64,000 nucleotides of DNA from Demequina soli (GTDB lineage Bacteria > Actinomycetota > Actinomycetes > Actinomycetales > Demequinaceae): assembly GCF_000971195.1 (NCBI RefSeq), contig NZ_BBLZ01000004.1:1-64000 (forward strand). Reading direction: 5' to 3'. This document shows, piece after piece, positions 1-64,000 of this stretch. The position numbers were made by a program, and so were the translations under genes. The notes below the pieces were generated by a model. The model saw nothing but the letters and a program-made list of their open reading frames with translations. It was not told the DNA's origin and did not search any database. The first letter of the stretch is position 1. Every line of letters starts with the position of its first letter.

Positions 1-724
1 GGGCCGGGGGAGCCGGCGGGGCGACCGGCGCGGGGGCGGGCGCCGCGGGGGCGACCGGGGCCGGGGCCGCGGGTGCGGCGGCGACGGGTGCGGCGGCCAC
101 GGGAGCCGGGGCGGAGCCGGGCTCGCCGATGCGGGCGAGGACCGCGCCGACCTCGGCGATCTCGTCCTCGGGCACGAGGATCTCGGTGACGACGCCGGCG
201 AACGGCGACGGCACCTCGGTGTCGACCTTGTCGGTCGAGACCTCGAGCAGCGGCTCGTCGGCCTCGACGGAGTCGCCGACGGCCTTGAGCCAGCGGGTGA
301 CGGTGCCCTCGGTGACCGACTCGCCCAGGGCGGGCAGGGTCACGTCGCGGCCACCGGCGGCGGGCGCGACGGGGGCGGGGGCGGCGGCCACGGGCTCCGC
401 GACGGGCGCGGGCGCCTCGACGGGGGCCGGGGAGGGAGCCGCGGGGGCGGCGGCCTCGGGTGCCGCGGCGGCGGCGGGAGCCTCGCCGGCCTCGCCGATG
501 CGCGCGAGCACCGAGCCGACCTCGGCCTCCTCGTCCTCCTGGACGAGGATCTCGAGGAGGGTGCCGGCGAACGGCGACGGGATCTCGGTGTCGACCTTGT
601 CGGTCGAGACCTCGAGCAGGGGCTCGTCGGCGGCGACGGTGTCGCCGACCTGCTTGAGCCAGCGGGTGACGGTGCCCTCGGTGACGGACTCGCCGAGCGC
701 GGGAAGGGTGACGTCGTTGCTCAT
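1..724 (-). CDS. sucB: Dihydrolipoamide acyltransferase (E2) of a 2-oxoacid dehydrogenase complex, N-terminal part
   Basis: This is the E2 core subunit that carries acyl groups on swinging lipoyl arms in the pyruvate or 2-oxoglutarate dehydrogenase complex. Two lipoyl domains are visible, at about residues 1-77 and 125-200. Each has the lipoylation motif STDKVDTE; the lysines are K43 and K166. They are joined and followed by Ala/Pro-rich mobile linkers. The peripheral-subunit-binding and catalytic domains lie beyond the left edge of the window. The ATG at 724 has GAGGA about ten bases upstream. It sits 27 bases downstream of lpdA in the same direction, so E3 and E2 are probably co-transcribed. 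Which 2-oxoacid is used cannot be told from this part; the symbol is the usual actinobacterial one. Confidence 0.9.
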
Positions 725-751
725 GGGTTCTTGTTCCTCAGTCGTGTCGGA

Positions 752-2137
752 TCAGTCGTGCGCGTGCAGGGGCTTGCCGGCGAGCGCAAGGTGCGCCTCG
801 CCCAGGGCCTCGTTCTGCGTGGGGTGGGCGTGGATGAGCGGTGCGACGTCCTCCGGGTGCGCGTCCCAGCTCACGATGAGCTGCGCCTCGCCGATCTGCT
901 CGCCGACACGGGCGCCGAGCATGTGGACGCCGACGACCGGGCCGTCGACGACGCGCACGAGCTTGACGAAGCCCGTGGTGCCGAGGATCTGGCTCTTGCC
1001 GTTGCCGCCGAGGTTGTACTCGAGCGCCTGGATCTTGTCGGCGCCGTACTGCTCGGCCGCCTTCGCCTCGGTGAGGCCCACCGACGCGACCTCGGGGTCG
1101 CAGTAGGTCACGCGGGGGATGTTCGACTCGACGATCGCCTGCGGCGCGAGGCCCGCGATCTCCTCGGCGACGAAGATGCCCTGGCCGAAGCCGCGGTGCG
1201 CGAGCTGGAGGCCGGGGACGATGTCGCCGACCGCGTAGATGTTGGCGACGCCGGTGTGGAGGCGCTCGTCGGTGAGCACGAAGCCGCGGTCGACGCGGAT
1301 GCCCTGCTCCTCGTAGCCCAGGTCGGCGGTGCGGGGGCCGCGGCCGACGGCGACGAGCAGGATGTCGGCCTCGAGGGTCTCGCCGCCCTCGAGCGTCACG
1401 ACGACGCCCGCATCGGACTGCGTGACGCTCTGGAAGCGCGCGCCCAGCTTGAAGTTGATGCCGCGCTTGCGGAACGCGCGCTCGAGACCCTTGGACAGCG
1501 CCTCGTCCTCGTTCGGGGCGAGGTGCGGCAGCGCCTCGACGATGGTGACGTCGGCGCCGAAGGACTTCCACACGGACGCGAACTCGACGCCGATGACGCC
1601 GCCGCCGAGCACGATCGCGCGCTGGGGGACCCACTCCATGCCGAGCGCCTGGTCGGACGTGATGACGCGCCCGCCGATCTCGAGGCCGGGGAGCGAGCGG
1701 GCGTACGAGCCGGTCGCGAGGACGATGTTCGTGCCGGTGTAGCGCTCGCCGTTCACCTCGACGGTGTCGGGGCCGACGAGGCGGCCGTGGCCCTCGATGA
1801 CGGTGACCTTGCGCGACTTCACGAGGCCCTGGAGGCCGCGGTAGAGGCGGTCGATGACGCCCTGCTTGTAGGAGTTCACCTTGAGCATGTCGATGCCCTC
1901 GAGGGTGCTGTTCACGCCGTACTTCTCGCCCTCACGGGCGTTGTCGGCGAGCTCGGCGGCGTGCAGCAGCGCCTTCGTCGGGATGCAGCCGTTGTGGAGG
2001 CACGTACCCCCCACCTTGGCCTCCTCGACCAGACCGACCTGGAGGCCGAGCTGGGAGGCGCGCAGGGCGGCGGCATAGCCGCCCGACCCGCCGCCGAGGA
2101 TGAGGACATCAAACGAGCGTGGGGTGGACTCGGACAC
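752..2137 (-). CDS. lpdA: Dihydrolipoamide dehydrogenase (E3)
   Basis: Flavoprotein that reoxidises dihydrolipoamide on E2 and passes electrons to NAD+. It has 461 residues, a normal length. The FAD-binding GGGSGG is near residue 15. The redox-active disulfide is in GGTCLHNGCIP (C46 and C51). The second Rossmann motif GGGVIGVE lies mid-protein, and the C-terminal HPTQNE carries the catalytic His-Glu pair. The start is GTG at 2137, preceded by AAGGAGA at good spacing. It is the first gene of a two-gene unit with the E2 gene downstream. Confidence 0.96.
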   Translation of the reverse strand: MSESTPRSFDVLILGGGSGGYAAALRASQLGLQVGLVEEAKVGGTCLHNGCIPTKALLHAAELADNAREGEKYGVNSTLEGIDMLKVNSYKQGVIDRLYRGLQGLVKSRKVTVIEGHGRLVGPDTVEVNGERYTGTNIVLATGSYARSLPGLEIGGRVITSDQALGMEWVPQRAIVLGGGVIGVEFASVWKSFGADVTIVEALPHLAPNEDEALSKGLERAFRKRGINFKLGARFQSVTQSDAGVVVTLEGGETLEADILLVAVGRGPRTADLGYEEQGIRVDRGFVLTDERLHTGVANIYAVGDIVPGLQLAHRGFGQGIFVAEEIAGLAPQAIVESNIPRVTYCDPEVASVGLTEAKAAEQYGADKIQALEYNLGGNGKSQILGTTGFVKLVRVVDGPVVGVHMLGARVGEQIGEAQLIVSWDAHPEDVAPLIHAHPTQNEALGEAHLALAGKPLHAHD

Positions 2138-2251
2138 TATGGGATCTCCTTGTAAGGGATGTCTGTACGGCCCATCTTGCCACGGTGCACGGCGCGCACG
2201 AACCGCATGGCGCTAGCGCCCAAGGTCCCATCCGGTGACTACGCTGGGCAC

Positions 2252-2587
2252 ATGGGTCTGTTCTCCTGGAGGTCGAAGTCCAAGGCTGCCTCGGCGCCCT
2301 CATCGGGCGGCAGGGACGCGAAGGCGGAGACCATCGCGCACCTCAAGGGCTTCGTCGCGTCGCACTCCGGATGCGAGGCGTTCATCGAGCCCCCGACGCG
2401 CGTCACGCAGACCACCATGGTGATCGTCGCGGACACGGGGGAGTGGACCCGGCGCCGCGTGCCGGACGAGGCCACGGCGCGCAAGCTCGCGCAGCAGCTC
2501 TCCCTCCCGGCCTTCGACGTCAACCTGTCGGGCTACCCCTCCCGCATGCGCGAGTGGAACGAGAAGCACCGCAAGTCCCTGGGCTGA
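2252..2587 (+). CDS. Conserved small protein of unknown function
   Basis: A 111-residue soluble protein starting MGLFSWRSKSKA. The N-terminus is Lys/Ser-rich. A compact domain follows, ending in RMREWNEKHRKSLG. I recognise no domain or catalytic motif. The open frame extends upstream to 2159, but the ATG at 2252 is preferred because TACGCT (2240-2245) lies six bases before it, the spacing of a leaderless -10 element. Codon use is like its neighbours. It faces pepA convergently. Confidence 0.75.
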   Translation: MGLFSWRSKSKAASAPSSGGRDAKAETIAHLKGFVASHSGCEAFIEPPTRVTQTTMVIVADTGEWTRRRVPDEATARKLAQQLSLPAFDVNLSGYPSRMREWNEKHRKSLG

Positions 2588-2588
2588 C

Positions 2589-2691
2589 GATTCCCAATGA
2601 CATAAGTGACGGGTGGGGCGCGTGGGACCGCCGTTGGCGGGCCCCGCGCGCGCCCGGCCTTTCACTTCTGTCACATTTGTCATTGGGAATC
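2589..2691. repeat. Long inverted repeat carrying 9-bp-spaced GTCAC half-sites
   Basis: The arms are 2589-2612 and 2668-2691, 24 bases each with three mismatches. The outer 14 bases (GATTCCCAATGACA and its complement) match perfectly. Inside each arm, GTCAC/GTCAT units recur every nine bases (starts 2661, 2670 and 2679 on the + strand; the complementary units at 2597 and 2606 in the left arm). The same periodicity is seen upstream of the LysM gene at 42253-42281. The arms are richer in A+T than the surroundings. No gene fits between them. The role is unknown; a bidirectional MtrA-type site or a small mobile-element remnant are the two readings. Confidence 0.7.
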
Positions 2692-2693
2692 GA

Positions 2694-2728
2694 GAAGGCC
2701 CGGCCCCTTTCGCGGGGACCGGGCCTTC
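2694..2728 (-). terminator. Hairpin terminator after pepA
   Basis: GAAGGCCCGG (2694-2703) pairs with CCGGGCCTTC (2719-2728), and inner CCCC/GGGG bases add to the stem. It sits about 20 bases beyond the pepA stop, between convergent genes, so it may serve both strands. There is no strong U-tract, as usual at high G+C. Confidence 0.7.
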
Positions 2729-2746
2729 CTTCCGTTCAGCGACGCG

Positions 2747-4189
2747 TCACGCCTGGGCGCGCTCCTCGAGGAAGTGGAACAGGGTGCGCAGCGAGTGGCC
2801 GGTCGAGCCGGCGACGTTCTCCGCCCACGCCTTGCCCTCGTTGTAGGCCGGACGCGCGATGTCGAGGTGCGCCCACGGGGTCCCGCCCACGAACTCGCGC
2901 AGGAACAGGCCCGCCGACAGCATGCCGCCGCCCTGCGGGTCGCCGATGTTCTGCAGGTCCGCGATCTTCGACACGATCGACTCGCGCAGGTGCTCGGGGA
3001 GCGGCATCGCCCACATCGCCTCGTCGACCTCGCCCGCGCGGGACACGATCTCGTCGCGGATCTCGGGGGTGCCCATGACGCCCGAGGTGCGGGTGCCGAG
3101 CGCCATGCCCTGCGCGCCCGTGAGGGTCGCGACGTCGAGCAGCACGTCCGGGTCCTCCTCGCGCGCCTTCACCAGGCCGTCCGCCATGACGAGGCGGCCC
3201 TCGGCGTCGGTGTTGAGGACCTCGACCGTCTGGCCGCCGTAGATTCGGATCACGTCGGAGGGGCGCTGCGCGGTGCCCGACGGCATGTTCTCCGCGAGGC
3301 ACAGCCACGCGGTGACGGCGATGGGGAGCTCGGCGCGGGCGGCCGCGATGACGGTGTGCAGCACGGTGGCGGCGCCCGTCATGTCGGACTTCATGGTCTC
3401 CATCGACTTCGACGGCTTGAGCGAGATGCCGCCGGTGTCGAACGTGATGCCCTTGCCCACGAGCGCGACGAGCTGCTTCGCGCCCTCGGGCTTGTACGAC
3501 ACGCGCACGAGGCGCGGGAGGCGGGACGAGCCCATGCCGACGCCCAGGATGCCGCCGAAGCCCTCGTTCGCGAGGCGGTTCGCGTCCCACACCTCGACGT
3601 CGACGCCGGTCTGGGCGCCGAGCTGCTCGGCGATCTCGGCGAACGAGCCCGGGTACAGGTCGAGCGGCGGGGTGTTGACGAGGTCGCGGATGCCCGCGGT
3701 CGCCTGCACCAGGATCGAGGCGCGCTCGATCGCGGCGTCGGACGCGCCGGCGACGATCCACGCGGTGTCGACCTGGTCCTCGACGTCCGACTTGTAGTCG
3801 GTGAACGTGTACGCGCCGAGCACGGCGCCCTGGGCGATCGCGACCGCGTCCGCGTCGGACGCGACGGGCAGCGCCACGACGACGGTCGCGGCCTTGCTCC
3901 CGACCTGGCGCGCGGCCTCGCCCGCGGCGGCGCGGAGGTCCGCGTCCGAGCCGGAGCCGATGCCGACGACCACGACGCGGCGGGCCGCGGTGCCGGTGCC
4001 CGGCACGACGGTGACCTTGCCGGTATTCGACGACGCGTCGAGGAGCGAGGCGTTCGCCGCGATGGCCGCGCGGGCCTCGTCGGCGAGCAGGGGGTGGGCT
4101 GCGACGGTGCCGTCCGCGGTCCAGCCGACGATGATGGCGTCGGCCTCGACGGACGCGACCTGATCCTGGGTGGTGGTGAGTGAGGTCAT
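2747..4189 (-). CDS. pepA: Leucyl aminopeptidase (M17 family)
   Basis: Cytosolic two-metal aminopeptidase that removes N-terminal residues from peptides. It has 480 residues. The M17 signature NTDAEGRL is present in the C-terminal catalytic domain. Upstream lies GKGITFDTGGISLKP with the metal-binding Lys/Asp cluster. The N-terminal regulatory-type domain is shorter and more variable. A longer in-frame reading exists upstream, but it runs through the pyrD gene. ATG at 4189 is chosen because TAGGCT (4197-4202) lies seven bases upstream as a leaderless -10. Confidence 0.96.
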   Translation of the reverse strand: MTSLTTTQDQVASVEADAIIVGWTADGTVAAHPLLADEARAAIAANASLLDASSNTGKVTVVPGTGTAARRVVVVGIGSGSDADLRAAAGEAARQVGSKAATVVVALPVASDADAVAIAQGAVLGAYTFTDYKSDVEDQVDTAWIVAGASDAAIERASILVQATAGIRDLVNTPPLDLYPGSFAEIAEQLGAQTGVDVEVWDANRLANEGFGGILGVGMGSSRLPRLVRVSYKPEGAKQLVALVGKGITFDTGGISLKPSKSMETMKSDMTGAATVLHTVIAAARAELPIAVTAWLCLAENMPSGTAQRPSDVIRIYGGQTVEVLNTDAEGRLVMADGLVKAREEDPDVLLDVATLTGAQGMALGTRTSGVMGTPEIRDEIVSRAGEVDEAMWAMPLPEHLRESIVSKIADLQNIGDPQGGGMLSAGLFLREFVGGTPWAHLDIARPAYNEGKAWAENVAGSTGHSLRTLFHFLEERAQA

Positions 4190-4222
4190 GCCGTCGAGCC
4201 TAGCCCCGGTACCTTGGGACTC
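4190..4222. promoter_or_regulatory. Divergent leaderless promoters of pepA and pyrD
   Basis: Only 33 bases separate the two start codons. For pyrD, TACCTT (4210-4215) is seven bases before GTG 4223. For pepA, TAGGCT on the other strand (4197-4202) is seven bases before its ATG. Each promoter's -35 region must therefore lie inside the other gene's coding sequence, so the two may interfere. Confidence 0.65.
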
Positions 4223-5239
4223 GTGTACGTCCCCTTCTATCGCCACGTCCTGTCCCACGTCGACGCCGAGGTCGCCCACCGCTTCGGCGTGACCTCGATC
4301 GGGCGGGGCGCCTGGGCGTTCCGGACGATGCGCGCGCTGGGTCTCGTGGCGCGTCCCCACGCCGCGGGAGCGGTGCACGCGCTCGGGCTGACGTTCCCCG
4401 GCCCGGTGGGCCTCGCGGCCGGCATGGACAAGGACGCGGAGGCCGTCACGGGCCTCGCGGCGGCCGGCTTCGGCTTCGTCGAGGTGGGCACCGTCACGCC
4501 GAAGGGGCAGCCGGGCAACCCGAAGCCGCGCTCGTGGCGCGAGAAGGACGTCCAGGGCCTGCGCAACCAGATGGGCTTCAACAACGCCGGCGCCGACGCG
4601 ATGGCCGAGCGCCTCGAGGCCCTGCGCGCCTCCAAGGCCGGACGCCGCATCGTCCTCGGCGTCAACCTCGGCAAGAACAAGACGACGCCCGCGGAGGGGG
4701 CCGCCGCGGACTACGCGTACTCGGCCAGCCGCCTCGCGCGCTACGCCGACTACCTCGTCGTGAACGTGTCCTCGCCCAACACGCCGGGCCTGCGCGACCT
4801 CCAGTCCGTGGAGACGTTGCGCCCGATCCTCGCCGCCACGCGCGCGGCCGCCGACGAGGCCGTCACGGACCGCCGCGTGCCCTTGCTCGTGAAGATCGCG
4901 CCGGACCTCGCGGACGAGGACGTCGACGCGGTCGCCGACCTCGCGCTCGAGCTGGGCCTCGACGGCATCGTCGCCTCGAACACCACCATCTCCCACGACC
5001 GCGGCCCCGGCGGCCTGTCCGGACCCGTGCTGCTGCCGCGCGCGCTCGAGATCGTGGCGCGCCTGCGTGGGCGCGTGGGCCCCGACATGTGCCTCGTCGG
5101 CGTGGGCGGCATCTCCTCGGAGGACGACGCCCGCGCGGTGCTCGCCGCCGGTGCGACGCTGCTGCAGGTCTACACGGCGTTCGTCTACCGGGGCCCGTGG
5201 TGGGTCGCGCGGCTCAACGAGGCGCTCACCCGCGCCTGA
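4223..5239 (+). CDS. pyrD: Dihydroorotate dehydrogenase (quinone), class 2
   Basis: Membrane-associated FMN enzyme that oxidises dihydroorotate to orotate in pyrimidine synthesis and passes electrons to the quinone pool. It has 338 residues. An N-terminal helical segment (about residues 1-35) fits membrane docking. FMN and substrate motifs include GLAAGMDKDA, GFVEVGTVTPKGQPGNPKPR, NQMGFNN, NVSSPNTPGLR (catalytic Ser region) and GVGGI near the end. A TTG nine bases upstream is also in frame. GTG is preferred from the leaderless -10 spacing. Confidence 0.96.
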   Translation: MYVPFYRHVLSHVDAEVAHRFGVTSIGRGAWAFRTMRALGLVARPHAAGAVHALGLTFPGPVGLAAGMDKDAEAVTGLAAAGFGFVEVGTVTPKGQPGNPKPRSWREKDVQGLRNQMGFNNAGADAMAERLEALRASKAGRRIVLGVNLGKNKTTPAEGAAADYAYSASRLARYADYLVVNVSSPNTPGLRDLQSVETLRPILAATRAAADEAVTDRRVPLLVKIAPDLADEDVDAVADLALELGLDGIVASNTTISHDRGPGGLSGPVLLPRALEIVARLRGRVGPDMCLVGVGGISSEDDARAVLAAGATLLQVYTAFVYRGPWWVARLNEALTRA

Positions 5240-5275
5240 CCCCGCCCCGCCTCGCCCGGTCGGGACGCCCAGTCC

Positions 5276-6364
5276 TCAGGATCGGGCCGCGACGGGCGTG
5301 CTCGGGAGGCTCAGTCCTCCCACGCGCCGCGACCTCAGGTCGCGCACCGTCCCGGCGGACGCGACGCCCCACCCCGCGAGCAGGAGCGCGAAGAGCGCGA
5401 CGGCGAGCACGGAGGCCGCCGCGGCCCCGGTGTGCCCCGCGAGGGACGATGCGCCGGTCACCATCGTGCCGACGGGGAACGTGAACGCCCACCACGCGAG
5501 CGAGAACGGCAGCCCCTCGCGCGCGGTCATCGCCGTCACCGCGGCCGCGATCGCGAGCCACAGCAGCGCGAAGCCCATCACGGGCACGCCGTAGAGCAGG
5601 GCGAACAGCGTGAACGTGGAGGGAGCGATCCCGAGCGCCGGCCCGGCGTGATCGGCGAGCAGCCCCACCGCCGTCACGGACTGACCGAGGGGACCGAGCA
5701 CGATCCACATCGTCGGCACCGTGCGCAGGTCGCCGCGCTGGTGATGCGCGAGGCGCGACCACACCTGAGGGATGATCGCGAACGCCGCCAGCCCCGAGGC
5801 GCCGAACATCGCGTAGCACGCCAGCGCCATCGTCTGCGCGGCGGCGCCGTCGAGGTGGGGCAGCAGCAGCGCCCCCGTGGCGGCCGAGACCATGGGCGGC
5901 ACGACGGGCATCAGCCAGGCGCCCGTCGCCGCATCGGCCCCCACCCGGTGCCGCGTGAACGCGAGCACCGGCACGCCGACCGCGGTCGCGAGGCCCAGCG
6001 CGGTACCCACGATCCAGAGCGCGCCGTCGATCGCGACGGCGGCCGAGCCGAGCAGCGGCGGGGCGACCAGCAGCGTCGCGGCGCCGAAGGCGAGCAGTCC
6101 CATCGCCGGGGCGCCGTAGAAGTGCGCGACGCCGGGATCGAGCAGGTAGCCGCGCACCGCGCCGGGCTCGCGCCGGACGTGAGCGACGGTGCCCGCGAGC
6201 GCCGCCACGAGCACCGCTCCGGCCAGCGCCCACGCGGCCCATGCGAGCGCGTCGAGGCCGGGAAGCCGCACCGGCAGCGAGTGCGCGCCCGTCGCGACGA
6301 TCGACGTGCCCATCACGACCGCGAACCAGTTGGGCGGGACGGGGACGGTGCGCGAGCGGGCCAT
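5276..6364 (-). CDS. TDT-family (TehA/SLAC1-like) membrane transporter
   Basis: Integral membrane protein of 362 residues with about ten hydrophobic segments. It begins with the family-typical PPNWFAVVMGTSIVATG. The family includes tellurite-resistance TehA, dicarboxylate/malate exporters and SLAC1 anion channels, so the likely role is anion export; the substrate cannot be read from sequence. It is divergent from a LysR regulator with 83 bases between them, the usual arrangement for a regulator and its target. An upstream ATG at 6424 would overlap that control region, so ATG 6364 is chosen. Confidence 0.85.
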   Translation of the reverse strand: MARSRTVPVPPNWFAVVMGTSIVATGAHSLPVRLPGLDALAWAAWALAGAVLVAALAGTVAHVRREPGAVRGYLLDPGVAHFYGAPAMGLLAFGAATLLVAPPLLGSAAVAIDGALWIVGTALGLATAVGVPVLAFTRHRVGADAATGAWLMPVVPPMVSAATGALLLPHLDGAAAQTMALACYAMFGASGLAAFAIIPQVWSRLAHHQRGDLRTVPTMWIVLGPLGQSVTAVGLLADHAGPALGIAPSTFTLFALLYGVPVMGFALLWLAIAAAVTAMTAREGLPFSLAWWAFTFPVGTMVTGASSLAGHTGAAAASVLAVALFALLLAGWGVASAGTVRDLRSRRVGGLSLPSTPVAARS

Positions 6365-6419
6365 GACCACAGCCTTCCAAGTCCCACTGGTCGCCGGTAG
6401 TGCGAGAATCATGGCGAAC

Positions 6420-6436
6420 CACAAGCGCAGGTTGTG
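6420..6436. promoter_or_regulatory. Candidate LysR operator
   Basis: Imperfect dyad CACAA-N7-TTGTG centred between the divergent transporter and LysR gene, 12 bases before the LysR start codon. An overlapping dyad AACC-N9-GGTT shares the same centre. LysR-type regulators commonly bind such dyads and regulate the divergent gene. This site is inferred from symmetry and position only. Confidence 0.4.
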
Positions 6437-6447
6437 ACGGAGGCGGC

Positions 6448-7350
6448 ATGGCGGGGACGTCGATCGAGGAGCTGCGGATGCTCGCGGCCGTCGAGGAGCG
6501 AGGGAGCCTCACGGGCGCCGCGCACGCGCTCGGCGTCTCCCAGCAGGCGGTGTCGCAGCGCATGCGTGCGATGGAGCGGCGCTGGGGGCTGTCGCTGTTC
6601 TCGCGGAGCGCACGCGGCACCGCGCTCACGGACCAGGGCGTGATGGTGGCCGGGTGGGCTGCCGCCGTCCTCCAGCACATGGACGGCTTCGAGTCCGCCG
6701 TGGCGTCGCTGCGGGCCGACAGCGCCGCCCACCTCCGCCTGGGCGCGAGCCTCACGGTCGCGGAGCACCTGCTGCCGGGCTGGCTCGTGGCGTACGCGGC
6801 GGAGCCGGAGGCCGCGCAGGTCGAGCTCACGGCGGTCAACAGCGTCACCGTCGCCGAGCGCATCCGCTCCGGCGCGGACGACCTGGGCTTCGTCGAGACG
6901 CCGGACCCGCCCGAGGGCCTCGCGACGCTCGTGGTCGCGCACGACGAGGTCGTCCTCGTGGTCGCCCCGGGGCACCCGTGGTCGAGGCGCACCGCGGTGT
7001 CGCCCGCGGAGGTCGCACGCACGCCGCTGGTCAGCCGCGAGCCCGGCTCGGGTACGCGCCGGACCCTCGAGCGCGCCCTCGAGTCGGTGCTGGGTCCGGG
7101 AACCGTGGTCGCCCCGGCGGCCGAGCTCTCGACGACGGCCGCCATACGCGCGACCATCCTCGCGGGCGGGGGAGTGGCGGCGCTGAGCGAGCGCGCCGTC
7201 CACGACGACGTCGCCGCCGGACGGCTCATCCGCGTCCCGGTCGACGGGCCGTCGCTGTCGCGCCCGCTCGCGGCGGTGTGGGACCCGCGGCGGCGGCTGT
7301 CGCCCGCGGCCGCGCGCATCCTCGACATCGCGTCGCGACCGCGCCGCTGA
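6448..7350 (+). CDS. LysR-family transcriptional regulator
   Basis: 300-residue regulator. The N-terminal winged HTH (about residues 1-65) contains RGSLTGAAHALGVSQQAVSQ. An effector-binding periplasmic-like domain follows at about 85-295. ATG 6448 has a clear RBS (ACGGAGG) at good distance, so it uses a leadered mRNA. It probably controls the divergent TDT transporter and itself. The effector is unknown. It converges with the phosphoribosyltransferase gene, leaving only 11 bases between stop codons. Confidence 0.92.
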   Translation: MAGTSIEELRMLAAVEERGSLTGAAHALGVSQQAVSQRMRAMERRWGLSLFSRSARGTALTDQGVMVAGWAAAVLQHMDGFESAVASLRADSAAHLRLGASLTVAEHLLPGWLVAYAAEPEAAQVELTAVNSVTVAERIRSGADDLGFVETPDPPEGLATLVVAHDEVVLVVAPGHPWSRRTAVSPAEVARTPLVSREPGSGTRRTLERALESVLGPGTVVAPAAELSTTAAIRATILAGGGVAALSERAVHDDVAAGRLIRVPVDGPSLSRPLAAVWDPRRRLSPAAARILDIASRPRR

Positions 7351-7361
7351 TCCCGGACGCC

Positions 7362-8021
7362 TCAGCTCCCGGCCGCCTCGCGCAGCAGCGCGATCACCCG
7401 GTCCTCCGGGGTCTGGGTGAAGTCGAGGTACCAGCGACCCACCGCGAGCATCTCATCGGGGATGAGCGCGGCGAGGGCGAGGTCCGCGGCGCCGTCCTTC
7501 ATCAGCGCGTGCAGGGAGTCCGGTGCCGCGACGCCGGCCGCCACGATCACGCGGGACGCGCCGCCGGCCCGCGCGACGAGCGCCGCGGCGCGTGCGCTGC
7601 CGCCGGTGGCGATCCCGTCGTCCACCACGATCGCGGTGCGCCCGGCGAGCGGCACGCGCGGCCGGACCTCGCGGTACGCCGCGACGCGTCGCTCGAGCTC
7701 GGCGCGCTCGCGCGCCTCGATCGCCGCGACGTCCCCGTCGGTGACGCCGAGCATCCCCATGGCCGCCTCGTCGAGCACCCGGATGCCGCCCTCGCCGACC
7801 GCGCCGAAGCCGTACTCCGGGTTGCCCGGGGCGCCGAGCTTGCGCACCACCACGACGTCGAGCGGCAGGCCCAGCCCCCGCGCGATCGCGGCGCCGACCG
7901 GCACGCCGCCGCGGGGCAGCCCCAGCACGACGGCGCTCGTCGGATCGCCCTGCGCCACGAGCGGCGACAGCAGCCACGTGAGGCGCGCGCCGGCATCGTC
8001 GCGATCCCGCAGCACGTCCAT
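7362..8021 (-). CDS. Phosphoribosyltransferase-family protein
   Basis: 219 residues with the type I PRTase PRPP loop VVDDGIATGGSARAA. The early segment PRGGVPVGAAIARGL is typical of the stand-alone family often annotated as 'phosphoribosyltransferase, predicted', whose base substrate is unknown. It lacks the hydrophobic hood of known purine or pyrimidine enzymes as far as can be seen. ATG at 8021. Upstream on the same strand lies a 138-base leader region containing a short ORF (8124-8159). Confidence 0.85.
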   Translation of the reverse strand: MDVLRDRDDAGARLTWLLSPLVAQGDPTSAVVLGLPRGGVPVGAAIARGLGLPLDVVVVRKLGAPGNPEYGFGAVGEGGIRVLDEAAMGMLGVTDGDVAAIEARERAELERRVAAYREVRPRVPLAGRTAIVVDDGIATGGSARAAALVARAGGASRVIVAAGVAAPDSLHALMKDGAADLALAALIPDEMLAVGRWYLDFTQTPEDRVIALLREAAGS

Positions 8022-8123
8022 GGCTCCAGTGTGCGCCCGCCCCGCCGGCCCCGGTCGGGCACGTCGGCATCGGCCCGCACCGGGGTCCGGCGAACGCGGG
8101 AACTCGGCCGCGCGCCCAGGCGT

Positions 8124-8159
8124 TCACCCCACGTGCGCACCTGCCAGGCGTACAAGCAT
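8124..8159 (-). CDS. Possible 11-residue leader peptide
   Basis: Short frame MLVRLAGAHVG preceded by an unusually good Shine-Dalgarno (AAAGGAG, seven bases from ATG). It sits just after the terminator of the aldo/keto reductase gene and about 100 bases before the phosphoribosyltransferase gene. Composition shows no run of a single amino acid that would suggest classic attenuation. It may be a translated leader or simply the remnant 5' end of a lost gene. Confidence 0.3.
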   Translation of the reverse strand: MLVRLAGAHVG

Positions 8160-8180
8160 TGTTTTCTCCTTTGATGCAGC

Positions 8181-8210
8181 GAAGGCCCCGGGGATCCCCC
8201 CGGGGCCTTC
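8181..8210 (-). terminator. Strong hairpin terminator after the aldo/keto reductase gene
   Basis: GAAGGCCCCGGGG pairs perfectly with CCCCGGGGCCTTC around a four-base loop. It starts about 18 bases beyond the stop codon at 8228. The stem is a perfect 13 bp, and the downstream sequence on the minus strand lacks a long U-run. Confidence 0.8.
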
Positions 8211-8227
8211 GTGTGCGTCCTGTCGGC

Positions 8228-9235
8228 TCAGCGCGAGCGCGGGCCGGCCTCGGTGGTCTTCGAGGCGTCCCGCTCGACGATGTCGCCGAGCACCTCGTCG
8301 ATGCGCGTCATCAGCTCCGCGGGGATCTCCACACCCGACGCCTTGGCGTTGTCGACGATCTGCTCGGGACGCGACGCCCCGATGATCGCGGCGGCGACGT
8401 TCGAGTTCTGCAGCACCCACGCGATGGCGAGCTGCGCCATGGTCAGCCCCAGCTCGTCGGCGATGACCTGCAGGCCCTGGACGCGCGTGAGGATGTCGTC
8501 CCTCATGAACCGCTGGATGAAGTTCGCGCCCGACTTCTCGTCGGTCGCGCGCGAGCCGGCGGGGGCGGGCTGGCCCGGCCTGTACTTGCCGGTGAGGATG
8601 CCCTGCGCGACGGGCGACCACACGATCTGCGACACGCCCACCTCCTGCGACGCGGGCACGACCTCGTCCTCGATGACGCGCCACAGCATCGAGTACTGCG
8701 GCTGCGAGGACACGAACGGGATGCGCAGCTCCTTCGCGAGCGCGGCGCCCGCGCGGATCTGGTCCGCGGTCCACTCGCTCACGCCGATGTAGTGCGCCTT
8801 GCCCGCGTGCACGATGTCCGCGAACGCGCTCATCGTCTCCTCGAGCGGCGTGTCGTAGTCGAAGCGATGTGCCTGGTAGAGATCCACGTAGTCGGTCTGG
8901 AGGCGCGTGAGCGAGCCGTTGATGGACTCCATGATGTGCTTGCGCGACAGGCCCATGTCGTTGGCGCCGCCGGGGCCGGTGGGCCAGAACACCTTGGTGA
9001 AGATCTCGAGGCTCTCGCGACGCTCGCCCTTGAGGGCGTCGCCCAGCACGACCTCGGCGGCGGTGTTCGCGTAGACGTCCGCCGTGTCGAAGGACGTGAT
9101 GCCGACGTCGAGCGCCGCGCGCACGCACGCCTTCGCCTGATCGTTCTCCACCTGCGAGGCGTGGGTGATCCAGTTGCCGTAGGTGAGCTCCGTGATCTTG
9201 AGGCCGGAGTTGCCCAGGTATCGATAGTTGACCAT
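8228..9235 (-). CDS. Aldo/keto reductase, Kv-beta/YghZ-like
   Basis: NADPH-dependent oxidoreductase with the AKR (beta/alpha)8 fold, 335 residues. The catalytic tetrad is visible as Asp in FDTAD, Tyr in DVYANT, Lys in EIFTK and His in YQAHRFD. C-terminal IIGASRPEQI is the cofactor-binding region. The family (AKR6-like) reduces small aldehydes; the physiological substrate is unknown. TAGGGT (9242-9247, complement) lies six bases before ATG 9235, a leaderless arrangement. It is monocistronic, with a strong terminator downstream. Confidence 0.92.
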   Translation of the reverse strand: MVNYRYLGNSGLKITELTYGNWITHASQVENDQAKACVRAALDVGITSFDTADVYANTAAEVVLGDALKGERRESLEIFTKVFWPTGPGGANDMGLSRKHIMESINGSLTRLQTDYVDLYQAHRFDYDTPLEETMSAFADIVHAGKAHYIGVSEWTADQIRAGAALAKELRIPFVSSQPQYSMLWRVIEDEVVPASQEVGVSQIVWSPVAQGILTGKYRPGQPAPAGSRATDEKSGANFIQRFMRDDILTRVQGLQVIADELGLTMAQLAIAWVLQNSNVAAAIIGASRPEQIVDNAKASGVEIPAELMTRIDEVLGDIVERDASKTTEAGPRSR

Positions 9236-9285
9236 GCCTCGACCCTAGGGGAGGGACGATGCGCGGGTCGCCCGGGCGGCCCGGT

Positions 9286-10386
9286 TCAGCGGCGCGCGAA
9301 CGCGAGGGCGACGATGCGCTCCGCGGCGACGTCCGCACCCGGCGGCATGCCGCGCATGCGGGTCCCGACGGCCTCGGCGCGGGACCTCAGACCGCCGTCG
9401 GCGAGCATCGCCTCGACCGTGTCGCGGACGACCTCGGGCCGGGCGGACCTGCGCAGCACCCTCCCGAGGCCCGCGCGCGCGAGCGCGTCGCCGAGCATGC
9501 GCTGGTCGGCGGTCGGGTTGATCGGCAGCACGAGCACGGGGACCCCGTGCGCGAGCGCCTTCATCGTGGTCGAGTGGCCGCCGTGCCCGATGAGGAGGTC
9601 GGTGCGGGCCAGCAGCTCCGCGTGGTCGGCGAAGGCGCGCACATCGACGTTCGCCGCGGCGGGCACCTCGCCGCCCAGGTCCACCCGGCCGGTCGTCACG
9701 ACGGCCGTCACGGGCAGCGCCGCCAGCGCCGCGACGATGCGCCGGTAGACGTCGAGCATCCCCGGCCAGCCGGTCGAGCTGAGCGACACGAGGATCCGAG
9801 GCGGGCCGTCGTGGGGCGCCCGCTCCGCGCCGGTCTCGGTGGTGCCCGTCCACACGGCGTCGGCGAGGCGGCGACCGTCGCGGCCCGGGTCGAGCCCGGG
9901 ATCCGTCGCCACGAGCCGCAGTCCCGCCTCGCGCCACAGCGTCGCGGGCCGCAGGCGGCGCGCGGCGAGGGCGACGCCCGCCGGGCCCCGGTCGAACCGG
10001 TCGGTCCAGTACGAGGCGAACGTGTGGAACAGCACCGCCGTGGGCGCACCGGCGTCGAGCACCCCTCGCAGCGGCGCGGGCAGCATGCAGTCCGCGACCA
10101 CGACGTCGGGCCGCTCGGACTCCACCAGGGCGCGGGTGGCGGCCGTGGTCGCGCGCCCGCCCATGAGGCGCAGCAGCGCGGACAGGTCGCCGGACGCGGT
10201 CCCCTCGCCCCGCACGGCCGCCGCGACGGCGGTGGCGGCGGCCAGCTCGCGCCGCGGCAGCGCCGTGCCCCCGGGCGGCAGTCCCGCGACGGCCACCCCG
10301 TGACCGCGCGCGACCAGCGCGTCGGCGACGGCCAGGGTCGGCGGCACGTTGCCGCCCATGTCCGCCGTGATCATCAGCACCCTCAT
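9286..10386 (-). CDS. GT1-family (MGT/UGT-like) glycosyltransferase
   Basis: 366-residue GT-B enzyme that transfers sugar from a nucleotide sugar to a small acceptor. The C-terminal donor-binding signature HGGHSTTMKALAHGVPVLVL is present near residue 270, followed by PINPTADQ. The N-terminus MRVLMITADMGGNVPP is the usual first beta strand and Gly loop. Acceptor and sugar cannot be told; macrolide, flavonoid or sterol-type homologues exist. A longer upstream reading is likely spurious. No convincing RBS is seen before ATG 10386. Confidence 0.85.
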   Translation of the reverse strand: MRVLMITADMGGNVPPTLAVADALVARGHGVAVAGLPPGGTALPRRELAAATAVAAAVRGEGTASGDLSALLRLMGGRATTAATRALVESERPDVVVADCMLPAPLRGVLDAGAPTAVLFHTFASYWTDRFDRGPAGVALAARRLRPATLWREAGLRLVATDPGLDPGRDGRRLADAVWTGTTETGAERAPHDGPPRILVSLSSTGWPGMLDVYRRIVAALAALPVTAVVTTGRVDLGGEVPAAANVDVRAFADHAELLARTDLLIGHGGHSTTMKALAHGVPVLVLPINPTADQRMLGDALARAGLGRVLRRSARPEVVRDTVEAMLADGGLRSRAEAVGTRMRGMPPGADVAAERIVALAFARR

Positions 10387-10477
10387 GCCACGCCCCCCGT
10401 CGCATCGTGCCCCTGGCACACGATAGGCACGAGCGGCGCCCCGGCGGATGGGTGCTGGCACGGATGCCCGGGGACGA

Positions 10478-10509
10478 CGAGAGCCCCGGGCGGCGGCCCG
10501 GGGCTCTCG
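10478..10509. terminator. Hairpin terminator downstream of the DUF3043 gene
   Basis: CGAGAGCCCCGGG (10478-10490) pairs perfectly with CCCGGGGCTCTCG (10497-10509) around a six-base loop. It begins 20 bases after the DUF3043 stop and closes the nadA-DUF3043 transcript. Confidence 0.8.
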
Positions 10510-10529
10510 TGGACGACGCGCTGGTGCGG

Positions 10530-11096
10530 TCAGACGGGGTACTCGCCCCGCTTGACGGCCGGCTTGGGCGCGCGGAAGCGACGCATGTTGAGGTGGCGGG
10601 CGATGACGTAGAACGTCCAGCCGCGGGGGACGCGGCGCTCGCCGAACTTCGCGATGAACGCCTTCTTCATGCGGCGCGTCATGAGCCACGTGTCGACGGC
10701 GACGCCGAGGACGATCGCGTAGAAGAGGGCGATCAGCGCCAGGCCCATCCAGTTCGTCGAGGGGATCACCAGCGACAGGATGACGAACACGATCGACATC
10801 GGCAGCAGGAACTCGCCGGGCGCGGTGCGCGCGTCGACGTAGTCGCGCAGGAACCGGCGCTCGGGACCGCGGTGCTCGAGCGGCATGTGCCGCTCGTCGC
10901 CCTCGCGCATCGCCTGGAACTCCTTCTCGCGCTGCACGCGCTGCTTCTCGCGCTGCGCCTTGCGGTCGGCCTTGGAGTCGGCGATGACCGGGCGGCGGCG
11001 CGCGGCCTCCTGCTCCTTGCGCTTGGGCGTCGGGCGGCCCTTCTTGCCGGTGTCGACGCCGGGGATCTCGGTCTCGGGGGAGTTGTTGTCGCTCAT
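10530..11096 (-). CDS. DUF3043 membrane protein
   Basis: 188 residues. The first 95 are hydrophilic and very Lys/Arg/Glu-rich (KRKEQEAARRRP and similar), probably cytoplasmic and helical. Two transmembrane segments follow at about residues 95-150, then a basic tail ending AVKRGEYPV. This matches the actinobacterial DUF3043 family, of unknown function, commonly found beside respiratory and nadA genes. ATG at 11096. It follows nadA after a 37-base gap and is probably co-transcribed. Confidence 0.85.
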   Translation of the reverse strand: MSDNNSPETEIPGVDTGKKGRPTPKRKEQEAARRRPVIADSKADRKAQREKQRVQREKEFQAMREGDERHMPLEHRGPERRFLRDYVDARTAPGEFLLPMSIVFVILSLVIPSTNWMGLALIALFYAIVLGVAVDTWLMTRRMKKAFIAKFGERRVPRGWTFYVIARHLNMRRFRAPKPAVKRGEYPV

Positions 11097-11133
11097 GTGT
11101 GGTGAGGGCCGAGGCCCGTATCCGTCCTTCTGG

Positions 11134-12336
11134 TCAGTCCTTGGCGGGGGCGAGCGCGGGAAGCGCGAGCATGCGGTCGAGCGCGACCTTCGCGAGGCGC
11201 TGGGTCTCGTCATCGACGACGATGACGTTCGGGACGTCGCCCGCGACCAGCGACTCGAGCGCCCACACCAGGTGGGGCAGGTCGATGCGGTTCATGGTGG
11301 AGCAGAAGCACACCGTGTCCTCGAGGAAGTGGACCTCCTTGTCGGGATGCGCGTTGGCGACCCGACGGACCAGGTTGAGCTCGGTGCCGATGACCCACTT
11401 CGAGCCGGGCTCGGCGGCGTCCAGCGTGTTGATGATGTACTCGGTCGAGCCGACGTGGTCGGCCGCGGTCACGACGTCGTGCGCGCACTCGGGGTGCACG
11501 AGCACGTTGATGCCGGGCACCTGCTCGCGGAACTTCTCGACGTGCGCGCGGCGGAAGCGGCCGTGCACCGAGCAGTGGCCCTTCCACAGGATCACGCGGG
11601 CCGCCTCGACCGCCTCGGCGGTGTTGCCGCCCAGGGGCTTGCGGGGGTCCCAGACGATGCAGTCGTCGAGACCGAGGCCCAGCTTCAGCACCGCGGTGTT
11701 GCGGCCGAGGTGCTGGTCCGGCAGGAACAGCACCTTGCCGTCGCCGTCCACGCCGCCGACCTGGTCGAACGCCCAGCGCACCGCGACCTCGGCGTTCGAG
11801 GACGTGCACACCACGCCGCCGTGCTCGCCGCAGAACGCCTTGATGGCGGCCGTCGAGTTCATGTAGGTGACGGGCACGGTGCGCGAGGCGACGCCGGCCT
11901 CCTCGAGCTGCGCCCATGCGTCGTCGACCTGGTTGATGTTCGCCATGTCGGCCATCGAGCAGCCCGCGGCCATGTCCGGCAGCACGACCTGCTGCGCGTC
12001 GGACGTGAGGATGTCGGCGCTCTCGGCCATGAAGTGCACGCCGCAGAAGACGATGAACTCCGCCTCCGGGCGCGCGGCTGCGTCGCGCGCGAGCTTGAAC
12101 GAGTCGCCGGTGACGTCCGCGAACTGGATGACCTCGTCGCGCTGGTAGTGGTGCCCGAGGATGAACGCGCGGTCGCCCAGCGCCTCCTTCGCGGCGCGGG
12201 CCCGCTCGACCAGGTCCGGGTCGGACGGCGACGGGAGCGTGCCGGGACAGTCCACCCCGCGCTCCGACAGGGGGTCGCGACGCTCGCCCAGGAGCATCAG
12301 CGCAGACGGCGAGGGCTCAGTGAAGGTCTGGGTCAT
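11134..12336 (-). CDS. nadA: Quinolinate synthase A
   Basis: [4Fe-4S] enzyme condensing iminoaspartate with dihydroxyacetone phosphate to quinolinate in de novo NAD synthesis. It has 400 residues. The three cluster cysteines are in VFCGVHFMAE, VHPECAHDV and CFCSTMNR. GHHYQRDEV is the N-terminal substrate loop. The ATG at 12336 is preceded at six bases by GACAAT on the minus strand, a leaderless -10. An in-frame extension to 12390 runs into the next gene's promoter. nadB and nadC, its usual partners, are not in the window. Confidence 0.95.
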   Translation of the reverse strand: MTQTFTEPSPSALMLLGERRDPLSERGVDCPGTLPSPSDPDLVERARAAKEALGDRAFILGHHYQRDEVIQFADVTGDSFKLARDAAARPEAEFIVFCGVHFMAESADILTSDAQQVVLPDMAAGCSMADMANINQVDDAWAQLEEAGVASRTVPVTYMNSTAAIKAFCGEHGGVVCTSSNAEVAVRWAFDQVGGVDGDGKVLFLPDQHLGRNTAVLKLGLGLDDCIVWDPRKPLGGNTAEAVEAARVILWKGHCSVHGRFRRAHVEKFREQVPGINVLVHPECAHDVVTAADHVGSTEYIINTLDAAEPGSKWVIGTELNLVRRVANAHPDKEVHFLEDTVCFCSTMNRIDLPHLVWALESLVAGDVPNVIVVDDETQRLAKVALDRMLALPALAPAKD

Positions 12337-12376
12337 CCGAACATTGTCGCACGCGCGGCAGGGCACACTTGAGGCC
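12337..12376. promoter_or_regulatory. Divergent leaderless promoters of nadA and the glycerate-kinase-like gene
   Basis: Start codons are 40 bases apart. nadA has GACAAT (complement of 12343-12348) six bases upstream. The + strand gene has CACACT (12364-12369) seven bases upstream. Neither has a ribosome binding site. Confidence 0.55.
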
Positions 12377-13357
12377 ATGCGCGCCGTCATCGCCGCCCAG
12401 AGCTGGCCCCGCCAGGACTCCGGGACCCTCGCCCCCGATCAGACCGCCCGGATCGTCCGAGATGCCTGGTCCGCGGCCGCTCCGCACGTCGCGCTCGACG
12501 TCGTCGCGACCCCCGCGGGAGGCCCGCGGACGGCCGATGCGTTGGCGGGGGAGACGTGGTCCGTCGGGGGCGCACGGGCACGCCGCGTGGGCACGGTCGC
12601 GGTGCTCGCGCCGGCCTCGGGCGGGCGCTGGGAGCCGGGCGCGCTGAGCGCCGCGCTGCTGGGCCTCGCGGCGGCGGGGGAGACGGGCCGCATCGTCGTG
12701 CCGCTCGGCGACGAGACGCCCGCGGGGGACGCCGTCGACGTGTGGGGCGGCGGCCTCGAGGCCGCCCGCGCCGGGGTCGCGCGCCTCGACGTCGTGGCGC
12801 TCGTGGGCTCGGACCGCCCCCTGCTGGGGTTCACGGGCATGAGCGCGGCCGTCCGGGACGGCCGTGAGCACGATGCGGCGCTCGCCCAGGCCGCCCAGGT
12901 CCAGGAGGAGAGGTGGGCCGCCATCGCGCGGGAGGCCGACCCGGTTGCGGCGCGCCGCACGCTGATCGGACCCGCGCGGCTGTCCGACGAGCCGGGTACC
13001 GGCGCCGCCGGAGGGCTCGCCTACGCGCTCGCCGCGATGGGCGCGCGGCTCGTGCCCGCCGCGCCGGCCGCCGCGGAGCTCGCGGGCCTCGACTCCGCCG
13101 CGCACGACGCCGACGTGGTGGTGGCCGTCACCGAGCGGCTCACCGCGTCGGACCTCGATCACGGGGTCGTCTCCGCCGCATCGTCCCTGGCCGCCCGCCG
13201 GGGCGTGCCGTGCGTCGCCGTCACCTCCCATCTCGCGGTGGGGCGCCGCGACCTGATGGCCGCGGGCGTCGCCTCCGCGCATGAGGCGGAGCCGGGGGAG
13301 GGCGCGCTCGGCGACCAGATCCGTCGCGTCGCGCACACCTGGACCCCGCGCCGGTGA
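12377..13357 (+). CDS. Glycerate-kinase-family protein, divergent
   Basis: 326 residues. The C-terminal half contains the glycerate kinase signature GPARLSDEPGTGAAGGLAYA, followed by ALAAMGARLVP as in that family, and LLGFTGMSAAV earlier. The N-terminal substrate loop of true glycerate kinases (DSFKGSL-like) is not conserved here; the start reads MRAVIAAQSWPRQDSG. Either a paralogue with a changed substrate or an inactive homologue is possible. The next gene overlaps its stop by four bases (GTGA), so the two are translationally coupled. Confidence 0.7.
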   Translation: MRAVIAAQSWPRQDSGTLAPDQTARIVRDAWSAAAPHVALDVVATPAGGPRTADALAGETWSVGGARARRVGTVAVLAPASGGRWEPGALSAALLGLAAAGETGRIVVPLGDETPAGDAVDVWGGGLEAARAGVARLDVVALVGSDRPLLGFTGMSAAVRDGREHDAALAQAAQVQEERWAAIAREADPVAARRTLIGPARLSDEPGTGAAGGLAYALAAMGARLVPAAPAAAELAGLDSAAHDADVVVAVTERLTASDLDHGVVSAASSLAARRGVPCVAVTSHLAVGRRDLMAAGVASAHEAEPGEGALGDQIRRVAHTWTPRR

Positions 13358-14004
13358 CGGCCGCGACCCCGGCGCGCGGCGGTCACCCGTTCGCGCCCGG
13401 CGACACCGTCGACCTGCTCGCGTTCGTGGGGCCGCGGCGTCGGTGGCGGGAGGCGCTGGCCGGCGCGGCCGGCTGCCTCGTGGCGCAGCTCCCGGTCGTG
13501 GTGTTGGTGGTGCTGGTCGCCCGCGACGTGGTGCCGGCCGAGCTCGGATCGCCGGACGCGCCCGACAACCGCGGCGGCTGGCTGCACTGGTACCTGGCGT
13601 TCGCCTGGACCACGGGATGGGGCATCGGCCTCATCCTGATGCTGCGCCGGGTTGCGTTCCTCAAGGGCGGTGGCGCGAGGGCGCGCCTCACCCGTGTCGA
13701 CGGAGGGTGGCACGTGGCGGAGTGCTCGAGGCGCCCAGGGGAGGGCTTCGCGCTCCGTGACGGCGGGGTGCTGCGCATCGGGTCGGGCCGTCTCCTGGGC
13801 CTGCGTCCGTCGCCACGGTCGGCGGAGCTGGTGCTCCACACCCGGATGGAGGGCAGCGCCGACCCGAGCGCGGCGATGGTCGGGCTGTGGTCTATCGCGC
13901 GTCGAGACGAGCTCAGCGTGCGCGCGGCGAGCGCGGCCCTCGCGGCCACCGGGAGCCGCCTGGAGATCTCCGAGGTCGACTCTCTGCTGCGCACCGATAT
14001 CTGA
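13354..14004 (+). CDS. Predicted membrane protein of unknown function
   Basis: 216 residues starting at GTG inside the GTGA overlap with the preceding gene. Two transmembrane segments are visible, at about residues 35-60 (LVAQLPVVVLVVLVARDVV) and 85-105. A soluble C-terminal domain follows with a compact beta-rich look. I recognise no family. The overlap implies a shared transcript with the glycerate-kinase-like gene. Confidence 0.7.
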   Translation: MTAATPARGGHPFAPGDTVDLLAFVGPRRRWREALAGAAGCLVAQLPVVVLVVLVARDVVPAELGSPDAPDNRGGWLHWYLAFAWTTGWGIGLILMLRRVAFLKGGGARARLTRVDGGWHVAECSRRPGEGFALRDGGVLRIGSGRLLGLRPSPRSAELVLHTRMEGSADPSAAMVGLWSIARRDELSVRAASAALAATGSRLEISEVDSLLRTDI

Positions 14005-14076
14005 CGTGCCTCGCCCCTGGTCGGTGACACGTCCACCGATCTTGCGGCGGGGGTTCGGAATATCCCGGCCGCGGCG

Positions 14077-14082
14077 TACGCT
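14077..14082 (+). promoter_or_regulatory. -10 element of erpA
   Basis: TACGCT lies 32 bases before the ATG, with TTGACAC just after it. Unlike many genes here, erpA has a real 5' leader and a GAGAGGAGG ribosome binding site. Confidence 0.5.
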
Positions 14083-14114
14083 TGACACGGAAACCCGAGA
14101 GAGAGGAGGCGCAC

Positions 14115-14468
14115 ATGGCTGATCTTGCGACCGAGACCAAGGCCCATGGCGTCGTCATCACCGATGCCGCGGCTGCCAAGGTCAGGAGCCTGCTCGAGCA
14201 GGAGGGCCGCGACGACCTGCGGCTGCGCCTCGCGGTGCAGCCCGGCGGCTGCTCCGGCCTCATCTACCAGCTCTACTTCGATGAGCGCGCGCTGGACGGG
14301 GACGCGGTTCGCGACTTCGACGGCGTGGAGGTCGTGGTCGACAAGATGTCGGTCCCGTACCTCGATGGCGCGACGATCGACTTCTCGGACACCATCGAGA
14401 AGCAGGGGTTCACCATCGACAACCCCAACGCGTCGAGCTCCTGCGCGTGCGGAGACTCCTTCAGCTGA
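14115..14468 (+). CDS. erpA: Iron-sulfur cluster insertion protein ErpA (A-type carrier)
   Basis: 117-residue HesB/IscA-family protein that delivers Fe-S clusters to apoproteins. The three conserved cysteines are present: GGCSGLIYQL near residue 48 and SSCACGDSF at the C-terminus. ATG 14115 is preceded by GAGAGGAGG. Nearby clients in the window include NadA, the Rieske protein QcrA and possibly others. It converges with tusA nine bases away, and its terminator lies inside the tusA coding sequence. Confidence 0.95.
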   Translation: MADLATETKAHGVVITDAAAAKVRSLLEQEGRDDLRLRLAVQPGGCSGLIYQLYFDERALDGDAVRDFDGVEVVVDKMSVPYLDGATIDFSDTIEKQGFTIDNPNASSSCACGDSFS

Positions 14469-14477
14469 GTCGCATTC

Positions 14478-14711
14478 TCAGCGGAGACGGACGGTGAGGG
14501 CCACGGCCCCGCCGTCCGTCTTCTTTTCCCCCACGAACGCGTGGCCCGTCATCCGGGCCCACGCGGGCACGTCGACACGGGCGGCGAGATCCGTGCAGAC
14601 CACCGTGAGCACGGTCCCCGGCTCGCGGCCGCGGGCGGCCTTCGCGAGCTCGATGATGGGCAGCGGGCACAGCAGCCCCGTCGCGTCGACCGTGACGGCC
14701 TCGCCGGCCAC
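14478..14711 (-). CDS. TusA-family sulfur carrier
   Basis: 77-residue SirA/TusA-like protein carrying persulfide sulfur on the Cys of the CPxP motif, here GLLCPLPIIELAKA near residue 15. It begins with GTG one base after the stop of the desulfurase-like gene (TGACGTG), so translation is coupled. In several actinobacteria the two domains are fused in one polypeptide, to my recollection; here they are separate genes. Confidence 0.85.
   Translation of the reverse strand: MAGEAVTVDATGLLCPLPIIELAKAARGREPGTVLTVVCTDLAARVDVPAWARMTGHAFVGEKKTDGGAVALTVRLR
14486..14528 (+). terminator. Terminator of erpA, embedded in tusA
   Basis: GACGGACGG (14486-14494) pairs with CCGTCCGTC (14512-14520) and is followed on the + strand by TTCTTTTCC, one of the few T-rich tails in this G+C-rich region. 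It begins 18 bases after the erpA stop and lies wholly within the convergent tusA reading frame. Confidence 0.75.
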
Positions 14712-14712
14712 G

Positions 14713-15846
14713 TCAGGCGACCTCGGGCGCGCCGGCCTCCGCGCGCAGCTCCGCGATCACGCGCGGCATCAGCGCGACGAGCCGGTCGATGTCCGCGTCG
14801 GTCACTCCTGGGTGCAGGCCCATCCGCACGTTGCCGTGGCTGAGCGCGCCGACCGCGGCGAGGACCCGGCTGGGCTCAAGCGTGCTCGTGGTGCAGGCGG
14901 AGCCCGACCCCACGGCGATGCCCTCGCGGTCGAGGCGCGTCAGCAGCGCCTCGCCGTCGACGTAGAGGCACGAGAACGTCACGACGTGGGGGAGGCGCTC
15001 GTCGGGGTCGCCGACCACGTCGACGCCCGGCCAGGCGGACGCGGCCTCGCGCACGCGGGCGACCAGGCCGTGCAGGCGCAGCGACGTGGCGTCGAGCAGC
15101 TCGCGACGCTCCTGCAGCGCGACCGCGGCGGCCAGCACCGCGGGCACGAGCACGCCGCCCGGCGCCCAGTCGTCGCCCTCGGGCCAGGCGGGCAGCCACC
15201 GCGTCTGCGGGCGCAGCGCGACGACGCCCAGGCCGGCCGGCCCGCCCCAGTCCGCGGGGTTGGCGACCAGCGCGTCCCAGTGCGCGGGGGAGGGTCCGTG
15301 GCCGATGCTCGCGGTCGCGTCGACGAGCAGCGGCACCCTGGCCGCCGCCGTGATCTCAGCGACGCGCGCGAGGCGCTGCACGGTGCCGATCTCGTGGTTG
15401 GCGTGCTGGACCGCGGCCAGCGCGACGTCGGGCACCTCGACCTCCGCCGCGAGGGCGTCGAGGTCCACGTGGCCCCGCGCGTCGACCGCCACGGTGGTGA
15501 CGCGCCCGCCGCTGACGTGGTGCGCGGCGTGCAGGGTCGCGTCGCGCTCGACGGCGGAGGCGACGATGCGGTCGCGCCCGCGGCGCGCCGTGAACACGCC
15601 CGCGATGACGCGCTCGAGCGCGGCGTGAGGGGACTGGGTGAGGTGGGTGTGCTCGGGGCGGGCGCCCAGCGCCTCGGCGATCGCCTCGCGCGACGCGTCG
15701 AGCAGCTGGCGGGCGCGGCGCGACTCGGTGTGGAGCCGCGACGGGTCGGCCCAGCCGTCGGCGAGGCCGGCATGGAACGCCTCGAGCGTCCTGTTCGTCA
15801 TAGGTGAGGATCCACTGGCATCCAGGAACATACGTGCGGCCTGCAT
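14713..15846 (-). CDS. Cysteine-desulfurase-like (class V aminotransferase fold) protein lacking the PLP lysine
   Basis: 377 residues with the NifS/IscS fold signature: a start like FLDASGSSPM, QHANHEIGTVQ mid-protein, DATASIGHGPSP, and the C-terminal active-site loop GSGSACTTSTLEPSRVL with its catalytic-type cysteine. At the PLP site, where the family has an SxHK-GP motif, it reads ANPADWGGPAGLG, so the Schiff-base lysine is replaced by Asp. The ring-stacking His (EH motif) is also replaced: VERDATL. If correct, it cannot be a standard PLP enzyme. It is coupled to tusA. ATG 15846 has TACCGT six bases upstream; a second ATG at 15831 is possible. Confidence 0.75.
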   Translation of the reverse strand: MQAARMFLDASGSSPMTNRTLEAFHAGLADGWADPSRLHTESRRARQLLDASREAIAEALGARPEHTHLTQSPHAALERVIAGVFTARRGRDRIVASAVERDATLHAAHHVSGGRVTTVAVDARGHVDLDALAAEVEVPDVALAAVQHANHEIGTVQRLARVAEITAAARVPLLVDATASIGHGPSPAHWDALVANPADWGGPAGLGVVALRPQTRWLPAWPEGDDWAPGGVLVPAVLAAAVALQERRELLDATSLRLHGLVARVREAASAWPGVDVVGDPDERLPHVVTFSCLYVDGEALLTRLDREGIAVGSGSACTTSTLEPSRVLAAVGALSHGNVRMGLHPGVTDADIDRLVALMPRVIAELRAEAGAPEVA

Positions 15847-15878
15847 GGCATCACGGTACTCCGCGCTAGACTGCCGCT
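15847..15878. promoter_or_regulatory. Divergent leaderless promoters of the desulfurase-like gene and ctaC
   Basis: TAGACT (15867-15872) is six bases before the ctaC GTG. On the other strand TACCGT (complement of 15853-15858) is six bases before ATG 15846. The two -10 elements are only eight bases apart, so transcription in one direction probably excludes the other. Confidence 0.65.
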
Positions 15879-16754
15879 GTGTCCCACCTTTCACGTCCCC
15901 GCGTGCCCGGAAAAGCCCTGGCAGGCATCGCTGTCCTGGGACTGACGTCCCTCCTGGCAGGATGCGCCAACGGCATCGAGAATGGCGCCCTCCCCAGTTC
16001 CCCCGACATCACGAACCAGACGGGTCGCATCATCACCCTCTGGAACGGCTCCTGGATCGCCGCCCTCACGGTCGGCGTCATCACCTGGGGCCTGATCCTG
16101 TGGGCGGTCGCGGCCTACCGCAAGCGCAAGGGGGACAACAAGCTCCCCGTGCAGACGCGCGCGAACATCCCGCTCGAGCTGATGTACACGATCGTGCCGC
16201 TGCTCATGGTCGGCGTGCTGTTCAAGTACACGGCCGAGGACGTCGCCGCGATCAAGGACACGTCCGCCACCCCCGACCTCCACATCAACGTGGTGGGCAA
16301 GCAGTGGAGCTGGGACTTCAACTACGTCGACGACGACGTGTACGACCCGGGTGTCCAGGCGACCCTCACCGGCAAGGAGGGCGTCGAGCAGACCCTGCCG
16401 ACCCTCTACCTGCCCGTCGACGAGCGCGTCGAGTTCACGCTGAACTCCCGCGACGTCATCCACTCGTTCTGGGTGCCCGCGTTCCTCTACAAGGAGGACG
16501 TGGTCCCCGGCAAGACCAACACCTTCCAGCTGATCCCCACGCAGGAGGGCGAGTACCAGGGCAAGTGCGCCGAGCTGTGCGGCGAGTACCACGCGTCCAT
16601 GCTCTTCAACGTCAAGGTCGTCTCCCGTGAGGAGTACGACGCCCACATGGCCGACCTCGCCGCCGAGGGCTACACCGGCCAGATCGGCGTCGACGACTAC
16701 AGCCGCGACCAGGTCGTGCAGCTGACCCAGGAGCACGAGGAGGCTCAGTCCTGA
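15879..16754 (+). CDS. ctaC: Cytochrome c oxidase subunit II
   Basis: CuA-bearing subunit of the aa3 oxidase, accepting electrons from the bcc complex. It has 291 residues. The lipoprotein-type signal ends in [11 protein letters not shown], with the lipobox cysteine near residue 29. Two transmembrane helices follow, then a cupredoxin domain with CuA ligands in [12 protein letters not shown] and in DVIHSFW. GTG start from the leaderless -10. Its stop overlaps the ctaD start by one base (TGATG). Confidence 0.96.
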
Positions 16755-18469
16755 TGGCCACCGTCCCCTTCGAGGCCGCCGGCGACGACCGTCGCCCCGC
16801 CGCCATCACCGTCCCGACCACGCGTCGCGGCAACCTGGTCATCAAGTGGATCACCTCCACCGACCACAAGACCATCGGGTACATGTACCTGATCACGTCG
16901 TTCTTCTTCTTCATCGTGGGCGGCCTGCTCGCGCTGCTGATCCGCGCGGAGCTGTTCGAGCCCGGCATGCAGATCGTGCAGTCGGCCGAGCAGTACAACC
17001 AGCTCTTCACGATGCACGGCACGATCATGCTGCTGCTGTTCGCGACCCCGCTGTTCGCTGGCTTCGCGAACTTCATCATGCCGCTGCAGATCGGCGCGCC
17101 CGACGTCGCGTTCCCGCGCCTCAACATGCTGGCGTACTGGCTGTACCTCTTCGGCGGCGTCATCGCCATGGCGGGCTTCTTCACGCCGCAGGGCGCGGCG
17201 TCGTTCGGCTGGTTCGCGTACGCGCCGCTGTCGAACTCGATCTACTCGCCCGGCGTCGGCGGCGACCTGTGGGTCTTCGGCCTCGCGCTCGGCGGCTTCG
17301 GCACCATCCTCGGCTCGGTGAACTTCATCACCACCATCGTCACGATGCGCGCGCCGGGCATGACCATGTTCCGCATGCCGATCTTCACCTGGAACATCCT
17401 GGTGACGTCGATGCTCGTGCTGCTCGCGTTCCCGCCGCTCGCCTCGGCGCTGTTCGCGCTCGGCTCGGACCGCGTCCTGCACTCGCAGGTGTTCAACCCG
17501 GACAACGGCGGCGCCATCCTGTGGCAGCACCTGTTCTGGTTCTTCGGCCATCCCGAGGTGTACATCATCGCGCTGCCGTTCTTCGGCATCGTCTCCGAGA
17601 TCTTCCCGGTGTTCGCGCGCAAGCCGCTGTTCGGCTACCACGGCCTCGTCTACGCGACCATCGCCATCGCGGCGCTGTCCGTGACCGTGTGGGCGCACCA
17701 CATGTACGTCACCGGCGCGGTCCTGCTGCCGTTCTTCTCGTTCATGACGATGCTCATCGCGGTCCCGACCGGCGTGAAGTTCTTCAACTGGATCGGCACC
17801 ATCTGGCGAGGGAAGATCACGTTCGAGACGCCCATGCTGTGGTCGCTCGGCTTCCTCGTGACCTTCCTCTTCGGCGGCCTCACCGGCATCATCCTGAGCT
17901 CGCCGGTGCTCGACTTCCAGCTGTCCGACTCGTACTTCGTGGTCGCGCACTTCCACTACGTGGTGTTCGGCACCGTGGTGTTCGCGATGTTCGCGGGCTT
18001 CTACTTCTGGTGGCCCAAGTTCACCGGCCGCATGCTCAACGAGACGCTCGGCAAGGTCCACTTCTGGATGCTGTTCATCGGCTTCCACACCACGTTCCTC
18101 GTCCAGCACTGGCTCGGCGCGCACGGCATGGCCCGTCGCTACGTCGACTACATGCCCGAGGACGGCTTCACCTGGATGAACCAGCTGTCGACGATCGGCG
18201 CCGTGCTGCTCGCGCTGTCGACGCTGCCCTTCTTCTGGAACGTCTACCTCACCTCGCGCAAGGCGCCCAAGGTGACGGTCGACGACCCGTGGGGCTTCGG
18301 CAACTCGCTCGAGTGGGCCACCTCGTGCCCGCCGCCGCGCCACAACTTCACGTCCATCCCGCGCATCCGCTCGGAGCGTCCCGCGTTCGACCTGCACCAC
18401 CCCGGTGCGGCCGCGCGTGACCACCACCAGGCCGAGCGCGACGCCAGCGACCACGCGCCCGTCGCGTAA
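16754..18469 (+). CDS. ctaD: Cytochrome c oxidase subunit I
   Basis: Catalytic haem a/a3-CuB subunit and proton pump, 571 residues, 12 transmembrane helices. CuB and haem ligands are visible: [19 protein letters not shown] (with the His-Tyr pair), WAHHMYVTG and HFHYVVFG. The ATG overlaps the ctaC stop, implying coupled translation, and ctaF follows within 12 bases. The C-terminus is a His-rich cytoplasmic tail. Confidence 0.97.
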
Positions 18470-18481
18470 GGAGGAGCACCG

Positions 18482-18883
18482 ATGCGTACCGAAGCCAACG
18501 TCTTCATCATCCCCGGCGCGTTCTTCTTCGTCGCCGGCACGGCCTACGGGATCTTCACCCACTGGGCCGAGTTCGTGGGCGTGACCGCGATCTACCTCAC
18601 GGGCGCCATGTTCGCCATGGTGTCCGTGTACTTCAAGATGCTCGAGAAGCGGCACGGCAAGCGCGCCGAGGACCGCCTCGACGCCGAGATCTCGGAGGAC
18701 GCCGGCCTCCAGGGCGTGTTCGCGCCGTGGAGCTGGTGGCCGCTGGTGTGCGGCGCCGGCGCCGCCCTCGCGTTCCTCGCCCTGGCCGTCGGCTGGTGGA
18801 TCATGGCGCCGGCCGCCGTGCTCGGAATCATCGGCCTGGTCGGCTGGGTCATGGAGTTCTCGCGCGGCCAGCACGCGCACTGA
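18482..18883 (+). CDS. ctaF: Cytochrome c oxidase subunit IV (actinobacterial type)
   Basis: 133-residue small membrane subunit with four hydrophobic segments in two pairs and a charged central loop (KRHGKRAEDRLDAEI). It begins MRTEANVFIIPGAFFF, typical of actinobacterial CtaF. RBS GGAGG lies just before ATG. It is the last gene of the ctaC-ctaD-ctaF unit and is followed by a hairpin terminator. Confidence 0.93.
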   Translation: MRTEANVFIIPGAFFFVAGTAYGIFTHWAEFVGVTAIYLTGAMFAMVSVYFKMLEKRHGKRAEDRLDAEISEDAGLQGVFAPWSWWPLVCGAGAALAFLALAVGWWIMAPAAVLGIIGLVGWVMEFSRGQHAH

Positions 18884-18899
18884 TCCCAGGATCGCCTCG

Positions 18900-18932
18900 A
18901 AGCGGCCCGTCCCCTCAGGGGGCGGGCCGCTT
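18900..18932 (+). terminator. Terminator of the ctaCDF operon
   Basis: AAGCGGCCCG (18900-18909) pairs with CGGGCCGCTT (18923-18932), with inner TCCCC/GGGG pairing. It begins 17 bases after the ctaF stop. Confidence 0.8.
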
Positions 18933-19012
18933 CCGCGTTCCCCGGCCGCCGCTGTCGGCGGGGCGCGGCACAATGGGGACCGTCGCATCGTCCCCACCGA
19001 CGGGAGCCCCCC

Positions 19013-21397
19013 ATGACCGAGCCCGTGCACGCCGCGGACGCCCACGACCTCATCCGGGTGGAGGGGGCGCGCGAGAACAACCTCAAGGACGTCTCGCTGA
19101 CCATCCCCAAGCGGCGGATCACCGCCTTCACCGGGGTGTCCGGCTCGGGCAAGTCGTCGCTGGTGTTCGACACGATCGCGGCGGAGTCGCGGCGGATGAT
19201 CAACGAGACGTACAGCTCGTTCATCCAGGGCTTCATGCCCTCGCAGTCGCGGCCCGACGTCGACGTGCTCGAGGGGCTCACCACGGCGATCATCGTCGAC
19301 CAGGATCCCATGGGCGCCAACGTGCGCTCCACGGTCGGCACCGCCACGGACGTGCACGCCATGCTGCGCATCCTCTACTCGCGCCTCGGCGAGCCGCACG
19401 TGGGCCCGCCGCAGGCGTTCAGCTTCAACGTCGCGTCGTCATCCGGCTCGGGCTCGGCGACCGTGACGCGCAAGGACGGCAGCACCGTACGTGAGCACCG
19501 CGAGTACTCGGTCACGGGCGGCATGTGCGTGCGCTGCGAGGGCACCGGCCGCGTCAGCGAGCTCGACCTCAGCCAGCTGTTCGACGAGTCGCGGTCCCTG
19601 GCCGCGGGCGCCATCACCATCCCGGGCTACACGGCCGACGGGTGGGCGGTGCGCATGTACACGGAGTCGGGCTTCCTCGACCCCGACAAGGCGATCCGCG
19701 ACTACTCGGCGCGCGAGCGCGACGCGCTCCTGCACAAGGAGCCCACGAAGGTCCGGATCAACGGCATCAACCTGACGTACGAGGGACTCATCCCCAAGAT
19801 CCAGAAGTCGATGCTGTCGAAGGACCCCGACGCGATGCAGCCGCACATCCGGGCGTTCGTGGATCGGGCGGTGACGTTCGCGACGTGCCCCGACTGCGAC
19901 GGCACGCGCCTGAGCGCGCTGGCGCGCTCGTCGAAGGTCGCGGGGCGCTCGATCGACGAGCTGGCCACGATGCAGATCTCCGACCTCGCGGAGTGGATGC
20001 GTACGCTCGACGAGCCGTCCGTGGCGCCGCTGCTCGCGTCGCTGCGGGAGACGCTCGACTCGTTCGTCGAGATCGGGCTGGGCTACCTCTCGCTCGACCG
20101 CGCCGCCGGCACGCTGTCGGGCGGCGAGGCGCAGCGCACCAAGATGATCCGCCACCTCGGATCGGCGCTCACCGACATCACCTACGTCTTCGACGAGCCG
20201 ACGGTGGGCCTGCACCCGCACGACATCGCCCGCATGAACCGCCTGCTCGAGCGGCTGCGCGACAAGGGCAACACCGTGCTCGTGGTCGAGCACAAGCCCG
20301 AGACGATCGCGATCGCGGACCACGTGGTGGACCTCGGGCCGGGCGCGGGCACCGGGGGAGGGACCATCTGCTTCGAGGGCTCGGTGGAGGCGCTGCGGGC
20401 TTCGGAGACGCTCACCGGGCGCCACCTCGGGTACCGCGCAGAGCTCAAGGACGGCGTCCGCGCCGCGACGGGCGCGATCGCGATCCGCGATGCGCACGCC
20501 AACAATCTGCGCGACGTCGACGTGGACGTGCCGCTCGGCGTGCTCACGGTCGTCACCGGTGTCGCGGGCTCGGGGAAGAGCTCGCTGATCCACGGCGGCA
20601 TCCCCGCGGAGGCGGGCGTCGTGACCGTCGACCAGCGGCCCATCAAGGGATCGCGCCGCTCGAACCCCGCGACGTACACGGGTGTGCTCGACCCGATCCG
20701 CAAGGCGTTCGCCAAGGCCAACGGCGTCAAGCCCGCGCTCTTCAGCGCCAACTCCGAGGGCGCCTGCCCGGCGTGCAAGGGTGCGGGCATGATCTACACC
20801 GAGCTGGGCGTCATGGAGACGGTCGCGACGGTGTGCGACGCGTGCGAGGGCCGGCGCTTCAGCGACGAGGTGCTCGAGTACCACCTGGGCGGGCTGTCGA
20901 TCGCCGACGTGCTCGAGATGCCCGTCGAGCGGGCGCACGCGTTCTTCTCCGAGGGCGAGGCGCGCAACCCGGCGGCCGCGAAGGTGATCGGGCACCTCGT
21001 CGAGGTCGGGCTCGGCTACCTCGCGCTCGGCCAGCCGCTCACCACGCTCTCGGGCGGCGAGCGCCAGCGCCTCAAGCTCGCGACCCACATGGGCGACAAG
21101 GGCGGCGTCTACGTCCTCGACGAGCCCACCACGGGCCTGCACCTGGCCGACGTCGCGCAGCTGCTCGCGCTGCTGGACCGGTTGGTGGACTCCGGCAAGA
21201 CGGTGATCGTCATCGAGCATCACCAGGCGGTCATGGCGCACGCGGACTGGATCATCGACCTCGGCCCGGGCGCGGGTCACGACGGCGGGCGCGTCGTGTT
21301 CGAGGGCACGCCCGCGGACCTGGTCGCGGCCCGGTCGACGCTCACCGGCGAGCATCTCGCGGCGTACGTGGGGGAGGGAGAGGTCAGCCGCCCGTAG
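19013..21397 (+). CDS. UvrA paralogue (class II, short form)
   Basis: Tandem ABC-type ATPase of 794 residues, against about 940-970 for housekeeping UvrA. Both Walker A motifs (GVSGSGKSSL near residue 42 and GVAGSGKSSL near 520) and both signature/Walker B sets (LSGGEAQR, LSGGERQR, VLDEPTTGLH) are present. Zinc-binding CxxC pairs are in GMCVRCEG, ATCPDCDG and ACPACKG. The space where UvrA carries the UvrB-binding domain appears reduced. Such paralogues are linked to tolerance of DNA-binding drugs in some species. RBS GGGAG and ATG 19013. Its end overlaps the convergent channel gene by 14 bases. Confidence 0.88.
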   Translation: MTEPVHAADAHDLIRVEGARENNLKDVSLTIPKRRITAFTGVSGSGKSSLVFDTIAAESRRMINETYSSFIQGFMPSQSRPDVDVLEGLTTAIIVDQDPMGANVRSTVGTATDVHAMLRILYSRLGEPHVGPPQAFSFNVASSSGSGSATVTRKDGSTVREHREYSVTGGMCVRCEGTGRVSELDLSQLFDESRSLAAGAITIPGYTADGWAVRMYTESGFLDPDKAIRDYSARERDALLHKEPTKVRINGINLTYEGLIPKIQKSMLSKDPDAMQPHIRAFVDRAVTFATCPDCDGTRLSALARSSKVAGRSIDELATMQISDLAEWMRTLDEPSVAPLLASLRETLDSFVEIGLGYLSLDRAAGTLSGGEAQRTKMIRHLGSALTDITYVFDEPTVGLHPHDIARMNRLLERLRDKGNTVLVVEHKPETIAIADHVVDLGPGAGTGGGTICFEGSVEALRASETLTGRHLGYRAELKDGVRAATGAIAIRDAHANNLRDVDVDVPLGVLTVVTGVAGSGKSSLIHGGIPAEAGVVTVDQRPIKGSRRSNPATYTGVLDPIRKAFAKANGVKPALFSANSEGACPACKGAGMIYTELGVMETVATVCDACEGRRFSDEVLEYHLGGLSIADVLEMPVERAHAFFSEGEARNPAAAKVIGHLVEVGLGYLALGQPLTTLSGGERQRLKLATHMGDKGGVYVLDEPTTGLHLADVAQLLALLDRLVDSGKTVIVIEHHQAVMAHADWIIDLGPGAGHDGGRVVFEGTPADLVAARSTLTGEHLAAYVGEGEVSRP

Positions 21398-22088
21398 CGT
21401 CGCCTCCGCGGGTGTCGCGCGCGGCGAACCCGGCCACGCCGACGAGCCGCGCGATCACCACCGCGACGAACAGCGTGCCGAGCACCGCCTCGAACGACCA
21501 CAGCGAGCGCGCCCACGCCGACACGGGCACGATGTCGCCGAAACCGAGCGTGGCGAGCGTGACGTAGGAGCCGTAGAGCAGCCCCTGCCAGGTGAGCGCC
21601 CCGGCGGCGGCGTTCGGGTCGAGGAAGCTGCCGGGGTTGGCGAGCTCGATGAGGGCGGAGGCCACGCCGAAGACGCCGCCGATGAGGAGGTAGGCGCTCA
21701 CCGCGACGAGCAGGAGGTCGATGGTGCGAGCCCGCGGCGGCGGATCCACGAGCGAGCCGACGAGCGTGACCACCAGCGCGAGCTGCAGCAGCCCGACGCC
21801 GATCAGCATGGCCGACGTGGCGGTCTCGTCGTGCTGCCGGAACGCGAACCACGTGGCGCCGAGCACGAGCAGCAGCGACGCGAGCAGCAGCGGCCAGTAG
21901 CGGCGGCGGTCAGCGTTGGCGCGGTGGACGCTGAAGACCACGACGCCGACGTAGGCGAGCAGGTACACGACGGTCCAGCCGGTCCCGGCGAGCGTGATCG
22001 GGTACCCGAACTGGAGCACCACGAGCGTCGCGAGCAGCAGCCACAGCATGGGGCGCCGGCGGGCGGCGTCGGAGGCGGAGGACGTCAT
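21384..22088 (-). CDS. Two-pore-helix potassium channel family protein
   Basis: 234 residues with about six hydrophobic segments. The last two flank a pore loop with filter TLGFGD (in YVTLATLGFGDIVPVS), a common bacterial variant of TVGYGD. No cytoplasmic RCK domain is present, so gating is unknown. ATG 22088 is chosen because TACGGT (complement of 22096-22101) lies seven bases upstream. Three further upstream codons are in frame. Confidence 0.85.
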   Translation of the reverse strand: MTSSASDAARRRPMLWLLLATLVVLQFGYPITLAGTGWTVVYLLAYVGVVVFSVHRANADRRRYWPLLLASLLLVLGATWFAFRQHDETATSAMLIGVGLLQLALVVTLVGSLVDPPPRARTIDLLLVAVSAYLLIGGVFGVASALIELANPGSFLDPNAAAGALTWQGLLYGSYVTLATLGFGDIVPVSAWARSLWSFEAVLGTLFVAVVIARLVGVAGFAARDTRGGDATGG

Positions 22089-22143
22089 GCCCCCCACCGT
22101 AGCGTCGCGCCTGGTGGCGGCGGGGGAGGACCGCCCTGCAACG

Positions 22144-22185
22144 CCGCGAGGGCGGCCCCCCGACGTCGGGAGACCGCCCTCGCGG
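22144..22185 (-). terminator. Terminator of sodA
   Basis: CCGCGAGGGCGG (22144-22155) pairs perfectly with CCGCCCTCGCGG (22174-22185) around an 18-base loop that itself contains CCCGACGTCGGG. It begins 12 bases after the sodA stop on the minus strand. Confidence 0.8.
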
Positions 22186-22197
22186 ACGTGGTGCGTG

Positions 22198-22818
22198 TCA
22201 GGCGACGATGAGGCCCTGAGCAGCCGACGCGGTGGCGAAGCGCGCCTGGACGTTGGCCCAGTCCACGACGTTCCACCAGGCGTTGACGTAGTCCGCCTTG
22301 ACGTTCTTGTACTGCAGGTAGAACGCGTGCTCCCACATGTCGAGCATGAGCAGCGGGATGAGGCCCACCGGCACGTTGCCCTGCTGGTCGTACAGCTGGA
22401 CGATGATGAGCTTCTTGCCGAGGGTGTCCCACGCGAGGATCGACCAGCCGGAGCCCATGATCGTCATCGCGTTGTTGGTGAAGTGCGCACGGAAGCCGTC
22501 GAACGAGCCGAAGTGCTCGTCGATCGCAGCCGCCAGCTCGCCCTCGGGCTTGTCGCCGCCGTCCGGCGACATGTTGGTCCAGAACACCGAGTGGTTGGTG
22601 TGGCCGCCCAGGTTGAACGCGAGCGCCTTCTCGAGGCCCGCGATGGCGCCGAAGTCGCCGCTCTCGCGGGCGCCCGCCATCTTCTCGAGGGCGGTGTTCG
22701 CGCCGGCGACGTAGGCGGCGTGGTGCTTGCTGTGGTGCAGCTCCATGATCTCGCCCGCGATGTAGGGGTCGAGGGCGCCGTAGTCGTACGAGAGGTCCGG
22801 CAGCGTGTAGTCGGCCAT
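22198..22818 (-). CDS. sodA: Superoxide dismutase (Fe/Mn family)
   Basis: 206-residue cytosolic enzyme that dismutates superoxide, probably manganese- or iron-dependent. Metal ligands are in [23 protein letters not shown] and [22 protein letters not shown] sits before ATG 22818. It is monocistronic with its own terminator, between respiratory gene blocks that are a source of superoxide. Confidence 0.96.
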
Positions 22819-23053
22819 TCTTCCTCCAAGGTCGGGCCGCGGCGCAGGGCGCGACGCGGCCGGGTTTCCGGGAACGCTCCGAGCCTAGCGGGCGGAGCGG
22901 TGTGGGACACCCCTGACAACCGGGCCCGCTGCCAGGGAATTCCGGGTGGACGTTGCGCGGGGCGGGGGAGCGCCCGAGCCGCACCGCGCATCGTCCCCGG
23001 GAACGCCGAAGGGGCGCCGGTCCGAAGACCGACGCCCCTCCTGGACGGTGGTG
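22819..23053. other. Intergenic region between sodA and qcrB
   Basis: 235 bases. It holds the sodA promoter and leader, one exact copy of the dispersed word GGACGATGCG (minus strand, 22987-22996), and the qcrB terminator. I see no small ORF with a ribosome binding site. Confidence 0.6.
23010..23039 (-). terminator. Terminator of the ctaE-qcrCAB operon
   Basis: AGGGGCG (23010-23016) pairs with CGCCCCT (23033-23039), and GGTC pairs with GACC around CGAA, with a small internal mismatch. It begins 15 bases after the qcrB stop. Confidence 0.7.
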
Positions 23054-24676
23054 CTAGTGGTGCGCGTGCTGCGCCTCCGCGAGCTCCTCCGGGGTGACGG
23101 GGGAGATGCGCTTCTCGAAGTAGATGCGCGACAGGCGCTGCTTGAAGCGGTCCCATCGGTATCCCTTGCGACGCACGCCGCGGTCGTTGTACTCGGGCTC
23201 GATCTCGAGGGGGGCGATGTCCTCGTACGACACGAGCATCCAGCGCTCCTGGTCCGTGAGGGGCTCGTGGACCTCGACGTACTCGCCGTGCTCGTGACGG
23301 ACGATGCGGCCCGTCTCCTTGCCGTGCAGGACCAGCTCGCGGTCCTTGCGCTGGAGGCCGAAGCAGATGCGACGGGTGATCCAGAAGGCGAGGGCCGGGA
23401 TGACGAAGATGCCGATGCGGAAGAACTTCGTCAGGTCGTTGAGCGACAGGTGGAACAGGTTCGCGATGATGTCGTTCGAGCCCTCCATCACCAGGATCAC
23501 GTAGAACGTGATGAGGGCGACGCCGATGCCGGTGCGGACCGGGGCGTTGCGCGGGCGGTCGAGCACGTGCTTCTCACCGCGGTCGCCGGTGGCCCAGGAC
23601 TCGATCCACGGGTACAGCGCCACGAAGCCGAAGAACAGGCCCGGCATGATCAGCGCCGGGATGAGGAGGTTGAGGGACAGCGTGTAGCCCCACAGCTCCC
23701 ACTCCATCGGGATGACGTCGAACAGCCAGCCCGGCATGAGGCGCAGCGCGCCGTCGACGAACAGGATGTACCAGTCGGGCTGCGTGCCGGCGGACACGGG
23801 CGACGGGTCGTACGGGCCGTAGTTCCACACCGGGTTGATGGTGAACAGGGCCGCGACCAGCGCGACGATGCCGAACACGACGAAGAAGAAGCCGCCGGCC
23901 TTCGCGGTGTACACGGGGAACAGGGGCAGGCCCACGACGTTCTTGTGGGTGCGGCCGCCGCCCGGGTACTGCGTGTGCTTGTGCAGGAACACCAGGAACA
24001 GGTGCAGCGCGACGAGCACGAGGATGAGGCCGGGCACCAGCAGGATGTGCATGGTGAAGAGCCTCGGGATGAGGATCTCGCCCGGGAACTGGCCGCCGAA
24101 GATCCAGTACGAGATGTACTCGCCGACGATCGGGATCGAGCGGGTGACGCCCTCGATGATGCGCAGGCCGTTGCCGGAGAGCACGTCGTCGGGGAGCGAG
24201 TAGCCGGAGAAGCCCGCCGCGAGCGACAGGATCATCAGCGTGAAGCCGACGAGCCAGTTGAGCTCGCGCGGCTTGCGGAACGCGCCGGTGAAGAACACGC
24301 GCGCCATGTGGGTGACGATCGCGGCCGTGAACAGCAGCGCCGACCAGTGGTGGATCTGGCGCATGAGGAGGCCGCCGGGGACCTCGAAGGACATGTGCAG
24401 CGTCGAGGCGAAGGCCTCGGACATCTCCACGCCCTGCATGGTCGCGAGCGGGCCGTCGTACGTGACCTCGGTCATCGACGGCACGAAGAACGCCGTCAGG
24501 AACACGCCCGAGAGCAGCAGCACGATGAACGAGTACAGCGCGATCTCGCCCAGCATGAACGACCAGTGGTCGGGGAACAGCTTGCGCGCGAAGAACTTGA
24601 AGAAGCCGCCGATCGACGTGCGCTCGTCGACGTAGTTCGCGGTGCCCGCGGCGGCGGAGTCGAGACGTGCGCCCAT
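23054..24676 (-). CDS. qcrB: Cytochrome bc1 complex cytochrome b subunit
   Basis: Di-haem membrane subunit carrying the quinol-oxidation site, 540 residues. It begins with a long N-terminal cytoplasmic segment as in other actinobacteria. Haem-ligand and Qo-site segments include QIHHWSALLF, FSGYSLPDDVLSG and NPVWNYGPYDPSP. The C-terminal extension (about residues 430-540) is hydrophilic and ends HAHH. The ATG overlaps the qcrA stop (ATGA). It is the last gene of the operon. Confidence 0.96.
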   Translation of the reverse strand: MGARLDSAAAGTANYVDERTSIGGFFKFFARKLFPDHWSFMLGEIALYSFIVLLLSGVFLTAFFVPSMTEVTYDGPLATMQGVEMSEAFASTLHMSFEVPGGLLMRQIHHWSALLFTAAIVTHMARVFFTGAFRKPRELNWLVGFTLMILSLAAGFSGYSLPDDVLSGNGLRIIEGVTRSIPIVGEYISYWIFGGQFPGEILIPRLFTMHILLVPGLILVLVALHLFLVFLHKHTQYPGGGRTHKNVVGLPLFPVYTAKAGGFFFVVFGIVALVAALFTINPVWNYGPYDPSPVSAGTQPDWYILFVDGALRLMPGWLFDVIPMEWELWGYTLSLNLLIPALIMPGLFFGFVALYPWIESWATGDRGEKHVLDRPRNAPVRTGIGVALITFYVILVMEGSNDIIANLFHLSLNDLTKFFRIGIFVIPALAFWITRRICFGLQRKDRELVLHGKETGRIVRHEHGEYVEVHEPLTDQERWMLVSYEDIAPLEIEPEYNDRGVRRKGYRWDRFKQRLSRIYFEKRISPVTPEELAEAQHAHH

Positions 24677-25755
24677 CAGTGGCTGCTCCCGTCGGTCTCG
24701 TCGGACGACAGCCCGTCAGACGTGTGCTTGAGGCGCGACCAGTAGGACGGGCCGATGGGCTCGTGGAAGTCGGACTGCGCCACGATGTAGCCCTCGTCGT
24801 CGACCGCGATCGGCAGCTGGGGAAGCGGGCGCTTCGCCGGGCCGAACACGACCTTGGCGCCGTTGGCGACGTCGAACGTCGACTGGTGGCACGGGCACAG
24901 CAGGTGGTGCGTCTGCTGCTCGTACAGCGCCACGGGGCAGCCGACGTGGGTGCAGATCTTCGAGAACGCGATGATGCCGTCGAACGACCAGTCCTCGCGG
25001 CCCGGCTGGAGGTTGAGGTCGCGCGGGTCGAGGCGGAGCAGCAGGACGACGGCCTTGGCCTTCTCCTCCAGCTTGCCGTGCTCGAGGTCGTTGAGGCCCT
25101 CGGGGATCACGTGGAACGCGGAGCCGATGGTGACGTCCGACGCCTTGATCGGGGTGCCCTCGGGGTCACGCGTGAGACGCATGCCCTTGCGCCACATGGT
25201 GTGCGCGAACTCGCCGGTGTTCCAGTTGGCGCCCATGTTGCCGATCTGCGGCCACAGGAGGGCGAGCGGCGCGGCGAGCATCGCGGTGACGAGCGAGCCG
25301 ACGAGCAGCGGGCGGCGCTTGACGCCGCCGATGCCCGAGTCCTCCGCGCCGTCCTTGAGGTTCTGGATCGCGCCCTCGCGCGCCTCGTCCGACGAGCGGA
25401 GCTCGTGGCGCTCCTCGACCATCTCGTGGTCGCGCATGAGGGTCTTCGCCCAGTGGATCGCGCCGAGGCCGATGCCGATCATGGCGAGGAAGATGCCGAA
25501 GCCGATCGCCATGTTGGTGAAACGGATCGACTCGATCTGGCCGTCCATCTTGAGCGTCATGTAGGAGACGATCGCGATGATCGTGCCGAGGATCGACAGG
25601 CCGAAGAGGGCCGCGACCTGGCGCTCCGCCTTCTTGTCGGCCTTGGGGTCGACGTCCGCGCGGCGGGGGCGGTGGTACGGGAGGCCGGGGTCCTGGAAGG
25701 ACTCCGGCGCGTTGTCTGCCGACTCGTGCGAGGTCGGGTTCTCAGTGGTGCTCAT
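24676..25755 (-). CDS. qcrA: Rieske iron-sulfur subunit of the bc1 complex
   Basis: 359 residues. Three transmembrane helices precede the Rieske domain, the actinobacterial form. Cluster-binding motifs are CTHVGCPVA and CPCHQSTFD, giving two Cys and two His ligands. It accepts one electron from quinol and passes it to QcrC. The start overlaps the qcrC stop by four bases (ATGA), and its stop overlaps the qcrB start in the same way. Confidence 0.97.
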   Translation of the reverse strand: MSTTENPTSHESADNAPESFQDPGLPYHRPRRADVDPKADKKAERQVAALFGLSILGTIIAIVSYMTLKMDGQIESIRFTNMAIGFGIFLAMIGIGLGAIHWAKTLMRDHEMVEERHELRSSDEAREGAIQNLKDGAEDSGIGGVKRRPLLVGSLVTAMLAAPLALLWPQIGNMGANWNTGEFAHTMWRKGMRLTRDPEGTPIKASDVTIGSAFHVIPEGLNDLEHGKLEEKAKAVVLLLRLDPRDLNLQPGREDWSFDGIIAFSKICTHVGCPVALYEQQTHHLLCPCHQSTFDVANGAKVVFGPAKRPLPQLPIAVDDEGYIVAQSDFHEPIGPSYWSRLKHTSDGLSSDETDGSSH

Positions 25756-26540
25756 GAAGAACGGGCTCCGATCCACACGGTGCTGGCGATGATGAGTCCG
25801 AGGGCGACGAGCCACCCCCACATGCCCTCGGCGACGGGGCCGATGGAGCCGAGGCGGAGACCGCCCGGCGAGCCCTGGTCCTGCGCCTTGAGGTAGGCGA
25901 TGATGTCGCGCTTGCCCTCGGGGTCGATGTTCGCGTTGTTGAACACGGGCATCGACTGCGGGCCCGTGAGCATCGCCTCGAAGATGTGGGTCGGGGTGGT
26001 CTCCCAGAGGTTGGGAGCGTACTTGCCCTGCGTGAGCGCGCCGCCACCGCCGATGGAGCCGTGGCACATGGCGCAGTTGGTACGGAAGAGCTCCATGCCC
26101 TTGGCGGGGTCGCCCAGCGCGGGGTCGACCTGCTCGGCCGTCGGGATGGCGGGACCGGCACCGAGCGACGCGACGTACGCCGCGAGCTGGTTGATCTGGT
26201 CCTGGGTGAACTGCGGGCGCTTGGCGATGGCCTGCGGGCCCGAGGCCTGCATCGGCATGCGGCCGGTGCCGACCTGGAAGTCCACGGCGGCGGCGCCGAC
26301 GCCCACGAGGGACGGGGCGACGCCCGTGGTGCCCTGGGCGTCGAGGCCGTGGCACGAGGCGCAGTTGGCGGCGAAGAGCTTCTGTCCCTGGGTCACGTCG
26401 TCGGCGGTCGCCGTGGTGGCGGCGTCGGCGGACGATGCGGTGGAGACGGCGGCGGCGACGCCCGCGATGATCGCGAGCAGCAGCAGGACGAGGACCACCG
26501 GCGCGGCGCGGTGGTAGCGGTGACGTGCGAGTGCGTTCAC
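25752..26540 (-). CDS. qcrC: Di-haem cytochrome c subunit of the bcc complex
   Basis: 262 residues with an N-terminal transmembrane anchor (about residues 14-36), two class I cytochrome c domains and a C-terminal helix. The haem-binding motifs are CASCH and CAMCH. In actinobacteria this subunit replaces a soluble cytochrome c and hands electrons directly to CtaC. It is 10 bases downstream of ctaE. Confidence 0.96.
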   Translation of the reverse strand: MNALARHRYHRAAPVVLVLLLLAIIAGVAAAVSTASSADAATTATADDVTQGQKLFAANCASCHGLDAQGTTGVAPSLVGVGAAAVDFQVGTGRMPMQASGPQAIAKRPQFTQDQINQLAAYVASLGAGPAIPTAEQVDPALGDPAKGMELFRTNCAMCHGSIGGGGALTQGKYAPNLWETTPTHIFEAMLTGPQSMPVFNNANIDPEGKRDIIAYLKAQDQGSPGGLRLGSIGPVAEGMWGWLVALGLIIASTVWIGARSS

Positions 26541-26550
26541 GGTCAGCCCC

Positions 26551-27180
26551 TTACTGGATCACGTAGATCACGGTGAACAGCGCGATCCACACCACGTCGA
26601 CGAAGTGCCAGTAGTACGACACCACGATGGTGGTGGTCGCCTCGTGCGTGCCGAACTTCTTCGCCGAGAAGGAGCGGGCGAGCACGAACAGCATGGCGAT
26701 GAGGCCGCCGAGCACGTGCAGGCCGTGGAAGCCGGTGGTGAGGTAGAAGACCGAGCCGTACGGGCTGGACGAGATGGTGAGGCCCTCGGAGATCAGCTCC
26801 GAGTACTCGAACACCTGGCCGCCGATGAAGATCGAGCCCATGATGTAGGTGAGCACGAACCACTCGTGCATGCCCCAGCCCTTGAACTGGTAGAGCTTGC
26901 CGGTGCGGCGGCGCTGGTAGCGCTCGGCCGCCCACACGCCCGCCTGGGCGGTGAAGGACGACAGCACCAGGATGCTGGTGTTGATGAGGGCGAAGGGGAC
27001 GTTCAGCAGCTCGGTCTTGTCGGCCCACACCTCGGGCACCTGAGCACGGAGCGTGAAGTACATCGCGAACAGACCCGCGAAGAACATCAGCTCGGAGCTC
27101 AGCCACACGATGGTGCCGACGGCTACCTGATTGGGCCGGGTCGCGTGGATGGGCGACGGCGCAGTCGTGGCTTGGGACAT
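26551..27180 (-). CDS. ctaE: Cytochrome c oxidase subunit III
   Basis: 209-residue membrane subunit with five to seven hydrophobic helices, including [17 protein letters not shown] and the conserved [11 protein letters not shown] and [10 protein letters not shown]. It is the first gene of ctaE-qcrC-qcrA-qcrB. ATG 27180 is preferred over ATG 27189: TTTAAT (complement of 27188-27193) stands seven bases before it as a leaderless -10 and overlaps the upstream ATG. Confidence 0.95.
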
Positions 27181-27325
27181 AGGTCCCATTAAAGCGTAAG
27201 GAGGCTCCCGTTCTCACCAACGAAACGGGTGAACCGCACGACGAGTTCCCGCGTGTGTCCGAAGTGTCCCGCCGCGGGCCGTCCCGGGGGCGGAGCGGCC
27301 CTGGTGTCGTGCCAGAATGGGCGCC

Positions 27326-27748
27326 ATGAGCGACGTGGTCAAGCACGAGTCCGGGGACGTGGTCGTCCGCAAGGCTCGCATCCTCCTGTACAGCGACGAT
27401 CGCAACGTGCGCGAGAAGGTGCGCTTCGCGGTCGGCCCGACCACCCACGGGCGTCCCATCGAGTGGGTCGAGACCGCGACGCATGCCGCCGTGACCGACC
27501 AGCTCGACTCGTCGACGTTCGACCTCGTCATCCTCGACGGCGAGGCCGCGAAGGTCGGCGGCATGGGCATCGCCCGCCAGATGCGCCACGAGCTGTTCTC
27601 CTGCCCGCCGATCCTGCTGCTCGTGGGCCGGCCCGGCGACGCGTGGCTCGCGACGTGGTCCGAGGCCGACGCCGCGGTGTCGCACCCGCTCGACCCGTTC
27701 GTCGTGCGCGACGCGGTCGACTCGTTCTTCGCGCCCGCGACGGCCTGA
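27326..27748 (+). CDS. Receiver-domain-like protein without output domain
   Basis: 140 residues resembling a CheY-like receiver. The acidic pair is in LYSDDRN and a phosphoacceptor-type Asp lies in FDLVILDGEAAK. The conserved Lys before the last helix is replaced: AAVSHPLDPF. No DNA-binding domain follows. CAGAAT (27313-27318) is seven bases before ATG 27326 (leaderless). It is divergent from ctaE and just before trpD, so a regulatory role for the respiratory operon is possible but unproven. Confidence 0.6.
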   Translation: MSDVVKHESGDVVVRKARILLYSDDRNVREKVRFAVGPTTHGRPIEWVETATHAAVTDQLDSSTFDLVILDGEAAKVGGMGIARQMRHELFSCPPILLLVGRPGDAWLATWSEADAAVSHPLDPFVVRDAVDSFFAPATA

Positions 27749-27759
27749 GGCTCGCGACG

Positions 27760-28800
27760 ATGGCGACGCTCCAGGACCTGCTCGCGCGCCTCGTCGAGCA
27801 TGAGGACCTCACCACCGAGGAGACGGCGGCCGTCATGGACTCGGTCCTGACCGACTCCGCGTCGCCCGTCGCGATGGGCGCGTTCCTCGCGGCGCTGCGC
27901 GTCAAGCGCGAGACCCCCGCCGAGGTCGCGGGGCTCGCGCAGGCGATGCTCGCCCACGCGCTGCGCTTCGAGGTGCCGGGGCGCACCGTCGACATCGTCG
28001 GCACGGGCGGCGACGGCGCGCAGACCGTCAACATCTCCACGATGGCGTCCCTCGTCATGGCCGGCGCGGGCGTCACGGTCGTCAAGCACGGCAACCGGGC
28101 GGCGACGTCCCGGTCGGGCTCGGCGGACGTGCTGGGCGCGCTCGGCGTGCGCCTCGACCTCCCGGTCGAGCGCGTCAAGGAGCTGGCGACCGAGGTGGGC
28201 ATCACGTTCTGCTTCGCGCAGGTGTTCCACCCGTCGATGCGCTTCACGATGCCGATCCGCAAGGAGCTCGGCGTGCCCACCACCTTCAACATCCTGGGGC
28301 CGCTCACCAACCCCGCGCAGCCGCAGGCGACCGCGATCGGCTCGTCGTCGCTGCGCGTGTCGCCGGTGATCGCCGGCGTGATCGCGGCCCAGGGCCGCGA
28401 GGCGCTCGTGTTCCACGGCGACGACGGTCTCGACGAGCTCGCGCCGACGGGCCCCGCCACCGTATGGGAGGTCCGCGGCGAGGGCGCCACCGAGCTGCGC
28501 CTCGACCCCGTCAACGACCTGGGCCTCGCGCGGATCACCATCGCGGACCTGCGCGGCGGCGACGCCGAGGAGAACGCGGCCGTGGCGCGCCGCGTCCTCG
28601 CGGGCGAGGGCGGCCCGGTGCGCGACACCGTGGTCCTCAACGCGGCCGCGGGCCTCGTCGCGGATGCGACGCTGCCGGGCACCGGCAGCGGCACCCTGGT
28701 CGAGCGCTTCCTCGCGGGCATGGACCACGCGGCGCGGTCGATCGACACCGGCGCCGCGTCCGACGTGCTCGACCGCTGGGTCGCGGCGACCCGCGGCTGA
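27760..28800 (+). CDS. trpD: Anthranilate phosphoribosyltransferase
   Basis: 346 residues. It transfers phosphoribose from PRPP to anthranilate in tryptophan synthesis. PRPP and metal motifs are DIVGTGGDGAQTVNIST and KHGNRAATSRSGSADVLGALG; NILGPLTNP is also conserved. It follows the receiver-like gene by 11 bases. No other trp genes are in the window, and a solitary trpD next to the qcr operon is common in actinobacteria. Confidence 0.96.
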   Translation: MATLQDLLARLVEHEDLTTEETAAVMDSVLTDSASPVAMGAFLAALRVKRETPAEVAGLAQAMLAHALRFEVPGRTVDIVGTGGDGAQTVNISTMASLVMAGAGVTVVKHGNRAATSRSGSADVLGALGVRLDLPVERVKELATEVGITFCFAQVFHPSMRFTMPIRKELGVPTTFNILGPLTNPAQPQATAIGSSSLRVSPVIAGVIAAQGREALVFHGDDGLDELAPTGPATVWEVRGEGATELRLDPVNDLGLARITIADLRGGDAEENAAVARRVLAGEGGPVRDTVVLNAAAGLVADATLPGTGSGTLVERFLAGMDHAARSIDTGAASDVLDRWVAATRG

Positions 28801-28803
28801 TCC

Positions 28804-30531
28804 TCAGCCCTCCGTCTGGCGGGTGAGCGGACGCGCCTCGCGGTCCGCGACCCTGGCCTGGACCCAGCGCGCGTGGCGCCCGGCGCCGGCCACCGGCATC
28901 GACCACTCGCCGTCGACGTGGAGCAGCCGCGTGCCCGGCGTCTCGATCCACCGCGACACGAGCTCGCGCTCCTCGACGAGCACCTCCTCGTCCAGCTCGA
29001 GGTCGGCGGTGAGGGCGCGCAGCCGCTCGGCCGCCGCCCACACGCCCTCGCTCACCCGCTCCGACCCCGCGAGCGCGCCGCGGCGGATCGCCACGACGTC
29101 CCAGCCGTCGCCGACGCGGCGCACCGCGACCAGGGAGCAGCGCGCGAGCGCGGCGAGCCGCTGGGCCCGCATGGCGCCGTCCACGACGGCGCTCACGCCG
29201 TCGCGCAGCTCGGCGGCCCGCTCGTAGTCCAACGCCTCCGCGCGCTCGGCGATCTGTGTCGCGAGCGCGGCCACCACGGGTGTCGGATCGGTGCGCAGCG
29301 CCTCGCGGGCAGCGCCGGCGGTCGCGGCGTAGCCGGACTCCTCTCCGCGCACGCAGGGCGCCGCGCACGCCCCGAGGTCCTTGAGCAGGCACGCGCGCGC
29401 GTTCGCGCGGGGCACGATGGGCAGGCGGGTCGTGCAGGTGCGCACCCCGAGCGCGCCCTGGATGACCTCGATCGCCAGGCGCGCGTCGGTCGCCGAGCGC
29501 ATCGGCCCCAGCGCCCCCTCGGGACCCGTCACCGCGCGCGACACCGCGAGCCGCGGGTACCGCTCCTCGGTCATCCTCACCCACGCGGTGCGCTCGGGCC
29601 GTGCCGACCTGCGGTTGTACCGGGGGCGATGCTCGGCGATGAGGCGCACCTCGCGGACGTTGGCCTCGAGCTCGGTCGCGCAGACGAGGGTGTCGACGCC
29701 GACCGCGAGCTCGAGCATGTCGCGCACGGAGCGTCGCTGCTCGCCGGTCGTGAAGTACGACTTCACGCGTGAGCGCAGGTTCTTCGACGTGCCGACGTAG
29801 AGGCGCTCGCCCCGGGGGCCGCGGAACGTGTAGACGCCGGGCTTGGCCGGGACGGCATCGGCCATCGCCGCCTTCTTGCGGATCTTCTCCGGCATGGGGT
29901 TGCGCAGCGCGTCGAGGTCCTCGCGGTGCGTGATCCCGAACGCGGCCACGCGCTCGAGCATGCGGTGGAGGATCTCCGAGGTGGCGCGCGCGTCCTCGAG
30001 GGCGCGGTGGTTGGGCTCGACGACCGTGCCGAACACGCGGGCGAGCGTCGCCAGCTTCTTGTTCGGCGCCTCCTCCTTGGTGGTGGCGCGGCGCGCGAGC
30101 GTGACGGTGTCGACCACCTGGTTGCCCGGCCACCGGTAGCCGTGCTCCCGGCACGCCGCGCGCAGGAACCCTGTGTCGAACGGCGCGTTGTGCGCGACCA
30201 GGACCGCGTCGCCCAGGAACTCGAGGAACGACGGCAGCACGGCCTCGATGCGCGGCGCCGCGACCAGCATCGCGTCGGTGATTCCCGTGAGCGCGACGAT
30301 GAACGGGGGGATGGGCATCCCCGGGTCGACGAGCGTCTGGAACTCGCCGATCACCTCGCCGCCGCGGGTCTTCACCGCGCCGATCTCGGTGATGCGTGCG
30401 GTGCCCGGCGACGTGCCGGTGGTCTCGAGGTCGACCACGACGAACGTGGTGCGATGCAGGGGCTCGCCGACGTCGTCGAAGGAGCGCTGCTGGTGCAGCA
30501 GCTGCTCGATGGTCGAGGAGGGTCCGGTCAT
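28804..30531 (-). CDS. DEDD exonuclease fused to a UvrC/Cho-like GIY-YIG nuclease
   Basis: 575 residues. The N-terminal DnaQ-type 3'-5' exonuclease (about 30-195) has VVDLETTGTSPGTARITEIG, the exonuclease II Asp in LVAHNAPFDTGFL and HRALEDARAT. The central GIY-YIG domain (about 225-310) has GVYTFRGPRGERLYVGTSKN. A UvrC-like region with a UVR-type motif near DYERAAELRDGV follows. The C-terminal RNase H-like half of UvrC is absent. This architecture is known in actinobacteria and is probably a DNA repair nuclease. TACCGT lies seven bases before ATG 30531 (leaderless). Its stop is three bases from the trpD stop. Confidence 0.88.
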   Translation of the reverse strand: MTGPSSTIEQLLHQQRSFDDVGEPLHRTTFVVVDLETTGTSPGTARITEIGAVKTRGGEVIGEFQTLVDPGMPIPPFIVALTGITDAMLVAAPRIEAVLPSFLEFLGDAVLVAHNAPFDTGFLRAACREHGYRWPGNQVVDTVTLARRATTKEEAPNKKLATLARVFGTVVEPNHRALEDARATSEILHRMLERVAAFGITHREDLDALRNPMPEKIRKKAAMADAVPAKPGVYTFRGPRGERLYVGTSKNLRSRVKSYFTTGEQRRSVRDMLELAVGVDTLVCATELEANVREVRLIAEHRPRYNRRSARPERTAWVRMTEERYPRLAVSRAVTGPEGALGPMRSATDARLAIEVIQGALGVRTCTTRLPIVPRANARACLLKDLGACAAPCVRGEESGYAATAGAAREALRTDPTPVVAALATQIAERAEALDYERAAELRDGVSAVVDGAMRAQRLAALARCSLVAVRRVGDGWDVVAIRRGALAGSERVSEGVWAAAERLRALTADLELDEEVLVEERELVSRWIETPGTRLLHVDGEWSMPVAGAGRHARWVQARVADREARPLTRQTEG

Positions 30532-30692
30532 GCCCACGACGGTACGTCAGCCCTCCGACAGCGCCGTCCCGCGGTCGCGGAAGCGGGTGCGGACCAGGCA
30601 TGACGATGCGATGTCGGACCCCCCTCCTAGCGTCGGAGGCGTGGTGATCGACCGCGACCGGCGCGGGCGGCGCCCGATGGGAGGGACCGACG

Positions 30693-30893
30693 ATGCTGAT
30701 CGACTGCGATTCGTGCGAGATGCGGGGCAGGAGCTGCGGCGACTGCGTCGTGTCGTTCCTGACGATCGAGGTGCGCCCGACCGACCGCGCGCGGGTGGAG
30801 CTGGACGACGACCAGGCGAGCGCGGTGTCGGCGCTGGCCGACGCGGGGCTGGTGCCGCCGCTGCGGCTCGTGCGCCCGCCGCGGGCGTCGTGA
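30693..30893 (+). CDS. Small conserved Cys-motif protein
   Basis: 66 residues starting MLIDCDSCEMRGRSCGDCVV. The CxxC-x6-CxxC pattern suggests a metal site or redox centre. The C-terminal half (DQASAVSALADAGLVPPLRLV) matches a family of small actinobacterial hypothetical proteins. RBS GGGAGG is at good spacing from ATG 30693. No partner can be inferred from the neighbours. Confidence 0.75.
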   Translation: MLIDCDSCEMRGRSCGDCVVSFLTIEVRPTDRARVELDDDQASAVSALADAGLVPPLRLVRPPRAS

Positions 30894-30897
30894 CCCG

Positions 30898-30938
30898 ACG
30901 GTGCGTGCCGGCGGAGGGGGACCGCCGGCACGCGCCGT
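30898..30938. terminator. Bidirectional hairpin between convergent genes
   Basis: CGTGCCGGCGG (30904-30914) pairs perfectly with CCGCCGGCACG (30922-30932) around AGGGGGA, and the pairing extends outward with one mismatch. It directly abuts the stop of the FAD oxidase on the minus strand. Confidence 0.75.
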
Positions 30939-32383
30939 CAGCGCCCGGCGCCGTGGCGCCGGAGGACCGTGCCGTCCGGGTCGTAGGTGAGGCGGACGGT
31001 GTCGAGACGGTCCACCGCGGCGCCGACCAGCGTGCGCTGCTCGACGGGGCGTTCGACGAAGTTGGCGTACTGGAGCGCGCCGGTCCAGGGCTCGAGCGCC
31101 TCCAGCGCGGCCTCGACCATCGCCGAGGCCTGGGCGAGCGTGGCCGCAGGGGTGGCGGGGGCCACCGCGACCGCCGCGGCGACGCCGTCGATGCCGGTGA
31201 GCGCCGCATCGTCCAGGGTGCCCGCGGACAGGGCGCCGCCGAGCTGGCGCAGGTCGGCGGCCACGACCCCCGCGCATGCCTCGGAGTCGAGCGCGGCCAG
31301 CCACGCGTCGATCGCGGCGTCGTCGAGCGAGGACAGCACCACGCCCTCCGCCGACCCGGCCGAGGGCTCGGCCGGGTCCATCGCGAGTCGGCCGAGCGCG
31401 TCGGGGGTCACGGGGGAGACGTCGTCGATCACGGGTGCGAGCTCGCGCAGCGGCGCGAGGAGGCGGTCGGCGAGCTCGTCGGACCCGACGATGGCCGCCT
31501 GGACGAGCGTGAACGACCCTCCGCGGATGGCGGCGGGCAGCTCCGGGGCGTCGGGCAGGCGCAGGACGCGGGCGGTCGTCGTGATCTCGCGGGGCAGGTG
31601 GGGCAGCAGCCGCGCCCACGCCTTGAGCACCTCGCCGGCCCGCTCGCGGGGCCACCAGAGGCTTCCGGCGGTGAGGCGTGCGACGTCGACGAGGCGGATG
31701 GTGACCTCGGTGACGACGCCCGCGCCGCCACCCCCACGGAGCGCCCACCAGAGATCCGCGTGCTCGGACGCGGATGCGACGACGACGGCGCCGCCGGGCA
31801 GCGCGACCCGCGCGGAGACGATCGAGCCCGCGCCGAGGCCGTGCAGGCGGCCGAGCCAGCCCACGCCTCCGCCGAGCAGGTAGCCCACGACGCCGACGGT
31901 CGCAGACGATCCGGACAGGCCCGCGAGGCCGTGCCGGGCGGCCGCCTCGATGACGGACCCCCAGGTGGCACCGGCGCCGACCGTGGCCGTGCGGCCGATC
32001 GGGTCGACCGCGACGTACGACAACGCGGAGGTGCGCAGCAGGATGGCGGCGGAGAGGTCGCCGAGCGCGGCGGCGCCGTGACCGGTGCCCTGCGGGGCGA
32101 CGCGGACGTCCATGCGGGCCGCGAGGCGCAGCGTGCGGGCGACGTCGTTCTCGGTGCGCGCGATGACGACCGCGACGGGCCGCTGGTCGACGCCGAGCTG
32201 CCAGGCGGCGCGGGCGGCGTCCCAGTCGGGATCCGACGGCAGCACGACCTCGCCGTCGAGCAGGGCGGCGAGGTCGTCGAGCGCGGCGTCGAGGGTGGCG
32301 CCGGAGAGGCGGGTGCGGGAGGGGTTGGAGACGGTGGTGAGCGGGGATCGTGAGGCCGCGAGGGCATCGGTGGACATGGTCAT
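30938..32383 (-). CDS. FAD-linked oxidase (BBE/PCMH-type)
   Basis: 481-residue flavoprotein with an N-terminal PCMH FAD-binding domain (about 60-235) and a C-terminal BBE-like segment (YANF near 450). The loop APQGTGHGAAALG carries the His that is covalently flavinylated in many relatives. The second attachment Cys of bicovalent members is Ser here (SGSSATVGVVGY). The substrate is unknown; relatives oxidise alcohols or sugars. RBS CGGAGG lies eight bases before ATG 32383. A dyad GACCA-TGC-TGGTC (32411-32423) and a repeated TCGGACA upstream may bind a regulator. Confidence 0.85.
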   Translation of the reverse strand: MTMSTDALAASRSPLTTVSNPSRTRLSGATLDAALDDLAALLDGEVVLPSDPDWDAARAAWQLGVDQRPVAVVIARTENDVARTLRLAARMDVRVAPQGTGHGAAALGDLSAAILLRTSALSYVAVDPIGRTATVGAGATWGSVIEAAARHGLAGLSGSSATVGVVGYLLGGGVGWLGRLHGLGAGSIVSARVALPGGAVVVASASEHADLWWALRGGGGAGVVTEVTIRLVDVARLTAGSLWWPRERAGEVLKAWARLLPHLPREITTTARVLRLPDAPELPAAIRGGSFTLVQAAIVGSDELADRLLAPLRELAPVIDDVSPVTPDALGRLAMDPAEPSAGSAEGVVLSSLDDAAIDAWLAALDSEACAGVVAADLRQLGGALSAGTLDDAALTGIDGVAAAVAVAPATPAATLAQASAMVEAALEALEPWTGALQYANFVERPVEQRTLVGAAVDRLDTVRLTYDPDGTVLRRHGAGR

Positions 32384-32507
32384 GGTCGGAACCTCCGGGT
32401 TGGATTCCCGACCATGCTGGTCATGTCCGATTTGTCCGACCAGCCCCGAGTTGTGGTGCCACCGTCATGGGTGCCCCCCGCGCGGGGGCATCCGGCACCC
32501 GATGACG

Positions 32508-34301
32508 TCAGCGGGCGCCGGGCGCGTACAGCTGCGCGACGTCGTCCGCGAAGTCGCGGAGCACCTGGGCTCGCCTCACCTTGAGGGAGGGGGTGAGCCG
32601 CCCGTTCTCGACCGTGAGCTCGTCGTCCAGGATCTCCCACCGGCGGATCGACTCGGCGCGCGAGACGGCGCCGTTCGCCCTGGTCACGGCCCTGTCGAGG
32701 TGCTCGCGCACCGTGGCGTCCCGCGCCGCCTCGGCGGGCGTCATCTCGGGAAGCCCGTGGCCGCGGAGCCAGCCCGGCAGCGCCTCGGCGTCGAGCGTGA
32801 TCAGCGCGCCGATGAACGGCCTGGCGTCGCCCACGACGATGCACTCGCCGACGAGGGCGTACCCGCGCAGGCGATCCTCGAGCACGGCGGGCGCGACGTT
32901 CTTGCCGCCCGCGGTGACGATGATCTCCTTCTTGCGGCCCGTGATGGAGAGGTAGCCGTCGGCGTCCTCGTGCCCCACGTCGCCCGTGTGGAACCAGCCG
33001 TCGCGCATGGCCTCGGCCGTCGCCTCGGGGTTCCGGTGGTAGCCGGAGAACAGCATGTCGCCGCGCAGCAGGATCTCGCCGTCCTCGGCGATGCGCACCT
33101 CGAAGCCAGGCAGCGGCGGCCCGACGGTGCCGATCCTCGTGAGCGCGGGCCGGTTGACGTGCGACGCGGCCGTGACCTCGGTCAGGCCGTACCCCTCGAG
33201 CACCCGCAGGCCGAGCCCGTTGTAGAAGTGGCCGAGGCGCTCGCCGAGGGGCGCGGAGCCGGACACGGCGTAGCGCGCGGACCCGCCGAGCACCGCGCGG
33301 ATGCGGGAGAGCACGAGCCGGTCCGCGACCCGGTGGCGCAGCCGCAGCGCGAGCGACGGGCCGCGCGGGGTCTCGAGCGCGCGCGAGTAGTCGATCGACT
33401 GCCTCGCGGCCCACCGGAAGATCCCGACCCTGCCACCGTCGGCCGCGCTCTGCTCGGCGGCGTTGTAGACCTTCTCGAAGACGCGCGGCACGGCGAGGAT
33501 GAGCGTCGGGTGGAACGTCGCGAAGTACGGCACGAGCTTGCGCGAGTCCGGGCAGTAGCCGATGACGGTGCCGGAGGCCAGCAGGACCACCTCGACCAGG
33601 CGCGCGAGCGAGTGCGCGAGCGTGAGGAACAGCACGGTGCTCGCGCCCTCGCGCAGCAGCACGTCCTCGAGCTCCTCCTGGATCCCGTACGTGTGGCGCA
33701 CGAAGTTGAGGTGCGTGAGCGCCACGCCCTTGGGGCGGCCGGTCGTCCCCGACGTGTAGACGATCGTGGCGGGGGAGTCGAGCGTCGCGAGCGCGGCCCG
33801 CTCCGCCACCAGCGCGTCGGGGATGCCGACGCCGGCGGCGATCAGGTCCTCGAGGCAGCCGTCGTCGATGACGAGCACCTCGCGCAGGGGGCTCTCCGGG
33901 TCCGCGGCGACCGCCCGCGCGAGCTCGGCGTGGGCCTCCGTCTCGACCACCAGCAGCGCGATCTCCGCATCGGACGTGATCCAGTCGACCTGCGACGCGG
34001 ACGACGTGTCGTAGATGGGCACCGGCAGCGCCCCCACCGTCCACACCGCGACGTCGATGATCGACCACTCGATGCGGGTGCGCGCCATGATGCCCACGCT
34101 CTGACCCGGCTGGACGCCGCGCGCGATGAGCCCCTTGGCGACGGCGGTCACCCACGCCTGCGCCTCGGCGCCGGTCACGTCGAGCCACCGGTCCTCGGCG
34201 TCGGCGTGCCGCATCACCACGCGGTCCGCGCGGATCCGCCACGCGTCGGAGATCAGCGCGACGATGTTGGGTGCGTAGTCGGCTCGTGCGGGTTGGGTCA
34301 T
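32508..34301 (-). CDS. Long-chain fatty-acid--CoA ligase (AMP-forming), FadD15-like
   Basis: 597 residues of the ANL superfamily, activating fatty acids as acyl-AMP then acyl-CoA. Motifs: P-loop IVYTSGTTGRPKGV near residue 180, VLEGYGLTE, WFHTGDVG and SITGRKKEIIVTAGGKNVAP with the adenylation-hinge region. Length and layout match the actinobacterial long-chain group rather than short-chain acetyl-CoA synthetases. ATG 34301, with weak GGAG upstream. It is divergent from the glucokinase gene across an inverted repeat. Confidence 0.93.
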   Translation of the reverse strand: MTQPARADYAPNIVALISDAWRIRADRVVMRHADAEDRWLDVTGAEAQAWVTAVAKGLIARGVQPGQSVGIMARTRIEWSIIDVAVWTVGALPVPIYDTSSASQVDWITSDAEIALLVVETEAHAELARAVAADPESPLREVLVIDDGCLEDLIAAGVGIPDALVAERAALATLDSPATIVYTSGTTGRPKGVALTHLNFVRHTYGIQEELEDVLLREGASTVLFLTLAHSLARLVEVVLLASGTVIGYCPDSRKLVPYFATFHPTLILAVPRVFEKVYNAAEQSAADGGRVGIFRWAARQSIDYSRALETPRGPSLALRLRHRVADRLVLSRIRAVLGGSARYAVSGSAPLGERLGHFYNGLGLRVLEGYGLTEVTAASHVNRPALTRIGTVGPPLPGFEVRIAEDGEILLRGDMLFSGYHRNPEATAEAMRDGWFHTGDVGHEDADGYLSITGRKKEIIVTAGGKNVAPAVLEDRLRGYALVGECIVVGDARPFIGALITLDAEALPGWLRGHGLPEMTPAEAARDATVREHLDRAVTRANGAVSRAESIRRWEILDDELTVENGRLTPSLKVRRAQVLRDFADDVAQLYAPGAR

Positions 34302-34307
34302 GTCTTT

Positions 34308-34362
34308 GGGACTCCGTTGGCAGTAGGCGTGACGTCTCAGACGATAGCCTTGACGGAGTCCC
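34308..34362. promoter_or_regulatory. Inverted repeat in the fadD-glucokinase divergent promoter
   Basis: GGGACTCCGT (34308-34317) is exactly complementary to ACGGAGTCCC (34353-34362), 35 bases apart. TAGCCT (34345-34350) between them may be the glucokinase -10, giving a leader of about 35 bases. The arms flank both promoters symmetrically and could be an operator pair bound by one dimeric regulator. Confidence 0.5.
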
Positions 34363-34389
34363 AGCGAGGTAGCGGAAGGCCAACAGAGA

Positions 34390-35352
34390 ATGCATGCAAT
34401 CGGCGTAGACATCGGCGGCACGAAGATCGCGGTCGGTGTGGTCGACGAGGACGGCGCGATCATCGCCAAGACGAAGCGGAAGACCCAGCCGCAGGATCCG
34501 GCGAGCATCGACGCCGCGATCGCCGATGCGGTCGCCGAGCTCGCGGTGGACCACGAGTTCCACGCGGTGGGCCTCGCCGCGGCGGGCTTCGTCTCGTCCG
34601 ACCAGGAGAACGTGCTGTTCGCGCCGAACATCGCCTGGCGCGACTACCCCCTCGCGCAGAACGTCGGCGCGCTCATCGGCCGCGACGATGTCGCCGTGGT
34701 CGTGGAGAACGATGCGAACGCGGCCGGGTGGGCGGAGTACGCCTTCGGCGCCGCGCGCGACTCACGCAACATGGTGCTCCTCACCATCGGTACCGGCCTC
34801 GGCGCCGCCATGGTGGTCGACGGCAAGCTCGTGCGCGGCGCGTACGGCTTCGCCGCCGAGCTCGGCCACCTCCGCGTGGTTCCGGGCGGCCACTCGTGCG
34901 GCTGCGGGCTCCGCGGCTGCTGGGAGCAGTACGCCTCGGGCTCGGCCCTCACCCGCGAGGCCCGCCGCGCCGCCGTGGAGCGTCCCGTCCGCGCGGCGCG
35001 CCTGCTCGAGCTCGCCGGTGGCGACGCCGCGAGCATCAAGGGCCCGCACGTCACCGAGGCCGCGGTCGAGGGTGACGAGCTGGGCGTCGAGCTGCTCGCC
35101 GAGCTGGGCCGTTGGATCGGCGAGGGCTGCGCGTCGCTCGCCGCGGCGCTCGACCCCGAGCTGTTCGTCATCGGCGGCGGCGTCGTCGGCGCCGGCGACC
35201 TGCTCCTGCACCCGGCCCGCAAGGCGTTCGAGGAGAACCTCCCCGCCCGCGGCCACCGGCCCATCGTCCCCATCGTCGCGGCCGAGATGGGCAACGACGC
35301 GGGCATCGTCGGCGCGGCCGACCTCGCGCGCATCGCGTCCGCCGACCGCTAG
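34390..35352 (+). CDS. glkA: ROK-family glucokinase
   Basis: 320-residue sugar kinase. The N-terminal ATP-binding GVDIGGTKIAVGVV, the phosphoryl-transfer Asp in ENDANAAGWAEY, GTGLGAAMVVDG, and the ROK zinc motif CGCGLRGCWEQYASG are all present. It phosphorylates glucose with ATP, or possibly polyphosphate in some actinobacteria. It heads a unit with the acyltransferase seven bases downstream, and lies upstream of PPi-PFK in the same direction. Confidence 0.92.
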   Translation: MHAIGVDIGGTKIAVGVVDEDGAIIAKTKRKTQPQDPASIDAAIADAVAELAVDHEFHAVGLAAAGFVSSDQENVLFAPNIAWRDYPLAQNVGALIGRDDVAVVVENDANAAGWAEYAFGAARDSRNMVLLTIGTGLGAAMVVDGKLVRGAYGFAAELGHLRVVPGGHSCGCGLRGCWEQYASGSALTREARRAAVERPVRAARLLELAGGDAASIKGPHVTEAAVEGDELGVELLAELGRWIGEGCASLAAALDPELFVIGGGVVGAGDLLLHPARKAFEENLPARGHRPIVPIVAAEMGNDAGIVGAADLARIASADR

Positions 35353-35358
35353 GAAGCC

Positions 35359-36072
35359 ATGAGCGACACGTACTACCGCCTCTTCAAGCACGTCCTCGTC
35401 GGCCCCGCCCTCAAGGGCGTCTACAAGCCGGCGGTCGAGGGCGAGGAGCACATCCCCGCGACGGGCGGCGCGATCCTCGCGTCGAACCATCTGTCGTTCT
35501 CCGACTCGGTGTTCCTGCCGGTCGTGATCAAGCGCAAGGTGGTGTTCCTCGGCAAGGAGGAGTACTTCACCGGCAAGGGCGTCAAGGGGTACGCGACGAA
35601 GGCCTTCATGGAGGGCGTCGGCACCATCCCCGTCCACCGCGGCGGCGGGCGCGCGTCCGAGGCGGCGCTGCGCACGGGCCTCCAGGTGGTGCAGGGCGGC
35701 GAGCTGCTCGGCATCTACCCCGAGGGCACGCGCAGCCCCGACGGCCGCCTGTATCGCGGCAAGACCGGCGTCGCGCGCCTCGCGATCGAGTCGGGCGCGC
35801 CCGTCATCCCGGTCGCGATGATCGACACCCACATCGCGCAGCCCATCGGGCAGAAGGTGCCCAAGCGCACCCCGATCGGCGTCAGGATCGGCCCGGCGGT
35901 CGACCTGTCCGAGTTCACGGGCCGCGCCGAGGATCGGTCCGCGCTGCGCGAGGCCACCGACCGGATCATGGCCGCGATCGCGGCACTGTCCGGCCAGGAG
36001 TACGTCGAGCGCGACGCCGCGATCGTCAAGCGTGAGCTCGCCAAGGAAGCCCGCAAGGAGGCGGGGGAGTAG
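35359..36072 (+). CDS. 1-acyl-sn-glycerol-3-phosphate acyltransferase (PlsC family)
   Basis: 237 residues. The acyltransferase HX4D motif is SNHLSFSD, the second motif FMEGVGTIPVHRGGG, and the third IYPEGTRSPDG. The family acylates lysophosphatidic acid or related lipids at the membrane; the exact acceptor is unknown. It is six bases after the glucokinase stop, so probably co-transcribed. The Lys/Glu-rich tail ends KEARKEAGE. Confidence 0.88.
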   Translation: MSDTYYRLFKHVLVGPALKGVYKPAVEGEEHIPATGGAILASNHLSFSDSVFLPVVIKRKVVFLGKEEYFTGKGVKGYATKAFMEGVGTIPVHRGGGRASEAALRTGLQVVQGGELLGIYPEGTRSPDGRLYRGKTGVARLAIESGAPVIPVAMIDTHIAQPIGQKVPKRTPIGVRIGPAVDLSEFTGRAEDRSALREATDRIMAAIAALSGQEYVERDAAIVKRELAKEARKEAGE

Positions 36073-36109
36073 GTCCCCCGTCCCGGTGCCGCGCCCGTCG
36101 GCGCGCGCC

Positions 36110-36115
36110 TAGAAT
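36110..36115 (+). promoter_or_regulatory. -10 element of the PPi-PFK gene
   Basis: TAGAAT lies 39 bases before the ATG. The transcript has a short, comparatively A-rich leader ending in GAAAGG, the ribosome binding site. Confidence 0.6.
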
Positions 36116-36154
36116 GACCACGAAATCCGCAAGTTGAAAGACGAAAGGTCCGTC

Positions 36155-37354
36155 ATGACGGTTCGCCGCGTTGCACTCCTGACCGCCGGTGGGTTCGCTC
36201 CCTGCCTGTCCTCCGCGGTGGGAGGCCTGATCGAGCGCTACACCGAGATCGCCCCCGAGGTGGAGATCATCGCCTATGAGCACGGCTACTGGGGCCTGCT
36301 GCTCGGCAAGAAGATCGTGATCGACGACGACGTGCGCAAGCACGCCGGCCTGCTCCACGAGTTCGGCGGCTCGCCTATCGGCAACTCGCGCGTCAAGCTC
36401 ACCAACGTCGCCGACTGCGTCAAGCGCGGCCTCGTCCAGGAGGGCCAGGACCCGCTGGCCGTCGCCGCGGAGCAGCTCAAGGCTGACGGCGTGGACGTCC
36501 TCCACACCATCGGCGGCGACGACACCAACACCACCGCCGCCGACCTCGCCGCCTACCTGGCCGAGAACGACTACGGCCTCACCGTCGTGGGCCTGCCCAA
36601 GACGATCGACAACGACGTGGTGCCGATCCGTCAGTCGCTGGGCGCCTGGACCGCCGCCGAGGAGGCCGCGAAGTTCGGCCGCAACATCATCGGCGAGCAC
36701 CGCTCGGGCCCGCGCATGCTCATCATCCACGAGGTCATGGGCCGTGCCTGCGGCTGGCTCACCGCCGCCGCCGCGATGAAGTACCGCGAGGACCTCGAGA
36801 CCCGCACCTTCCTGCCCGGCATCGGCCTGACCAAGGAGCGGTGGGACATCCACGCCGTCTACGTGCCCGAGCAGAAGCTCGACATCGACGCCGAGGCCGC
36901 GCGCCTGCGCGCCGTCATGGACGAGGTCGGCAACGTCAACATCTTCCTGTCGGAGGGCGCAGGCGTGCCCGAGATCATCGCGGAGATGGAGGCCTCGGGC
37001 CAGGAGGTCAAGCGCGACCCGTTCGGCCACGTGCGCCTCGACGAGATCAACCCCGGCCAGTGGTTCGCGAAGCAGTTCGCGGAGAAGCTGGGCGCCGAGA
37101 AGGTCATGGTCCAGAAGTCGGGCTACTTCTCGCGTGCCGCCGCGGCGAACGCGGAGGACCTGCGCCTCATCAAGTCGATGACCGACTACGCGGTCGAGTG
37201 CGCCCTGCGCGGCGAGCCCGGCGTGATCGGCCACGACGAGGAGGACGGCGACCGCCTCAAGGCGATCCCGTTCCCGCGCATCGCGGGCCACAAGCCGTTC
37301 GACACCACGACCCCGTGGTACGTCGAGACCCTCGAGGCGATCGGGCAGGCGTAA
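36155..37354 (+). CDS. pfp: Pyrophosphate-dependent 6-phosphofructokinase
   Basis: 399 residues; phosphorylates fructose 6-phosphate. Two specificity residues point to pyrophosphate rather than ATP: the loop reads TIGGDDTNTTA (second Asp where ATP enzymes have Gly) and the catalytic loop is LPKTIDND (Lys where ATP enzymes have Gly). Such enzymes are reversible and could work in glycolysis or gluconeogenesis. No effector-site assignment is attempted. ATG 36155 with RBS GAAAGG; an upstream in-frame ATG at 36134 overlaps that RBS. Confidence 0.92.
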   Translation: MTVRRVALLTAGGFAPCLSSAVGGLIERYTEIAPEVEIIAYEHGYWGLLLGKKIVIDDDVRKHAGLLHEFGGSPIGNSRVKLTNVADCVKRGLVQEGQDPLAVAAEQLKADGVDVLHTIGGDDTNTTAADLAAYLAENDYGLTVVGLPKTIDNDVVPIRQSLGAWTAAEEAAKFGRNIIGEHRSGPRMLIIHEVMGRACGWLTAAAAMKYREDLETRTFLPGIGLTKERWDIHAVYVPEQKLDIDAEAARLRAVMDEVGNVNIFLSEGAGVPEIIAEMEASGQEVKRDPFGHVRLDEINPGQWFAKQFAEKLGAEKVMVQKSGYFSRAAAANAEDLRLIKSMTDYAVECALRGEPGVIGHDEEDGDRLKAIPFPRIAGHKPFDTTTPWYVETLEAIGQA

Positions 37355-37358
37355 CCAC

Positions 37359-38738
37359 ATGACCGAGGCTGCCCTGGCGGCGGCGGGCGTCGACTCGTAC
37401 CTCTCCAAGGAGGCGAGGCAGCAGCCGCAGTGGCCCGATGCCGCTGCGCTGCGACGCGCGACCGACCGGCTGACGCAGGTCCCCCCTCTGGTGTTCGCGG
37501 GCGAGGCGGACCGGCTGCGCGAGCAGCTGGCCGCCGCGTCGCGCGGCGACGCCTTCGTGCTCCAGGGCGGCGACTGCGCCGAGATCTTCGCGGAGGCCAC
37601 GGCCGACCGCATCCGCAACAAGATCAAGACCATCCTCCAGATGGCCGTGATCCTCACCTACGGCGCCTCCACGCCGGTCGTGAAGATCGGCCGCATGGCG
37701 GGCCAGTACGCGAAGCCGCGCTCGTCCGACACGGAGACCCGTGACGGCGTGACGCTGCCCGTGTACCGCGGCGACATCGTCAACTCGTCCGGCTTCACGG
37801 CCGACGAGCGCATCCCGGACCCGAACCGCCTCGTCGACGCGTACCACGTGTCCGCGTCGACGCTGAACCTCATCCGGGCCTTCACCCAGGGCGGCTTCGC
37901 GGACCTGCGCCGCGTCCACCAGTGGAACAAGGGCTTCGCGGCGAACCCGGCGTACTCCAAGTACGAGACGTTCGCGAAGGAGATCGACCGTGCGGTGCGC
38001 TTCATGGGCGCCGCGGGCGGCGACTTCGACGCGCTCAAGACGGTCGAGCTGTTCTCCAGCCACGAGGCGCTGCTGCTCGACTACGAGCGGGCCCTCACGC
38101 GGATCGACTCGCGCTCGAACCTGCCGTACGACTGCTCGGCCCACCTCCTGTGGATCGGCGAGCGCACGCGTCAGCTCGACGGCGCGCACGTCGAGTTCCT
38201 CTCGAAGGTGCACAACCCGCTCGCCGTGAAGCTGGGCCCGACCGCATCGTCCGCCGACGCGCTCGCCCTCGCGGAGCGTCTCAACCCCGACAACATCCCC
38301 GGCCGTCTCACGTTCGTCGCCCGCATGGGCGCCGACAAGGTGCGCGACGCGCTGCCCGGGATCGTCGAGGGCGTGCGCGACTCGGGCATCGCGGTGACGT
38401 GGCTCACCGACCCGATGCACGGCAACACGTTCACGTCGGAGTCGGGCTACAAGACCCGCAAGTTCGACACCATCCTCGACGAGGTCACGGGCTTCTTCGA
38501 GGTGCACGAGGCGCTGGGCACCGTCCCCGGCGGTCTGCACGTCGAGCTCACCGGCGACGACGTGACCGAGGTCATGGGCGGCACCGAGCGGATCGACGAC
38601 GAGGGCCTGGCCCGGCGTTACGAGACCAAGGTCGACCCGCGCCTCAACCACCAGCAGTCGCTGGAGATGGCGTTCCTGGTCGCGGACCTGCTCGCCCGCC
38701 ATAAGGCGCGCCTGCCGCAGCAGGAGGAGCTGGCGTAG
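37359..38738 (+). CDS. aroF: Class II 3-deoxy-7-phosphoheptulonate (DAHP) synthase
   Basis: 459 residues, first enzyme of the shikimate pathway, condensing PEP and erythrose 4-phosphate. Class II (plant/AroG-Mtb type) motifs include LQGGDCAE with the metal Cys, KIGRMAGQYAKPRS, and LTDPMHGNT. It starts four bases after the PPi-PFK stop, so the two are one operon linking glycolysis to aromatic synthesis. Followed by a perfect hairpin terminator. Confidence 0.96.
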   Translation: MTEAALAAAGVDSYLSKEARQQPQWPDAAALRRATDRLTQVPPLVFAGEADRLREQLAAASRGDAFVLQGGDCAEIFAEATADRIRNKIKTILQMAVILTYGASTPVVKIGRMAGQYAKPRSSDTETRDGVTLPVYRGDIVNSSGFTADERIPDPNRLVDAYHVSASTLNLIRAFTQGGFADLRRVHQWNKGFAANPAYSKYETFAKEIDRAVRFMGAAGGDFDALKTVELFSSHEALLLDYERALTRIDSRSNLPYDCSAHLLWIGERTRQLDGAHVEFLSKVHNPLAVKLGPTASSADALALAERLNPDNIPGRLTFVARMGADKVRDALPGIVEGVRDSGIAVTWLTDPMHGNTFTSESGYKTRKFDTILDEVTGFFEVHEALGTVPGGLHVELTGDDVTEVMGGTERIDDEGLARRYETKVDPRLNHQQSLEMAFLVADLLARHKARLPQQEELA

Positions 38739-38753
38739 CCCGCTCCCTCACGC

Positions 38754-38783
38754 AGAAGCCCCGTCCGGAAGGACGGGGCTTCT
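38754..38783 (+). terminator. Terminator of the pfp-aroF operon
   Basis: AGAAGCCCCGTCC (38754-38766) pairs perfectly with GGACGGGGCTTCT (38771-38783) around GGAA. It begins 15 bases after the aroF stop and may also serve the convergent kinase gene. A copy of GGACGATGCG follows at 38795. Confidence 0.85.
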
Positions 38784-38809
38784 CGCGTCTCAGGGGACGA
38801 TGCGCGGCG

Positions 38810-40765
38810 TCAGTTGTACATGAGGACGATCGACGTGCCCTGCTCGACCTGGGCGCCCGGCACGAGCGACTGGTCGACGATCGAGCCCTTCGAGCTCCAC
38901 GGCCACTTCGCGTACAGGGTGACGTCGAGCCCGTCCTTCTGGGCCTGCTTGAGCGCCTTGTCGACGTCGAGGCCGACGTAGTCGTCGACCGTGACGAGCG
39001 GCGGGCCGTCGGACACGGTGATGGTGATCGCGTCGGTGCGGTGCGCCGACGCGTTCGCGGCGGGGGACTGCGCGAAGACCTCTCCCTTGGGGGCGTCGGT
39101 GGTGCGCGCGTGCTCGACCGAGACCACCATGCCGGCGTCGTCGAGGGTGGCCACCGCATCGTCCGCCGTCATCCCCGAGACGTCGGGAACGGTGAGCGGC
39201 GCGGGGCCGCCGGAGACCTCGAGCGCGATCGGGGTGTCGTGGCGCACGCTCTCGCCGGCGGCCGGGGTGATGGACATCACCTGGCCCTCGGGGATGGTGT
39301 CCGAGTAGGTCGACGTGACGTCTCCCACGGGCAGCTCGAGGTCCTTGAGCGTCGCCTTCGCGTCCTTCTCCGACTCGCCGACCAGCGTGGGCACGGTGGT
39401 CATGCGCGGGCCCTTGGAGACGGTGACCGCGACGGTGCCGTGCTCGAGGATCCGGGCCTGCGCGCCGGGGTCCGTGGAGATGACGATGCCCTCGGCGATC
39501 CCGTCGTCGAAGACGCGCGTCACCTGGGGGACCAGGCCGGCGCCCTCGAGGATGGTCTTCGCGTGGTCCTCGGTCTCGGACGCGACGGACGGCACCGTGG
39601 TGTAGGCCCCGGGGCCGATGGAGTTGTACCACCACAGCCCGCCGCCGCCGAGCGCCAGCACGGCGACGAGGATCGCCGCGATCCACCAGCCGGCGCGCCT
39701 GTCGGTGCGGGCGGGCTCCTTGGCCTCCGGGTCGTCGTCGGGCAGCGCCGCGAGCTCGGCGCCCACGGACGGGAACGGGTGGCCCAGGCCGATCGGCAGC
39801 GCGACGGTCGAGCCCGCGGGGGTGGCCGCGAGGACGGCGGTCACGTCGGGGTCCGCGCTGATGGGGGTCGCGCCGGACGGCGGCTCGGCGCGGCGGTCGA
39901 GCGTGGGGTCGTCGAGCAGTCCCTCCACGCGGCGGACCTGCTGGAGCGCGGCGGCGGCGTCCTGGGGGCGCGCGTCGGGCTCGCGCGCCGTGAGGTGCGC
40001 CACGAGCTCGTCGATCTCGGCAGGCAGCCACGGCACCACGGTCGACGGCGCGGGCACGTCCTCGTGGACGTGCTTGGTGGCCACCTGGATCGCGGTGGTG
40101 CCGGTGTGCGGCTGGCGGCCCGTGATCATCTCGTACAGGAGCACCCCGGCGGCGTAGACGTCGGTGCGGGTGTCGGACACCCCGTTGGCGATCAGCTCGG
40201 GGCCGAGGTACGCGACCGTGCCGAGGATGGTGCCGGAGGTGCTCGAGGTGACCTCGGTGACGGCGCGCGCGAGGCCGAAGTCCGCGACGCGGGGGCGGCC
40301 GTCGGCGTCGATGAGCACGTTCTCGGGCTTGACGTCCTGGTGCACGAGGCCCTGGCGGTGCGCCGAGGCGAGCGCGTCGAGCACGTGGTCGAGCGTCTCG
40401 AGCGACTCCCGCAGCGACAGCGTGCCCATGCGCTGGAGCCGCTCGCGCAGGTTCCCGCCCTCGACGAACTCCATGGTGAGGTACGACACGTCGTCGTCGA
40501 TGCCCTGGTCGTAGACCCGCACGACGCCGGGGTGGGTCAGCCGCGCGGCGGCCTTCGCCTCGCGGCGGAACCGCGCGACGAACTCGCGCGAGTTGGGGTC
40601 CACCTCGAGGTGCCGGTGCATGACCTTGAGCGCGACCTCACGCTCGAGGCGGCGGTCGAACGCGAGGTACACGGTGGCCATGCCGCCCGCGGCGACGCGG
40701 TCGCGCACCTCGTAGCGGCCGTCGATGACGCGGCCGAGGAGCGGATCGGTCAGGGTGTCGGACAC
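38810..40765 (-). CDS. PASTA-domain Ser/Thr protein kinase, PknL-like context
   Basis: 651-residue membrane kinase. The kinase domain (about 15-275) has GGMATVYLAFD, the ATP Lys in EVALKVMHR, catalytic loop HQDVKPENVL and DFG in VADFGLARA. One transmembrane helix lies near residues 360-382, followed by four extracellular PASTA repeats that sense peptidoglycan fragments. The HRD Arg is Gln. GTG 40765 is chosen: TAGAAT lies seven bases upstream (complement of 40773-40778), and an earlier ATG overlaps that -10. Neighbours aroF, an Rv2175c-like gene and a polyprenyl synthase match the pknL region of Mycobacterium. Confidence 0.93.
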   Translation of the reverse strand: MSDTLTDPLLGRVIDGRYEVRDRVAAGGMATVYLAFDRRLEREVALKVMHRHLEVDPNSREFVARFRREAKAAARLTHPGVVRVYDQGIDDDVSYLTMEFVEGGNLRERLQRMGTLSLRESLETLDHVLDALASAHRQGLVHQDVKPENVLIDADGRPRVADFGLARAVTEVTSSTSGTILGTVAYLGPELIANGVSDTRTDVYAAGVLLYEMITGRQPHTGTTAIQVATKHVHEDVPAPSTVVPWLPAEIDELVAHLTAREPDARPQDAAAALQQVRRVEGLLDDPTLDRRAEPPSGATPISADPDVTAVLAATPAGSTVALPIGLGHPFPSVGAELAALPDDDPEAKEPARTDRRAGWWIAAILVAVLALGGGGLWWYNSIGPGAYTTVPSVASETEDHAKTILEGAGLVPQVTRVFDDGIAEGIVISTDPGAQARILEHGTVAVTVSKGPRMTTVPTLVGESEKDAKATLKDLELPVGDVTSTYSDTIPEGQVMSITPAAGESVRHDTPIALEVSGGPAPLTVPDVSGMTADDAVATLDDAGMVVSVEHARTTDAPKGEVFAQSPAANASAHRTDAITITVSDGPPLVTVDDYVGLDVDKALKQAQKDGLDVTLYAKWPWSSKGSIVDQSLVPGAQVEQGTSIVLMYN

Positions 40766-40812
40766 GGGACACATTCTAGGCGGCGCGCCTGAGAGGACTG
40801 GCGGTCCCCGAG

Positions 40813-40850
40813 CGGCGCGCCGCATCGAGGGGGGTCGATGCGGCGCGCCG
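40813..40850 (-). terminator. Terminator of the LysM transglycosylase gene
   Basis: CGGCGCGCCGCATCGA (40813-40828) and TCGATGCGGCGCGCCG (40835-40850) form a perfect 16-bp stem with a GGGGGG loop, 14 bases beyond the stop codon. It is the longest perfect hairpin noticed in the window. Confidence 0.85.
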
Positions 40851-40864
40851 CCGCGGGGGCCGGG

Positions 40865-42220
40865 TCAGCCGAAGCTCCTCATCAGCGCCTTGACGCTGGC
40901 GACGTAGCCGACGGTGTCGGAGTGGTACCCGTGGTCCTTCACGGCGGCCGCGCCCTGGTAGTAGCCGGCGATCGCATCGTCCACCTTGTCGAAGGTGCGC
41001 GTGAGCGAGCGCAGGATCAGGACGCCCGCCGTGACGTTGTCCGACGGGTCGAGCAGGTCGAGGCGGCGGCCCGCCATGTCCGAGGCCCACTGACCCGAGG
41101 TCGGGATGACCTGCATCACGCCGACCGCGTTGGCGGGGGAGACGGCGCGCATGTCGAAGCCGGACTCCTGGTAGGCGACGGCGAGGGCGAGCGTCGCGTC
41201 GACGCCGTGACGGCGCGCGGTGGCCGAGATGAGGTCGCGCATCTCGGCGCGCGTGGGCACCGCGCGCGCGAGCAGGGTGGCCTTGTTGCGGTTGGCGGCG
41301 TCGACGATCGACGAGGCGTACGTGCGCCCCGCGAACGTGTCGCCGACGAGGGCCTTCGGCGTGGCGGGGATGAGCAGGCGCTGGCCGACGTAGATGGTCG
41401 ACGCGTTCGCGAGGCGGTTCTCCCGCGCGATCGTCGCGACGGTGGTGCCGTGGCGCTGCGCGATCTCCGACAGCGTGTCGCCCGCCTTGACCGTGTAGTG
41501 GCCGCGGCTCGCGGTGGACGATGCGGTGGTCGAGCCGCTCGCGCCGCCGGCGGGGGACGCGGCGGGCTTCGCGCCCGGGATCGTGAGGCGCTGCCCGACC
41601 CGGATGAGCGACGCGTTCGCGAGATGGTTGGCGCGCGCGAGGGTCGCGACGGTGGTGCCGTGGTGCTGCGCGATCTCCGACAGCGTGTCGCCCGCCTTGA
41701 CCGTGTAGGTGGCAGAGGCGCGGGCCTGCGTGGACGTGCCGCTCGCGTGCGAGGCGGAGGACGAGGTGCCGCCCGTTCCCGCGCCCGCGCCGTTCCCGCC
41801 GAGGGTGAGGCGCTGCCCGGGGAAGATCAGGGACGCGTTCGCGAGGTGGTTGTCGCGCGCGATCCGCGCCACCGTCGTGCCGTGACGATGCGCGATCTCG
41901 GACAGCGTGTCGCCCGCCTTGACCGTGTAGGTGGCGGACAGGTGGGTCACCTTGGCCGGGGCCGAGGCGCCCCGGTGGTCCGGGATCGTGACGGTGGTGC
42001 CGACGTAGATGGTCGCGCGCGCGTCGAGGTCGTTGGCCGCGACTATCGCGGGGATGGTGGTCCCGTAGCGGTGCGCGAGGGCGGAGACGGTGTCGCCCGG
42101 CTCGACGCGGTGCTGCTCGTCGGCGGCTGCCGCGTCTGCGGTCGCGATGCCGAGCACGGTGACGAGCGCCGCGGTGGTGGCGGTGCGCGCCGCGGACGCG
42201 GGGGTGGACGTCGCTGCCAT
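40865..42220 (-). CDS. Secreted LysM lytic transglycosylase
   Basis: 451-residue cell-wall hydrolase. Signal-peptide-like N-terminus (about 1-32, Ala-rich). Four LysM domains follow; each has (V/E)xAGDT or PGDT and an SEIAHRHGTTV-like core. A C-terminal SLT domain (about 320-451) has catalytic Glu in AVAYQESGFD and NAVGVMQVIPTSG. It cleaves peptidoglycan glycan strands. ATG 42220 has RBS CGGAGG. Upstream are three 9-bp-spaced GTCAC units resembling an MtrA box. LysM repeats 2-4 are nearly identical in DNA. Confidence 0.93.
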   Translation of the reverse strand: MAATSTPASAARTATTAALVTVLGIATADAAAADEQHRVEPGDTVSALAHRYGTTIPAIVAANDLDARATIYVGTTVTIPDHRGASAPAKVTHLSATYTVKAGDTLSEIAHRHGTTVARIARDNHLANASLIFPGQRLTLGGNGAGAGTGGTSSSASHASGTSTQARASATYTVKAGDTLSEIAQHHGTTVATLARANHLANASLIRVGQRLTIPGAKPAASPAGGASGSTTASSTASRGHYTVKAGDTLSEIAQRHGTTVATIARENRLANASTIYVGQRLLIPATPKALVGDTFAGRTYASSIVDAANRNKATLLARAVPTRAEMRDLISATARRHGVDATLALAVAYQESGFDMRAVSPANAVGVMQVIPTSGQWASDMAGRRLDLLDPSDNVTAGVLILRSLTRTFDKVDDAIAGYYQGAAAVKDHGYHSDTVGYVASVKALMRSFG

Positions 42221-42252
42221 GCGTACCTCCGGCTGTGAGGGATGGGGGCAAT

Positions 42253-42281
42253 GTGACGGATGTGACAAAAGTGACGGTAAC
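42253..42281 (-). promoter_or_regulatory. MtrA-like box upstream of the LysM gene
   Basis: GTGAC occurs at 42253, 42262 and 42271 on the + strand, exactly nine bases apart, and GTAAC at 42277. Read on the gene strand these are GTCAC direct repeats. Mycobacterial and corynebacterial MtrA binds direct repeats of a GTCACA-type 9-mer and controls Rpf- and NlpC-type wall hydrolases. The mtrAB genes are outside this window. Confidence 0.6.
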
Positions 42282-42333
42282 CCGGGGGCCGCCCGGTCGC
42301 AAGGGCGCGCGCCCGGATCAGTACCCTGGACCC

Positions 42334-42684
42334 ATGACCGACGACCTCGCCTGGCTCACCGTTCCCGACTTCGCCGACCGCCTGGGCACCACCGCCAGCA
42401 GGGTGCGCGAGATGCTGCGGGAGGGCGAGCTGCTCGCCGTCCGCCGCGGCGAGCGTCAGACGCTGCAGATCCCCGCCGGCGTGATCGTCGACGGCGAGGC
42501 CGGCCCCGAGGTGCTCGCGACGCTGCGCGGCACGCTCACCCTCCTGCGCGACGCCGGCATGGACGACGCCGAGATGGCGGCGTGGCTGATGGCGGACGAG
42601 CCCGAGCTCGGCATGAGCCCCCTCGACGCCCTCCGCGAGGGCCGGCGCGCGCACGTGCGTCGCATCGCCCAGACCCTGCTGTAG
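42334..42684 (+). CDS. Rv2175c-family DNA-binding protein
   Basis: 116 residues. The N-terminal winged HTH (about 5-55) reads WLTVPDFADRLGTTASRVREMLREG, and the C-terminal helical domain contains LTLLRDAGMDDAEMAAWLM. The family member in Mycobacterium is a substrate of PknL, and here the gene lies one gene from a PASTA kinase in opposite orientation. TACCCT (42322-42327) is six bases before ATG 42334, so it is probably leaderless. The DNA target is unknown. Confidence 0.88.
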   Translation: MTDDLAWLTVPDFADRLGTTASRVREMLREGELLAVRRGERQTLQIPAGVIVDGEAGPEVLATLRGTLTLLRDAGMDDAEMAAWLMADEPELGMSPLDALREGRRAHVRRIAQTLL

Positions 42685-42701
42685 GCGGCGGGCGCCGTCG
42701 G

Positions 42702-43754
42702 TCAGGCGGCGCGGTCGACCGCCGCCGCCACCAGCGCGAGCAGCGCCTCGGGCGCGTCGAGCGCGGCGGTGAGGGCGGCACGGGCGAGCGTCGCCTGCCC
42801 GTCGATCTCGCGTTCGACCGCCTCGATCGCGCCGGAGGACCCGATCGCCGCGATCGCGTCCGCGATCCGGTCGGGCGTCGCGTCGGATCGCCCCAGCACC
42901 GCGAGCACGGCCTCGCGCTGCGCCTCGTCGCCGTGCGTGAGCGCGTGCCACACGAGCAGCGTCCGCTTGCCCTCGCGCAGGTCGTCGCCCACGGGCTTGC
43001 CGGTGACCTCGGGGCTGCCGACGAGCCCGAGCACGTCGTCGCGGAGCTGGAACGCGACGCCGAGCGGGAGGCCCGCCGCGCGCAGCGCCGCGACGGTCTC
43101 CTCGGGCGCCCCCGCTGCGGCGGCGCCCATCGCGAGCGGGAACTCCGCCGTGTACGACGCCGTCTTGGACCGCATCACGGCGCGGATGCGCTCCTCGAGC
43201 CCTGCCAGGTCCGCGAGCGGCGAGACGGCGACGCGCATGTCGAGGTGCTGGCCCGCCGTGACGAGCGCCGCCATCTCGTCGAACAGGTCGCCGACGCGGT
43301 CGCCCGCGCGGCGCGCCGCGAGCGAGGCGCCCCGGAGGGCGGCGACGAGCGTGACGTCGCCCGCGAGGATCGCGCCGGCGCGCCCGTAGCCCTCCGCGTC
43401 CCCGAGCCAGCCCGCGTCGCGGTGCTGCGCCTCGAACATCCGGTGCGCGGCCGGGCGGCCGCGACGCGTGTCGGAGCCGTCGAGCACGTCGTCGTGCAGC
43501 AGCGCGGCCGTCTGGAACAGCTCGAGCGCGGCCGCGAGCATGAGCGCAGCCTCGCGATCGGTCCCCCCGCACGCGTCGAACGTCGCGAGCAGCAGGCGGC
43601 CGCGGAACGCCTTGCCGCCCTCGGCCGAGGCGGCCACCTGCGTCGCGATGTCCGCGGCGGCGGGGCCGGCGGGGGCCATGGCGTCCGCGGCCCACGCCAG
43701 CAGGCGCGCGGTGTGGTCGGCGATCGCGGGGCGGGGGTCCTCGGCGGCAGGCAT
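42702..43754 (-). CDS. Polyprenyl diphosphate synthase (IdsA-type)
   Basis: 350 residues, trans-isoprenyl transferase making geranylgeranyl or longer diphosphates for lipids and quinones. First Asp-rich motif LLHDDVLDGSDTRRG is intact. The second reads QLRDDVLGLVG, a form with Gly in place of the last Asp, common in this actinobacterial group, followed by TGKPVGDDLREGKRT. TACGCT lies six bases before ATG 43754. A long upstream in-frame extension crosses the DUF4192 start and is rejected. Confidence 0.92.
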   Translation of the reverse strand: MPAAEDPRPAIADHTARLLAWAADAMAPAGPAAADIATQVAASAEGGKAFRGRLLLATFDACGGTDREAALMLAAALELFQTAALLHDDVLDGSDTRRGRPAAHRMFEAQHRDAGWLGDAEGYGRAGAILAGDVTLVAALRGASLAARRAGDRVGDLFDEMAALVTAGQHLDMRVAVSPLADLAGLEERIRAVMRSKTASYTAEFPLAMGAAAAGAPEETVAALRAAGLPLGVAFQLRDDVLGLVGSPEVTGKPVGDDLREGKRTLLVWHALTHGDEAQREAVLAVLGRSDATPDRIADAIAAIGSSGAIEAVEREIDGQATLARAALTAALDAPEALLALVAAAVDRAA

Positions 43755-43872
43755 GCGACCAGCGTAGGGGCGCGCGCGGGACCGGTGTCCCCAGCCCAAG
43801 GCGGCGCGCGCATCGTCCACAGATTCGCCGCGGCCCGATGCGGGACCTCCGGCGTCGGCCCAGGCTGACCGC

Positions 43873-44859
43873 ATGACAGTGATCACCGGCCCCGGCGAGC
43901 TCGTCTCGCTCATCCCGTCCCTGCTCGGCTTCGCGCCCGTCGACAGCGTGGTCGCCGTGCTCGTGCGGGAGCGCGGCGAGCTCGGGGCGATCGTGCGCCT
44001 CGATGCCGACGACCTGCTCGGCGAGGATGGCGGGGACGCGGCGCATGAGCTCGCCCTGCGTGCGGCCCACGAGGGCGCGCGCCGCGCCGTGGTGCTCGCC
44101 TACGCGGAGGACGACCTCGCAGGACGCCTCGCGCTCACGACGGCCGCGGCCGCGCTCGAGCAGACGGTGGCCGCCGTGGAGTCCTGGGTGGTGGCGGGGG
44201 AGCGGTACTACTGCCCGGACTGCGAGGACCCGCGCTGCTGCCCGCCGGGAGGGCGGGCGGTGCCGGCCGCCCGACGCGAGGCCGTCGCGGCCTCGCGGCT
44301 CGGCGCGGATCCGGGGGCGTCCCGCGCTCCGGCGACCGAGCGTCGCCTCGCCGCGCGGGCGGCGCGCCGCTGGGAGGCGCGCCGGGACGCGGATCCGGGC
44401 GGTTGGCGCGAGACGTCGGCGCGACGGTGGGCGGCGGCGGTCGCGGGTGACGGGCCCGAGGGCCCCGCGGTGTGGGGCGGGCTCGCGGCCGGGCTTGCGG
44501 ACGTGCGGGTCCGGGACGCCGTCCTGCTCATGCTCGTGCCGCGCGCGCGTCGGGCCGTCGCCGACGCGCTCGCCGGACGCGACTCGCCCGCCGTCGCCGC
44601 CGCGCTCGGTCAGGGCATGCGCCCGGCCCGCCCGCCCGATCGCGCCGCCGTGGCCCGCACGCGTGCGGCGCTGACCCAGGTCCTCGAGCACGCGCCCGGC
44701 CGCCTGTGCGCCGCGCCGGCGGCCACCCTGGCGGTCATCGCCTGGTGGTGCGGCGAGCCCGGGACCGCCCGCGCGTGGTGCGCGATCGCGCTCGATCACG
44801 ATCCCGGATATCGTCTGGCGCTGCTCGTCGTCGCCCTCATCGACAGCTCGGGCGCATGA
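43873..44859 (+). CDS. DUF4192 protein
   Basis: 328 residues starting MTVITGPGELVSLIPSLLGF, the typical beginning of actinobacterial DUF4192 proteins, followed by PVDSVVAVLV. A Cys-rich stretch YYCPDCEDPRCCPP lies near residue 115, and the C-terminal half is Ala/Arg-rich and helical. The function of the family is unknown. CAGGCT six bases upstream of ATG 43873 may be a leaderless -10. Downstream lies the sigA promoter region. Confidence 0.85.
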   Translation: MTVITGPGELVSLIPSLLGFAPVDSVVAVLVRERGELGAIVRLDADDLLGEDGGDAAHELALRAAHEGARRAVVLAYAEDDLAGRLALTTAAAALEQTVAAVESWVVAGERYYCPDCEDPRCCPPGGRAVPAARREAVAASRLGADPGASRAPATERRLAARAARRWEARRDADPGGWRETSARRWAAAVAGDGPEGPAVWGGLAAGLADVRVRDAVLLMLVPRARRAVADALAGRDSPAVAAALGQGMRPARPPDRAAVARTRAALTQVLEHAPGRLCAAPAATLAVIAWWCGEPGTARAWCAIALDHDPGYRLALLVVALIDSSGA

Positions 44860-44908
44860 GGGCCGCCTCAAGCGTTGTCCCGGAGAACGGGGGATCGCGC
44901 CGCGTGGC

Positions 44909-44950
44909 GGAACGAATCCCTTGACAAGCGCGTTACACTTTAATGGATTT
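44909..44950 (+). promoter_or_regulatory. sigA promoter region with SigR/SigH-like and SigA-like elements
   Basis: GGAAC (44909-44913) and GTT (44932-44934) are 18 bases apart, matching the SigR/SigH consensus GGAAT-N18-GTT at all but one base. TTGACA (44921-44926) and TACACT/TTTAAT sequences in the same interval could serve the housekeeping sigma. The 294-base gap 44860-45153 otherwise shows a leader of about 200 bases before the sigA RBS, with no convincing gene. Confidence 0.5.
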
Positions 44951-45153
44951 GCGCGAGGCGATCAGCGGGGCCTCACCATCCACTCCGTGACAGGTCGAGA
45001 GGGTAGCCGTGTCGCCAGTGCAACCGGGTCGCGCCGACGGATGTTCCGTCGGTGCGGGGACACGTGCCCCGCGACGCCCGGACCGCGCAACCCCCGCATC
45101 GCCCGACGCTTCGCTGTCCCACGACGACAGCACAACCGAGAAGGAGTAAGGCC

Positions 45154-46467
45154 ACGACTACCGCAGCCGCATCCAAGTCCACCGGTGCCGCCAAGGCCGC
45201 GCCCAAGCGCGCCGCGAAGGCCGCCCCGGAGGCTGTCGAGGAGGCCGTCGACGCGACCGCCGCCCCCGCGCGCAAGGCCGCTCCCAAGCGTGCCGCGAAG
45301 GCGCCCGCCAAGACCGGCCGCGCCGCCGCCACGAAGGCCAAGGCCGCCGACGACGAGGCCGTCGAGGAGGTCGAGGTCGACGAGGCCGAGATCGAGGTCG
45401 ACGACGCCGAGGTCGTGGCGACCGAGGCGGTCGAGGGCGAGGAGTCCGAGGACGACGAGGCCAAGCCCGCCGCCAAGGAGGAGGAGTCCGACAGCCGCGG
45501 CTTCGTGCTCGGCACGGGCGACGACGACGCCCCGGTCCAGCAGGTCATGACGGCCGGCGCGACCGCCGACCCCGTGAAGGACTACCTCAAGCAGATCGGC
45601 AAGGTCGCGCTCCTCAACGCCGAGCAGGAGGTCGACCTCGCCAAGCGCATCGAGGCGGGCCTGTTCGCCGAGGAGAAGCTGGGCTCGGGCGAGAAGCTCG
45701 CGCCGAAGCTGCGCCGCGAGCTCGAGTGGATCGCCAACGACGGTCGCCACGCCAAGAACCACCTGCTCGAGGCCAACCTGCGCCTCGTCGTCTCGCTCGC
45801 CAAGCGCTACACCGGCCGCGGCATGCTGTTCCTGGACCTGATCCAGGAGGGCAACCTCGGCCTCATCCGCGCGGTCGAGAAGTTCGACTACACCAAGGGC
45901 TACAAGTTCTCGACCTACGCGACGTGGTGGATCCGCCAGGCCATCACCCGCGCGATGGCGGACCAGGCGCGCACCATCCGCATCCCGGTCCACATGGTCG
46001 AGGTCATCAACAAGCTCGCCCGCGTGCAGCGCCAGATGCTCCAGGACCTGGGCCGCGAGCCCACGCCGGAGGAGCTGGCCAAGGAGCTCGACATGACGCC
46101 CGAGAAGGTCGTCGAGGTCCAGAAGTACGGCCGCGAGCCCATCTCGCTCCACACCCCGCTGGGTGAGGACGGCGACTCGGAGTTCGGCGACCTCATCGAG
46201 GACTCGGAGGCCGTGGTCCCCGCGGACGCCGTGGGCTTCACGCTGCTGCAGGAGGAGCTGAGCAAGGTCATGGACACGCTCAGCGAGCGCGAGGCCGGCG
46301 TGGTCGGCATGCGCTTCGGCCTCACCGACGGCCAGCCCAAGACGCTCGACGAGATCGGCCGCGTCTTCGGCGTCACGCGTGAGCGCATCCGCCAGATCGA
46401 GTCCAAGACCATGTCGAAGCTGCGCCACCCGTCGCGCTCGCAGGTCCTGCGCGACTACCTGGACTGA
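45154..46467 (+). CDS. sigA: Primary RNA polymerase sigma factor, apparent ACG start
   Basis: 437 residues. An acidic, Ala/Lys-rich N-terminal region 1.1-like segment (1-130) precedes regions 1.2-4: region 2 with [20 protein letters not shown] and [19 protein letters not shown], region 4 [22 protein letters not shown]. The RBS AAGGAG is seven bases before ACG 45154, where ATG or GTG would be expected; the following codons give TTAAASKST. The only in-frame standard start upstream is GTG 45052, which would add 34 non-sigma-like residues translated through the RBS. Followed by a strong terminator. Confidence 0.93.
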
Positions 46468-46477
46468 GTCCGCACGC

Positions 46478-46517
46478 ACGAAGGCGCCCTTCCCCGGTCG
46501 GGGGAGGGCGCCTTCGT
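46478..46517 (+). terminator. Terminator of sigA
   Basis: ACGAAGGCGCCCT (46478-46490) pairs perfectly with AGGGCGCCTTCGT (46505-46517), with further TCCCC/GGGG pairing inside. It starts 11 bases after the stop. Confidence 0.85.
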
Positions 46518-46674
46518 CGTTCCCGGAGCGCGGGCCCGCCGCTCGTGTCGCGCGCCGCGTCGTCCGGCGAACTTTGAGATCCCGCTACGCAGACGGCGGC
46601 GGTCTCCGGGGTGGATCCTCACAGTTGTCGGCGGAGCGCGGCGGGGCGGGGCGGGGCGGGGCGCGACGCGGCCG

Positions 46675-48126
46675 CTACGGCGCCGGCGGGAGGCCGGTCA
46701 CCGACCGCTCGTCCTCCCACGCCTCGATGCCCCGCACGCCGGGCAGCGCGTCGCGCGTGAACACCGGGTCGCGACCCGCGCGCACCTGGTCGCCGAAGTG
46801 GCGCAGCAGGCGGAACACGTGCCGCGACAGCGGCGCGATCGCGAGCAGGTTCAGCAGGGCGAGGACCCCCAGCAGCAGGTCCGCGAGCGACCACACGAGG
46901 CTCGCCGACACGAGCCCGCCGACCAACACCGCCGCGACGACGCCCGCCCGGTAGGCGAGCAGCACGGCGCGGCGCTCGGTGATGTACTCGATGTTCGACT
47001 CGCCGTAGAAGTTGAGCCCGAGGATGGTGCTGAACGCGAGCAGGAACACGATCACCGACAGCAGCGCCCCGGCCCACGAGCCGAGCGAGCCCACCACCGC
47101 ATCGTGCGTCATCGCGACGCCCGGCTCCGCCGTCGAGAGGTCGGGACGCGTCACCAGGATGATGAACGCGGTGATCGAGCACACGAACAGCGTGTCGAAG
47201 TAGACGCCGAGCGTCTGCACCAACCCCTGCTTGACGGGGTGCGTGGTCGCGGCGCTCGCGGCCGCGTTGGGGGCGGTGCCGAAGCCCGCCTCGTTCGAGA
47301 ACATGCCGCGCTGGACGCCGGTGAGGATCACCGTGCCGATCGCCCCGCCCGCGACCGCCCTGCCAGTGACCGCGTCCTCGAGGATGGCCGACACCACCGG
47401 GCCGATCGCGTCCACGTGCAGCGCGACGATCACGATGCCGAGCCCCAGGTACAGCAGCGCCATCGCCGGCACCACGGTCTCGGTGACGCGGGCGATGCGG
47501 TGGGCGCCGCCGAGGATCACCGCGGCGGTGAGCACCGCGACGACGATCGCGACCGCCGGCGCCACCCATCCGGGCGCGCCGCCCGTGAAGCTGTCCGTGA
47601 CGGTCTCCGCGATGGTGAACGACTGCAGCATCGTCACGGCGAACGGCGCGGCGAGGATGAGGACCACCGCGAGCACGACGCCGAGCGCGCGCGAACCCAG
47701 CCCGCGCTGCACGTAGTAGGCGGGCCCGCCGCGGAAGCCCCCGGCGTCGCGATGCTTGTACAGCTGGGCGAGCGTGGACTCGACGAACGCCGTGGCCGCG
47801 CCGAAGATCGCCATGAGCCACATCCACGCGACGGCGCCCGGCCCGCCGACGGCGATCGCGGTGCCCACGCCCGCGATGTTGCCGATCCCGACGCGCGAGG
47901 CGGCCGAGACGGTGAACGCCTGGAAGGCGGACAGGGACTGCGGCCTGCCGTCCGCGTCCGTCGGGGTCCGGTCGGTCAGCCCGCGCAGCATCCGCGGCAG
48001 CAGGCGCACCTGCACGAACCCGGAACGGATCGTGAAGTACAGCGCGAGCGCGACGACGAGCGGCAGGACCAGCCAGGTCCACAGGGTGTCGGTGGCGTGC
48101 ACCACCCACCGCTCGAGCGCGTCCAT
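46675..48126 (-). CDS. Amino acid carrier protein, AGCS family (alanine/glycine:cation symporter)
   Basis: 483 residues with about 11 membrane segments. Family signatures include SAFQAFTVSAASRVGIGNIAG, GGPGAVAWMWLMAIFG and MFSNEAGFGTAPNAAASA. It imports alanine or glycine with Na+ or H+; the substrate is not certain. Length is normal for the family. TACGGT lies nine bases before ATG 48126. The long frame reading further upstream is not supported. A run of four GGGG blocks lies just beyond its stop. Confidence 0.92.
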   Translation of the reverse strand: MDALERWVVHATDTLWTWLVLPLVVALALYFTIRSGFVQVRLLPRMLRGLTDRTPTDADGRPQSLSAFQAFTVSAASRVGIGNIAGVGTAIAVGGPGAVAWMWLMAIFGAATAFVESTLAQLYKHRDAGGFRGGPAYYVQRGLGSRALGVVLAVVLILAAPFAVTMLQSFTIAETVTDSFTGGAPGWVAPAVAIVVAVLTAAVILGGAHRIARVTETVVPAMALLYLGLGIVIVALHVDAIGPVVSAILEDAVTGRAVAGGAIGTVILTGVQRGMFSNEAGFGTAPNAAASAATTHPVKQGLVQTLGVYFDTLFVCSITAFIILVTRPDLSTAEPGVAMTHDAVVGSLGSWAGALLSVIVFLLAFSTILGLNFYGESNIEYITERRAVLLAYRAGVVAAVLVGGLVSASLVWSLADLLLGVLALLNLLAIAPLSRHVFRLLRHFGDQVRAGRDPVFTRDALPGVRGIEAWEDERSVTGLPPAP

Positions 48127-48211
48127 AGAAGTCCCACCGTAGGCGCTGACGGCGCGTCCCGCTCGGATGCGCAGGGACGATGCGCGGGCGGGGGAGCAGT
48201 AGCATCGTCCC

Positions 48212-48562
48212 GTGACCTTCCTGCGATACTCCCTGCTCGTCCTGCACTTCGTCGGCGTCGCCGCCATCCTGGGCCCGGTGCTCGACCAGCTGAAGGCGGA
48301 CACCAAGCGGATCACCACCGCGATGGTGTGGGGCGCCCGCGCGCAGATCCTCACGGGGCTCGCGCTCACCGGCGTCGCCTACGCGAACGCGGACTCCGGC
48401 CACGAGCCCGACCACGTCAAGATCGCCTTCAAGCTCCTCATCGCGCTGGCCGTGGTCGGCCTCGCCGAGTCGAGCCGCAAGCGGGAGAACCCCGTGATGC
48501 AGTACTGGCTCGTCGGCGGCCTGACCCTGGTCAACGTCGTCATCGCCGTCTTCTGGCACTGA
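48212..48562 (+). CDS. Small membrane protein of unknown function
   Basis: 116 residues with four hydrophobic segments (SLLVLHFVGVAAILGPVL, ILTGLALTGVAYA, IAFKLLIALAVVGL, YWLVGGLTLVNVVIAVFW). No known motif is recognised; similar small four-helix proteins occur in other actinobacteria. TAGCAT (48200-48205) is six bases before GTG 48212; this -10 overlaps a near-copy of the dispersed word. The acetyltransferase gene starts one base after its stop. Confidence 0.75.
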   Translation: MTFLRYSLLVLHFVGVAAILGPVLDQLKADTKRITTAMVWGARAQILTGLALTGVAYANADSGHEPDHVKIAFKLLIALAVVGLAESSRKRENPVMQYWLVGGLTLVNVVIAVFWH

Positions 48563-48563
48563 T

Positions 48564-49034
48564 GTGACCGGAGTGCGCCCGGCGCTCGCGGACGACGCGG
48601 CCGAGATCGTGCACCTCGGCGCGCTCATGTACAAGGCGGTGGGCGCGAAGCCCACCCCCACCTGGGCGGTCGAGTCGACCCGGATGGTGCGCGAGCGGCT
48701 CGGCAAGGACCTGTTCGGCGTCGTCATCGACGCGCCGGAGGGCGGCCTGGCCGCGTGCGGCCTCGTCAACGTCGCGCCCCGCCTGGCGCGACCGGGGGCG
48801 CACGCCCACCTCATGGGCTACATCCAGTGGGTGTCGACCGCGCCGCAGCACCAGCGCAAGGGCTACGCCCGCACCGTGATGGAGGCGCTGCTCGAGGAGA
48901 CGGACCGGCGCGGCATCGAGGTGGTCGAGCTCCACGCGAGCCCCGCCGGCCTGCACCTTTACCAGGACCTCGGCTTCTTCATCAAGCACGACAACGTCGC
49001 GATGACCTCGCAGCGCCTGCGTCCCCGCCGCTAG
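48564..49034 (+). CDS. GNAT-family N-acetyltransferase
   Basis: 156 residues. The acetyl-CoA binding motif A reads QWVSTAPQHQRKGYARTVM, and LHASPAGLHLYQDLGFF is the C-terminal motif B. The substrate is unknown. GTG start one base after the membrane-protein stop (TGATGTG) shows they form one unit. It ends six bases from the convergent TspO-like gene. Confidence 0.85.
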   Translation: MTGVRPALADDAAEIVHLGALMYKAVGAKPTPTWAVESTRMVRERLGKDLFGVVIDAPEGGLAACGLVNVAPRLARPGAHAHLMGYIQWVSTAPQHQRKGYARTVMEALLEETDRRGIEVVELHASPAGLHLYQDLGFFIKHDNVAMTSQRLRPRR

Positions 49035-49040
49035 GCGGAC

Positions 49041-49889
49041 TCACGCCGGCGGGCGGTGACGGCGCGCCTCGCGCACGGACCGGATGGTCGCCGCGACGGT
49101 GGTGATGAGCACGGTCAGGAGAACGATGCACGCCCCGGCCCGCGCGACCCAGCCCACCAGCGCATCGTCCGGGGTGCCGTGGAGGCGGCCCTCGCCGATC
49201 CACCACAGCCCCCACGCGACCGCGCCCGCCATCGCCCAGGCGAGGACCGGGCGGGGAGCGAGGTCGCGCGACATGGCGATGCCGAGGAAGGTCGCGGCGA
49301 TCAGCACGCCCACCGCGGCGGGCATGCCGGCGTCCGGCGCGGAGCCGAGCCACCACGCGCCGAGCGCCGTGACGTTCGCGACCGCGGCCACGCTCGCCCA
49401 GCCCAGGTACAGGCCTACGGGGAGGTCGAGCGCGGCGGCCTCGAGCAGCGACGCGGTGCGGCGGCGTACAAGCCCCACCGCCGCGTACCCGAGGCACGCG
49501 ACGAGCCCCGCCATCACCGCGACCGAGGCGAGCAGCCAGCCGTGCTGGATCACAGAGATCCATGCGAAGTTCAGCACCATCGCGCCGAGCATCGGCCATG
49601 CCGCGGCGCGGATGCGAGGGCCGGAGCCGTGGCCGGGCAGCGCCTGCACGACCGCGAACAGCGCGATCCCGCCGTAGATCACCCCCCAGATCGCGAACGC
49701 CTGCGGGGCCGGCGCCACGAGCGTCGCGTCCGAGGCGAGCGCCCCGCCCGCGGCCTCGCCGACGGGCGTGCCGCCGAACCACCCGGCGCCCCACAGGCCG
49801 CCGACGAGCGCGAGCAGCGCGCCCGCCGCCACGAGGCACCGCGCCGCGACGGCGGCGGCGGACAGTCGTGCCTCGGCATCCACGGTCAT
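49041..49889 (-). CDS. Tryptophan-rich sensory (TspO-related) membrane protein
   Basis: 282 residues with about eight hydrophobic segments and frequent Trp. PQAFAIWGVIYGGIALF and LNFAWISVIQHGW resemble the IWxxIY and NxxW patterns of TspO/MBR-like proteins, though the protein is longer than the 150-160 residues of TspO. Ligand unknown; porphyrin or stress-linked roles are known for TspO. RBS GGAAGGG lies before ATG 49889. Confidence 0.7.
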   Translation of the reverse strand: MTVDAEARLSAAAVAARCLVAAGALLALVGGLWGAGWFGGTPVGEAAGGALASDATLVAPAPQAFAIWGVIYGGIALFAVVQALPGHGSGPRIRAAAWPMLGAMVLNFAWISVIQHGWLLASVAVMAGLVACLGYAAVGLVRRRTASLLEAAALDLPVGLYLGWASVAAVANVTALGAWWLGSAPDAGMPAAVGVLIAATFLGIAMSRDLAPRPVLAWAMAGAVAWGLWWIGEGRLHGTPDDALVGWVARAGACIVLLTVLITTVAATIRSVREARRHRPPA

Positions 49890-49995
49890 GTGTTCCCTTC
49901 CTGCCAGGCACAACGCTGTCACGTCCGGCGCGGATCCGCACCCCGAGCGGTGAGGCGGCGCGGCGGCGTCGGAGCGCCCAACTAGGATGTCGGCC

Positions 49996-52092
49996 GTGGC
50001 GAACGACTACTCCGCTAGGCATCTGTCCGTCCTCGAGGGCCTCGAGGCGGTGCGTAAGCGACCCGGCATGTACATCGGCACCACCGACTCGCGGGGCCTC
50101 ATGCACTGCCTGTGGGAGATCATCGACAACTCGGTGGACGAGGCGCTCGGCGGCAACGGCGACCGGATCGAGGTCATCCTGCACCCGGACGACTCGGTCG
50201 AGGTGCGCGACCAGGGGCGCGGCATCCCGGTCGACATCGAGCCCAAGACGGGGCTCACGGGCGTCGAGGTCGTCATGACCAAGCTCCACGCGGGCGGCAA
50301 GTTCGGCGGCGGCTCGTACGCCGCGTCGGGCGGCCTCCACGGCGTCGGCGCGTCCGTCGTGAACGCGCTGTCCGAGCGCCTCGACGTGTGGGTCGACCGC
50401 GGCGGTCAGACGCACCACATGGGCTTCCGCCGCGGCGAGCCCGGCTACTTCAGGGACCCTGCCTCGGGCGCGAGCCCGGATGCCGAGTTCGTGCCGTTCG
50501 TCACGGGCTCCGAGCTCGCGATCGTGGGCAAGGTCGCGAAGGCGCGCACCGGCACGCGGATCCGCTACTGGGCGGACCGCCAGATCTTCAACAAGGGCGC
50601 CACGTTCAGCTACGAGGACCTCATCACGCGCGCCCGTCAGACGGCGTTCCTGGTGCCGGGCCTCGCCCTGGTGGTGCGCGACGAGCGCAACCCCGCCGAG
50701 CCGCACGAGGAGACGTTCCGCTACGAGGGCGGTGCCAAGGACTTCGTCGACTTCATCGCGTCCGACACCGCGGTCACCGACACGTGGGAGCTGTCCGGCT
50801 CGGGCACGTACAAGGAGACCGTCCCCGTCCTCAAGCCCAACGGCCACCTCGTGTCGGAGGAGGTCGAGCGCGAGTGCCAGGTCGACGTCGCGCTGCGGTG
50901 GGGCACGGGCTACGAGACCGAGGCGCGCTCGTTCGTCAACATCATCTCGACGCCCAAGGGCGGCACCCATCTCGCCGGCTTCGAGCAGGGCATCGTCAAG
51001 GTGCTGCGCGCGCAGATCTCCGCGAACGCGCGGCGCCTCAAGCTCACGGGCAAGGACGGCGCGGAGCGCATCGAGAAGGACGACATCATGGCGGGCCTGA
51101 CCGCCGTCGTCACGGTGCGGATCCCCGAGCCGCAGTTCGAGGGCCAGACCAAGGAGGTCCTCGGCACGGGCCCCGTGCGCGGCATCGTCGCGAAGGTGGT
51201 CGACCAGGAGCTCACCGCGATCCTCACGTCGACCAAGCGCGACACCAAGGCGCAGGCCAACACGGTCCTCGAGAAGGTCGTCGCCGAGATGCGCGCGCGC
51301 GTGGCGGCGCGCAAGCAGAAGGAGATCTCGCGCCGCAAGAACGCGCTCGAGACCTCGTCGCTGCCCGCCAAGCTCGCCGACTGCCGCTCGAACGACGTCG
51401 AGCTGTCCGAGCTGTTCATCGTCGAGGGCGACTCGGCGCTGGGCACCGCGAAGCTCGCGCGCCGCTCCGACTTCCAGGCGCTGCTGCCCATCCGCGGCAA
51501 GATCCTCAACGTGCAGAAGGCGTCCGTCACGGACATGCTGCACAACGCCGAGTGCGCGTCGATCATCCAGGTCGTGGGCGCCGGCTCGGGTCGCACGTTC
51601 GACCTCGAGCAGGCCCGCTACGGCAAGATCATCCTCATGACGGACGCCGACGTCGACGGCGCCCACATCCGCACGCTGCTGCTCACCCTGTTCTTCCGGT
51701 ACATGCGTCCCATGGTGGACGCGGGCCGCGTGTTCGCCGCCGTGCCGCCGCTCCACCGCATCGAGGTGTCGGGCTCGGCGCGCCGCGAGAAGGAGTACAT
51801 CTACACGTACTCCGAGAAGGAGCTCCAGGAGACCCTGCGCGACCTCAAGCGCGCGGGCCGCAAGTACAAGGACGACATCCAGCGCTACAAGGGCCTGGGA
51901 GAGATGGACGCCGACCAGCTCGCGGAGACCACCATGGACCCGGGCAAGCGCACCCTGCGCCGCGTCACCAGCGCGGACGCCGCCGCCGCCGAGCGCGTGT
52001 TCGAGCTGCTCATGGGCAACGACGTCGCGCCCCGCCGCGACTTCATCATCGCGGGGGCCGCCTCGCTCGACCACTCGCGGATCGACGCGTGA
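49996..52092 (+). CDS. parE: DNA topoisomerase IV subunit B
   Basis: 698 residues. GHKL ATPase motifs: EIIDNSVDEALGG, DQGRGIP, ASGGLHGVGASVVNALS. TOPRIM: FIVEGDSALG and LMTDADVDGAHIR. The C-terminus ends in the KGLGEMDADQLAETTMDP block. It is called ParE rather than GyrB because a ParC-like gene without a clear GyrA box lies nearby and the sigA-parE-parC-sepH order matches Streptomyces. TAGGAT (49983-49988) is seven bases before GTG 49996; the ATG at 49987 overlaps this -10. Confidence 0.92.
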   Translation: MANDYSARHLSVLEGLEAVRKRPGMYIGTTDSRGLMHCLWEIIDNSVDEALGGNGDRIEVILHPDDSVEVRDQGRGIPVDIEPKTGLTGVEVVMTKLHAGGKFGGGSYAASGGLHGVGASVVNALSERLDVWVDRGGQTHHMGFRRGEPGYFRDPASGASPDAEFVPFVTGSELAIVGKVAKARTGTRIRYWADRQIFNKGATFSYEDLITRARQTAFLVPGLALVVRDERNPAEPHEETFRYEGGAKDFVDFIASDTAVTDTWELSGSGTYKETVPVLKPNGHLVSEEVERECQVDVALRWGTGYETEARSFVNIISTPKGGTHLAGFEQGIVKVLRAQISANARRLKLTGKDGAERIEKDDIMAGLTAVVTVRIPEPQFEGQTKEVLGTGPVRGIVAKVVDQELTAILTSTKRDTKAQANTVLEKVVAEMRARVAARKQKEISRRKNALETSSLPAKLADCRSNDVELSELFIVEGDSALGTAKLARRSDFQALLPIRGKILNVQKASVTDMLHNAECASIIQVVGAGSGRTFDLEQARYGKIILMTDADVDGAHIRTLLLTLFFRYMRPMVDAGRVFAAVPPLHRIEVSGSARREKEYIYTYSEKELQETLRDLKRAGRKYKDDIQRYKGLGEMDADQLAETTMDPGKRTLRRVTSADAAAAERVFELLMGNDVAPRRDFIIAGAASLDHSRIDA

Positions 52093-52538
52093 GCGGGCTG
52101 CCGTCCCGCGCCCGCGAGGTGCACGAGGGCGCGCCGCCGTGCTCCGTGCACCCGTACGGCTACCACCGGTCGCCCCAGGTGGGCGAGCCGGGGTCGGCGA
52201 GCGTGTTCCGCGAGCGGACCCTGCTGGGCCTGCCGGCCCGCTGCGCGCTCCTCGAGGAGGAGCTGATGGAGTCCGAGCGCGAGCTCGACCTCCTCGACGA
52301 GCTGTGGGTGCGCGAGCGCGCGACCGGCACGTGGGCGCTCACGGCGCTCGCCGCATCGTTCACCGGCGCGGCGACCGCCATCGCGGCGCTGTCCGACGTG
52401 AGCGGCGGGGGAGTCGCGGCGGTCGTCGTCGGCGGGGCGCTCGTCACGGTGCTCGCCGCGCGCGGGGAGTCCGCGCTGCGCCACGCCCGCCTCGCGCGGG
52501 TCCGTGACTGGCACCGTCGCGTCGGCGTGCCCCGCTGA
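52089..52538 (+). CDS. Predicted membrane protein of unknown function
   Basis: 149 residues. An acidic helical segment (ALLEEELMESERELDLLDELW) precedes two transmembrane segments at about 85-130, then a basic tail. The GTG overlaps the parE stop by four bases, so translation is coupled to parE. No recognised family. Confidence 0.65.
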   Translation: MSGLPSRAREVHEGAPPCSVHPYGYHRSPQVGEPGSASVFRERTLLGLPARCALLEEELMESERELDLLDELWVRERATGTWALTALAASFTGAATAIAALSDVSGGGVAAVVVGGALVTVLAARGESALRHARLARVRDWHRRVGVPR

Positions 52539-52646
52539 GCGCCGCCCCGGCACCCGCGCGGCGTCCTGGACGGCGCGGCGCCCTTTGCCACAATGGAGTC
52601 CCCGGAGCACCAGCGGCCTCGCCGCGCCACCGACACGAGGGATGAG

Positions 52647-53936
52647 ATGGCAGACGACCGCCCGACCGCGCACCGGGACCACGAGTACTCGCTCGAACCG
52701 GTGGAGCTGATCCGCCAGTCCGGGGCCGTGCTGCGCGTCGGCCGCCTCATGCTCGCCTCGGGCACCGCGAGCTACCGCGTCAAGGAGGCCATGCAGGCGG
52801 TGGCGAAGGCGCTCGGCATCGACCGTCACACGGCCGCCGTGACCCTCACGGAGATCACCGCGACCACCCACCGCGGTCCGATCTTCCGCACCGAGGTCAC
52901 CGAGGTGCGCACCTTCGGCGTCAACGCGGAGCGCATCAAGCTGCTCGACGACTTCCGCTCGACCCTGCCGGAGACCATCACGGTCGACGAGGTCCACGAG
53001 GCTCTCGACCGCATCGAGGCCAAGCCCGCGCTCTACCACCCCGCCGTCAACGCGATCTCCGCGGGCGCGGCCTGCGCGGCGTTCGCGGTGCTCAACAACG
53101 CGCGGCCGCTCGAGGTGCTCGCGGTGCTCGTCGCCGCGACCTTCGGCCAGCTGCTGCGCCGGTCCCTCGCTCATCGGTCCTTCAACCCGTTCGGCACCAC
53201 CATGGCCGCCGCGGCCCTCGCGTGCGGCCTCTACCTGGCGTCGGTCGCGCTCTACGGGATGTTCGGCGCGTCGGTCGACGTGCACGCCTCGGGCTACATC
53301 GCGTGCACGCTGTTCCTGCTGCCGGGGTTCCCGCTCATCACCGCGGCGCTCGACCTCGCCAAGCTCGACTTCTCCGCGGGGATATCGCGCCTGGTGTTCG
53401 CCACGATGATGATCGTCGGGGCCGCGCTGTCGGTGTGGGCGATGACGCTCATCGGCGCGCTCGACTCGAGCGCGCGCGAGCCCATCGCGCTCGACGCCCC
53501 CGTCCACTACGGGGTGATGGCGCTCGCGAGCCTCGTCGGCGTGCTCGGCTTCGCGCTCATGTTCAACTCGCCGTGGCGCATGGCGCTGGCGGCGTCCGTG
53601 GTCGGCATGGTCTCCAACACCGCGCGGCTGCTGCTCATCGACCATGGCGTCATGGTCCAGATGGCGACCGTGATCGGCTGCGTCCTCGTGGGCGTCCTCG
53701 TCGCGATCGCCGCGCGGCCCGTCGCGTCGCCGATCATCACGCTGCAGGTGCCCGCGGTGCTGGTCATGATCCCCGGCGTGCTGGCCTTCCAGTCGGTGGT
53801 CCGGCTCAACGAGGGCGACTACACGGCGACCATCGGCGCGATCCTGCAGGTCGTGCTCGTGGTGCTGTCGATCCTGGTGGGCCTGGTGGTCGCGAAATTG
53901 GTCACCGACCCCAAGTGGGCGTTCGACCGCGCCTGA
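52647..53936 (+). CDS. ThrE-family threonine/serine exporter
   Basis: 429 residues combining the N-terminal DUF1212 domain (about 20-260, with GRLMLASGTASYRVKEAM and THRGPIFRTEV) and the C-terminal DUF3815-type membrane domain, about ten transmembrane segments in all. Corynebacterium ThrE exports threonine and serine by proton exchange. ATG 52647 is supported by GAGGGATGAG. An earlier in-frame ATG at 52593 overlaps a possible -10 (CACAAT, 52586). Confidence 0.88.
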   Translation: MADDRPTAHRDHEYSLEPVELIRQSGAVLRVGRLMLASGTASYRVKEAMQAVAKALGIDRHTAAVTLTEITATTHRGPIFRTEVTEVRTFGVNAERIKLLDDFRSTLPETITVDEVHEALDRIEAKPALYHPAVNAISAGAACAAFAVLNNARPLEVLAVLVAATFGQLLRRSLAHRSFNPFGTTMAAAALACGLYLASVALYGMFGASVDVHASGYIACTLFLLPGFPLITAALDLAKLDFSAGISRLVFATMMIVGAALSVWAMTLIGALDSSAREPIALDAPVHYGVMALASLVGVLGFALMFNSPWRMALAASVVGMVSNTARLLLIDHGVMVQMATVIGCVLVGVLVAIAARPVASPIITLQVPAVLVMIPGVLAFQSVVRLNEGDYTATIGAILQVVLVVLSILVGLVVAKLVTDPKWAFDRA

Positions 53937-53961
53937 GGCCTCGCACGGGAAGGGGAGCGGC

Positions 53962-54318
53962 ATGGGACCGTCGGGATACCGGGAGCTCGATCCGGGGCTG
54001 CCGTGGATGGGCGGAGGCATCGTGCCGCGCCGCCTGGCCGCGGACGATGCGCGGGCCGTCCTCGCGTGCGAGTCGCCCCTCGCGCTGGGCATGATGCTCG
54101 CGTACGCGCGCTCCTACGCGGGCCCCCTCGGGGGCGTGGTGCAGGGCACGGTCGCCGGGGCGGTGCTCGCGCTGACGGGCCGTCGGGCCGCGGCGGGCTG
54201 GGCGTGGGCGGGCGCGGGCGCCGCGGGTCTCGGGTTCGTCGAGACGCGGCGACGCGCGCGCCAGTGGGAGGCGGTCGTCGAGTCCCGCCTCGGCGTGCTC
54301 GCGGCGGCCGCGGCGTGA
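53962..54318 (+). CDS. Small hypothetical protein with glycine-rich membrane segment
   Basis: 118 residues. The middle contains two hydrophobic Gly/Ala-rich stretches (GPLGGVVQGTVAGAVLALTG and AGWAWAGAGAAGLGF) and the end is Arg-rich. RBS GAAGGGGAG before ATG 53962. Its stop overlaps the next gene (GTGA). No family recognised. It contains one GGACGATGCG word. Confidence 0.6.
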   Translation: MGPSGYRELDPGLPWMGGGIVPRRLAADDARAVLACESPLALGMMLAYARSYAGPLGGVVQGTVAGAVLALTGRRAAAGWAWAGAGAAGLGFVETRRRARQWEAVVESRLGVLAAAAA

Positions 54319-55133
54319 CCGGGGTCCTCGAGGCGACGCGCCGCATCGCCGTGCTCGACGGCCACCGGCTGAGCGACCGCGCGGTGGACCGCATCGCGCG
54401 CGCCGCAACGACGCTCGTCCTGCTCAGCACCGACGCGCTCTTCGACGCGACAGAGCGGTTCCGCGCCGTGGTGCCGGGCCTCGCGATCGAGGACGGCGGG
54501 CTGGTGCGCGGCGACGTGCGCGAGGCGATCGTGAGCGCCGCCGAGCGCGGCTGCGTGCTGCTCGCCGTGCCCGAGCCGCTGCGTCGGCGCCGCTTCCTCC
54601 ACCTCGCGGTCAACGGCGCGATCGACGCCGCCGACCGCGGGCACCCGACGGTGGCCGTGATCGTCATGCGCCCCCACGAGGTGCCGGGCGACGTCGCCGT
54701 CCTGTCCAACACCGGCGAGGCCTCGGGCTGGGGGCTCGCCTTCGCCCTCGAGATCGCCATGCGCCGCGGCGTGTCCGTCGCGCGCGTGCTGCCCAAGAAG
54801 GGGCTGTACGTGCGGCGCGCCGCCGAGGTGGGCCACCGTGCCGACGTCGAGGCGGGCGGCTACGGCGTCAAGGTGAGGCGGCGCAAGGTCGCGCGGCCGC
54901 TCGAGACCGTGCTGCGCGGCCAGTACGGCGTCGCGGTGCACTCCGTGCTCGACGTGATCGGCCGGCGCTCGACGCGCGCCGGCGACGGCGCCCCGGCGCG
55001 GATCCAGCACGACGCGAACGTCGACGCCGTCCTGTGGCTGCTGCGCTTCTTCCGCGGTGACGTGGTGCTCGTGGGGGACACGGTGCGCCTGCGCGAGAGA
55101 CGCGGCGCCGCGGCACCGCCGGCCACCCCCTGA
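54315..55133 (+). CDS. Hypothetical protein with a USP-like segment
   Basis: 272 residues starting at GTG inside the GTGA overlap. The segment around residues 115-160 (VAVLSNTGEASGWGLAFALE, then a second VARVLP strand) resembles universal-stress-protein repeats, but the ATP-binding loop is not clear. The C-terminal third is basic (VKVRRRKVARPLE). It lies with the preceding small gene between thrE and parC; the function is unknown. Confidence 0.6.
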   Translation: MTGVLEATRRIAVLDGHRLSDRAVDRIARAATTLVLLSTDALFDATERFRAVVPGLAIEDGGLVRGDVREAIVSAAERGCVLLAVPEPLRRRRFLHLAVNGAIDAADRGHPTVAVIVMRPHEVPGDVAVLSNTGEASGWGLAFALEIAMRRGVSVARVLPKKGLYVRRAAEVGHRADVEAGGYGVKVRRRKVARPLETVLRGQYGVAVHSVLDVIGRRSTRAGDGAPARIQHDANVDAVLWLLRFFRGDVVLVGDTVRLRERRGAAAPPATP

Positions 55134-55156
55134 CCGGCCGTCACCGACCGGCGCAT

Positions 55157-55181
55157 GATCCGACCCGTGGCCGGTCGGATC
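55157..55181. terminator. Hairpin after the USP-like gene
   Basis: GATCCGACC and GGTCGGATC form a perfect nine-base stem around CGTGGCC, 23 bases after the stop. One GGACGATGCG copy follows three bases later. Confidence 0.65.
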
Positions 55182-55226
55182 AGGGACGATGCGGCGTCAG
55201 GGTCCGCTTGTACGGCGGTTGAGCGC

Positions 55227-55277
55227 GGGGCGGGCGGCCGGGCGGTCGGCCGGGGCGGGCGGCCGGGGCGGGCGGCC
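55227..55277. repeat. Short tandem repeat of a 13-bp GC-only unit
   Basis: GGGGCGGGCGGCC occurs at 55227, 55252 and 55265, with a 12-base variant GGGCGGTCGGCC at 55240. It lies immediately beyond the parC stop. It probably forms by slippage and could act as a structured terminator on the minus strand. Confidence 0.8.
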
Positions 55278-55281
55278 GGGC

Positions 55282-57729
<2,448 letters not shown>

Positions 57730-57883
57730 CTGCCACCTCGTTCCATCGGGGTCGGGTCCAGCCCGTATTGTCTCGCGCCCGTCCGACACCGGCGGACAGG
57801 CTCGCGGCCGCCCGGCGCGACCCGCGCATCGTCCCTGGGGACGGCGGGGGTCGGGTGCCCACGAAGGTGAGAGAATATCGGGC

Positions 57884-58459
57884 ATGGCTCAGACCCTCGA
57901 CCAGGCGGTGCGGATCGCGGGGTACTACCCGGCGCTCGCCACCTCCGTCCTCCGTTCCGCGATCGGCACCGAGACCGTGCGCGCGCACTTCGTCCACGCC
58001 GAGACCACGTTCGACGACCGCGAGGTGCGCCGGCACATGACCGTGCTGGTCATCACCGACACCCGCCTGCTGCGCGTGCACATGGACGACGGCGCGGGCC
58101 CCGCGGTGCCGGGCGTGTCCGGAGGGCACGAGGCGTCGGCGACGGTGGAGACCACCGCGCTGTCCGCGATCCGGAACACGGCGATGACGCACGTGGTCCA
58201 CGACCCCGAGGGCTTCTCCGAGGGGGACCTGCCGAGCGAGCTCGTGCTCGCGGTGGGCGGCTCGGTGCACTCGCGCATCGACCTCGAGCCCGCGTCGTGC
58301 GGCGACGAGCAGTGCGAGGCCGACCACGGCTACACCGGCAACGTCACGTCCGACGACATCCTGGTGCGCGTCAGCCTCATCGCGGACGGCGAGGACTCCA
58401 TCCGCGCCCTCCAGGACTTCTCGTCCGTGCTGCAGCGCGTCATCGGGGCGCGCGGGTGA
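57884..58459 (+). CDS. DUF5998 protein
   Basis: 191 residues, soluble, starting [19 protein letters not shown]. Contains [19 protein letters not shown] and a central GD-rich beta segment. It matches a conserved actinobacterial family next to parC of unknown function. GAGAAT (57871-57876) is seven bases before ATG. The stop overlaps the phosphodiesterase start (GTGA). Confidence 0.8.
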
Positions 58460-59622
58460 CACCTGCGGACCGGCTCGCTGCCGCGGGCCTGTCCCTGCCG
58501 GACTACGGCGGCCTCGAGCTCGGGGCCGTGCTCCCCGGCGCCCTCGCGGCCGTCGGGGCGGCCGATGCGGTCCTCGCCCGTGACGCCGAGGCCGACCGGG
58601 CGCGGCTCGGGATCCCGCACGCCGACCACGCCGTGGTGGTCCTGCTCGACGGCCTCGGGCACCACCAGCTCGACGCGCGCCGCGGGCACGCGCCGTTCCT
58701 GCGCTCGACCGAGTCCGGCATCGTCACCGCGGGCTTCCCCACGACCACCGCGACGTCGCTCGCGCTGTTCGGCACGGGCCGCGCCTCGGGCGCGACCGGC
58801 ATGACCGGCTACACGGCGCACAACCCACGCACCGGCGAGGCCGCGAACCTCGTGTCGTGGGAGGGCGCCGACGACCCCGAGACGTGGCAGCGCGAGCCCT
58901 CGCTGCTCGCGGCGGCGGCGGGCCGCGGCGTGCCCGTCGCGACCCTCGGCAAGCACCGCTTCGAGGGGTCGGGCCTCACGCGCGCCGCGCTGTCGGGCGG
59001 CGAGTTCGTGGGCGCCGACCGCCTGTCCGACCGCGTCGACGAGGCGATCCGCCGCGCGCGCACGCCCGGGCTCACCTACCTCTACTGGGGTGACATCGAC
59101 GCCGCCGGGCACAGGCACGGCTGGCAGTCGGACGAGTGGGTCGCCGCGCTCGAGGACGCGGACCAGGAGCTGCGGCGTCTGCGCGCGCGCCTGCCGCGCC
59201 ACGCGGTGATGATCGTCACCGCCGACCACGGCATGGTGGACGTCACGGGCGCGCCGCGCTGGGACCTGGGCGCCTCGCCCGAGCTCGCGCGCGACGTGCG
59301 CCTCGTCGCGGGGGAGCCGCGCGCGGTGCACCTGCACATGGACGATGCGTCCCTCGCGCCCGCGGTCGCCGACCGGTGGCGCGGCGTGCTGGGCGACCAC
59401 GCCGCCGTGCTGCTGCGCGCCGAGGCCGTCGAGCTGGGGCTGTTCGGGCCGGTCGCCGGCCACGTCGAGGAGCGCATCGGGGACGTCGTGGTCGCGATGG
59501 CCGGGCGCGCTACCGTGGTGGACTCCCGCACGCAGACGCCGCAGGCGATCGGGCTCGTGGGCGTGCACGGCTCGCTCACGCCGGAGGAGCTGCAGGTCCC
59601 GCTGCTGGTCGCCGAGGGCTGA
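58456..59622 (+). CDS. Alkaline-phosphatase-superfamily phosphodiesterase (nucleotide pyrophosphatase type)
   Basis: 388 residues. Metal-binding and nucleophile motifs of the superfamily are visible: VVLLDGLGHHQL, the catalytic Thr in FPTTTATSLALFG, GDIDAAGHRHGW, TADHGMVDV and GVHGSLTPEE. Probably cytosolic, since no signal peptide is seen. The substrate is unknown. Coupled to the DUF5998 gene by a four-base overlap, the same pair found near parC in Streptomyces. Confidence 0.88.
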   Translation: MTPADRLAAAGLSLPDYGGLELGAVLPGALAAVGAADAVLARDAEADRARLGIPHADHAVVVLLDGLGHHQLDARRGHAPFLRSTESGIVTAGFPTTTATSLALFGTGRASGATGMTGYTAHNPRTGEAANLVSWEGADDPETWQREPSLLAAAAGRGVPVATLGKHRFEGSGLTRAALSGGEFVGADRLSDRVDEAIRRARTPGLTYLYWGDIDAAGHRHGWQSDEWVAALEDADQELRRLRARLPRHAVMIVTADHGMVDVTGAPRWDLGASPELARDVRLVAGEPRAVHLHMDDASLAPAVADRWRGVLGDHAAVLLRAEAVELGLFGPVAGHVEERIGDVVVAMAGRATVVDSRTQTPQAIGLVGVHGSLTPEELQVPLLVAEG

Positions 59623-59640
59623 GCCTCCGGCAGGGTCCCG

Positions 59641-60693
59641 TCAGCCCTGGTCGTTCTTGGCGCCGAAGACGATCTCGTCCCAGCTGGGCACCGACGCGCG
59701 GCCGCGCTTGACGGTGCGGCGCTCGCCGGTGTCGTCGGCCTTGGGCTGCACCACGGGCGCCGGGGCGGGCTCGGGCTCGCTCTCGCGGGCACGGGACGTG
59801 CCGAAGCCGGTCTCGGCCTGACGGGCGCGCGCGGGACCGAAGCCCTCGAACTCCTCGTCGTCGTCCTCGTCCTCCTCGGGCTCCGCCATCGACTCGCGGG
59901 TGCCACGGCGCAGGTCGAGGTCGCTCAGCAGCAGCTCGGTGGCGCTGGGCGCCGGACGGGGCAGCTCGACCGCCTCGGTGACCGGCGCATCGTCCTCCCG
60001 CACCACCGGGGTCGCCTCGGTGACCGGGGCGTGGGGGCGCGAGGGGATGAGCGGGATGGTCGCGTCGGCCTCGGAGTCGCGCACCGCGCTGAGGTGGCGG
60101 CGGGGGATCGGCACGTCGAGCAGCTCGGTCTCGGAGAGCCAGCGGGCCTCCTCGTCCTCGGCGGTCACGGTCCGCGCGGTGTGGTCGAACGTCCACAGGG
60201 CGCGGACGCCGCGGCCGGAGACCTGGTAGTCGGCGGCCACGCGCCACGGGCCGTCGGCCTCGCGCCACGCGTCCCACGCGACGGACTCGGGGTCCACGCC
60301 GCGGGCGGCGAGGCGGTCGGTGACGAGCTCGCCGAGCTGCGGGGCGCTCGGGTCGCGGCCGATGCGCGTCTCGCGCGCGAGGTCCGCGATGTAGGAGCGC
60401 TCGGCGGCCACCGGGCCCTCGTACTTCTCGATCGCGCCGAGCGACATGCCGGTGAGCTCCGCGAGCTCGGCCGCCGTGAGGCCGGCGCGGATGCGCTGCT
60501 GGATCTCGCGCGGGGACAGGGTCGGGGCGTCGGACTCCTCGGGAGCCTCGGCGGCGGCGCGGGCGGGGCGCGTGTAGCGCACGGCGTGGCGCAGCTCGTC
60601 GGTCAGGGGGAGCTCGTAGCGGTCGCCCGACTCGGCCTCCACGATGAGGTGAAGGCCGTCCTCGGAGGGACCTACGAGGGTGAGGCGAGTCAT
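59641..60693 (-). CDS. sepH: Septation protein SepH (DUF3071)
   Basis: 350 residues. The N-terminal DUF3071 domain (1-170) contains the HTH REIQQRIRAGLTAAELAEL followed by TGMSLGAIEKYEGPVAAERS. The middle is a long disordered acidic linker (EEDEDDDEEFEG), and a conserved basic C-terminus ends RASVPSWDEIVFGAK. In Streptomyces and Mycobacterium SepH stimulates FtsZ assembly. CACCCT is six bases before ATG 60693. Confidence 0.93.
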   Translation of the reverse strand: MTRLTLVGPSEDGLHLIVEAESGDRYELPLTDELRHAVRYTRPARAAAEAPEESDAPTLSPREIQQRIRAGLTAAELAELTGMSLGAIEKYEGPVAAERSYIADLARETRIGRDPSAPQLGELVTDRLAARGVDPESVAWDAWREADGPWRVAADYQVSGRGVRALWTFDHTARTVTAEDEEARWLSETELLDVPIPRRHLSAVRDSEADATIPLIPSRPHAPVTEATPVVREDDAPVTEAVELPRPAPSATELLLSDLDLRRGTRESMAEPEEDEDDDEEFEGFGPARARQAETGFGTSRARESEPEPAPAPVVQPKADDTGERRTVKRGRASVPSWDEIVFGAKNDQG

Positions 60694-60785
60694 GGCATCA
60701 GGGTGCCACGCGCGGGAGGCGGCGCACGCGCGACACCCCGGTTCACGCGGATTGCGCGGTTCGGCGTCGAAGGCGCGTCACCGGG

Positions 60786-60822
60786 GTGACGGACGGGTGA
60801 CGATGCGGTGACGGCCGGGCGA
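60786..60822. repeat. 11-bp direct repeats in the sepH-IMPase intergenic region
   Basis: GTGAC begins at 60786, 60797 and 60808, each followed by a GC-rich hexamer, with a weaker fourth unit GCGAC at 60819. The 11-base period places the units on one face of the helix. They sit about 20 bases upstream of the TACGAT -10 of the next gene, where an activator or repressor would bind. Confidence 0.6.
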
Positions 60823-60852
60823 CGCGCGCGGAGTCCCTCCTACGATGGCGGC

Positions 60853-61659
60853 ATGACCTCGCCGACCGCACTGCTGGACGTCGCCTCCACCCTCGCCACC
60901 GAGGCGGGCCGCCTCATCATCGACGGGCGGCGCGACGCGCGCGTGGCCCTCACCAAGTCGTCCTCGGTCGACATCGTCACGCAGATGGACCTCGCCGCCG
61001 AGCGGCTCATCCGCGACCGGCTCGCGGAGCTGCGGCCCGACGACGGCATCCTGGGGGAGGAGGGGGACGACGTCGAGGGCACGTCCGGCATCACGTGGGT
61101 GGTGGACCCGATCGACGGCACGGTCAACTACCTGTACGGCATCCCGTTCTACTCCGTGTCCGTGGCGGCCGTCTCCGGCCCGCCCTCGCCGCGCGGGTGG
61201 ACCCTCGAGGCCGGCGCGGTGCACGACGGCGCCGGGGTGCTGTGGACGGCCGCCAGGGGAGCGGGCGCGTGGCGCGACGGAGAGCCGCTGCGCCGCACCG
61301 CGGGTCCGGCGCTCGACGGCACGCTCGTCGCGACGGGCTTCCAGTACATCGCCGAGCGCCGCGCGCTCCAGGGACAGGTGGTCGCGCGGCTGCTCCCGCA
61401 GGTGCGCGACATCCGGCGCCTCGGCTCCGCGTCGGTGGACCTGGTGCACGCCGCCGCCGGCCTCGTCGACGCCTACTACGAGCAGGGCCTGCAGCCGTGG
61501 GACTTCGCGGCGGGGGCGCTCATCGCGTCAGAGGCGGGCCTCAGGGTCGGCGGCATGGACGGCGGCGCGCCCGACACGGACCTCCTGATCGCGGCCGTGC
61601 CCGAGGCGTGGGAGAGCCTGCGCGACGCCCTCGCGGCGGCGGGCGCGCGCCCCTTCTGA
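60853..61659 (+). CDS. Inositol monophosphatase-family phosphatase
   Basis: 268 residues. The Mg-dependent phosphatase motifs are ILGEEGDD, WVVDPIDGTVNYLYG and, near the C-terminus, LQPWDFAAGALIASEAG. The substrate may be inositol phosphate, histidinol phosphate or another sugar phosphate. TACGAT (60841-60846) lies six bases before ATG 60853, a leaderless arrangement. Confidence 0.92.
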   Translation: MTSPTALLDVASTLATEAGRLIIDGRRDARVALTKSSSVDIVTQMDLAAERLIRDRLAELRPDDGILGEEGDDVEGTSGITWVVDPIDGTVNYLYGIPFYSVSVAAVSGPPSPRGWTLEAGAVHDGAGVLWTAARGAGAWRDGEPLRRTAGPALDGTLVATGFQYIAERRALQGQVVARLLPQVRDIRRLGSASVDLVHAAAGLVDAYYEQGLQPWDFAAGALIASEAGLRVGGMDGGAPDTDLLIAAVPEAWESLRDALAAAGARPF

Positions 61660-61807
61660 ACGCCTCTCGGGTCGACCCGAGGGACGCGCAGTCCCGCACG
61701 AGTCGCATTCTTGTCGCGGATGGTGCACAATTCGACGGCCCCGCGGGAACAAAACGCCCTCGCGAGGCATTAGACAGCCGCAACCATCGAGGAAGGACGC
61801 AAGCCGC

Positions 61808-62107
61808 ATGGCAACGGATTACGACGCGCCGCGCAAGACCGACGACGAGATCTCGGCCGACTCGATCGAGGAGCTGAAGGCTCGTCGCGCGGACAAGACC
61901 TCCGGCGTGGTGGACGAGGACGAGACGGAGGCCGCCGAGGGCTTCGAGCTCCCGGGCGCCGACCTGTCGGGCGAGGAGCTCTCGGTCCGCGTGCTGCCCC
62001 CGCAGCAGGACGAGTTCACCTGCATGTCGTGCTTCCTGGTGCACCACCGCAGCCAGCTCGCGACGTTCAAGAACGACCAGCCGATCTGCTCGGAGTGCGC
62101 GGCCTGA
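61808..62107 (+). CDS. DUF4193 zinc-ribbon protein
   Basis: 99 residues. The N-terminal half is acidic and disordered; the C-terminal half holds a zinc ribbon CMSC ... CSEC. Conserved in actinobacteria beside dut; function unknown. RBS GGAAGG precedes ATG by about 12 bases. CACAAT (61727) may be its -10, giving a leader of roughly 75 bases. The dUTPase gene begins two bases after its stop. Confidence 0.9.
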   Translation: MATDYDAPRKTDDEISADSIEELKARRADKTSGVVDEDETEAAEGFELPGADLSGEELSVRVLPPQQDEFTCMSCFLVHHRSQLATFKNDQPICSECAA

Positions 62108-62109
62108 CG

Positions 62110-62571
62110 ATGGCCGACCTCGAGATCCTCGTCAGCACGACCGAGCCGGACGTGCCGCTCCCGCGCTACTCCCACCCGGGGGACGCGGGCGCGGACGTCA
62201 CCACGCGCATCGACGTCACCCTGGCGCCGGGGGAGCGGGCGACCGTCCCGACCGGGCTGAGGATCGCCCTGCCGGCCGGCTACGCCGCGTTCGTCCACCC
62301 CCGCTCGGGCCTCGCGGCCCGGCACGGGGTGACGATCGTCAACGCGCCCGGCACGGTCGACGCCGGGTACCGCGGCGAGATCGCCGTGACCCTGCTCAAC
62401 ACCGACCCCCACGAGCCCGTGACGCTCGCCAAGGGCGACCGCATCGCCCAGCTGGTCATCCAGCGGGTCGAGATCGCCGACTTCGTCGCCGTCGAGTCCC
62501 TCCCGGGCTCGCACCGTGGCGAGGGGGGCTTCGGCTCCACCGGCGTCGCGACCACCGAGGCGGCCCGGTGA
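62110..62571 (+). CDS. dut: dUTP diphosphatase
   Basis: 153 residues, trimeric dUTPase that keeps uracil out of DNA and supplies dUMP. All five motifs are visible: HPGDAGAD, PRSGLA, NAPGTVDAGYRGEI, DRIAQLV and SHRGEGGFGSTG. It lies in an operon with DUF4193, and its stop overlaps the OB-fold gene start (GTGA). Confidence 0.96.
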   Translation: MADLEILVSTTEPDVPLPRYSHPGDAGADVTTRIDVTLAPGERATVPTGLRIALPAGYAAFVHPRSGLAARHGVTIVNAPGTVDAGYRGEIAVTLLNTDPHEPVTLAKGDRIAQLVIQRVEIADFVAVESLPGSHRGEGGFGSTGVATTEAAR

Positions 62572-62852
62572 CCGTCACGCCCGTCGTCACGATCGCGGAG
62601 GTCGCCCCCCGCGAGATCGTCCACGTCGCCGGCCGCGTCGTCGCGATCCAGGTCGAGCCCAGCGACGCCCCGCCGGCGTTCACCGTGCGGCTCGACGACG
62701 GCACCGGCCGGATCGACGCCGTCTTCATGGGCCGCCGCGAGGTCCCCGGCATCGTCCCGGGCGCCCGCCTGCACCTCGAGGGCCGCGTGTGCGAGAGCGA
62801 GGCGCTCAAGCGCCTCTACAACCCGCGCTACGAGCTCGTCCCCACCGCATGA
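62568..62852 (+). CDS. OB-fold nucleic-acid-binding protein
   Basis: 94-residue protein with an OB-type fold: HVAGRVVAIQVEPSD, FTVRLDDGTGRIDAVFMGR and LHLEGRVCESE. Widely found between dut and DUF3159 genes in actinobacteria. It may bind single-stranded nucleic acid; the partner is unknown. Both ends overlap neighbours by four bases. Confidence 0.85.
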   Translation: MTVTPVVTIAEVAPREIVHVAGRVVAIQVEPSDAPPAFTVRLDDGTGRIDAVFMGRREVPGIVPGARLHLEGRVCESEALKRLYNPRYELVPTA

Positions 62853-63538
62853 CGGACGAGCAGCCCGCCGCCGACAGCCCGGCCGCGGACAGCCGCGCCG
62901 TGCGCCTGCTCGGCGGCGACACCTTCGACCTCCACGAGGCGATCGGCGGCTGGCGGGGCTTCATCGAGTCGTCCCTGCCGGGCATCGCGTTCGTCGCCGC
63001 GTACCTCGCGTGGGGCGGCTTCAAGGTCCCCGTGCTCGCGGCCGCGGCTGTCATGGCCGTCGTCGTGGCGCTCCGGCTCGTCCAGCGCACGCCCGTCACG
63101 CAGGCGCTCTCGGGCGCCGTCGGCGTGGTCATCGGCGCCGTGTGGGCCTGGCGGTCGGGCGACGCGTCCGGCTACTTCGTGCTCGGCCTGTGGACCAACG
63201 CGCTCTACCTCGTCGGCATCGTCGTGTCGATGGTCGTGGGCTGGCCCGTGGTCGGCATCGTGATGGGCCTCATCCGCGGCGAGGGCGCCGCGTGGCGCCG
63301 CGATCCCGCGGAGCGGCGCCGCTACCAGCTCGGCTCGGCCGTGCTGGCGGGCATGTTCGCCCTGCGGCTGGCGGTCCAGGTGCCGCTCTACCTCGCGGGA
63401 GCGGTGGCCGTGCTCGGCACCGCGAAGCTCGCGATGGGCCTGCCGCTCTTCGCGCTCACGCTGTGGGGCGTATGGCTGCTGGCCCGTGGCGAAGAACCTG
63501 CTCCAGGGACTTCGGCTCCGCCTCCGACGACACGATGA
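62849..63538 (+). CDS. DUF3159 membrane protein
   Basis: 229 residues with five or six transmembrane segments. DUF3159 hallmarks include FDLHEAIGGWRGFIESSLPG near the N-terminus and AWRRDPAERRRYQ in a central loop. Function unknown. The ATG overlaps the OB-fold gene stop (ATGA). Its last 83 bases overlap the convergent TrkA gene. Confidence 0.9.
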   Translation: MTDEQPAADSPAADSRAVRLLGGDTFDLHEAIGGWRGFIESSLPGIAFVAAYLAWGGFKVPVLAAAAVMAVVVALRLVQRTPVTQALSGAVGVVIGAVWAWRSGDASGYFVLGLWTNALYLVGIVVSMVVGWPVVGIVMGLIRGEGAAWRRDPAERRRYQLGSAVLAGMFALRLAVQVPLYLAGAVAVLGTAKLAMGLPLFALTLWGVWLLARGEEPAPGTSAPPPTTR

Positions 63539-64000
63539 ACATCAGCTCGTCGTGAGCCTCGAGGGTGTCGTCCGGCGTCGGCGCGATCGTGCGGTCGCCC
63601 CGGACGATGCACGACAGCACGATGTCGACGGGCCACTGGATCTCGCGCAGCAGGACGCCCACCACGGGTGACGAGGCGGGAAGCGTCACCTCGACCATCG
63701 ACGCGCCGGACTGCCGGAACGTGAACACGCGCACGAGGTCGCCGATCGCGACCGCCTCCTCGACCATCGCGGTCATGATGCGCGGCGTCGACACGGCGAC
63801 GTCGACGCCCCACTGGGCGTCGTACATCCACTCGTTGCGGGGATTGTTGACGCGCGCCACCGTGCGGGGAACGCCGAACTCGGTCTTGCACAGGAACGAC
63901 ACGACGAGGTTGGCCTTGTCGTCGCCCGTCGCGGCCACCACGACGTCCATGGTCTCGACCTGGGCGTCGCGCAGCGCGGACATCTCGCACACGTCGGCGA
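63456..64000 (-). CDS. TrkA-family potassium uptake regulatory subunit (5' end outside window)
   Basis: The visible 181 codons hold the end of an N-terminal RCK/TrkA-N Rossmann domain (VVVAATGDDKANLVVSFLC, then RVNNPRNEWMY) and a TrkA-C domain (EVTLPASSPVVGVLLREI, then DTLEAHDELMFIVS). Such proteins bind NAD(H) or ATP and gate a Trk/Ktr channel. The start codon lies beyond position 64000; an internal GTG at 63992 is not the real start. Confidence 0.88.
   Translation of the reverse strand, partial: ADVCEMSALRDAQVETMDVVVAATGDDKANLVVSFLCKTEFGVPRTVARVNNPRNEWMYDAQWGVDVAVSTPRIMTAMVEEAVAIGDLVRVFTFRQSGASMVEVTLPASSPVVGVLLREIQWPVDIVLSCIVRGDRTIAPTPDDTLEAHDELMFIVSSEAEPKSLEQVLRHGPAAIRPTA

Follow-up and report, generated by a model that had tools for sequence, protein, structure and literature searches.

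Neisseria and Haemophilus select DNA for import by "self" tags. A 2025 paper (PMC12616744) gives Neisseriaceae and Pasteurellaceae as the only families from which DNA uptake sequences (DUS) are known, and in Neisseriaceae ComP is the DUS receptor (PMC3630211). Here we describe a ten-base word, GGACGATGCG, in the genus Demequina (Actinomycetota), and we assign a probability of roughly 0.6 to the reading that it is one dialect of a DNA-uptake-sequence-like word family with a role in uptake. The Demequina words as a group are best read as an independently evolved uptake-word system. No report of such a word in Actinomycetota appears among the matches listed in a search of open-licence literature, and the papers listed as containing the ten letters of GGACGATGCG deal, to judge by their titles, with subjects such as aptamers and primers.

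The word was first noticed in the window, i.e. the whole 64-kb stretch of Demequina soli DNA that was analyzed. Exact matches on both strands number 24, 12 per strand (Table 1); the over-representation claimed by the first-pass annotation stands, but its count of 22 copies, 11 per strand, was low by the two starting at 4323 and 4646. Among the 10-mers that occur 20 times or more in the window, an order-3 model places GGACGATGCG first, with 24 copies where 0.8 would be expected, and 100 dinucleotide shuffles of the window contain a mean of 1.07 copies and a maximum of 4. The G+C content is 72.8%, close to the 73% estimated earlier. Each site lies on one strand only and GGACGATGCG differs from its own reverse complement, i.e. 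the word is non-palindromic. Eight copies fall in the 7.7% of sequence outside the genes found by our own crude gene caller (binomial p = 0.0003), and these are the same eight that had been listed as intergenic.

Table 1. Exact copies of the word in the 64-kb window, with strand and position relative to called genes
Word	Position	Strand	Context
GGACGATGCG	4323..4332	+	within called gene 4223-5239 +; not in first-pass list
GGACGATGCG	4646..4655	-	within called gene 4223-5239 +; not in first-pass list
GGACGATGCG	5444..5453	+	within called gene 5276-6370 -
GGACGATGCG	9254..9263	+	intergenic
GGACGATGCG	13177..13186	-	within called gene 12587-13357 +
GGACGATGCG	18984..18993	-	intergenic
GGACGATGCG	22987..22996	-	intergenic
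GGACGATGCG	23299..23308	+	within called gene 23054-24676 -
GGACGATGCG	26430..26439	+	within called gene 25752-26498 -
GGACGATGCG	31205..31214	-	within called gene 30938-32383 -
GGACGATGCG	38243..38252	-	within called gene 37359-38738 +
GGACGATGCG	38795..38804	+	intergenic, convergent genes either side
GGACGATGCG	39155..39164	-	within called gene 38810-40765 -
GGACGATGCG	40973..40982	-	within called gene 40865-42220 -
GGACGATGCG	41516..41525	+	within called gene 40865-42220 -
GGACGATGCG	43809..43818	-	intergenic, divergent genes either side
GGACGATGCG	48175..48184	+	intergenic, divergent genes either side
GGACGATGCG	49161..49170	-	within called gene 49041-49889 -
GGACGATGCG	54042..54051	+	within called gene 54007-54318 +
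GGACGATGCG	55184..55193	+	intergenic, convergent genes either side
GGACGATGCG	56001..56010	+	within called gene 55282-57729 -
GGACGATGCG	57825..57834	-	intergenic, divergent genes either side
GGACGATGCG	59340..59349	+	within called gene 58456-59622 +
GGACGATGCG	59986..59995	-	within called gene 59641-60693 -

Across the 3.0-Mb genome GGACGATGCG occurs 1475 times (754 on the plus and 721 on the minus strand), compared with 3 copies of the reversed word, and a 448.6-kb sample holds 223 copies where Markov models of order 3, 4 and 5 predict 6.2, 12 and 24. The core of the word is CGATGC: single-base variants of the core exceed expectation by a few copies at most, whereas certain substitutions at positions 1, 2, 3 and 10 are over-represented. 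Of the 238 copies in a 484-kb sample, 78 are not fully within called genes, as opposed to 32 of 364 copies of composition-permuted words (Fisher p = 2e-13), and the noncoding density of 1.8 per kb is five times the coding density. The first-pass annotation had named two observations that would speak against the word, a genome-wide count in line with Markov expectation of third or higher order and a lack of enrichment outside genes; given the excess and the noncoding enrichment, neither applies. Spacing is near random (CV 0.97), and the longest gap between words, which spans 11.6 kb and lies at a surface-polysaccharide-like locus, is no greater than chance would allow (P = 0.34).

The remaining 160 copies of this sample, two thirds of the total, lie inside genes and are read as DDA (90), ASS (43), RIV (21) or in other frames (6), bearing out the earlier remark that several reading frames are used. 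The DDA majority is what a coding bias would lead one to expect, whether through runs of Asp-Asp-Ala codons or through codon usage. For the bulk of the copies, however, this explanation is already refuted by the fivefold denser noncoding copies and by a reversed-word count at chance, and word density is lowest, at 0.108 per kb, in the genes with the highest codon scores; we give it next to no weight. No depletion of words was seen in foreign-looking genes, those of lowest codon score.

The genus-wide distribution of the word is bimodal. GGACGATGCG, referred to as dialect A, is present at 711–1564 copies in 15 of 44 Demequina genomes and at 10–235 in the remaining 29, and reaches at most 60 copies in 52 genomes of other families. 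A second spelling, GGCCGATGC (dialect C), is present at 584–2018 copies in 18 of the 44, a set that does not overlap with the 15 A genomes, as against 44–110 copies of its reversed word. A third, GCCCGACGC, is present at 1206 copies in G009 and 1101 in G012 (reversed word 100 and 146, respectively), and nine genomes have no clear dialect. The A and C words share the core CGATGC, the core of GCCCGACGC is CGACGC, and the noncoding excess is present in genomes of all three spellings. In a four-protein tree of 40 genomes the dialects follow the phylogeny, with the A word also found in a second lineage (G004 and G038) and GCCCGACGC in two non-sister lineages.

Alignment of individual sites indicates how these spellings are related. 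Where A-word sites align to C genomes with the other eight bases equal, position 3 is C in 35 of 67 cases, versus a background of 2%, and the replacements fall in eight separate site groups; of 103 alignments of GCCCGACGC sites, 22 pair the site with GGCCGATGC, in five site groups. Retention exceeds that of permuted words within dialects (A to A, 673 of 1343 versus 34%; C to C, 447 of 1364 versus 14%) and falls below it between groups (A to C, 29 of 812 versus 17.5%). At the aligned sites, one spelling is replaced by another.

A methylation-linked or selfish repeated word, similar to HIP1 and spread by mutation or repair bias, would also produce copies in such large numbers and so widely dispersed. 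Usual modification sites have lengths unlike that of a ten-base word with clade-following dialects, and one- or two-base differences between clades are a poor match to such a site. HIP1 is in addition palindromic (PMC4390886), and GGACGATGCG is not. We consider this origin very unlikely.

The orientation of the word bears on a different class of explanation. The first-pass annotation had argued against a polar signal from the even strand split; non-polarity is upheld, but that argument carries little force, since polar signals too come out even over two replichores. More direct evidence comes from 15 pieces covering about 0.48 of the 3.0 Mb, where there is no local strand heterogeneity of the kind expected if orientation followed the direction of replication (chi-square p = 0.70). 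Chi and KOPS are polar. Word orientation in spacers likewise shows no bias relative to codirectional neighbors (18 same, 22 opposite, p = 0.64). If GGACGATGCG were a Chi-type recombination hot spot that stops or loads the recombination machinery, DNA import by any route would favor the word, and the biased recombination would also yield dialect rewriting; the absence of local strand heterogeneity and the near-equal orientations in codirectional spacers nevertheless make this improbable, if a little less so than a HIP1-like word.

Within coding DNA there is a mild preference for one orientation in G000 (94/66, p = 0.03) and in the pooled C genomes (71/40, p = 0.004), and none in other A genomes (75/81). 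Uptake words often form inverted pairs that act as terminators. Head-to-head pairs of GGACGATGCG at most 60 bases apart number 7 in 484 kb where 1.7 are expected (p = 0.002), or 6 (p = 0.008) if two that flank an N run are one site, and no T run is found in the 21 bases 3′ of them. With so few of these pairs, we do not adopt a terminator role for the word, and we rejected a promoter or RNA signal on the lack of codirectional orientation bias and of bias among spacer classes, the densities being 1.89 per kb in codirectional, 1.97 in divergent and 1.61 in convergent spacers.

The first-pass annotation had left several functions open (a protein-binding site, a methylation target or a selfish word), but an uptake-sequence-like system was not among them. 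It is the dialects among relatives that point to one, and several features of uptake words are found here: a non-palindromic word in the 9–12-mer range with hundreds to thousands of copies, far above Markov expectation, both orientations, and core-sharing dialects along the phylogeny. We propose that the cell would import free DNA via a type IV pilus and ComEA/ComEC, and that some putative receptor would prefer a word with the core CGA(T/C)GC, so that word-bearing fragments would be taken up more often. Recombination of the imported fragments would restore the word wherever it arises, and the word could spread in this way, regardless of orientation, until it stood at roughly one copy every 2 kb, densest where coding permits. 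If receptor preference changed in a lineage, sites would be rewritten to the new spelling.

The machinery that accompanies words of the DUS and USS types is present in Demequina: a pilus, ComEC and a ComEA assigned by position alone, adjoining comEC. One operon carries, by Pfam, T2SSE twice, T2SSF, Peptidase_A24, PilM and N_methyl, as for a type IV pilus, and is itself word-poor. PilM is found in 43 of 44 genomes of the genus and ComEC in 46 of 47 of the family; ComEC is also present in 11 of 11 genomes tried at order level and therefore does not discriminate.

Two sets of pilins were considered as candidate receptors. A lone pilin stands beside a metE-like gene in 20 of 20 regions, which were chosen because they hold a second pilin locus. 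AlphaFold2 gave a fair model of it (mean pLDDT 85, pTM 0.68), and Foldseek against the PDB gave matches all with E above 2, none of them usable. Comparison of the 39 of 41 lone pilins extracted (G013 and G027 were left out) shows that closely related A genomes can differ in type, as do the sisters G004 and G038. Pilins of the lone type are also present in G001 and G027, which have no clear word. The lone pilin was therefore rejected as a ComP-like receptor, its type not tracking dialect. The operon pilins of 15 genomes were rejected likewise, with three cassette types among A genomes as judged by eye, and by the same judgment neither the lone pilin nor these operon pilins have sequences that track dialect.

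ComEC may offer a weak lead toward recognition, in that its sequences share seven convergent columns between the two A-dialect lineages, versus none in the mirror-image control. The test, tried on seven proteins, is noisy (lepA 0 versus 5), and on the other switch it gave 12 versus 2 for degV and 7 versus 8 for ComEC.

Beyond the genus, two further families of the order, f17 and f19, carry words as strong, GGATGCCTCG and GTATGCCG, and six of their genomes yielded no PilM and no N_methyl match. The opposite case is that of G047 and G053, where PilM and pilins are present and no comparable word was found in 60 and 80 kb, respectively. No relative emerged when viral contigs were scanned with an ORF from the window, a query that had been called mechanically and was ill suited to the purpose. 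The uncoupling of pilins from dialect and the f17 and f19 words without a type IV pilin found both stand against a simple parallel with known uptake words.

The latter words would fit an intracellular DNA-binding protein, nucleoid-associated or chromosome-organizing, whose site is selected at many places and whose specificity has drifted between clades. Such a site would also be consistent with the enrichment between genes and with within-dialect retention above control. On the other hand, two thirds of copies lie in genes, the spacer densities favor neither promoters nor gene ends, and site rewriting would be difficult to achieve through point selection alone but would follow readily from biased import; we regard a protein site as rather unlikely. 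An extension of the uptake reading is that uptake words arose independently, several times, in Actinomycetota (in Demequinaceae and the two families) and are recognized not by the variable pilins but further along the pathway, at a step common to different pili such as ComEA or ComEC. This extension is tentative and somewhat doubtful.

If the uptake reading is true, uptake words had an independent origin in a high-G+C, Gram-positive phylum, and a comparative approach would be opened to why they evolve. Demequina would offer a direct test, as environmental species with complete, switched and no clear words are found side by side. The pilin uncoupling, should it be confirmed, would mean that recognition happens at a different point than it does in Neisseria. 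Whatever its function, a clade-specific, site-rewriting ten-base word with about 1,500 copies needs explaining.

The Demequina words can be compared with four known systems. Like cyanobacterial HIP1 (PMC4390886), GGACGATGCG is a highly iterated short word, but HIP1 is palindromic and has a link to methyltransferases, and the Demequina word is non-palindromic with clade-specific spellings. Micrococcus luteus (PMC4322843) is likewise actinobacterial and transforms with ComEA and ComEC, although through a Flp pilus where Demequina has a type IV pilus operon; the Flp route is possible in the two word-bearing families where a type IV pilin was not found, and the terms 'uptake sequence' and 'uptake signal' are absent from the text of PMC4322843. 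The Pasteurellaceae USS (PMC12616744) resembles the Demequina words in its hundreds to thousands of copies and in its two dialects with a common inner core, and differs in sequence, phylum and cell envelope. Unlike USS, the A and C words have no AT-rich stretch within the 12 bases that follow; for the G009 word, 16 noncoding copies show T-rich bases at positions +5 and +6. The Neisseriaceae DUS (PMC3630211) differs in sequence and phylum, and in having ComP where no dialect-tracking pilin was found in Demequina. The two systems are alike, however, in an over-represented 10-mer that comes to light in a similar type of search, in core-sharing dialects that run along the phylogeny and in a host with a type IV pilus.

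Exact copies of GGACGATGCG number 24 in the window, 12 on each strand; the even strand split described in the first-pass annotation stands, but its total of 22 (11 per strand) was too low. In 100 dinucleotide shuffles of the window, 1.07 copies are expected and the maximum is 4. The genome containing the window (G000; 3,002,692 bases in 16 contigs) carries 1475 copies in total and only three of the same word reversed. The over-representation claimed earlier also holds against a Markov background, with 223 copies observed in 448.6 kb of G000 and 6.2, 12 and 24 expected from models of order 3, 4 and 5. An order-8 model expects 189 in the same sample, and higher-order expectations lie near the observed count because such models include parts of GGACGATGCG itself. 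Two other words, TCGCGCA/TGCGCGA (82 vs 28 expected) and GGGCTTC (34 vs 8 expected), are likewise in excess over positions 1–64000 of the window.

One-base substitution counts identify CGATGC as the core of the word. Every variant at positions 4–9 has at most 7 copies, apart from C and G at position 7, whose counts of 15 and 19 match their own expectations (18 and 16). At positions 1, 2, 3 and 10 certain variants are enriched, to a maximum of 33 copies versus 10. Noncoding copies show a weak extension: G precedes the word at a frequency of 0.77, and bases three and four after it are G at 0.68 and 0.57. In 484 kb of G000, with genes called by a crude purpose-written script, 160 of 238 copies fall within genes, a density of 0.36 per kb, and the 78 that are not fully in genes reach 1.84 per kb; same-composition permuted words give 32 of 364 for the latter class (Fisher p = 2e-13), which confirms the intergenic enrichment first noticed in the window. 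Coding copies are read in several frames (chiefly three), as had been proposed, the residues derived from computed phases being DDA in 90, ASS in 43, RIV in 21 and others in 6. The suggested lack of polarity is also upheld, since orientations are mixed along the G000 sample (p = 0.70, 15 pieces). Orientation in spacers bears no relation to that of codirectional neighbours (18 same, 22 opposite). Within genes, a slight preference for one orientation is seen in G000 (94 same, 66 opposite) and in pooled genomes of the C spelling GGCCGATGC (71 and 40), and none in other genomes rich in GGACGATGCG, the A genomes (75 and 81).

Spacing is approximately random (CV 0.97), and the longest stretch without the word in the G000 sample, 11.6 kb, has a length within chance; its sequence looks like a surface-polysaccharide locus. 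Head-to-head pairs at most 60 bases apart occur 7 times in 484 kb versus 1.7 expected. Two of the seven are identical and lie on either side of an N run, and may be one stem-loop divided by an assembly gap.

Across the genus, GGACGATGCG reaches 711–1564 copies in 15 of 44 genomes and 10–235 in the other 29; in 52 genomes of other families it never exceeds 60. Some of these assemblies are fragmented, and one (G041) is listed as 50% complete. Forty genomes were sampled around comEC (up to 20 kb each), and in many of those outside the 15, GGCCGATGC ranks among the leading words. Whole-genome counts give 584–2018 copies of it in 18 genus genomes from the GGACGATGCG-low group, against 44–110 for the reversed word; this control is only approximate for the C and third spellings, which are nine bases long. 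The third spelling, GCCCGACGC, has 1206 copies in G009 (control 100) and 1101 in G012 (control 146). We assigned dialect classes from these counts, leaving nine genus genomes without a class. Among the unclassed genomes, GGCCGATGC is in weaker excess in G007, G017, G013 and G032, as is GCCCGACGC in G005 (274 vs 67); G026 favours GGACGATGCC (41-kb sample) and G003 has GCCGACGCTG (13 vs 1.5 in 80 kb). A clear word was not found in 120 kb of G001 or 91 kb of G027; G001 nonetheless has 123 copies of GGACGATGCG and one of its reversal. Residual GGCCGATGC persists in A genomes (664 vs 111 in G021, for example). In a tree of 40 genomes built from the best tblastn segment of each of four proteins, the C-spelling genomes lie on basal branches of the genus, the A spelling marks a single large clade and, separately, the pair G004+G038, and GCCCGACGC occupies two non-sister lineages.

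Aligned sites around comEC and metE, with no more than two loci from any genome, connect the spellings. In the 67 cases where an A word is aligned with a C-dialect genome and the remaining eight bases agree, position 3 is C in 35, A in 29 and G in 3, whereas C occupies 2% of matched background positions; the 35 A-to-C pairs are non-independent and fall into 8 site groups. GCCCGACGC sites match GGCCGATGC, two changes away, in 22 of 103 alignments (5 site groups). Within a dialect, retention is higher than for permuted words (A, 0.501 vs 0.344; C, 0.328 vs 0.138), and between dialects it is lower (A to C, 0.036 vs 0.175; C to A, 0.102 vs 0.175). Within the third spelling 2 of 6 words are retained, the six being all of its within-dialect alignments. 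Judged from these alignments, the pattern of retention and rewriting is what would be left if the preference had changed and biased replacement had then followed.

A type IV pilus operon lies on the same contig, ~66 kb past the window. Pfam matches comprise two T2SSE ATPases (taken to be PilB and PilT), T2SSF (read as PilC), three N_methyl pilins, a Peptidase_A24 prepilin peptidase (read as PilD) and PilM; the operon's 624-residue product has no pilin match. PilM is present in 43 of 44 genus genomes, and N_methyl pilins and ComEC each in 46 of 47 family genomes. A lone pilin of ~138 residues with a variable C-terminal half lies close to a metE-like gene, an arrangement seen in 20 of 20 regions selected for having it. 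As a dialect-linked receptor the lone pilin was rejected, its type being independent of dialect, and so were the operon pilins, of which three cassette types were distinguished by eye among the A genomes examined (15 genomes overall). Pilins differ even between the sister genomes G004 and G038. Cassette types, at least three by eye, are scattered over the genus regardless of dialect, which suggests cassette exchange. When seven proteins were put through a mirror-image convergence test, ComEC had 7 versus 0 convergent columns for the A switch, but lepA had 0 versus 5 for the same switch and degV 12 versus 2 for the other; the tie between ComEC and the A switch is a lead only.

Coordinates of features in the window and in the compared genomes
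Feature	Location	Genome
GGACGATGCG copies absent from the first-pass annotation	4323 and 4646	window
Identical head-to-head pairs flanking an N run	L010:17572-17770	
Longest stretch without GGACGATGCG	L025:5949-17516	G000
Lone pilin near metE-like gene	L073:9587-10003	
Further regions with lone pilin	L074-L092	
Operon pilin cassettes	L193-L206, L020:11043-14542	
Dispersed-word loci, family f19	L150, L159-L163	G066
Dispersed-word loci, family f17	L148, L171, L172	G062

Comparable words occur in two other families of the order. In f19, GGATGCCTCG, a CGGATGCCTCG-like dispersed word, has 1333 copies in G066 (reversed, 1), 389 in G097 and 129 in G082, where the variant CGGATGCCG is found; none of the 96 remaining genomes has more than 28. 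In f17, GTATGCCG is found 2476 times in G062, against a control of 135, and 1251 times in G078 (control 191); no count exceeds 167 among the 97 remaining genomes searched, which include the third f17 genome, G093 (46). The genome's own word is enriched in noncoding DNA in G066 and G062, and barely in G082 (10% vs 8%).

We infer that GGACGATGCG acts in DNA uptake; the main rival is that the word is a binding site for an intracellular protein. Three observations count against a simple parallel with the DNA uptake sequences (DUS) of Neisseriaceae: (i) the DUS receptor is a minor pilin, ComP (PMC12616744), whereas Demequina pilins, lone or operon, do not track dialect; (ii) PilM and N_methyl were not found in the six f17 and f19 genomes, the word-rich ones included, although ComEC is present in all six; and (iii) G047 and G053 possess both pilus families, yet no comparable word was found in 60 and 80 kb of them. 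On the second point, transformation of Micrococcus luteus uses Flp pili, ComEA and ComEC (PMC4322843), and uptake in f17 and f19 could therefore rely on a different type of pilus. Among the matches listed in the open-licence literature, we found no report of such a word in Actinomycetota. In favour of the uptake reading, the DUS of Neisseriaceae were recognised by the same features as those found here for the Demequina word (PMC3630211).
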